A DNA stretch of 27,500 nucleotides from positions 1 to 27,500 of the forward strand of contig JAQGDQ010000140.1 in assembly GCA_030141605.1 (NCBI GenBank), in the 5' to 3' direction. Origin of the DNA: Tubiluchus corallicola (taxonomy: Eukaryota; Priapulida; Priapulimorpha; Priapulimorphida; Tubiluchidae). Positions 1 through 27,500 of the stretch are shown in pieces (the stretch's first letter is position 1; each line of letters opens with the position of its first letter). A model generated the notes under the pieces. That model saw nothing but the letters and a program-made list of their open reading frames with translations. It had not been told where the DNA came from and made no database searches. A program made the translations under genes and the position numbers.

Positions 1-765
1 AAGTCAAAGATCATAAATATCTCCGCACACGACCTTGAAAACCTCCTGGCAATAAATGTGGCCTAAAGACTAAATCAAAACACTAGACCACAAGTGCTTT
101 GCAAAACAAAGATTTTAGCTTTTAGTGCATAATTATAGCCTACATCTCAAGTGCTGAGAACCTACAACAACATTTAGGCCTAGCCTTGGCAAAACTCTCA
201 AGAGCAAAAGCGTGTGACAATTTCCAAAACCCAGAGATAATCTACACTTGTTCTTGGGGTCGTGTTATTTCAATCAAACTTTTGTTATGTGACACAACTA
301 ATGATTTAGAATTTCAGATCGTGGATTAACACTGAAGTCTATAGCTTAATACTGAAGTCTGTGAGAACGGTAGTAGAACGAGGATAATAAAGTGATGCTG
401 AGGTCTGTGTTTCAGATTTGAAAAAGCCGCCAGCTTCAGGCTGTTTTTATTCAAACAGATGGTTGTAAAGAAGTAAGGTCAAGGTGGAAAATGTAGTATG
501 TAAATCACAGATTTACTTTAAGCACCAGAAAAAATGGCTATGTAGTCTATCAATATGCAATTAATTTTTACAGTAGTAGCAAACACAACTGAGATAACAA
601 TCATAAAGTAATCTGATATTGGTAAAATTGGAGAGGATTTCGATTTAATTCGCAAAAGAATGATTGTTTTATTGAATTTTATTGAATGTTAAGTAAACAA
701 AATGTATCAACAAAAATGTGTTGAAAGCCGTTTTCTGAAAACGTATCACGAAAGAAATGACATAC
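1..765 (-). other. Start of the intron after module G
   Basis: Intron sequence downstream of the last visible donor. I find no exon 1 of a further module here, which is unsurprising because the exon 3 to exon 1 introns in this gene are 862-1974 nt. A short direct repeat (ACTGAAGTCT twice) lies near 332-360. The rest is unremarkable AT-rich sequence. Confidence 0.6.
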
Positions 766-831
766 CCAATATGTAGCGTTGACCGCAAATGTTCAGTAGC
801 TAAGAGTAAGTTTTCAAAATTGAATGGCAGT
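766..831 (-). CDS. Module G exon 3 (66 nt), zinc-finger histidines
   Basis: Acceptor TTGCAG and donor GTATGT. Gln is completed, then L-P-F-N-F-E-N-L-L-L-A-T-E-H-L-R-S-T-L-H-I and a split Gly. It is the last exon in the window. Because the codon is left open and a good donor follows, at least one more exon, presumably an eighth module, lies beyond position 1. Confidence 0.88.
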
Positions 832-3800
832 CTGCAACAGTGAAAAAAGTTTAACAAAAAAAACATTCAAATTTTTGCTTAAAACACATGTCATTTTAGT
901 AGAAATTCACATGAACTAAAGCTGTGAGTGTGATGCAACCTGAAATCACAAGGTTCTGGGTTCAAGTCCTGGTTGCCCTAATGTTTTTCAACACTGTCTT
1001 CAAATAATTAGCATTAGGTTAGTTGTTCTTTGTATAATGTCTTCCTTAACATTTGACTGTTTCCTTTTTTTGTTTTTTCAGTATTTATGTCAGATATTTT
1101 ATTTGCCTTTCGCATTATGCAAAAGTGTAAAAAATCTGCAAAAAGAGAGTCAAATTTCAAACAGAAATTCAAATATTTAAATAATTCAACTTTTTCTTTA
1201 CAAAAAATGGTAAATTAGTGAAATAAAGAACGAAGCACAAAAATAATTTACTTATTGGAAAAACCAAGTATAAAAAGTAATATTAAAACTAAGTGAAATC
1301 AGTAAGTGTGCTTGCAAACCAAAACCATCCAGAAGTCGGCATAGTTAAAACTGCATTATGATGCTTCAAAGTAGAATGGAGTAAAGTTGAGTCAATATTT
1401 TCTTTTTTATAAAAACAAATGCTAAATATACTGAATATTCATATTCTAGCACCTAATCACCAGGAAATGTTCAAAAATCACTAAAAATTAAATTTTATAC
1501 CCTCTACCCACTTCTCTGGCTAAAAACTGCAATTGTGAAAAACTTGGTATTTTCAAACTCCAATAGTAGTTCGTGGAAGCAGTCATTTTGCTTGCAGTTT
1601 TTTCTGTTGCCAAGCACAGATCTTCGTCTGGAAGAGCCATCTACTGGAGTTGAATGTGTTCTTGCAAAGTCCATAGCAACCACCCACTCGTATGGTGGCT
1701 AAGTGTTTTGCAGAAACGCGACAAAAAACAATAGCTAGCTAGCAATTTTCTCAAGATTATATTTTCCAGTGTGCATCGTTTTTTAAGATGATGATTTTTG
1801 ACGAATAGCTTCCACCTCAACTTCAATGCGGATTATCTCAACTTAGCATATAACACGGAGCTATGAGGTTGGCATCAAAATGATGAAATGGAATTTCAGG
1901 GAACGAGAACAACTAAAGTTTAACTACCTTCCGGACATTTTTTGCTGTGCAAGCACACATATTAAGAAATGATAGAGAATAAGCGTGTATACGTACTGGC
2001 AGACCGAACACGAATACGTATGAGGGGTTTTATCCATGTTCATTATCAAATGATTGTCTTCAAAGGCAGAATGAACCAGCTAAAAATAAAGTAACGTAAA
2101 ATTTCTCACTTTCATGGTGTGTCATATATACATTTGTATCACTTGAACTTGATTAAATTACTTTGAATAGTTTCATAATGTAAATGAATTTGAATTAATC
2201 GTTGTTAGATTTAGTCGAAAAACTCTTACGATAAATTTGATGAAATTCACTTTAGCACAGATATGTAAAACTTAATGTAATAGTATTGACAGTGTAAACA
2301 AATTTAAATTCTATTGTTACAATCCTATGAATACAATGAATCAAAATAAATTCTGTTCAAGTTCAAATTTCAGTGCCAGAATACCAAAAAATATTACATT
2401 AATTACCTAATTAAACTCAAGTTCAATCCTACAAAAGTCTAATACAGTTTTCCCTCACTTATCGCGGGTTTTCCGTTCCAGGCCCACCCCTGGATTCCCG
2501 CGAAGTAGGGACGCTATACTTAATTTAGTAGTTATGCTTTATTTTGAGTCTTTATAAACCCTCCCCACACTCTTATGTACATAACGCTTTCCCATTCCTT
2601 TAATAACTTTTCCCATTCTGTACATGTGCCTTTTAAAAAACTTTACTTAGATGTTCATAAAAATGTTTTAAACTTTTAAACCTAGATAGGTGTACGTACA
2701 ATCTCATGTCGGCAAGTAGCATCTCAAGCGGGCGCATGTACTACATTTCGTTTTTGGTGTGTATTCATCCGCCGAATAAACACACTATTTACTGTAAATG
2801 GTAATTTTTATGATTTATAATATTCTTTTAATGTTAGAAATAATATTTTTGATATATTTTTATACATTTTGCATTTTTATGTATAACTGTACATTACTGT
2901 ACAATACGTGCTATGCATGTGCAAAAATACTTTAGACGGAGTACTGCAAAAACCCGCGAAACAGCGAGTCTGCGATAAACGGTCCGCGAAGTAGCGAGGG
3001 AACCCTGTAAAATAAGTAAAACATGCCAATGTCTTTAGCATGTTTTCTAAAACTAGCCTATTAAATCTTATGTTTCTCACAAAGCATAGTTAGAAAATCA
3101 TAGCACTTTTTGTGCAATTGAAGTTTAGCATAAGTGCTGATAATCATCATGGCAACACTGAAAGAGCTATTTTTAAACCAACTGCTTGTTTATACTTTTA
3201 CATGCAGTTGTTTTTACGAAGAATATATTTACCTTGTAAAATATCTCAAGTGACAAACGTAACATAAACGGTTGACGTAAGTCTTCACAAATTTTAATGG
3301 AAATGAGTTACGATTGGCGATAATACCAGTATTATACATATATTATATAGTAAATGATACAATTACTCTTAAATTTATAAAAATAGTACATTATAATTAC
3401 CCTTACCTATATAATATTGATATTATAGTAAGCCTTATCTGTATAAAACTATGTTATAATTATGCATAATTGTGCAAAACTAATATATGGTTACTTTAAT
3501 TAATGTTAAATCAATGCTATTACAATCCTTATAAATATAAAACTAATATTATATTTATTTTACCTGTATGTCTTCAGGTATAAGATTTGCATCTTTCGCA
3601 TCTTCTTGTAAAATAGTCATTCTAAACAAACGTGAAAGTAAAAATACTAACATAAGAAATCGTATTTACAATAAACTACGAACTATGAATTTTGTTTCAC
3701 ACATCAAAAAATACAATATCAAACACATTAATAAACTTTAAATAAAATAATTTGAGTAGTGCGAGGTGAGTGTACGGCCATACGGTCATTAACACACTCA

Positions 3801-6800
3801 CCTTACTTAAATGAAAAAATGATTATAGTTATGCATGCTTCTGTAGATAACTTAATGTAAATAAGGATGAAGTAAATGATGTAATAATAGCAATGGTATA
3901 AGTGCAATAAACCTAAAAGTTGAGAAAGGAAAACATAATATGTAATTACGACTTTGAGTGAGCCTTAAAGAGTGAAATTTTTTTTAAATAGTTACGAATT
4001 TGAATTATGTGATTATCTGTCAATGCACCAGTTACTTATATTACAATGCACCATATTACTTACTTGTATATACAATGATACACACATACACACAAATGTA
4101 CCCAAATTTTAATAAACTGTTAATGTTTTGCATATCTATTCGGTAAAGGACATTTGGGGTGTCGTGAATACAGTACTTGTGAGTATATGTTAAATGAATT
4201 TTGAATGTACAGGAGCGATTTTTTTACAAAAAATCTCCAGAAAAGTAAACAGAGAGCGTTTAAGATAGTTTTCATCTGGAAAATTTATTTTCAATGGAAT
4301 GTTTTTGAATTGTTTCTAACAAATCTGTGAGGTAACAAGAATGTTCAACGTGGATTTCCCACATGTTTAACACATTCAAATTTGTAACCAAAGTTTAATC
4401 TATTACCACATATTTTAACCATGAAAAACACAGAATGCTTCATGAAGAACATAAATAAATGGTAAACAAAACAAGCAAATGAAAGGCTGGCAAAACGCAT
4501 AAAAATAATACGACATCCAATTACAGTCCTGTCTGTTAATTACTGTTATAATTGAGAAAAGGAACAATTGTGTTTTAGGTAAAACCTCACTAATTTTTCA
4601 AATGTTCTTCTATTTACCGTTTGCACTCCTACATATTGAATTACAAAGTTCTGCAGCACTTTTCTACATCGTCAGGCAGTTTTTTTCATAGCAGACATTG
4701 ATACTTGATTAATAGCAACTGATTTTTTTACTTTTGAAATACTTTTGAAATCAATTCCCAGTAAAACATGTTTTTTCTGTCCCACGCCACACGTTCAGAA
4801 GTTTTATTAAATCCAATGACATTGTCTTTTAAGGCCCACCACAAGCTGACACACCAACGCCCATTTGTTTCTGCTAAAGCCGTACTTAATAGATGATTTA
4901 AAGGTTTTTTCCGCAAGATTCAAAAATCGATTAACAACTCAAAAATCAATTAACAACTCAAAAATTGATTAACAACTCAAAAATCGATTATTACCAAACC
5001 GAAAAGCCATTCCTTGTACTGCAGTTCATACCTCTCCATGCAGCTTTACTAAAATGAATTACAATCCTAGATACTAGAATAATAGCCAAACATATAAATT
5101 CTTTAATAATTACTGACAAAATTATTTATACGATAATAACAGGGATAGACATACCTGATGTGTATCGGTGAGCGAAAGTGTTCAGCCGTCGAATACAGAT
5201 TGGCAAAATTAAATGTAAGCCTGTGAAAATAGAATTATTGTATAAGATTATATAATATGTTTTTTTATATAATCAGTCTATTCTCTTCTCTATAGATGCC
5301 ACCTGGTTATAGCTATAGTAAAACTTCTACACTGCCGTTTAATAGACTCAGTTTGAGAAAAAAGTGTTTTGACCCAATTAACTAATTGAATCTATTACCT
5401 GATGGATGTGGCATTACTATTATAGAAGTATGGAGGATGAAGTCTTCACTCATCAATTTAGTATGTTTTTTTATATATTTTATTGGGTAACCGCAATTAC
5501 AAATTACACAATACACACACTTATTATAAAGATATAATTACACACATATACAGCGCTACAAAAAACCTATACCACGTTATCAAGAACACAATTACACAAG
5601 TCAAACTCAACAATTTAAACCAAAGACACAACATCAAACCTTGATGTATAAACCCAATGGTACAACATGAATATACATAAACACAAATTTAAGATAGTTG
5701 CATTACACATGTAGTATTTAGTTCACATAAGTGATGTTAGTTACATATTTAGTTCGTATTTTTTCAATTTATAATAAGTACATTCTGGAACTGAAACATT
5801 TTAAAGCAAAATTACACGCACTTTGGAGAATTTCTGAAACATTCGAGCCTAATAGTAATTTTAATTTGTCATCATCTAATAAGTTGGTAAAGTTTGGATA
5901 GTATGCACTGCAAAGGCTGTGAGAGCTTTAAATGTCAGCTATACCTACGGTCTATTTTTCAAAATTTACTCTGTTTTCTTAGTTGTTCTATGATGTTTAC
6001 GTTTGTAAAGCTGCAAAAGATTACTGCTGTTGCATCAGCTGCATGGCAGCAACAGTTAACTGATTTAACATTTTTGTGAAAAGCAGTCAGAGCTTCAAAA
6101 ACAAACCGATAGACGTGCGATTAAAAGTTTAGCTTCCATAAATTCTCGGGTAACAAGGTTAACAATACCATATTAGCCCATACTGTAGTGCACATAAAAC
6201 GGCATCAAGTAAAGATGACATAAAAGCAGCAAAAGCTCTTTGATCTCCCGAAGTATCTTATTTTAAGTACCTCAAGCAAAAACATTGAGTCAATTACGCA
6301 GAGTTCTTTGACTCAGTTGCCAGCAGCTTTTATATTAATTTGAATACCAGCAGCCCATACAAACTAGTACTACGGCCAAATCACGTTGAAAACACCGGTT
6401 CTCGTCTGATCACCAAAGTTAAGCAACGTAGAGCCTGTTAGTGCTTGGATGGGTGACCGCCTAGGAATACCAGGTGCTGTAGGTTTGCGGGATGCCCACA
6501 CTGTATCTCAACACTAGGCAAAGGAGCTGTACAAGCAGCCAACGGCTAGAGGGCGGAGGAGGTCAAGTAACCCAACGGCCATGTGTAGAGGAGTAAACCT
6601 TCCAAATCAGGAGTGGAGCCCCGAAGGTGGACCAGTGCAGTATGCTCACTGACTCCGGCAGCTTCTGCAGACAACCTGGTGCCAAACGTATCGCTCCGCT
6701 TTCCTTTGGACTACACCAGGGAGGAAGAGAGGGGGTTTCTGTTGTCTGGGCAACTCAGGAGCTCCATACACCTTGCCCAGGCGTGCGCCCTGGAGACGTT

Positions 6801-9800
6801 CAAGGATCGGACTCTCTTGGCGCACATTCCATTGTCTTCCGAGACAGAAGGATGCCAACAACAACAACAATACAAACTAGTCGAGTGATTGTATTAACCG
6901 TGAGTCTGATAAATGCCGTCCACTATATATTATTTATCATAGTAAAGTGTTTACAGGACTACTGTCACCATCTATCAGAAATACTGTCTTCTACTTTTAC
7001 AGCAAACAGTTTACATTGGTGACAAAGTAAAATTTTTTGCTGAACTTCAAACATAAATGAATAATAAATGCAAATAAGATTGGGTAGTGATTGTGAACAT
7101 TCAAGTTAAGCTCTTGTAAATGTAAAAAAAATAGCTATGTAATGGAGACAATGTACAAAAAAACTGCATGTTATTCATTGTTCAGTATTTACATGTATTT
7201 CAGTGGTTTGAGAGCGAGCATTAGCAGGCTAATATCTTCTTTAGAAAGCTGTTTTTGGACAAGCTGTTAAAAATTCTCTAAAACAATAAGAAAAGCTCTA
7301 TTAGTATAAACATTTCATTTTCCACACAAAGCTAATGATGAATTCTATCTCCACTTTAAAGCACAAGTCACAAATGCGTGTCGTCTCAAAAGTTAATTCA
7401 CAAAATATCATATTTTCAATTATACTAATTCTTTTAAACCATAATTTACCATTAAACCCAATTCTGCAGACTCAGAACTGTCACTGCTGCTGTTTCCACA
7501 TGCAATTCAGATGGACAAGAGAAAATCATGTAGATAGAATTATAAATAAAAGGATAAAAATACATTAACTTCCTTTCTTCTACAGATAAGTGCAATGTTA
7601 GTGTCATTAGATGCATTAATTACATTAATTAACATGAACAGCATTCAAATTTACGTTAATCGGATGCAAAAATTAATTTCAATTGCAGCCCATGAACAGA
7701 AGCAAGAACAACGTTAACTAACTATAATTACTTACCGACAGAGGGCACATTGGTACGTGTGCGGCACATTGTCTGTCTTAATGATCAAATTATTGTCTTT
7801 GTAAGCACGTTGTAACAACTGCAAATAAAATAAAATACTAAACTAGAAAAACTGAAAATTTTTTGCAAGTCCACGTGAACTTGAACCCAAGACCTTCTGC
7901 TTTCTGGGCAGCTACGTTAACTAGCACAGCTCACAAGCATTCTGACTTTTCAGACTCAGAAACCTACTCTAAAAGCTATTAGAGGTCTACCGTTGCAATC
8001 TCAGTCCACACTGCATCAAGACAGTAATTAATTAATTACTTAAGATAAGTGCAAGAATGCAGGCCCTAAATTAGAAAGTCTGACAAATTTTGCACCTCTC
8101 CTGGGACTCGAACGTTTTGCTTTCGAAGCAGGTACGCTAACCGTTACACCACAGAGAGGTATGCTGACTTTTCGGACTCAGAAATTTACACTATAGAGCT
8201 AGATGCTGTAAACTATTGACAGAGACTCACAGTCAAAAACCCTGTCACAAAAAAGCATGTTGTTTCAGAAAACGGATATATTACCGAGTAAGAGTGGTAA
8301 CATAATTCTTTTGTACATCTATGAAAAATGTTTTTTTATATTTATTTCATTTAGTGTTTTGTCATGACAACCATTCAGTCATGACATCCATCTTTTCGCT
8401 GCTTTAACAAATTTTCGTAGAGGAATTTTTTTAAAGTTTTTCTACGAAAGTTACATCCTCTCCATGTCTTCTCTGTATTAATATCCTTCATAATTTTTCG
8501 ATTTGGTCAATTTAATTACTAACAAAGTAATAAAAATACAGATCAAACTAACAATTTTAGACTGATAATGCAAAACATATAGTTTTGTTTAAAATTGTAC
8601 AGCTGTATGAGTTACTATTTAAGCTTCACAGTAATGAATAAACACTAATAGTGTTAAATTTATTTTGTTTTGTCAATTAAAGGGCTACTACATAGCTTCA
8701 ACGGCATTGAAGTTTCCTAACACATTATTATGATTACACAAAGAATTCATAGTCATTATTAAACAAAAGACTCTTATAAATTAAATAATTAACCTTTTTC
8801 TGGTGAATTTCAAACACGGGAATTGCCGTAAAGATCGCCATGTTTCGTATGAATGACGTATGAGGTACAGAAAGTGTCTTTGGTTACCAATGTTTGTTTA
8901 CCGACCTCATGACTGCACTCATAATGTTTTTCGCCTTGCGCAACAAAAAATGGTGGTTCTTCAAATTTAATACCGCTAACAACGAAGTGATGAAAATCAA
9001 AAGAAACAAGTTCTGCAGCAAGTTTATAATAAAATAAATTGAATATTTGTAATGAGAGTAGGATTTTAAGTTGTGGAAGCTTATATTATAGTGACGGTTT
9101 AGTTTGACTTTAAGTCCATAACAATATACAAACAAACAGTTTTGAATGTATTTAGTTTACCTGGATGTCCTCCGGTACTAAATCTTCCCCCAGCATGTTC
9201 TGGTGCAACACCTGGAGTCTAAACAAAAACAAAACAAACACTCAACTAATTATCGCATTTCTGATTAGGTATGATATCTGAAGTGTTTAATGGATTTTCA
9301 ACATAATTTTGTAATTATATGTATTATTTAAGCTATGCTCAAGTTACAATCAAATCATAGTTGTCTGATGGTAAACATACAACCTGTACAGAGTTCAGAC
9401 CCTGATAAGTTCCAACTTTTTTCACTAATTAAATGCTGAACTGATAAAAGGCTGAAATTAACTGTGCTAATAATTCATGTACTTACTTGTGTACTTATGT
9501 TATGCAGTCTAGTAAAAAAATCAGCAACAATTTTTGCAAATACGAGCAAAGCCACAAAACTTGACGAATGTCGTGTAAAAAGACGATGGTCCTGGAGGGA
9601 AGTTTTATACCTCTTTCGAGAGAGGGGGACCGGGCTACAAGGCAAGAGGACCTTTTTCTTTCTAAACACGTCCGACAGACTGAGTGAAAGCGCATAATGA
9701 CGCATACCTGACACATAGTCACGTCATCGATTACACTCTGCCTACAACCTTTACTCAGTACGTATGTAAATATCCTATATTTAATAGTTTAAGTAAAATA

Positions 9801-12800
9801 CGGCTGAGTCATATTGAAGGCTTTAAAAACGGTACATGCTGTTGCCCTGCCCGGTGCGTGGTATTTAGATTAAAAGCGGGGTAACAATAGTCTCTGTCGG
9901 CCTAAAAGTTTTTGAGACTACGTTAATCCAAAAACCGACTTTAAATAAAGGTTATTATTATTATGATGATGATGATGATCATTATTACTATTACTATTGT
10001 CGTCATTGTCATCGTCAGTGGCGGTGACGGCGTCATTGTTGTCGTCATCATTATCAGGTGCTAGTTAATTGTATAAGTAATGAGAATAATTACTGGTCAC
10101 TTTTTATCCAAGCGGTTATGTATAGTAAAGTAGACTCTACGGGCCTCGGTGGAAATCTGAGTTCTACTTCTACTGAATGCTATTGTAGTTTGCTGAGGTA
10201 AACATTTTGTAAGCTGACACAAAGCACCTGGCATAGTAACAATAACAGAATAACTTCAATCTGTTACAGTTAAGAGTCTTCTCAATTAAAACATTCCAAA
10301 GCCGTTACTAAAAGTTTTCTATCATGTCTGTCACAAAACTATTACTTTATTGAACTGCCTACGGAATTTAGACGTGTCACAGACCACGACATTATAACGA
10401 GGTCTAGTCGTAGTAATAAAATTACTATAATCACTATAAAAGGTAAAGCTTTTTTATTACAAAAACACCAAACAACAATACAATATAGCAAAACACATTA
10501 TGTACACATTATGGTATACATAGTAACATTAATTTCATAATAAAGTCGACATGGCATGATATCTACATAAATTGTTGCTTGCATTATTGTCAGAAGCATT
10601 ACTTGTGTGACTATAATGCAATTAATGGTGCAGGTGTTAGGATGCAAAAAGGGAAGGTAAAAATGATGGAATGATTGTGGGCAGTGCAGGAGATGAGAAT
10701 TAGTAGGATTAGGTTAGTGAAATGATGAGAATGAGAATGAATATGAGATTGATATTAGGACATCGCAAAAATATATACACATTTATAAACTTATCCTATT
10801 GTCCCTACAGATAATAATAATAATGATTTATTACCAAAAAGCAAAAATGCTACATACCCAACATGTAGTGCGGAGATTAAATGTTCACCAGTAGCAAGTA
10901 AACTTTCAAAATCAAAAGGAAGCCTATAAAGAAAACGTAAAGAAACTAAGAAAACCAAACTATGAACTATGAATTTTGTTTCACACATCAAAAAATACAA
11001 TATCAAACACATTAATAAACTTTAAATAAAATAATTTGAGTAGTGCGAGGTGAGTGTATGACCATACGGTCATTAACACACTCACCTTACCTAAATAAAA
11101 AAATGATTATTATAGTTATGCATGCTTCTGTAGATAACTTAATGTAAATAAGGATGAAGTAAATGATGTAATAATTTGAGTAGTGAGAGGTGAGTGTACG
11201 ACCATGCGGTCATTAACACACTCACCTTAATTAAATGAAAAAAAATTATAGTTATGCATGCTTCTGTAGATAACTTAATGTAAATATGGATGCATTAAAT
11301 GCTGTAATAATAGCAATGGTATAAGAGCAATAAATATGAAAGTTAAGAAAGAAATTAATAATTACGATTTTGAGTGAGCCTAAAGAGTGAAAATTTTTTT
11401 TTAAATAGTTATGAATATGAGTTATGTGATTGTCTGTCAATACACTAATAAACAAATAATGCAAACTTCATTCTTAATGACAAGAACACAGACATTAATA
11501 AAAAACCCAAAATTAAAAAAGAGGAAAATGATGGTGGTTGAAACTACCACTGTTGTTCATCTCCAGGCAAAAAGGGGAAAAAGAATCATACAAAATTACT
11601 AATACTTTTTTGAGGGAAAGGTTTGTATTATTAAAAACTTAAATAAGTCACACCAGATCTCACGTTCTAGAGTGCCAGACTGTGGAAAAAGCTTTTTTTT
11701 GTCAAGTTTCATCTGAGTAGTTCATTATTGCTAGAATTCTCTTAATGTGGAATAATTGTAAAATTACGATTATATTTATTTAGTTTTTAATGAAAAAATC
11801 TCACAATTAAGAAACAAAGAAGAAATGCAGCATTGCAAAGTTGAAACTATCTCCTCAATTTATCTTCAGGTGATAATTATTAACACATGAAGATATCACA
11901 CTAAAAAGAATACAATAACATAAAAAACTCAGAAGCTCTGTTTTATTGTATCCTTTTTAGTGTGATATCTTAATGTGTTATTAACTACAAACTTCCCAAA
12001 AAACTAGTAGTAGCCATTTTATACGATTCTCTTTTCCTTTTCTCTTTCACCAGAAGATAAATTGCAGAGATACTTTCAACTTTGCAATGCTGCATTTCTT
12101 CTTCGTTTGTTAATTGTGAGATTAATTCATTAAAAACTAAATAAATATAATCCTAATTTTACAATTATTCAATACCAAGAGAATTCTGATAATAATAAAC
12201 TATTCGCATGAAACTTGACAAAAAGGAAACTTTCTACACAGACCGGCAATTCTACACTCTGAGATCTGGCGTGATTTATTTAATGTAGATAGTTGTAGTA
12301 CGACTGGCACCTATTTCAAGGCTAGCCCTCTAATATGACATAACGCACCAGCAAAGTATTTCAGGCTCAGTTCGAACTTTAGATGCCTTTTCTCAAATGA
12401 GGAAAACACTCAGGGACAGTTTCAGAAGAAACGAGAATTGAACCAGGCATAAACTCAAAAATCAAGCTAATTAATTAGCGATTTCTTTTGCAACAGTTAA
12501 GCAAGACGGCTTAGAAATACAAGATGGGTTGCTGTACTATTATAACTAACTTAAGATGTGACATACTCGCAACGAGCTAGGTAGTCTCTGGGGCTCAACA
12601 TCCAGAATTGTTATACAAATATACACTGCACCTAGTTCGAAACCAGACTCAGGCTTATATTTTCACACTTCGTTATTTATGTGAAGTCGGATGTTTTAGA
12701 AACGTTTGCAGATTCGTTGCATTATTAAGATAAAAGACTAGTTTTGATTACACAAACAGAACAGGGAGAACAATTTCACACTTTTACAAAAGCGCGACAA

Positions 12801-15800
12801 TGATCATTACCCCCTTATTAGATGTTGTACATAACAGCAAGCAATCAGTGATGAACTATTGTAGTTATTTAGGATTAAAATTTGCTTAAAATGCAATGAC
12901 TCATAGGGTGAAATAACGATAATGAAATAGCAAGACTAGTTAAAACGACATACTGGCATGTAGTGCATCGGTATGTATAGGGCACTTTTTCCATGTCGAC
13001 GACGAACTGATTTCTTTCAAGAGCACAGCTCAAATCCTGCAACGGAGCATCAATAATCCAGAATTAAGCATAAATCCTAGAAATGCTTCATTAGCATTAA
13101 CAATCCATAGTTAAGTATAAATCCTAGAAATGCTTCATTATCATTAACAATACATAATTAAGTATAAATCCTAGAAATGCTTCACTATCATTAAGAATCC
13201 ATAATTAAGCAAAAATCCTAGATATGCTTCATTATCATTAACAATCCATAATTAAGTATAAATCCTAGAAATGTTTCATTATCATTAACAATCCATAATT
13301 AAGCATAAATCTTAGAAATGCTTCATAATCATTAACAATCCATAATTAAGCATAAATCCTAGATATGCTTCATTATCATTAACAATCCATAATTAAGTAT
13401 AAATCCTAGAAATGTTTCATTATCATTAACAATCCATAATTAAGCATAAATCTTAGAAATGCTTCATAATCATTAACAATCCATAATTAAGCATAAATCC
13501 TAGATATGCTTCATTATCATTAACAATCCATAATTAAGTATAAATCCTAGAAATGTTTCATTATCATTAACAATCCATAATTAAGCATAAATCTTAGAAA
13601 TGCTTCATAATCATTAACAATCCATAATTAAGCATAAATCATAGAAATGCTTCATTATCATTAACAATCCATAATTAAGCATAAATCATAGAAATGCTTC
13701 ATTATCATTAACAATCCGTAATTAAGTATAAATCCTAGAAATGCTTCATAAATAGACCAGAATAACTGCACCAATGAAACACCACAGAAGGAGAATTGAA
13801 CCTAGTAGATCACCCACCCATTTACTGACCACGGTACCATAAGAAATCAATATAGAATTCGCACGAATTGCTTACCCTCAACTGTTCTGGTGTAAGATTC
13901 TCAGCCATTGCTGTCTTCTGTAGGACATTCCTATTAATGTACATTAATAATTAGCATCATTAGCAGTACGAGTCTAAAATTTAGTACATAGTTATGTTTA
14001 AAGACATAATTCATAAAAGTAAGTCATAAGAGCAAGTCATAAAAGACACAAAGTAGAAGGCAATAACGTGCACGAAAAAATTAGTTTTAATTCTATCCAA
14101 AATCTATACATAATTACTTACAGGGTGTTCAGGAAAAACATTCATGCAAACTAACTCATAGCCCTCCATCTTGGTAGAGGCATTTATAAAAGAGACCCAT
14201 ATCATCACGTAGCCCAGTTGTTTCTCTTTCTAAAGCAAACTGAATTTCTTTTCAAGACGCCACCAAGTGCTGCTCAAACTTTTCTACACTGTGCTCTGGC
14301 ACTGCGCAAAAAACGATCGTTTTTTTAAATATTTTGCCCTTTCGTAGAAGAACTCTGCGTAGAAGAAAGGTCTCAGCGGTACTTGGTGGGGGTCTTGGAG
14401 GGAAATTTGTAGCTCTGATGATCTAGTCTGAGTCTCAGCGGTACTTGGTGGGGTCTTGGAGGGAAATTTGTAGCTCTCGCGATCTAGTCTGAGTCTCTTA
14501 CAAATGCTTCTACTAGGAAGGAAGGTTATGGGTATATTAGGGGGCATGTTTTTCTTGACGACACAGTATAAAATACTCTTATACATATGCCATGCATATA
14601 AAGAAAAAAAATTATTCTGAGAGATTCTTCATCTTTGTCTCACTTTCCTGGCAAAGGTAAGAGTGGACAGGAAGTTGACACACAGATAAAGTAACATACT
14701 ACTAATCAGTAACTTCATATTACAGCTGTCAAGTGTTTATTGTTCTGCTTAACACACCACAAATAATTATTACTAAACATCACCAACATGCACTCCAGTA
14801 AAATTATTAAAATGGAAAAAAAGCATTAAAAATATGCAGCATCCTAGCCGTTCGTTGCCAATAATTAACACTTTAATTAGCAGTAAGTTTATGATACGTA
14901 CCCAATGTGCACAGGTGATTGTAAATGCTGAACCGTCGTGGACAAGTTGTTACAACCAAAGTTGAACCTAGAAAAAGTTAATAATACCATTAATGAAAAT
15001 AATAACAATGTTATATTCATTCTACCTGTTTAGGCTTGTTGTTAAGCTATGAAAGATTTACTATCTTACACATATAAATCACAAATGTAAGAAGAATTCA
15101 GAGATAATTATAAATAAAATACAGAAGAATTCAGAGATAATTATAAATAAAATACAGAAGAATTCACAGATAATTATAAATAAAATACAGAAGAATTCAC
15201 AGATAATTATAAATAATATACAGAAGAATTCACAGATAATTATAAATAAAATACAGAAGAATTCACAGATAATTATAAATAAAATACAGAAGAATTCAGA
15301 GATAATTATAAATAAAATACAGAAGAATTCACAGATAATTATAAAAAAATACAGAAGAATTCACAGATAATTATAAATAAAATACAGAAGAATTCACAGA
15401 TAATTATAAATAAAATACAGAAGAATTCACAGATAATTATAAATAAAATACAGAAGAATTCACAGATAATTATAAATAAAATACAGAAGAATTCACAGAT
15501 AATTATAAATAAAATACAGAAGAATTCACAGATAATTATAAATAAAATACAGAAGAATTCACAGATAATTATAAATAAAATACAGAAGAATTCAGAGATA
15601 ATTATAAATAAAATACAGAAGAATTCACAGATAGTTATAAATAAAATACAGAAGAATTCACAGATAATTATAAATAATATACAGAAGAATTCACAGATAA
15701 TTATAAATAAAATACAGAAGAATTCACAGATAATTATAAATAAAATACAGAAGAATTCACAGATAATTATAAATAAAATACAGAAGAATTCACAGATAAT

Positions 15801-18800
15801 TATAAATAAAATACAGAAGAATTCACAGATAATTATAAATAAAATACAGAAGAATTCACAGATAATTATAAATAAAATACAGAAGAATTCACAGATAATT
15901 ATAAATAAAATACAGAAGAATTCACAGATAATTATAAATAAAATACAGAAGAATTCAGAGATAATTATAAAAAAATACAGAAGAATTCACAGATAATTAT
16001 AAATAAAATACAGAAGAATTCACAGATAATTATAAATAAAATACAGAAGAATTCACAGATAATTATAAATAAAATACAGAAGAATTCAGAGATAGTTATA
16101 AATAAAATATGTATTAATAATACATACTGGCAAATAGTGCATGTATATTTAGGAGGTATTTTGTCTTTTTCAACCATCAAATGGTTTTGTTCAGCTGCAC
16201 AACCAAGTAACTGAAAAATAATAATGATTATTTTGGCGATGACAGCCCAGTGTAAAAAGTATAAATTTTACCACGACCGCTCCAGGCTTTCATACTTTTA
16301 AGAACCAGTCTTTAATTGATGATTAGACAAGCGGTCAACTAGGGTTCCGTAAGGTACCAACACACTTGATGCATCGAAACAGTTATTTGTGGTTATAATA
16401 TTTTATTCTATAAATACGTGACATCCCTACCGTTGAATAACCGCAAGTCTGGTAATAGTTCAATTTTATATCGCCATATATGAAGATCAATCATACATCG
16501 ATGTATTCTCTTAACACAATAAAGTGATCTTGCATCAAAAGTTTAAATCTACACTCTTTAGTATAAAATAAGTGAGAGTGGTGCAATCAGTGATGCTAGT
16601 GGTAGAACCCTGCAGAAACACATCGTCTACTATGAAATTGCTTTGTCTAATTTCACATAAATTGCTTTGTCAATTTCGAATAACTTTAAGACAAGTTTTG
16701 CCCTCAGCCAACATAAGTGAGATTAATCTAAAAAGAGATAAATATGTACGTCAGGCATTTGTAGACAATGTTAGAGATGTTGTGTGGAAAAAATTGTTAT
16801 AAATTAATTCAAATTATATTTTTGGAAAAACATGTACCGAGTTAAAACGAAATTGTTATATAAATTATAGTCATAAAAAATAGTGTAAAATATGCATGTA
16901 TTTTAAATTTATTTTTAATAGGTGTTGTGAAAGTTAAAATTGTGGTTTTGATGTATATATGTAAAAATTATGCAAAAGTAAAATACCCAAGCTGAAACAC
17001 TACTACTAAAGTATGTATGTACATTAAAAATTTGCATTATGTATAATATTGTAATCGTAAATAGTTAAATTGAATTTTGTAAATGAACCTCTTCAAATAC
17101 ACGGGAAACAAAGTATTTATTGTTTAATAAAAAGACTTATAATGATAATAATAATTTGTCTAATGACTGCTGAAAATGCCTCGTGCTAAGATTATGCAAT
17201 ATTCGAAATGACAAATTCGAAAGGTTGACATTTCCCAAAACTTCGATGATTTCAGATGGTTCGCGCACGACTCCGCAAATGCGCTGCCCCATTTAAAATA
17301 TAGGGAAGGACAAATCATAGCTAATACATAGTACGTTAAACTCAGTTACAATGACTACCGAACCAGGAGCTTTCATCCAAATAACAAAGCTGCTAAATTA
17401 ACGAATCAGCAATCATTGCTCAAATAACAAAGCTACTAAATTAGCCAATCAGCAATCATTGCTCAAATAACAAAGCTACTAAATTAGCCAATCAGCAATC
17501 ATTGCTCAAATAACAAAGCTACTAAATTAGCCAATCAGCAATCATTGCTCAAATAACAAAGCTACTAAATTAGCGAATCAGCAATCATTGCTCAAATAAC
17601 AAAGCTACTAGGAAACCATCACATTGAAAGTGAAGCATATACAATGTAACTAAACCCGAGAAAGTCTCAAATTATACAGAACTCAGTGAAACCCTGTAAA
17701 TAATTTATTTGTTTTAAAATTTGATACTTTCATTTCATTTCCAATATTACGACTGTAGTGAGCCTAACTCTTAAGAGCGGTTTTAGCAAACTGCATTTCC
17801 ACCAACAGAAAATGACAATTATTTCTAAATTACATTTACCTGTACGTCACCAGGTGAAAGGTGTTCATCCTGAGCCATGGGTTGAAAAACACCTGACCTA
17901 AACAAACCAAAAAAAGTTAATAAGTAGCAGCACATAGACTGTAAACACACTCATGCGGACTGTGCAGTGATAATTAGTGCGGTAGCATAGCTTGTGCGGT
18001 TCAAACAGAATTACATCAACAGCTTGTGATCGACACATTCTGGATTCTACCTACATAATATGAAAAATGCAAGATTTTAACTATCACATCTAAAGTTATA
18101 GTTAAAAATAGAATTTTTTACCACACTTACTAAAGAAACCAGAACGTTGCAAATATTAACCTGCAACTGTTTCATTTATTATGATAAACCAACTTAGTTG
18201 TGTTTTTGTTTTTATTATATTACAACTTAATTAGTAGTTTTTAATCTGATTTATTTTTATTATTGACTGCAGTTCGCTTTTCAATAACCTAACAATGGTT
18301 TTATGGTTTTAAACTTGTAAAACCAGTTGCACAGGGCTCGAAAAACAACTGAAATTATTCTAGGTTACATTCAGGTACTTGAAGATTTTCCATACTGCTT
18401 AACAATCTAAAGCATCATCAGAATAGCACTGACAAGCCACTCTTATAGAAGTATCTAGTTTTTTTTGCTGGATTACTGCTGTGCTTAACCTTTTTGAATG
18501 GACAGCTTCCTTGAAATTTAATGTCAAAAACACAGATACAGAATTTTCATTGATGCATCTTATTTAGGGTTACCATATTGTCTGAGTTGAAAAAGAGGAC
18601 ACTTTTTCGCACACTTGTAAGTACGCAAAAATGACCGGTCTAGGGTCTAATAAAACGATGCAAAATAAAATTCAAATTATATAAATAGGACTACATGTAT
18701 TCTAATAGCAATACCAAATGGCTATACTGCATAATACACTGTATACTGCGAATACGCCGAGTATCGACAGCGGTGTGAGTCATAGTGATTTGCGAATCGC

Positions 18801-21800
18801 CTACTTTTGTTCAGTAAATATGTACACAAAGCTCTTACAAGGGTTGCATTTTGAGATGTTAGCAACATCTTGTATTGAAAATTAACGAGCTTTTCTTTGT
18901 CTCGTACTGTCGTATGCCTCTGCAGTTGACAACGTTCGAACATACTTGCGCATTGAGGCAAAACCTGGACAAACTGCCGATTTTTTGAAAACCCGCCCAA
19001 AAAGAGGACGGGTCCGGGGGAAACCCGGACATATGGTAACCCTAATCTTATAATAAAGTGGTTTTCTAAAGTCTAAACTATGGACAGTCAGTAAAAGTAT
19101 TTTCATTTGCTCAACTCTTTTGTCAGATTATAAATTATTTTCCGCAACAACATGACTAATTTTTAGTCACTTGATCTGCACCTGGTTTAAACTAAAAAAA
19201 ACCCGCCAAACTATGCTATTACTATAAGTAAACAGCTTTAGACTTTTAGCAGACATTTTTACATCAATAGCGGGCTATCTTTGCATGCTACTTGCAGCAC
19301 TGAAACACAGCATGAAGATTGCTATGGAATGACTTGCAAACTGCAAACAGGGTGACATAAAAACTCATCGATATTTGTGCAAATTTCTGAATTCTTTAAT
19401 GTGTTTCACTAACCAAAATGTAACGTGACTTGTTGCATTTTCAGTATTTTTATTTCTATGTAAGGTAACTGACACAGTTTCAATTGTAATTTTTTAAGCA
19501 TATCATTTATGAAAAATTGCTATACCAGACTTCAATTCTTTCTATTATTTAAACAGATATATATGTTTAAATCCGGCTAAATATGGCACTATTTACTTTT
19601 CTAGCCCTTGCCTTTTAGTTCTTTATAAAAAAATTAAGACTATTTGGGCAATTAACCTGTCTTGTGTGTTTTGTCTTACCTGTTCTAAGTTTACTCACAA
19701 TATGTTGTTTAACATATAGAAAAACGGAAAAGTAAAACAATAGTACAACATCCAATGAACATGTTTTGCTAGTTCCGGATCCATTGAAATTACTGGATCT
19801 TGAGATACACAACCAGACCTGGTACATCCCTAATAAATAGTAAAGAAACTACCATGATTGGTATGACATACCACTTGTGAATCGGAGAACGAAAATGCTC
19901 AAGGGTAACGGGTAAATCGGCAAAGTCATAGCGGAGCCTGCAAATACACAAAAAGATATATTTCTTGTCAATACTTCTTGTAAACAAATTACTATTACTG
20001 TCAACTAAATTAAATTAAGTTATTTAATTAAGTTTAAATCAGTGAAACCGTTTCGCAAAACCATATAAATGACTGACATCATGAGCTGTTGAAATCGAAA
20101 CAATTTCGGTGATCAAACTGCCCTCTCGATCGCATTTATTGAACTAGCAAACAAAAAAAGATTTGATGGTAGATCACAAGAGACAAATGAATTTCTATGT
20201 ATGCATAGTCAAATGTGAGCAATCTAATTGAATTTGTGAATAGCAAGAGATTAAAATCTGTGCTGCCAACGAACCTAAGAAACATAGTATGATGAAATAA
20301 CCAAACTGTAAGAAGAATGGCCCAAGACAAGCATGTCTAGCGTGGGGCAGTGGATACAGCATCAAGTGTTGGGACAGCAGGTGGCTAGTGCATCGCTCAA
20401 TTAAAGCTGGGTAGGTTAGCAAGGTGACCAGAGAATCCTGTTCGAGTAGTAAGTGTGTCAAAAAACAAAGAAATGAGTGAGATTCTAACCCAGAACCCTT
20501 GAATCACCAGCCAATACCTCTTGACCACAGTTTCCACCACACCGTAAGTAATATAGCAATAACTAAGAGAACTCACTGGCATAGGGTGCACTTGTACGAA
20601 TGCGGCACCGTCTCAGTGCATATAATCAACTGATTCCTTTGATATGCTTGACCCAAAATCTGTAACAGACATACAAATAAAATATTTCATGAAAGTGATT
20701 TGACAACCTATTAGAGTGAGATCAGTAGTAATAAATCTCTGCACCTTGAATAATTTACTGTACTGTCTCATATTTATACTAAGTTATACGCGATGATACT
20801 AGCTTTTTCAAAAAATACCAGTTTTTAAATACATTACTGGTACTATTTTTATAATCAGCTTGTTTGTTTTCTTTGCCAATACAAATATTAAACCTTACTT
20901 TTATAATTAAGAATACATAAAATTTTATACAACTTAAGAAAAACCTACTAACAAATTTCAATGGTGTGAATTCAAAGAAAAACAACATTTTATAAAAACT
21001 GACATCCTGCAAAACGTGACATCTGGCAAAATGTCACAACTTGCAAAAAGAAACGTCTTGCAAAATGCACCATCTTTTAAAATGTGACATCTTACAAAAA
21101 CTTACATCTTGTACAATGTGCCATCTTGTAAAATGTGACATTTTACAAAAAGTTACATTTTTGTTGAGTTACAGATCATATAGACAAAACTGTGCGTAAA
21201 TAGATTACGCACTGTGCCCAAACGGATTACGCACTGTGCCCAAATAGATCACGCACTGTGCCCAAACAGATGACGCACTCTGTGCCCAAACAGATGACGC
21301 ACTCTGTGCGCAAACAGATTACGCACTGTGCCCAAATAGATCACGCACTGTGCCCAAATAGATCACGCACTGTGCCCAAATAGATCACGCACTGTGCCCA
21401 AACAGATGACGCACTCTGTGCCCAAACAGATTACGCACTGTGCCCAAACAGATTACGCACTGTGCCCAAACAGATGATGCACTCTGTGCCCAAACAGATT
21501 ACGCACTGTGCCCAAACAGATCACGCACTGTGCCCAAACAGATGACGCACTCTGTGCCCAAACAGATGACGCACTCTGTGCCCAAACAGATTACGCACTG
21601 TGCCCAAACAGATGACGCACTCTGTGCCCAAACAGATTACGCACTGTGCCCAAACAGATCACGCACTGTGCCCAAACAGATGACGCACTCTGTGCCCAAA
21701 CAGATTACGCACTGTGCCCAAATAGATCATGCACTGTGCCCAAACAGATGACGCACTCTGTGCGCAAACAGATTATGCACTGTGCGCAAACAGATTACGC

Positions 21801-24800
21801 ACTCTGTGCCCAAACAGATGATGCACTCTGTGCCCAAACAGATTACGCACTGTGCGCAAACAGATTACGCACTCTGTGCGCAAACAGATTACGCACTGTG
21901 CCCAAACAGATGACGCACTCTGTGCGCAAACAGATTACGCACTGTGCCCAAACAGATGACGCACTGTGCCCAAATAGATTACGCACTGTGCCCAAACAGA
22001 TGACACACTCTGTGCCCAAACAGATTACGCACTCTGCACAAACGTATTGTGTTCAAATAGATTTTTTGCAATAGTTTCATTACTAGGTAAGGATTATTCT
22101 GTTTTGAGTCATAAAATGAATTATGGATTATGTTTGCTTCAAATTATTTACGGAATCAAATATTTTTTCTTTAAATGGATACCAGAATTTCTTCCTGTCC
22201 AAGATTTTGTGCTAAAGCATCCTGGTGTAAAACTTCTAACCTAGAAAAACATGAAAAAATTAAACACAGGCCAAGGCAACATAAGGCACATTCACATCAC
22301 GTCAGAACATGTTCAAATTGGAACAAAGGCAAAAACTGCGAAATTTGCTGCACAAGTACTCAGAAAAATCTTTAGTCAACAATCAAAAAACTTATTTAGA
22401 TTTTTAGGACTTTTAGGCTTATTAGATATGAGAAAAATATGACATAAAAACTTTTCTCCACATTATATAAATTACTGTAGCTTTTTAATGTCCAACACAA
22501 CGTCTAATCAGGGTAGCGAATTTAAATCTTTAAAAATTGCTAATTCTAAATGTTTTCTAGTTTTTTTTCCAGTAACATGTAGTCCTAAAGATAAGATAAA
22601 TTGTGAAATATTGATAATTATGCATCAATGAGTTTTTAACACCATAATTTTGTTGTATTATTTACTTTCACACTGGACAGCGACAAACACGAAAATTATT
22701 CTTATTCCTATAAGTGATGGGTTCCCAACCTTGGGGTCGCGTGCTAGTACAAAAACTATTTTTAAAAAAATACATGAAAAGTATGTAAGTAGGTCTTGTT
22801 TCCTTAGTCTCTCATTACATCATTTTGTTGTGGAAAGTGAAACTGGGTTTTCCCGCTCTAAATGCGGTATAACAGGCTTGATTTTCCGGAAAAATGCGTG
22901 TACAGTGTACACTACGCGAAAGCGCGTCATTATTCATTTTACGTCGGATCTTCTTGGATACCTATCGCAATGCAAAACTACTCGCTGAGAAACAGGCGCA
23001 AACATCACATTAATGAATTAATGAAACAATGACTCCTTGTTCAATAATTTGTTGAATAGTAAGTTAAAATTAATAAATGCAAACGATGGTGTTTAATAGT
23101 ACAACATGTGATTATGTTCTTTATGGGGTCGCGATATGATGCTGGGTTCTGGAAAGGGGTCGCTGTCAACAAAAAAGGTTGGAAACCACTGCCATAAATG
23201 AACCTAAAGCAAGAGCTATAATCTATGAGCTTACCCTATATGTAACGGCGAATGAAAATGTTCCAATGCTGAATGTAAATTCACAAACGCAAATGGTGTC
23301 CTACAAAAAACGAAAAACGTCAAATTAAATTTGAAAAAATTCAAAAATATTGGTTTAAAGTTCAGCATATAAAAAATAATACTGAAAACCAATAAATTAA
23401 TAAATACAAAATTTAATTAGATTAGATATTTATAATCTTGGAATACAAAATACAGAGTCAGTGCAACTTGACAAACACTTACTACATCACATAAAGTAAA
23501 TTAGTGATTAGGAAATAAGGTTTAACACTGTTAAATACAATAACCAAAACAGGTACTAATGAGGTCACTGCAGTGATCACAAGAGTGGGTGTCGTCTAAT
23601 TTGTTCCCCGCATTTGACTTACAATCCAAAGATCCCTGGTTCAAATCCAACTGGTTATGTGCCAACTTTTTTACATTTTTGTCTTTTGCTACAGTTTAGT
23701 TTAGTGTTAGTCGATTAACAGCATTCATGAGTGCAAGATAATTGCTTAATTAGTAATTAATTAATTGATAATTAGTAATCAGTTAATTAATCAAACATAC
23801 TGGCACAGAGAACATCTGTATGTGTGAGGCATTTTGTCCGTCTCTATGATCAGCTGATTCTTTTCGAATCCACATATCAGCACCTGCAGTTAAATTGTAT
23901 AAGTGCATTATATGGAAGAAATAAAAATGATATAGTTTATTATAAGCTTATCAGCAGACGCTGTTCGACGACTGTGTTCGACCCTGAAGTGATGATGATG
24001 TCTTTGGCTCAGACATGTTTTAGATACTTATCTGAGGGTCCACAGTTATACAGTATTAAGTTTCGTTTTCACTTCCTTGGCAGTTTTGGAAAAGATAAAT
24101 TATCAAGCCAAAAAGTAGAAATTTTAGAATTTTTCAGTAGTTGCTAGGCAACCATTGTCACTATGGCAATCAAATTTTTACAGCACAAATAGACGTGCAA
24201 CTGTGTAAGTTTGGTTAGAACTGGATGAGCAGTCTTTGAGAAACAGACAGACAGACGGAAAGACGGATAGATGCAAGTGAGAAAAGGGGTCCAAATAAGT
24301 TGAGGGGTCAAACCAGTAATATTTATCAATCTACTTAAAACATATTAGTACAATTAAATTTCTTAAAATGAGTCGTTGCAACTCATTTGCAAACAATAAA
24401 TATAATGTTAAGACAGCAAAATGTCATTTATTTTTATCCCCACCCCCACATTATGATGGTTCGATCCATTACGAAGCCAGTGCACATCGGCATTGCTATA
24501 AGTAGTGGGTATCGAATGGCTGCTTCGGTTCAATTGACTGAAGCACAGGTGCGATTAATATCTCACGCACAGGTGCAATTAACATCTCAGCACCTGTTCT
24601 GCAGAACTTGGAGGAAGCACATGGGATTATGGCGAGTTTACTTTACAAAAACTCTCCTTGTTCTTTCGTTTTTCTAACGTTTTACTGTAACATTAAGTGA
24701 ACGCTAATGAATCAACATCATCCGGTCACATCATAATAATATACAAACATGTTCTAATTTGGATAATGATAACTGCAATAAATAATAACACATAGATGTT

Positions 24801-27285
24801 CATAAACTGATTACCTTTTTAGCGTCCAGTGGAACTTTTTCAACCTCCATCACTTGATGTAAAATCGCCAACCTAAAAAAATGGTAAATAATATAGGTAA
24901 GTAAATTATATTACCACATTCATGAAAGCATACAATCTACTCATGAAACATTTTTTTTAAAAACCAGATGTCAATGCATACTTTAACTGCCGTGAGTTCA
25001 GTGTGTTGCCCAGAAGATGGTGCTAAAATGCAATATGCAGTTTTAATTGCTTTCCATAAAGTTAATTTTAATTGTCATAATAAACATTTTGTTTATTATT
25101 CCAAGATTTCTGCATTTGTCCACGACTACAACCTCTTGACTCAATGGACTCCAAAGCAGTTATAGTGAGTACCTACAGCTGAAATTTAGAGAAATTGGCA
25201 TCCTAGCGCCATCTTCTGGGCAGCACACTAAACTCACTGCAGTTACAGTACGCATGGAGAGTTATTCACAATACACATTTACTGAAAACAATAATATAAC
25301 ACTTTGGTTTTTCATTGCATTGAAGTAACTGTAGTATTTATTTCCACTTCAAACAAAATATTTCTACAAAATTTACCCAAAAAAAGAAACACTCATTTTC
25401 TACACAGTACACACTAATAAATAATATTTCGTTTGCCTGCCAGAAGTGAGTCATTTAAAATTGTGAATACACATTTGAGGCAACTTACTGATGATCATTT
25501 TCCAACTGACCAACCGATCAACGACTTGACCAACATAAATACCAACAGTTGCTTCAAGTTTGAGCAGATTAGAACTTGGGTTAATAGAAAACGAGTGTAT
25601 AACGATCATCCTTAGTCGAAATTTCAAAATTTTTGTCTTAAAACGGCTTTAAAAGTTTCATAGGAAATGCCTCCAGAAATGAAACTTCACAATAAATATC
25701 AGCTTTTAAGCCGGTCTATCACAGCTAATCTTACCCCACATGCAGACTGGAATGAAAGTGCTCAACTGCTAGGATTAGATCAGGAAAACTCAACCTGGAA
25801 AAAGCAATTCCTGCTTAAAAACTACTCATTGTAACAATGATATAAATGCACGAAAGCAAAGCTAAATTAAAAGTTTGAAAAACTTTGTATATCTAATGCG
25901 ACTCAAACCTAAGACCTTCTGCTTTCCGGATGAATGTGCTAACCACCTTCTGGCACAGAATCAGACTGGTACAAAATACATAAATATTAAAAAATAACAC
26001 AACTGCAGCACTGCTCATATAGCATTATCATATAATTACTGCTGCTTGATGAACAATAGCTAAGCAAATAACTGTAAAAATTTTAATAGATTATCCATTA
26101 TCAAAAATACTAACAAAACAGAGATTCTAGGCGGAATCAAGGATATTATGTGTTACTCTAATGAAATGCATCGTTATGTAATGTTGAAAAAAGGTAACGA
26201 ATGAATGAGTGAATGAATGACCAAATGAATGAATGAACAAACAAACGAATGGACGGATGAATGAATGAATATATTTTGACGTCAACATAATGGTCATTAA
26301 AGTTTCTGTAATAGTATTAATACTCATAGAGAAGGCACTGTTCTCTATTTTTCAATGATTTTGCACTTTGAAGAGTGTTGCACATTGCTAATGTTAATGC
26401 CTAGGAACCAACCAGCAATAGGCTGCGAAGTACGTTTATTAGCAATTAAAAACAGAATTCTTTTTATCATAAGGTCAATGATAATGTCTATAATCTTTAT
26501 TTTATTAGTGATTGTTATGTTTTACATTAAACTTTCATTTACTAGCAATGAAAACAGTTAAAAGCAGGCAAGGTTTTAAATAATAGTAGCAGCAATAATA
26601 TAATATAGTTTAAATTATTTATTACAATACATATAATAATAATATAATATTAGTAAGTTTAGAGTGCATACTGGCATACGGAACATCTGTATGTTTGTGT
26701 CTTTTTCTCCCTGTCTAGAATCATCAAATGACCGTCTTGCAAAGCCGATGATAACAGCTACAACAGCAAAGCAATCAGAATAATGTATCTCTCATCCATG
26801 TTGTAAAGTCATCATATACATTCATTATTTGCTGTAACCGTACGTTTACTGATTTTTTTCTACTACTTGCCACACTAAATGAAAACTTTGCTGAAAGAAA
26901 ATTCTAAAGGAAAAAGACAAAGTCAACGGTAAAATAACACCACTGGCAACACTAGATCATTGGTTGCCTGCATTAGTTATCCTTGTTTATCCATAACCAA
27001 CGGTAGCAACATTTTATAATTACAAACAAACTTTACTCTAAATATTGTTAAATAAGGAATAAATAATCTAAAGTTTGATTTGAAAAAATAATTTAAATTT
27101 GACGGTGTACATGTGTTAGAGAAGAGGTCTGAAATTTTAAAGCACTTCAACTGAATTATAATCTACAATTTAAGGACATAAATTCAAAATTCAGTTTAGT
27201 ATAGTATAGATTCCGAGTCACATTTACCTGTGTGTCTTTTGATGGTAGTTTTTTTGAGTGTGCCTCACGCTGTACAAAATCTATC
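766..27285 (-). CDS. Partial multi-exon gene encoding seven tandem C2H2 (U1/matrin-like) zinc-finger modules
   Basis: Twenty-one short exons, each with an AG acceptor and GT donor, join into one 1443-nt frame (481 codons) with no stop. They repeat in the order 1-2-3 seven times. Joined exons give a 69-residue repeat: an N-terminal stretch ending near L-x-P-E-D-I-Q, a middle N-x-L-I-x(4)-D-K-x-P-H-T-Y, then C-x2-C-x14-H-x5-H ending S-P-x-H-I-G. Ligand order and the five-residue gap between histidines resemble matrin, U1-C and JAZ-type zinc fingers, which bind RNA or DNA; that role is inferred here. Every exon 1 runs from phase 2 to phase 0, every exon 2 from 0 to 2 and every exon 3 from 2 to 2, so modules arose by duplicating a three-exon block. 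The first and last exons are outside the window. It could instead be a protein-binding finger array. Named family not recognised. Confidence 0.87.
832..1996 (-). other. Intron G2-G3 (1165 nt)
   Basis: Intron by position. It holds a tRNA-like fragment (described separately) near 930-985. Nothing else recognisable is seen. Confidence 0.75.
930..985 (+). repeat. tRNA-like fragment (SINE-like B box)
   Basis: GGTTCAAGTCC-like text (GGGTTCAAGTCCTGG) matches the RNA polymerase III B box and T-arm of a tRNA. The 5' half and acceptor stem are not recognisable, so it is best read as a decayed tRNA-derived SINE or tRNA pseudogene. Confidence 0.4.
1997..2079 (-). CDS. Module G exon 2 (83 nt), zinc-finger cysteines
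   Basis: Acceptor TTTTTAG and donor GTACGT. It starts L-V-H-S-A-F-E-D-N-H-L-I-M and ends D-K-T-P-H-T-Y-S-C-S-V-C plus a split Gln. N-H-L, P-H-T-Y and C-S-V-C match the array consensus closely. Confidence 0.88.
2080..3563 (-). other. Intron G1-G2 (1484 nt)
   Basis: Apart from the Tigger-like element, the intron is AT-rich sequence without recognisable features (2080-2444 and 3010-3563). Confidence 0.75.
2445..3007. mobile_element. Non-autonomous pogo/Tigger-like DNA transposon (563 bp)
   Basis: Imperfect terminal inverted repeats start CAGTTTTCCCTCACTTATCG on the left and, read from the right end inward, CAGGGTTCCCTCGCTACTTC. They are flanked by TA on both sides (2443-2444 and 3008-3009). 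CAG-plus-TTCCCTC ends with further C-G-C-G-G blocks are typical of Tigger/pogo members of Tc1/mariner. There is no transposase frame, so it is a deletion derivative or MITE. It lies in intron G1-G2. Confidence 0.78.
3564..3621 (-). CDS. Module G exon 1 (58 nt)
   Basis: Acceptor GTTTAG and donor GTAAAA. One base closes Arg, then MTILQEDAKDANLIPEDIQ. The Met at residue 1 is internal to the array and is not evidence of a translation start. A 350-bp duplicated segment lies 52 nt upstream of the acceptor. Confidence 0.85.
3673..4030. repeat. Dispersed duplicated segment, copy 1
   Basis: This stretch recurs at 10957-11452 with long near-identical blocks, from AACTATGAATTTTGTTTCAC at the left through a palindrome and GTTATGCATGCTTCTGTAGA to a GTCAAT end. 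A near-perfect palindrome (AGGTGAGTGT ... ACACACTCACCT) sits at 3764-3803. No coding potential is seen. It could be an unclassified transposable element or intron sequence copied between modules. Confidence 0.85.
4919..4990. repeat. Tandem repeat, 19-bp unit, about 4 copies
   Basis: Units read TCAAAAATCGATTAACAAC with single-base changes at the CGATT core (CGATT, CAATT, TGATT, CGATT). Confidence 0.85.
5155..5220 (-). CDS. Module F exon 3 (66 nt), zinc-finger histidines
   Basis: Acceptor TTCACAG and donor GTATGT. The split codon gives Arg, then L-T-F-N-F-A-N-L-Y-S-T-A-E-H-F-R-S-P-I-H-I. The closing split codon AG plus A from module G gives Arg in place of the usual Gly. The E-H-F-R-S-P-I-H core is identical to that in module C. 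Confidence 0.88.
6369..6869 (+). mobile_element. 5S rRNA-derived SINE (SINE3-like) with perfect target-site duplication
   Basis: A head nearly identical to metazoan 5S rRNA is followed by about 380 bp of unrelated body ending in a short CAACAACAACAA tail. The whole is flanked by a perfect 12-bp direct repeat, ATACAAACTAGT, at 6357-6368 and 6870-6881. Head, body, simple tail and duplication are diagnostic of LINE-mobilised SINEs. It is clearly GC-richer than its surroundings. Open frames inside it are by-products. The perfect duplication implies recent insertion. Confidence 0.93.
6370..6488 (+). pseudogene. 5S rRNA-like head of the SINE
   Basis: It aligns along the whole length of animal 5S rRNA: CTACGGCC start, CACGTTGAA, ACACCGGTTCTCGTC, GATCACC-AAGTTAAGCAACG, then TTGGATGGGTGACCGCC and GGTGCTGTAGG. 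The internal control region (A box AAGTTAAGCAACG and C box TGGATGGGTGACC) is preserved and could serve as a pol III promoter. It differs from a true 5S gene at several stem positions and is not followed by a T-run terminator. Confidence 0.88.
7736..7818 (-). CDS. Module F exon 2 (83 nt), zinc-finger cysteines
   Basis: Acceptor TTTGCAG and donor GTAAGT. It starts L-L-Q-R-A-Y-K-D-N-N-L-I-I and ends D-N-V-P-H-T-Y-Q-C-A-L-C. It finishes TGTCG rather than TGCCA, so the split codon becomes Arg where all other modules have Gln. Confidence 0.88.
7862..7985 (-). repeat. tRNA-derived SINE-like unit, copy 1
   Basis: Minus strand carries a B-box-like GGTCTTGGGTTCAAG, preceded by a TTCTGAGTCTGAAAAGTC leader. 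The same leader precedes the tRNA-like unit at 8094-8160, so the two form a family and are not chance tRNA look-alikes. Confidence 0.5.
8094..8216 (-). repeat. tRNA-derived SINE-like unit, copy 2
   Basis: Minus-strand 8160-8094 folds as a tRNA-like molecule. The 7-bp acceptor ACCTCTC/GAGAGGT is perfect, a D-arm GGTGTAACGGTTAGCG and a T-loop TTCGAGTCCC are present. At 67 nt it is short and the T-stem does not pair, so a functional tRNA is unlikely. The leader TTCTGAGTCCGAAAAGTC matches copy 1. Confidence 0.55.
9161..9218 (-). CDS. Module F exon 1 (58 nt)
   Basis: Acceptor GTTTAG and donor GTAAAC. One base closes Gly, then LQVLHQNMLGEDLVPEDIQ. The end L-V-P-E-D-I-Q gives, with module G, the consensus exon 1 terminus. 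Confidence 0.85.
9876..9965 (+). mobile_element. Probable non-LTR retrotransposon 3' end
   Basis: A short stem-loop (ATAGTCTC at 9887-9894 pairing with GAGACTA at 9914-9920) is followed by AAATAAAGGTTATTATTATT and a long trinucleotide run. A 3' hairpin plus microsatellite tail is the usual end of several LINE clades. The element's 5' limit is not visible and may reach back to about 9560. No protein homology supports it. Confidence 0.4.
9948..10020. repeat. TTA/ATG trinucleotide microsatellite
   Basis: Runs of TTATTATTATTATGATGATGATGATG pass into ATTACTATTACTATT and GTCATC-rich text. Confidence 0.85.
10858..10923 (-). CDS. Module E exon 3 (66 nt), zinc-finger histidines
   Basis: Acceptor TTTATAG and donor GTATGT. 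Gln is completed, then L-P-F-D-F-E-S-L-L-A-T-G-E-H-L-I-S-A-L-H-V and a split Gly. It is closest to module G exon 3, sharing L-P-F-[DN]-F-E and L-L-A-T, which suggests these two modules are relatively recent duplicates. Confidence 0.88.
10957..11452. repeat. Dispersed duplicated segment, copy 2, with internal 140-bp tandem duplication
   Basis: It matches 3673-4030 from AACTATGAACTATGAATTTTG onward. Within this copy the block 11031-11170 is repeated at 11171-11310 (both begin ATAATTTGAGTAGTG), so the palindrome occurs twice here. The distal part then continues collinear with copy 1 to the GTCAAT end. Confidence 0.85.
11643..12279. mobile_element. Fold-back (long inverted repeat) element, 637 bp
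   Basis: Left arm from ATAAGTCACACCAGATCTCA and right arm, inverted, from ATAAATCACGCCAGATCTCA stay similar almost to the centre. Shared blocks include GAATAATTGTAAAATTA, GAAGAAATGCAGCATTGCAA and AAGATATCACACTAAAAAG. The right arm has an extra stretch of roughly 70-80 bp near 11985-12055. TTAA flanks both ends (11639-11642 and 12280-12283), as in piggyBac-type insertions, but the termini lack the CCC usual for that family. No transposase is present. Confidence 0.85.
12588..12662 (+). repeat. tRNA-like fragment
   Basis: GAGCTAGGTAGTCTC resembles a D-arm/A box and TAGTTCGAAACCAGAC a T-arm/B box, about 50 nt apart. Stems are degenerate, so it reads as a SINE or tRNA relic. Confidence 0.35.
12954..13036 (-). 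CDS. Module E exon 2 (83 nt), zinc-finger cysteines
   Basis: Acceptor GTTGCAG and donor GTATGT. It begins D-L-S-C-A-L-E-R-N-Q-F-V-V and ends E-K-V-P-Y-T-Y-R-C-T-T-C plus a split Gln. The 47-bp minisatellite begins only about 11 bp upstream of the acceptor, so the normal polypyrimidine region is largely supplied by repeat DNA. Confidence 0.87.
13037..13875 (-). other. Intron E1-E2 (839 nt)
   Basis: Mostly the 47-bp array. The remaining 13752-13875 includes GAATTGAACCTAGTAGATCA, the reverse complement of a tRNA-like T-arm, near 13793-13812. Confidence 0.75.
13048..13751. repeat. Minisatellite, 47-bp unit, about 15 copies, with 141-bp higher-order repeat
   Basis: Units read CATTATCATTAACAATCCAT then AATTAAG-[CT]-ATAAATC-CTAGAAATG. 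Variants at AGTATAA/AGCATAA, TCCTAG/TCTTAG and AAATGTTT/ATATGCTT recur in the same order every three units between about 13200 and 13620. The array therefore grew partly by 141-bp blocks. It lies in intron E1-E2, against the acceptor of exon E2. Confidence 0.93.
13876..13930 (-). CDS. Module E exon 1 (55 nt)
   Basis: Acceptor TTAATAG and donor GTAAGC. It is one codon shorter than its counterparts: one base, then NVLQKTAMAENLTPEQLR. N-L-T-P-E-Q-L aligns with N-L-I-P-E-D-I of module G. The acceptor has no long pyrimidine tract. The deletion keeps the reading frame. Confidence 0.83.
13931..14901 (-). other. Intron D3-E1 (971 nt)
   Basis: It contains a GC-richer patch at about 14124-14600 that includes a 62-bp tandem duplication and a CAGGGTGTTCAGGAAAAA start reminiscent of transposon ends. 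No matching second terminus was found. Confidence 0.65.
14371..14494. repeat. Tandem duplication, 62-bp unit, 2 copies
   Basis: The block starting TCTCAGCGGTACTTGGTGGG at 14371 repeats at 14433 with a one-G deletion and a TGATGA to TCGCGA change, ending GATCTAGTCTGAG each time. Confidence 0.9.
14902..14967 (-). CDS. Module D exon 3 (66 nt), zinc-finger histidines
   Basis: Acceptor TTTCTAG and donor GTACGT. Gln is completed, then F-N-F-G-C-N-N-L-S-T-T-V-Q-H-L-Q-S-P-V-H-I and a split Gly. E-H-F is changed to Q-H-L, and the N-L and S-P-x-H-I-G positions are kept. It carries an extra cysteine within the x14 stretch. Confidence 0.87.
14968..16127 (-). other. Intron D2-D3 (1160 nt)
   Basis: Nearly filled by the 33-bp array. 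Only about 120 nt at the acceptor side and 18 nt at the donor side are outside it. Confidence 0.8.
15089..16109. repeat. Minisatellite, 33-bp unit, about 31 copies
   Basis: Units read ACAGAAGAATTCACAGATAA then TTATAAATAAAAT, with rare CAGAG for CACAG, TAGTT for TAATT, and short deletions in the A-run. Copies are highly uniform, indicating recent expansion or homogenisation. An EcoRI-type GAATTC recurs in each unit. Because 33 is a multiple of three, a spurious minus-strand frame runs through it. Confidence 0.95.
16128..16210 (-). CDS. Module D exon 2 (83 nt), zinc-finger cysteines
   Basis: Acceptor TTTTCAG and donor GTATGT. It starts L-L-G-C-A-A-E-Q-N-H-L-M-V and ends D-K-I-P-P-K-Y-T-C-T-I-C plus a split Gln. 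P-P-K-Y replaces P-H-T-Y. The 33-bp minisatellite starts about 18 nt beyond its donor. The conceptual frame reading on through the donor into the repeat is an artefact. Confidence 0.87.
16211..17839 (-). other. Intron D1-D2 (1629 nt)
   Basis: It contains the 43-bp array. 16320-17160 is AT-rich; it ends in AATAAAAAGACTTATAATGA then ATAATAATT, which could be an old retroposed end on the plus strand, but no homology supports a gene there. Confidence 0.65.
17378..17610. repeat. Minisatellite, 43-bp unit, about 5.4 copies
   Basis: Units read CAAATAACAAAGCTACTAAA then TTAGCCAATCAGCAATCATTGCT, with GCCAATC/GCGAATC variants. The first copy carries GCTGCT and TTAACG. Each unit holds a CCAAT-like or CGAAT box by chance. 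Confidence 0.93.
17840..17897 (-). CDS. Module D exon 1 (58 nt)
   Basis: Acceptor CTTAG-like (GTTTAG) and donor GTAAAT. After the split codon it reads SGVFQPMAQDEHLSPGDVQ. L-S-P-G-D-V-Q matches the L-x-P-E-D-I-Q end of modules F and G. The H-Q of modules B, C and F is F-Q-P here. Confidence 0.83.
17898..19871 (-). other. Intron C3-D1 (1974 nt)
   Basis: It holds the 480-bp TAGGG-ended element. 17898-18556 and 19053-19871 show no recognisable gene or repeat. Confidence 0.75.
18565..19044. mobile_element. Non-autonomous hAT-like DNA transposon (480 bp)
   Basis: Terminal inverted repeats TAGGGTTACCATAT are perfect over 14 bp and continue imperfectly. Flanks ATCTTATT (18557-18564) and ATCTTATA (19045-19052) agree at 7 of 8 positions, the duplication length typical of hAT. 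AAAAAGAGGAC occurs near both ends in direct orientation. Minus-strand frames inside (18722-19106) lack transposase-like motifs. Confidence 0.8.
19872..19937 (-). CDS. Module C exon 3 (66 nt), zinc-finger histidines
   Basis: Acceptor TTTGCAG and donor GTATGT. Gln is completed, then L-R-Y-D-F-A-D-L-P-V-T-L-E-H-F-R-S-P-I-H-K and a codon split as TG. With the G that opens module D exon 1 this becomes Trp, so the usual H-I-G is H-K-W here. Both histidine ligands and the five-residue gap are intact. Confidence 0.88.
19938..20576 (-). other. Intron C2-C3 (639 nt)
   Basis: A tRNA-like fragment lies close to the C2 donor. 19938-20460 shows nothing recognisable. Confidence 0.75.
20468..20550 (-). repeat. 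tRNA-like fragment
   Basis: On the minus strand TGTGGTCAAGAGGTATTGGC resembles a D-arm/A box and GGGTTCTGGGTTAGAATCTC a T-arm/B box, at tRNA-like spacing. Stem pairing is poor, so it is probably a SINE relic. Confidence 0.4.
20577..20659 (-). CDS. Module C exon 2 (83 nt), zinc-finger cysteines
   Basis: Acceptor GTTACAG and donor GTGAGT, the best donor match in the gene. It begins I-L-G-Q-A-Y-Q-R-N-Q-L-I-I and ends T-V-P-H-S-Y-K-C-T-L-C plus a split Gln. The internal Cys after L-I-I is unique to this module. Confidence 0.88.
20996..21168. repeat. Degenerate tandem repeat, roughly 19-20-bp unit
   Basis: About eight or nine diverged copies of ACATCTTGCAAAATGTG-like text follow one another (AAACTGACATCCTGC, AAAACGTGACATCTGGC, AAAATGTGACATCTTAC and so on). 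It is older than the neighbouring array. Confidence 0.7.
21191..22063. repeat. Minisatellite of mixed 22- and 24-bp units, about 38 copies
   Basis: Three main unit types occur: GATTACGCACTGTGCCCAAA-CA, GATCACGCACTGTGCCCAAA-TA (both 22 bp) and GATGACGCACTCTGTGCCCA-AACA (24 bp). GATG is almost always linked to the CT insertion. GTGCGC variants cluster toward the right end. Long plus-strand frames across it are artefacts of the near three-fold periodicity. Confidence 0.95.
22183..22240 (-). CDS. Module C exon 1 (58 nt)
   Basis: Acceptor TTTTCTAG and donor GTATCC. One base closes Gly, then LEVLHQDALAQNLGQEEIL, with L-x-V-L-H-Q as in modules B and F. The usual Pro of L-x-P-E-D is Gln and the exon ends CTG rather than CAG. 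It sits between the hAT-like element and the 22/24-bp array and would be easy to miss. Position, length and phase fit the module exactly. Confidence 0.83.
22241..23234 (-). other. Intron B3-C1 (994 nt)
   Basis: The acceptor-distal half is the hAT-like element. 22241-22715 has no recognisable feature. Confidence 0.78.
22716..23191. mobile_element. Non-autonomous hAT-like DNA transposon (476 bp)
   Basis: Ends read GATGGGTTCCCAACCTTGGG on the left and, inverted, CAGTGGTTTCCAACCTTTTT on the right, the CAGTGGTTCCCAACC-type terminus of many animal hAT elements, with GGGGTCGC near both ends. Flanking octamers CTATAAGT (22708-22715) and CCATAAAT (23192-23199) agree at 6 of 8, fitting an aged 8-bp target duplication. 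No transposase frame. Confidence 0.83.
23235..23300 (-). CDS. Module B exon 3 (66 nt), zinc-finger histidines
   Basis: Acceptor TTTGTAG and donor GTAAGC. Gln is completed, followed by T-P-F-A-F-V-N-L-H-S-A-L-E-H-F-H-S-P-L-H-I and a split Gly. This is the copy closest to the array consensus: F-x-F-x-N-L, E-H-F and S-P-x-H-I-G are all intact. The distance from the second cysteine to the first histidine is 14 residues. Confidence 0.9.
23301..23800 (-). other. Intron B2-B3 (500 nt)
   Basis: Contains a plus-strand tRNA-like fragment (23590-23665) and TTAATTAAT runs next to the B2 donor. Otherwise unremarkable. Confidence 0.75.
23590..23665 (+). repeat. tRNA-like fragment
   Basis: GTGGGTGTCGTCTAATTTG resembles a D-arm and GATCCCTGGTTCAAATCCAA a T-arm/B box, followed by a T-rich stretch. 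Acceptor pairing is not evident. Confidence 0.42.
23801..23883 (-). CDS. Module B exon 2 (83 nt), zinc-finger cysteines
   Basis: Acceptor ACTGCAG and donor GTATGT. It begins V-L-I-C-G-F-E-K-N-Q-L-I-I and ends D-K-M-P-H-T-Y-R-C-S-L-C plus a split Gln. An extra cysteine at residue 4 also occurs in modules D and E, and lies outside the finger ligands. P-H-T-Y immediately before the first zinc cysteine is also present in F and G. Confidence 0.88.
23884..24814 (-). other. Intron B1-B2 (931 nt)
   Basis: Includes a GACA-rich dispersed-repeat tail near 24206-24270 and a 25-bp direct repeat at about 24541-24590 (GCACAGGTGCGATTAATATC then GCACAGGTGCAATTAACATC). Remaining sequence unassigned. Confidence 0.7.
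24206..24270 (+). repeat. Probable dispersed-repeat tail with GACA microsatellite
   Basis: AAGTTTGGTTAGAACTGGAT, then CAGTCTTTGAGAAACAGACA and GACAGACGG. This pattern of a TTTGGTT...-CAGT-TTTGAGA core running into ACAGACAGACAG is common to repeats scattered in invertebrate genomes. The element's other end is not seen. Confidence 0.42.
24815..24872 (-). CDS. Module B exon 1 (58 nt)
   Basis: Acceptor TTTTTTTAG and donor GTAATC. One base closes the split Gly of module A, then LAILHQVMEVEKVPLDAKK. It shares L-x-[VI]-L-H-Q at its start with modules C and F. The end K-V-P-L-D-A-K-K replaces the commoner L-x-P-E-D-I-Q, and the exon ends AAG instead of CAG before the donor. Confidence 0.82.
24873..25734 (-). 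other. Intron A3-B1 (862 nt)
   Basis: Contains the 292-bp TIR-bearing element. 25266-25734 shows nothing recognisable. Confidence 0.75.
24974..25265. mobile_element. MITE with about 50-bp terminal inverted repeats
   Basis: Left end ATGCATACTTTAACTGCCGT and right end, inverted, ATGCGTACTGTAACTGCAGT continue together through GTGAGTTYAGTGTGYTGCCC and AGAAGATGGYGCTA. The arms surround about 190 bp of unique sequence. A target duplication is not obvious, so superfamily is unassigned. A plus-strand frame across the left arm is incidental. Confidence 0.75.
25735..25794 (-). CDS. Module A exon 3 (60 nt), zinc-finger histidines
   Basis: Acceptor TTCCAG and donor GTAAGA. The first G completes Gln (CA+G); then L-S-F-P-D-L-I-L-A-V-E-H-F-H-S-S-L-H-V and a split Gly. 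It is two codons shorter than all other exon 3 copies, so module A reads C-x2-C-x12-H-x5-H, whereas the others have x14. The x12 form is the textbook spacing of matrin/JAZ-like fingers, which supports the zinc-finger reading of the whole array. Confidence 0.87.
25903..25970 (-). repeat. tRNA-like fragment related to the unit at 7862
   Basis: Minus strand reads GGTGGTTAGCACATTCATCC (D-arm-like), GGAAAGCAGAAGGTCTTAGG and GTTTGAGTCG (T-arm-like). The GAAAGCAGAAGGTCTTRGGT block is shared with 7862-7930, indicating one SINE or tRNA-derived family. Confidence 0.48.
26199..26270. repeat. GAAT/GAAC tetranucleotide microsatellite
   Basis: Interrupted GAATGAATGA runs with CAAA, GGAC and GTGA interruptions. 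Confidence 0.88.
26672..26757 (-). CDS. Module A exon 2 (86 nt), zinc-finger cysteines
   Basis: Acceptor TTGTAG and donor GTATGC. It opens in phase 0 with L-L-S-S-A-L-Q-D-G-H-L and ends T-Q-T-Y-R-C-S-V-C followed by CA, the first two bases of a split Gln codon. The two cysteines are the first pair of zinc ligands. At 86 nt it is one codon longer than the six other exon 2 copies (83 nt), with the extra residue lying between N/G-H-L and the T-Y-x-C motif. The frame continues into module A exon 3. Confidence 0.87.
26758..27227 (-). other. Intron A1-A2 (470 nt, shortest in the window)
   Basis: AT-rich intron. No repeat or gene recognised. Confidence 0.75.
27228..27285 (-). CDS. Module A exon 1 (58 nt)
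   Basis: Acceptor TTTTTAG and donor GTAAATG bound 58 nt. The first base completes a codon begun in an exon outside the window, and 19 full codons follow: IDFVQREAHSKKLPSKDTQ. It aligns with the other exon 1 copies through the hydrophobic pair at positions 3-4, the Q at 5, L-P-S near the end and the final Q. The Asp-Ile of the usual P-E-D-I-Q is D-T here, so this copy is divergent. It is the most 5' exon of the gene seen in this window. The fixed length, phase and splice sites make the call, since 19 residues alone would be weak evidence. Confidence 0.78.
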
Positions 27286-27500
27286 CTAAAAACCGAAAGA
27301 ACAGTGAAAATACTCAAAAACGACTCATTACTCAAACTCGTCCTTGCCACGAGTCACCAGTTCTTTACGACTTGCATTGGTTGCCTTTTTATAAGCTCAC
27401 TGAATTCAAACTTTTAGTATTTATAGTTAAAAACACAAAACTTTATTAAAAATTTTACAATAAGAAGCTAAAATCATGCCAAACGTTTCAACAAACTGCT
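27286..27500 (-). other. End of the intron upstream of module A
   Basis: Intron sequence before the A1 acceptor. Most of it is the LINE relic described separately. No exon of a preceding module is visible. Confidence 0.65.
27315..27449 (+). pseudogene. LINE reverse-transcriptase C-terminal relic (CR1/L2/Rex-like)
   Basis: The plus-strand frame reads Q-K-R-L-I-T-Q-T-R-P-C-H-E-S-P-V-L then L-H-W-L-P-F and E-F-K-L-L-V-F-I-V-K. The A-R-L-[IV]-T-x-T-R ... P-V-L-x-x-L-H-W-L-P-V-x-x-R-I-x-F-K-[IL]-L block is a well-known conserved stretch near the end of many animal LINE polymerases. The conserved Ala-Arg is K-R, the R-I is L-T, and the frame stops soon after, so it is a decayed fragment antisense to the zinc-finger gene. 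Confidence 0.72.

What the first reader, a model, noticed from the sequence alone, without database searches (positions are those of the whole stretch)
766..27285. Seven-fold tandem three-exon zinc-finger module on the minus strand
Twenty-one micro-exons keep an identical 1-2-3 order, length (58/83/66 nt, with only in-frame changes: 86 and 60 nt in A, 55 nt in E) and phase pattern across 26.5 kb, giving 481 stop-free codons. No single exon is long enough for ordinary gene prediction, so this gene could easily be missed or fragmented. The repeat matches no named protein I recognise.
Basis: partly seen in the sequence, partly recalled or inferred. Interest (0 to 1): 0.88.

Follow-up and report, generated by a model that had tools for sequence, protein, structure and literature searches.

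The report
Giant tandem zinc-finger gene in animal
The window holds part of what looks like a very large animal gene that encodes a long chain of similar zinc-finger units, each cut into small exons in the same way; the gene structure is well supported by the sequence, but what the protein does is still unproven.

Summary
In detail: 21 small exons on the minus strand (766-27285), seven copies of a 58/83/66-nt three-exon module, all AG...GT, phase-consistent, 481 codons without a stop. Exons 2 and 3 are far beyond chance; exon 1 of modules A, B and D rests on position, length and phase. Each module is a linker plus one U1-type C2H2 finger (C-X2-C-X14-H-X5-H; X12 in A).

The window is only a piece. 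Contig C225 ends with exon 3 of an eighth module and a complete ninth. Upstream on the same strand, 13 further finger pairs and an arginine-serine-rich exon reach about 97 kb, most with the same split: CxxC exon phase 0/2, H exon phase 2/2. A second locus, C2212, has the same exon architecture.

So this looks like one giant U1-type finger gene with a paralogue. A nuclear RNA-associated scaffold is my best guess; most fingers tested are near neutral, which argues against simple dsRNA binding. Three protein searches of unknown animal coverage found no homologue. The taxon is unproven. No RNA data were available.

The parts
27228..27285 (-). exon A1, 58 nt, linker exon, phase 2/0
   Evidence: exon-1 profile weak for this copy
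26672..26757 (-). exon A2, 86 nt, helix-like segment + CxxC half of finger, phase 0/2
25735..25794 (-). exon A3, 60 nt, HX5H half (X12 spacing), phase 2/2
24815..24872 (-). exon B1, 58 nt, linker exon
   Evidence: profile weak
23801..23883 (-). exon B2, 83 nt, CxxC half
23235..23300 (-). exon B3, 66 nt, HX5H half
22183..22240 (-). exon C1, 58 nt, linker exon
20577..20659 (-). exon C2, 83 nt, CxxC half
19872..19937 (-). exon C3, 66 nt, HX5H half
17840..17897 (-). exon D1, 58 nt, linker exon
   Evidence: profile weak
16128..16210 (-). exon D2, 83 nt, CxxC half
14902..14967 (-). exon D3, 66 nt, HX5H half
13876..13930 (-). exon E1, 55 nt, linker exon
12954..13036 (-). exon E2, 83 nt, CxxC half
10858..10923 (-). 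exon E3, 66 nt, HX5H half
9161..9218 (-). exon F1, 58 nt, linker exon
7736..7818 (-). exon F2, 83 nt, CxxC half
5155..5220 (-). exon F3, 66 nt, HX5H half
3564..3621 (-). exon G1, 58 nt, linker exon
1997..2079 (-). exon G2, 83 nt, CxxC half
766..831 (-). exon G3, 66 nt, HX5H half; the next modules found lie on contig C225

Best explanation
The window is an internal stretch of one giant protein-coding gene that runs, 5' to 3', from about C1797:97 kb or beyond down through the window and on to contig C225. It encodes a chain of U1-type C2H2 zinc-finger modules made by repeated tandem duplication of an ancestral exon set. In nearly every module the finger is cut by a phase-2 intron just after C-x2-C, giving a CxxC exon (phase 0/2) and an H exon (phase 2/2); in the window a 58-nt linker exon (2/0) completes a 69-residue unit. 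Shown by sequence: the exons, frames, codon-position bias between modules, the extension in both directions, and a second locus. Inferred: that all pieces are spliced into one mRNA. Inferred, less surely: the protein is a nuclear scaffold that holds RNA or ribonucleoprotein partners, with contact by the RS-rich segments and the few basic upstream fingers, while the near-neutral modules, those of the window included, serve as spacers or protein-docking units. Because each window module starts and ends in phase 2, skipping whole modules would keep frame, so finger number could vary by splicing. I put about 0.9 on the giant finger array and about 0.3 on the RNA-scaffold role.
For: Exons, frame, phases; leave-one-out profiles; codon-position bias and dN below dS. 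Seven invariant residues (Y, C, C, L, H, S, H) in 7 of 7 modules. The own-genome protein search gave 26 matches: the 21 window exons, three on C225, one each on C33 and C737. C225 is 131,535 bp; its three hits lie within 4 kb of its end, and it holds exon 3 of module H and a 58/83/66 module I. Upstream CxxC exons: 22 hits (window included), all minus, three of them judged spurious. H exons: a looser scan gave 24 minus hits (17 kept, 7 dropped) and 12 plus hits. Strict scan, C1797 32501-70000: 12 CxxC (one spurious), 6 H, 11 ordered pairs on minus, 0/0/0 on plus; 75001-117500: 2/2/1 against 0/0/0; C454, 130 kb: 0 CxxC, 1 H, 0 pairs; 20 Markov-1 resamplings: mean 0.00 pairs in each of four regions (a pair is any CxxC exon with an H exon within 5 kb downstream, so CxxC exons may share one). 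Module profile A1 against upstream class A2: hhalign probability 82.8, E 9.3e-6. RS-rich open frame C1797:64955-65440 contains a CxxC half finger with a phase-2 donor. U1C-type definition C-X2-C-Xn-H-X5-H and dsRNA binding by JAZ: passages of PMC6488673. Introns do not resemble one another between modules apart from one dispersed repeat.
Against: No transcript evidence; no start or stop exon identified. C1797:27501-32500 and 70001-75000 read N, and a contig break lies between G3 and H3, so a single mRNA is not shown and neighbouring genes are possible. A1 against the short upstream class A3 gives hhalign probability only 12, E 0.0024. Three upstream pairs have HX4H, not HX5H, and HX5H was part of the search pattern for the others. 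The window fingers are near neutral, the 480 aa have net charge -19, and only 3 of 11 upstream fingers counted are clearly basic, which argues against dsRNA binding of the JAZ kind. No single finger was shown to reach a Pfam cut-off. Three CxxC half fingers (C1797 85.1, 67.6, 62.8 kb) have no convincing partner.
Confidence: 0.75

Rival explanations
1. The finger chain is a protein-docking or structural scaffold, a spring or ruler of zinc-stabilised units with 44-residue linkers, with no nucleic-acid role, at least in the window part. (Not exclusive of the one-gene anatomy.)
For: Finger net charge is -3 to +1 in A-G and I, the 480 aa are acidic overall (-19), and 8 of the 11 upstream fingers counted are -3 to +1.
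Confidence: 0.35
2. The modules are alternative cassettes: module-level alternative or mutually exclusive splicing selects which fingers appear, so no mRNA holds all of them.
For: Every window module is symmetric (phase 2 in, phase 2 out), so any set of modules can be joined in frame.
Against: Symmetry is also what simple tandem duplication leaves; mutually exclusive arrays usually repeat single exons, not ordered triplets (recalled, no call). No RNA data.
Confidence: 0.12
3. Two or more adjacent genes: the nine 58/83/66 modules form one gene and the upstream X/Y/Z fingers, RS exon and N-terminal fingers another.
For: The module class changes between 33.7 and 27.3 kb, where 5 kb read N; A1 against A3 similarity is weak.
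Confidence: 0.2
4. A decayed pseudogene array or chance pattern.
For: None beyond the lack of RNA data; module A has small in-frame changes.
Against: No stop in 480 codons, GT and AG in 21 of 21 exons, codon-position bias, dN below dS where dS could be computed, zero pairs in controls.
Confidence: 0.02

Closest known systems
U1C/JAZ (ZNF346)-type C2H2 zinc fingers, including the TUT4 finger
   Same: C-X2-C-Xn-H-X5-H ligand spacing as defined in PMC6488673 (passages). Several fingers and long linkers in one protein (recalled for JAZ).
   Different: 21 finger pairs in the locus instead of a few; X14 between Cys and His in modules B-G and I (X12 in A and the upstream short fingers); window fingers lack positive charge; no tested finger reaches the Pfam jaz cut-off.
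Pfam zf-C2H2_2 (PF12756)
   Same: The 480 aa reach 33.9 bits against a cut-off of 26.9, three stretches.
   Different: The upstream single fingers that match it score 15.9-18.6 bits, and it is not among the families listed for the seven single modules; the best stretch covers positions 41-78 of 100.
ZNF451 finger domains (PF23107, PF23102)
   Same: Weak similarity: PF23107 E 1.4e-5 for the 480 aa and E 2.9e-4 at best among 2 of 7 single modules; PF23102 E 0.0037 for finger N2.
   Different: Below cut-off (26 against 30 and 17.6 against 30 bits); no tandem 69-residue module is described for it that I recall.
Classical TFIIIA/KRAB-type C2H2 arrays
   Same: Tandem C2H2 fingers in one protein.
   Different: HX5H and 44-residue linkers, each finger split by an intron; classical arrays have short TGEKP-like linkers, usually in one exon (recalled).

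Membership tests
U1C-type C2H2 zinc finger | C-X2-C-Xn-H-X5-H ligands | tested here: met
   7 of 7 window modules; 18 of 21 pairs in all, the other three (V2, V3, RS) are HX4H. For the ten other upstream pairs HX5H was part of the search pattern
JAZ dsRNA-binding fingers | Pfam zf-C2H2_jaz above its cut-off | tested here: not met
JAZ dsRNA-binding fingers | positively charged helix residues that contact dsRNA | tested here: inconclusive
Pfam zf-C2H2_2 | score above cut-off | tested here: met
   33.9 against 26.9 bits for the whole 480 aa; single fingers were not shown to reach it
ZNF451 | ZNF451 finger domains above cut-off | tested here: not met
   26 against 30 bits; 17.6 against 30
RS-domain splicing factor | arginine-serine repeat region in the same protein | tested here: inconclusive
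   RS-rich open frame C1797:64955-65440 with a CxxC half finger and phase-2 donor, but joining to the rest is not shown by RNA and its acceptor was not settled
zinc-binding protein | binds zinc | not testable with these tools
   needs protein
spliced gene | reads across the predicted junctions | not testable with these tools

The most novel reading that the evidence does not exclude
A lineage-specific family of giant zinc-finger scaffold genes, titin-like in logic: more than twenty intron-split U1-type fingers in a hierarchical tandem array, with RS-rich segments between them, in which phase-symmetric three-exon modules let splicing set the number of fingers, and in which the 3' modules have turned from RNA contact to protein docking.
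Probability: 0.2. Interest if true: 0.72.

Novelty: new variant of a known kind. Interest (0 to 1): 0.55.

Why it matters
Exons of 55-86 nt spread over 470-2515-nt introns are easily missed, so the gene may be absent or broken up in annotations of this and related animals. If it is one gene, it is an unusually long array of U1-type fingers, and a clear case of a domain split at one fixed intron position being multiplied about twenty times. It offers a test of whether finger number is tuned by in-frame module skipping and of what U1-type fingers do when they lack basic residues.

Tried and rejected
Protein homologues: three searches of the 5.8-billion set found none: 4720 candidates, none at E 10 or less (480-aa query, so targets of 264-840 aa); 5483 candidates, none at E 10 or less (doubled 960-aa query scored on 1-480, targets of 528-1680 aa); 2164 candidates, none at E 1 or less (1757-aa query scored on 930-1757). 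The share of animal proteins in that set is unknown, so this does not show absence elsewhere. PDB: none by single sequence; profiles A1 and A3 find generic C2H2 fingers (A1 best ZBTB20 E 0.0048, ZNF622 E 0.17; A3 best PRDM9 E 5.5e-6, Bud20 E 0.017-0.026, ZNF593 E 0.13-0.15). NCBIfam: one irrelevant flagellar hit far below cut-off. Profile searches for related loci in viral contigs and genome contigs did not run: the alignment was not conserved enough.

Taxon: Glyco_hydro_6 as a tunicate marker found nothing, but its controls rang nowhere either, so it decides nothing. A COX1 search did not complete.

C454: window 2-627 is 99.2% identical to C454:172573-173198, but the profile and phased-exon scans of C454:90001-220000 show no module; rejected as the continuation. 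C225 is the better continuation, though the join itself is not in the assembly.

Dropped rows; 26543, 57872 (stop inside) and 57891 (low complexity; also counted among the 12 CxxC exons); 7 of 24 minus hits (9634, 9893, 33794, 41862, 65356, 75949, 75982). One search lists further CxxC candidates; I used those with a phase-0 acceptor and phase-2 donor; a 57-nt candidate partner for the 62.8-kb half and a 144-nt one for the 67.6-kb half were not counted.

Papers: search listings only (titles, starts of abstracts, capped) for (1 of 1; 5 of 76,527; 19 of 19; 12 of 22; 10 of 556; 8 of 91); they are no proof that nothing is in print. Passages only of PMC2889900 and PMC6488673. PMC3985865 is not held.

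Structure prediction was not run: a spliced protein is not given letter for letter by the DNA, which the tool requires.

Full report
1. Check of the observation. The 21 exons are present at the stated coordinates and strand. Their boundaries, lengths, splice sites and the 481-codon open frame were recomputed. The seven exon-2 and seven exon-3 copies are each recovered by another copy at E 4.8e-5 or better and by leave-one-out profiles, with no non-member scoring above any of the 14. For exon 1 the profile supports C, E, F and G; for A, B and D the peptide alone is not above background, and those three rest on splice sites, the 58-nt length and phase. Between the five modules of 207 nt, 38, 31 and 61% of codon positions 1, 2 and 3 differ. 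In 15 pairwise comparisons among B-G, dN is 0.38-0.61; dS is 1.4-3.3 in 8 pairs and saturated in 7. The introns (470-2515 nt) share no sequence between modules apart from one dispersed repeat. So the array looks like an old tandem duplication kept under selection for protein.

2. What a module is. The alignment of seven modules (69 columns) has seven invariant residues: Y41, C43, C46, L55, H61, S64 and H67. Cys2 to His1 is 14 residues in B-G and 12 in A, His to His 5. This is the U1C type as defined in PMC6488673 (passage). The first two ligands lie on exon 2, the last two on exon 3, so an intron in phase 2 cuts every finger. The linker between fingers is about 44 residues: it includes the 19 residues of exon 1 and the start of exon 2.

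3. Beyond the window. The window is the start of contig C1797 (516,596 bp) in a 343.5-Mb assembly. A genome search with the 480 aa gave 26 matches: the 21 window exons, three on C225, and one each on C33 (E 0.24) and C737 (E 3.6). C225 is 131,535 bp long, and its hits lie at 131.2, 128.4 and 127.6 kb on the minus strand, near its end. They are exon 3 of an eighth module (H) and exons 2 and 3 of a ninth (I), whose 58-nt linker exon was then found at 129.58 kb; I2 is 83 nt and I3 66 nt. No more modules were seen down to C225:102001. The parts missing from module H fall in the gap between contigs.

5. A second locus. A 323-aa query of upstream fingers gave 18 matches: 13 on C1797, three weak ones on C2212 (E 0.12-1.4), one each on C663 and C1686. 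Two C2212 stretches were fetched. At 130-131 kb there is an X-type CxxC exon of 110 nt and a Y-type H exon of 99 nt with the same phases; at 59.6-59.9 kb the end of an X-type exon, cut by the edge of the stretch, and a Y-type exon. The reverse search from the first C2212 pair gave 8 matches: three on C2212, four C1797 X or Y sites at E 0.0016-0.048, and one on C788 at E 0.06. Differences by codon position between the C2212 X exon and the three C1797 X exons are lowest at position 2 and highest at position 3. So there is probably a small family.

6. Names. The 480 aa pass the Pfam cut-off for zf-C2H2_2 and show sub-threshold similarity to ZNF451 fingers. All 13 upstream fingers were scanned; several show sub-threshold similarity to zf-C2H2_jaz, zf-met or zf-C2H2_2, and none reaches a cut-off. 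For the seven single modules one search prints scores for the first only; the best E of the others (2.9e-4, ZNF451) is weaker than the match that fell short. Module profile against upstream class A2: probability 82.8, E 9.3e-6; against A3: probability 12, E 0.0024. No full-length homologue was found in three searches, and the six capped literature listings did not show the module.

8. Verdict. Real, not an artefact, larger than reported, and built from a known finger type in an unusual way. New variant of a known kind; interest 0.55.

Noticed in passing
window 6368-6868 (+), intron F2-F3: 5S-rRNA-derived SINE: full-length Rfam 5S match (92.2 bits), (CAA)n tail, 12-bp target-site duplication ATACAAACTAGT. 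In 277 kb examined there are 5 copies counting this one; the main pieces of the other four are 91-94% identical, one of them only 333 nt long.
   Followed up: partly
window 13048-13749, 15090-16109, 21189-22043, 17378-17610: Minisatellites of 47, 33, 22/46/68 and 43 bp; the 47-bp array begins 11 bases from exon E2 and the 33-bp array ends 18 bases from exon D2.
   Followed up: no
window 3673-4028 and 10957-11445: A dispersed repeat in introns F3-G1 and E2-E3 at non-corresponding positions, 88-96% identical in the two longest pieces.
   Followed up: no
window 2-627 and C454:172573-173198: 99.2% identity that stops abruptly at 627, inside C454; assembly overlap error or recent duplication.
   Followed up: partly
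C1797:114178-114876 (-): Open frame with zinc knuckles (zf-CCHC E 2.6e-12, four stretches), apparently another gene upstream.
   Followed up: no
C1797:49555-51811 (-): A 752-codon open stretch that starts with the H half of finger V2 and contains VDTKVPG-like repeats and an arginine-serine-rich stretch.
   Followed up: partly
C1797:27501-32500 and 70001-75000: Exactly 5000 bases each read N, the first directly after the window; left alone.
   Followed up: no
C788:97963-98070: Weak match (E 0.06) to the X-Y finger of C2212, perhaps a third locus of the family.
   Followed up: no
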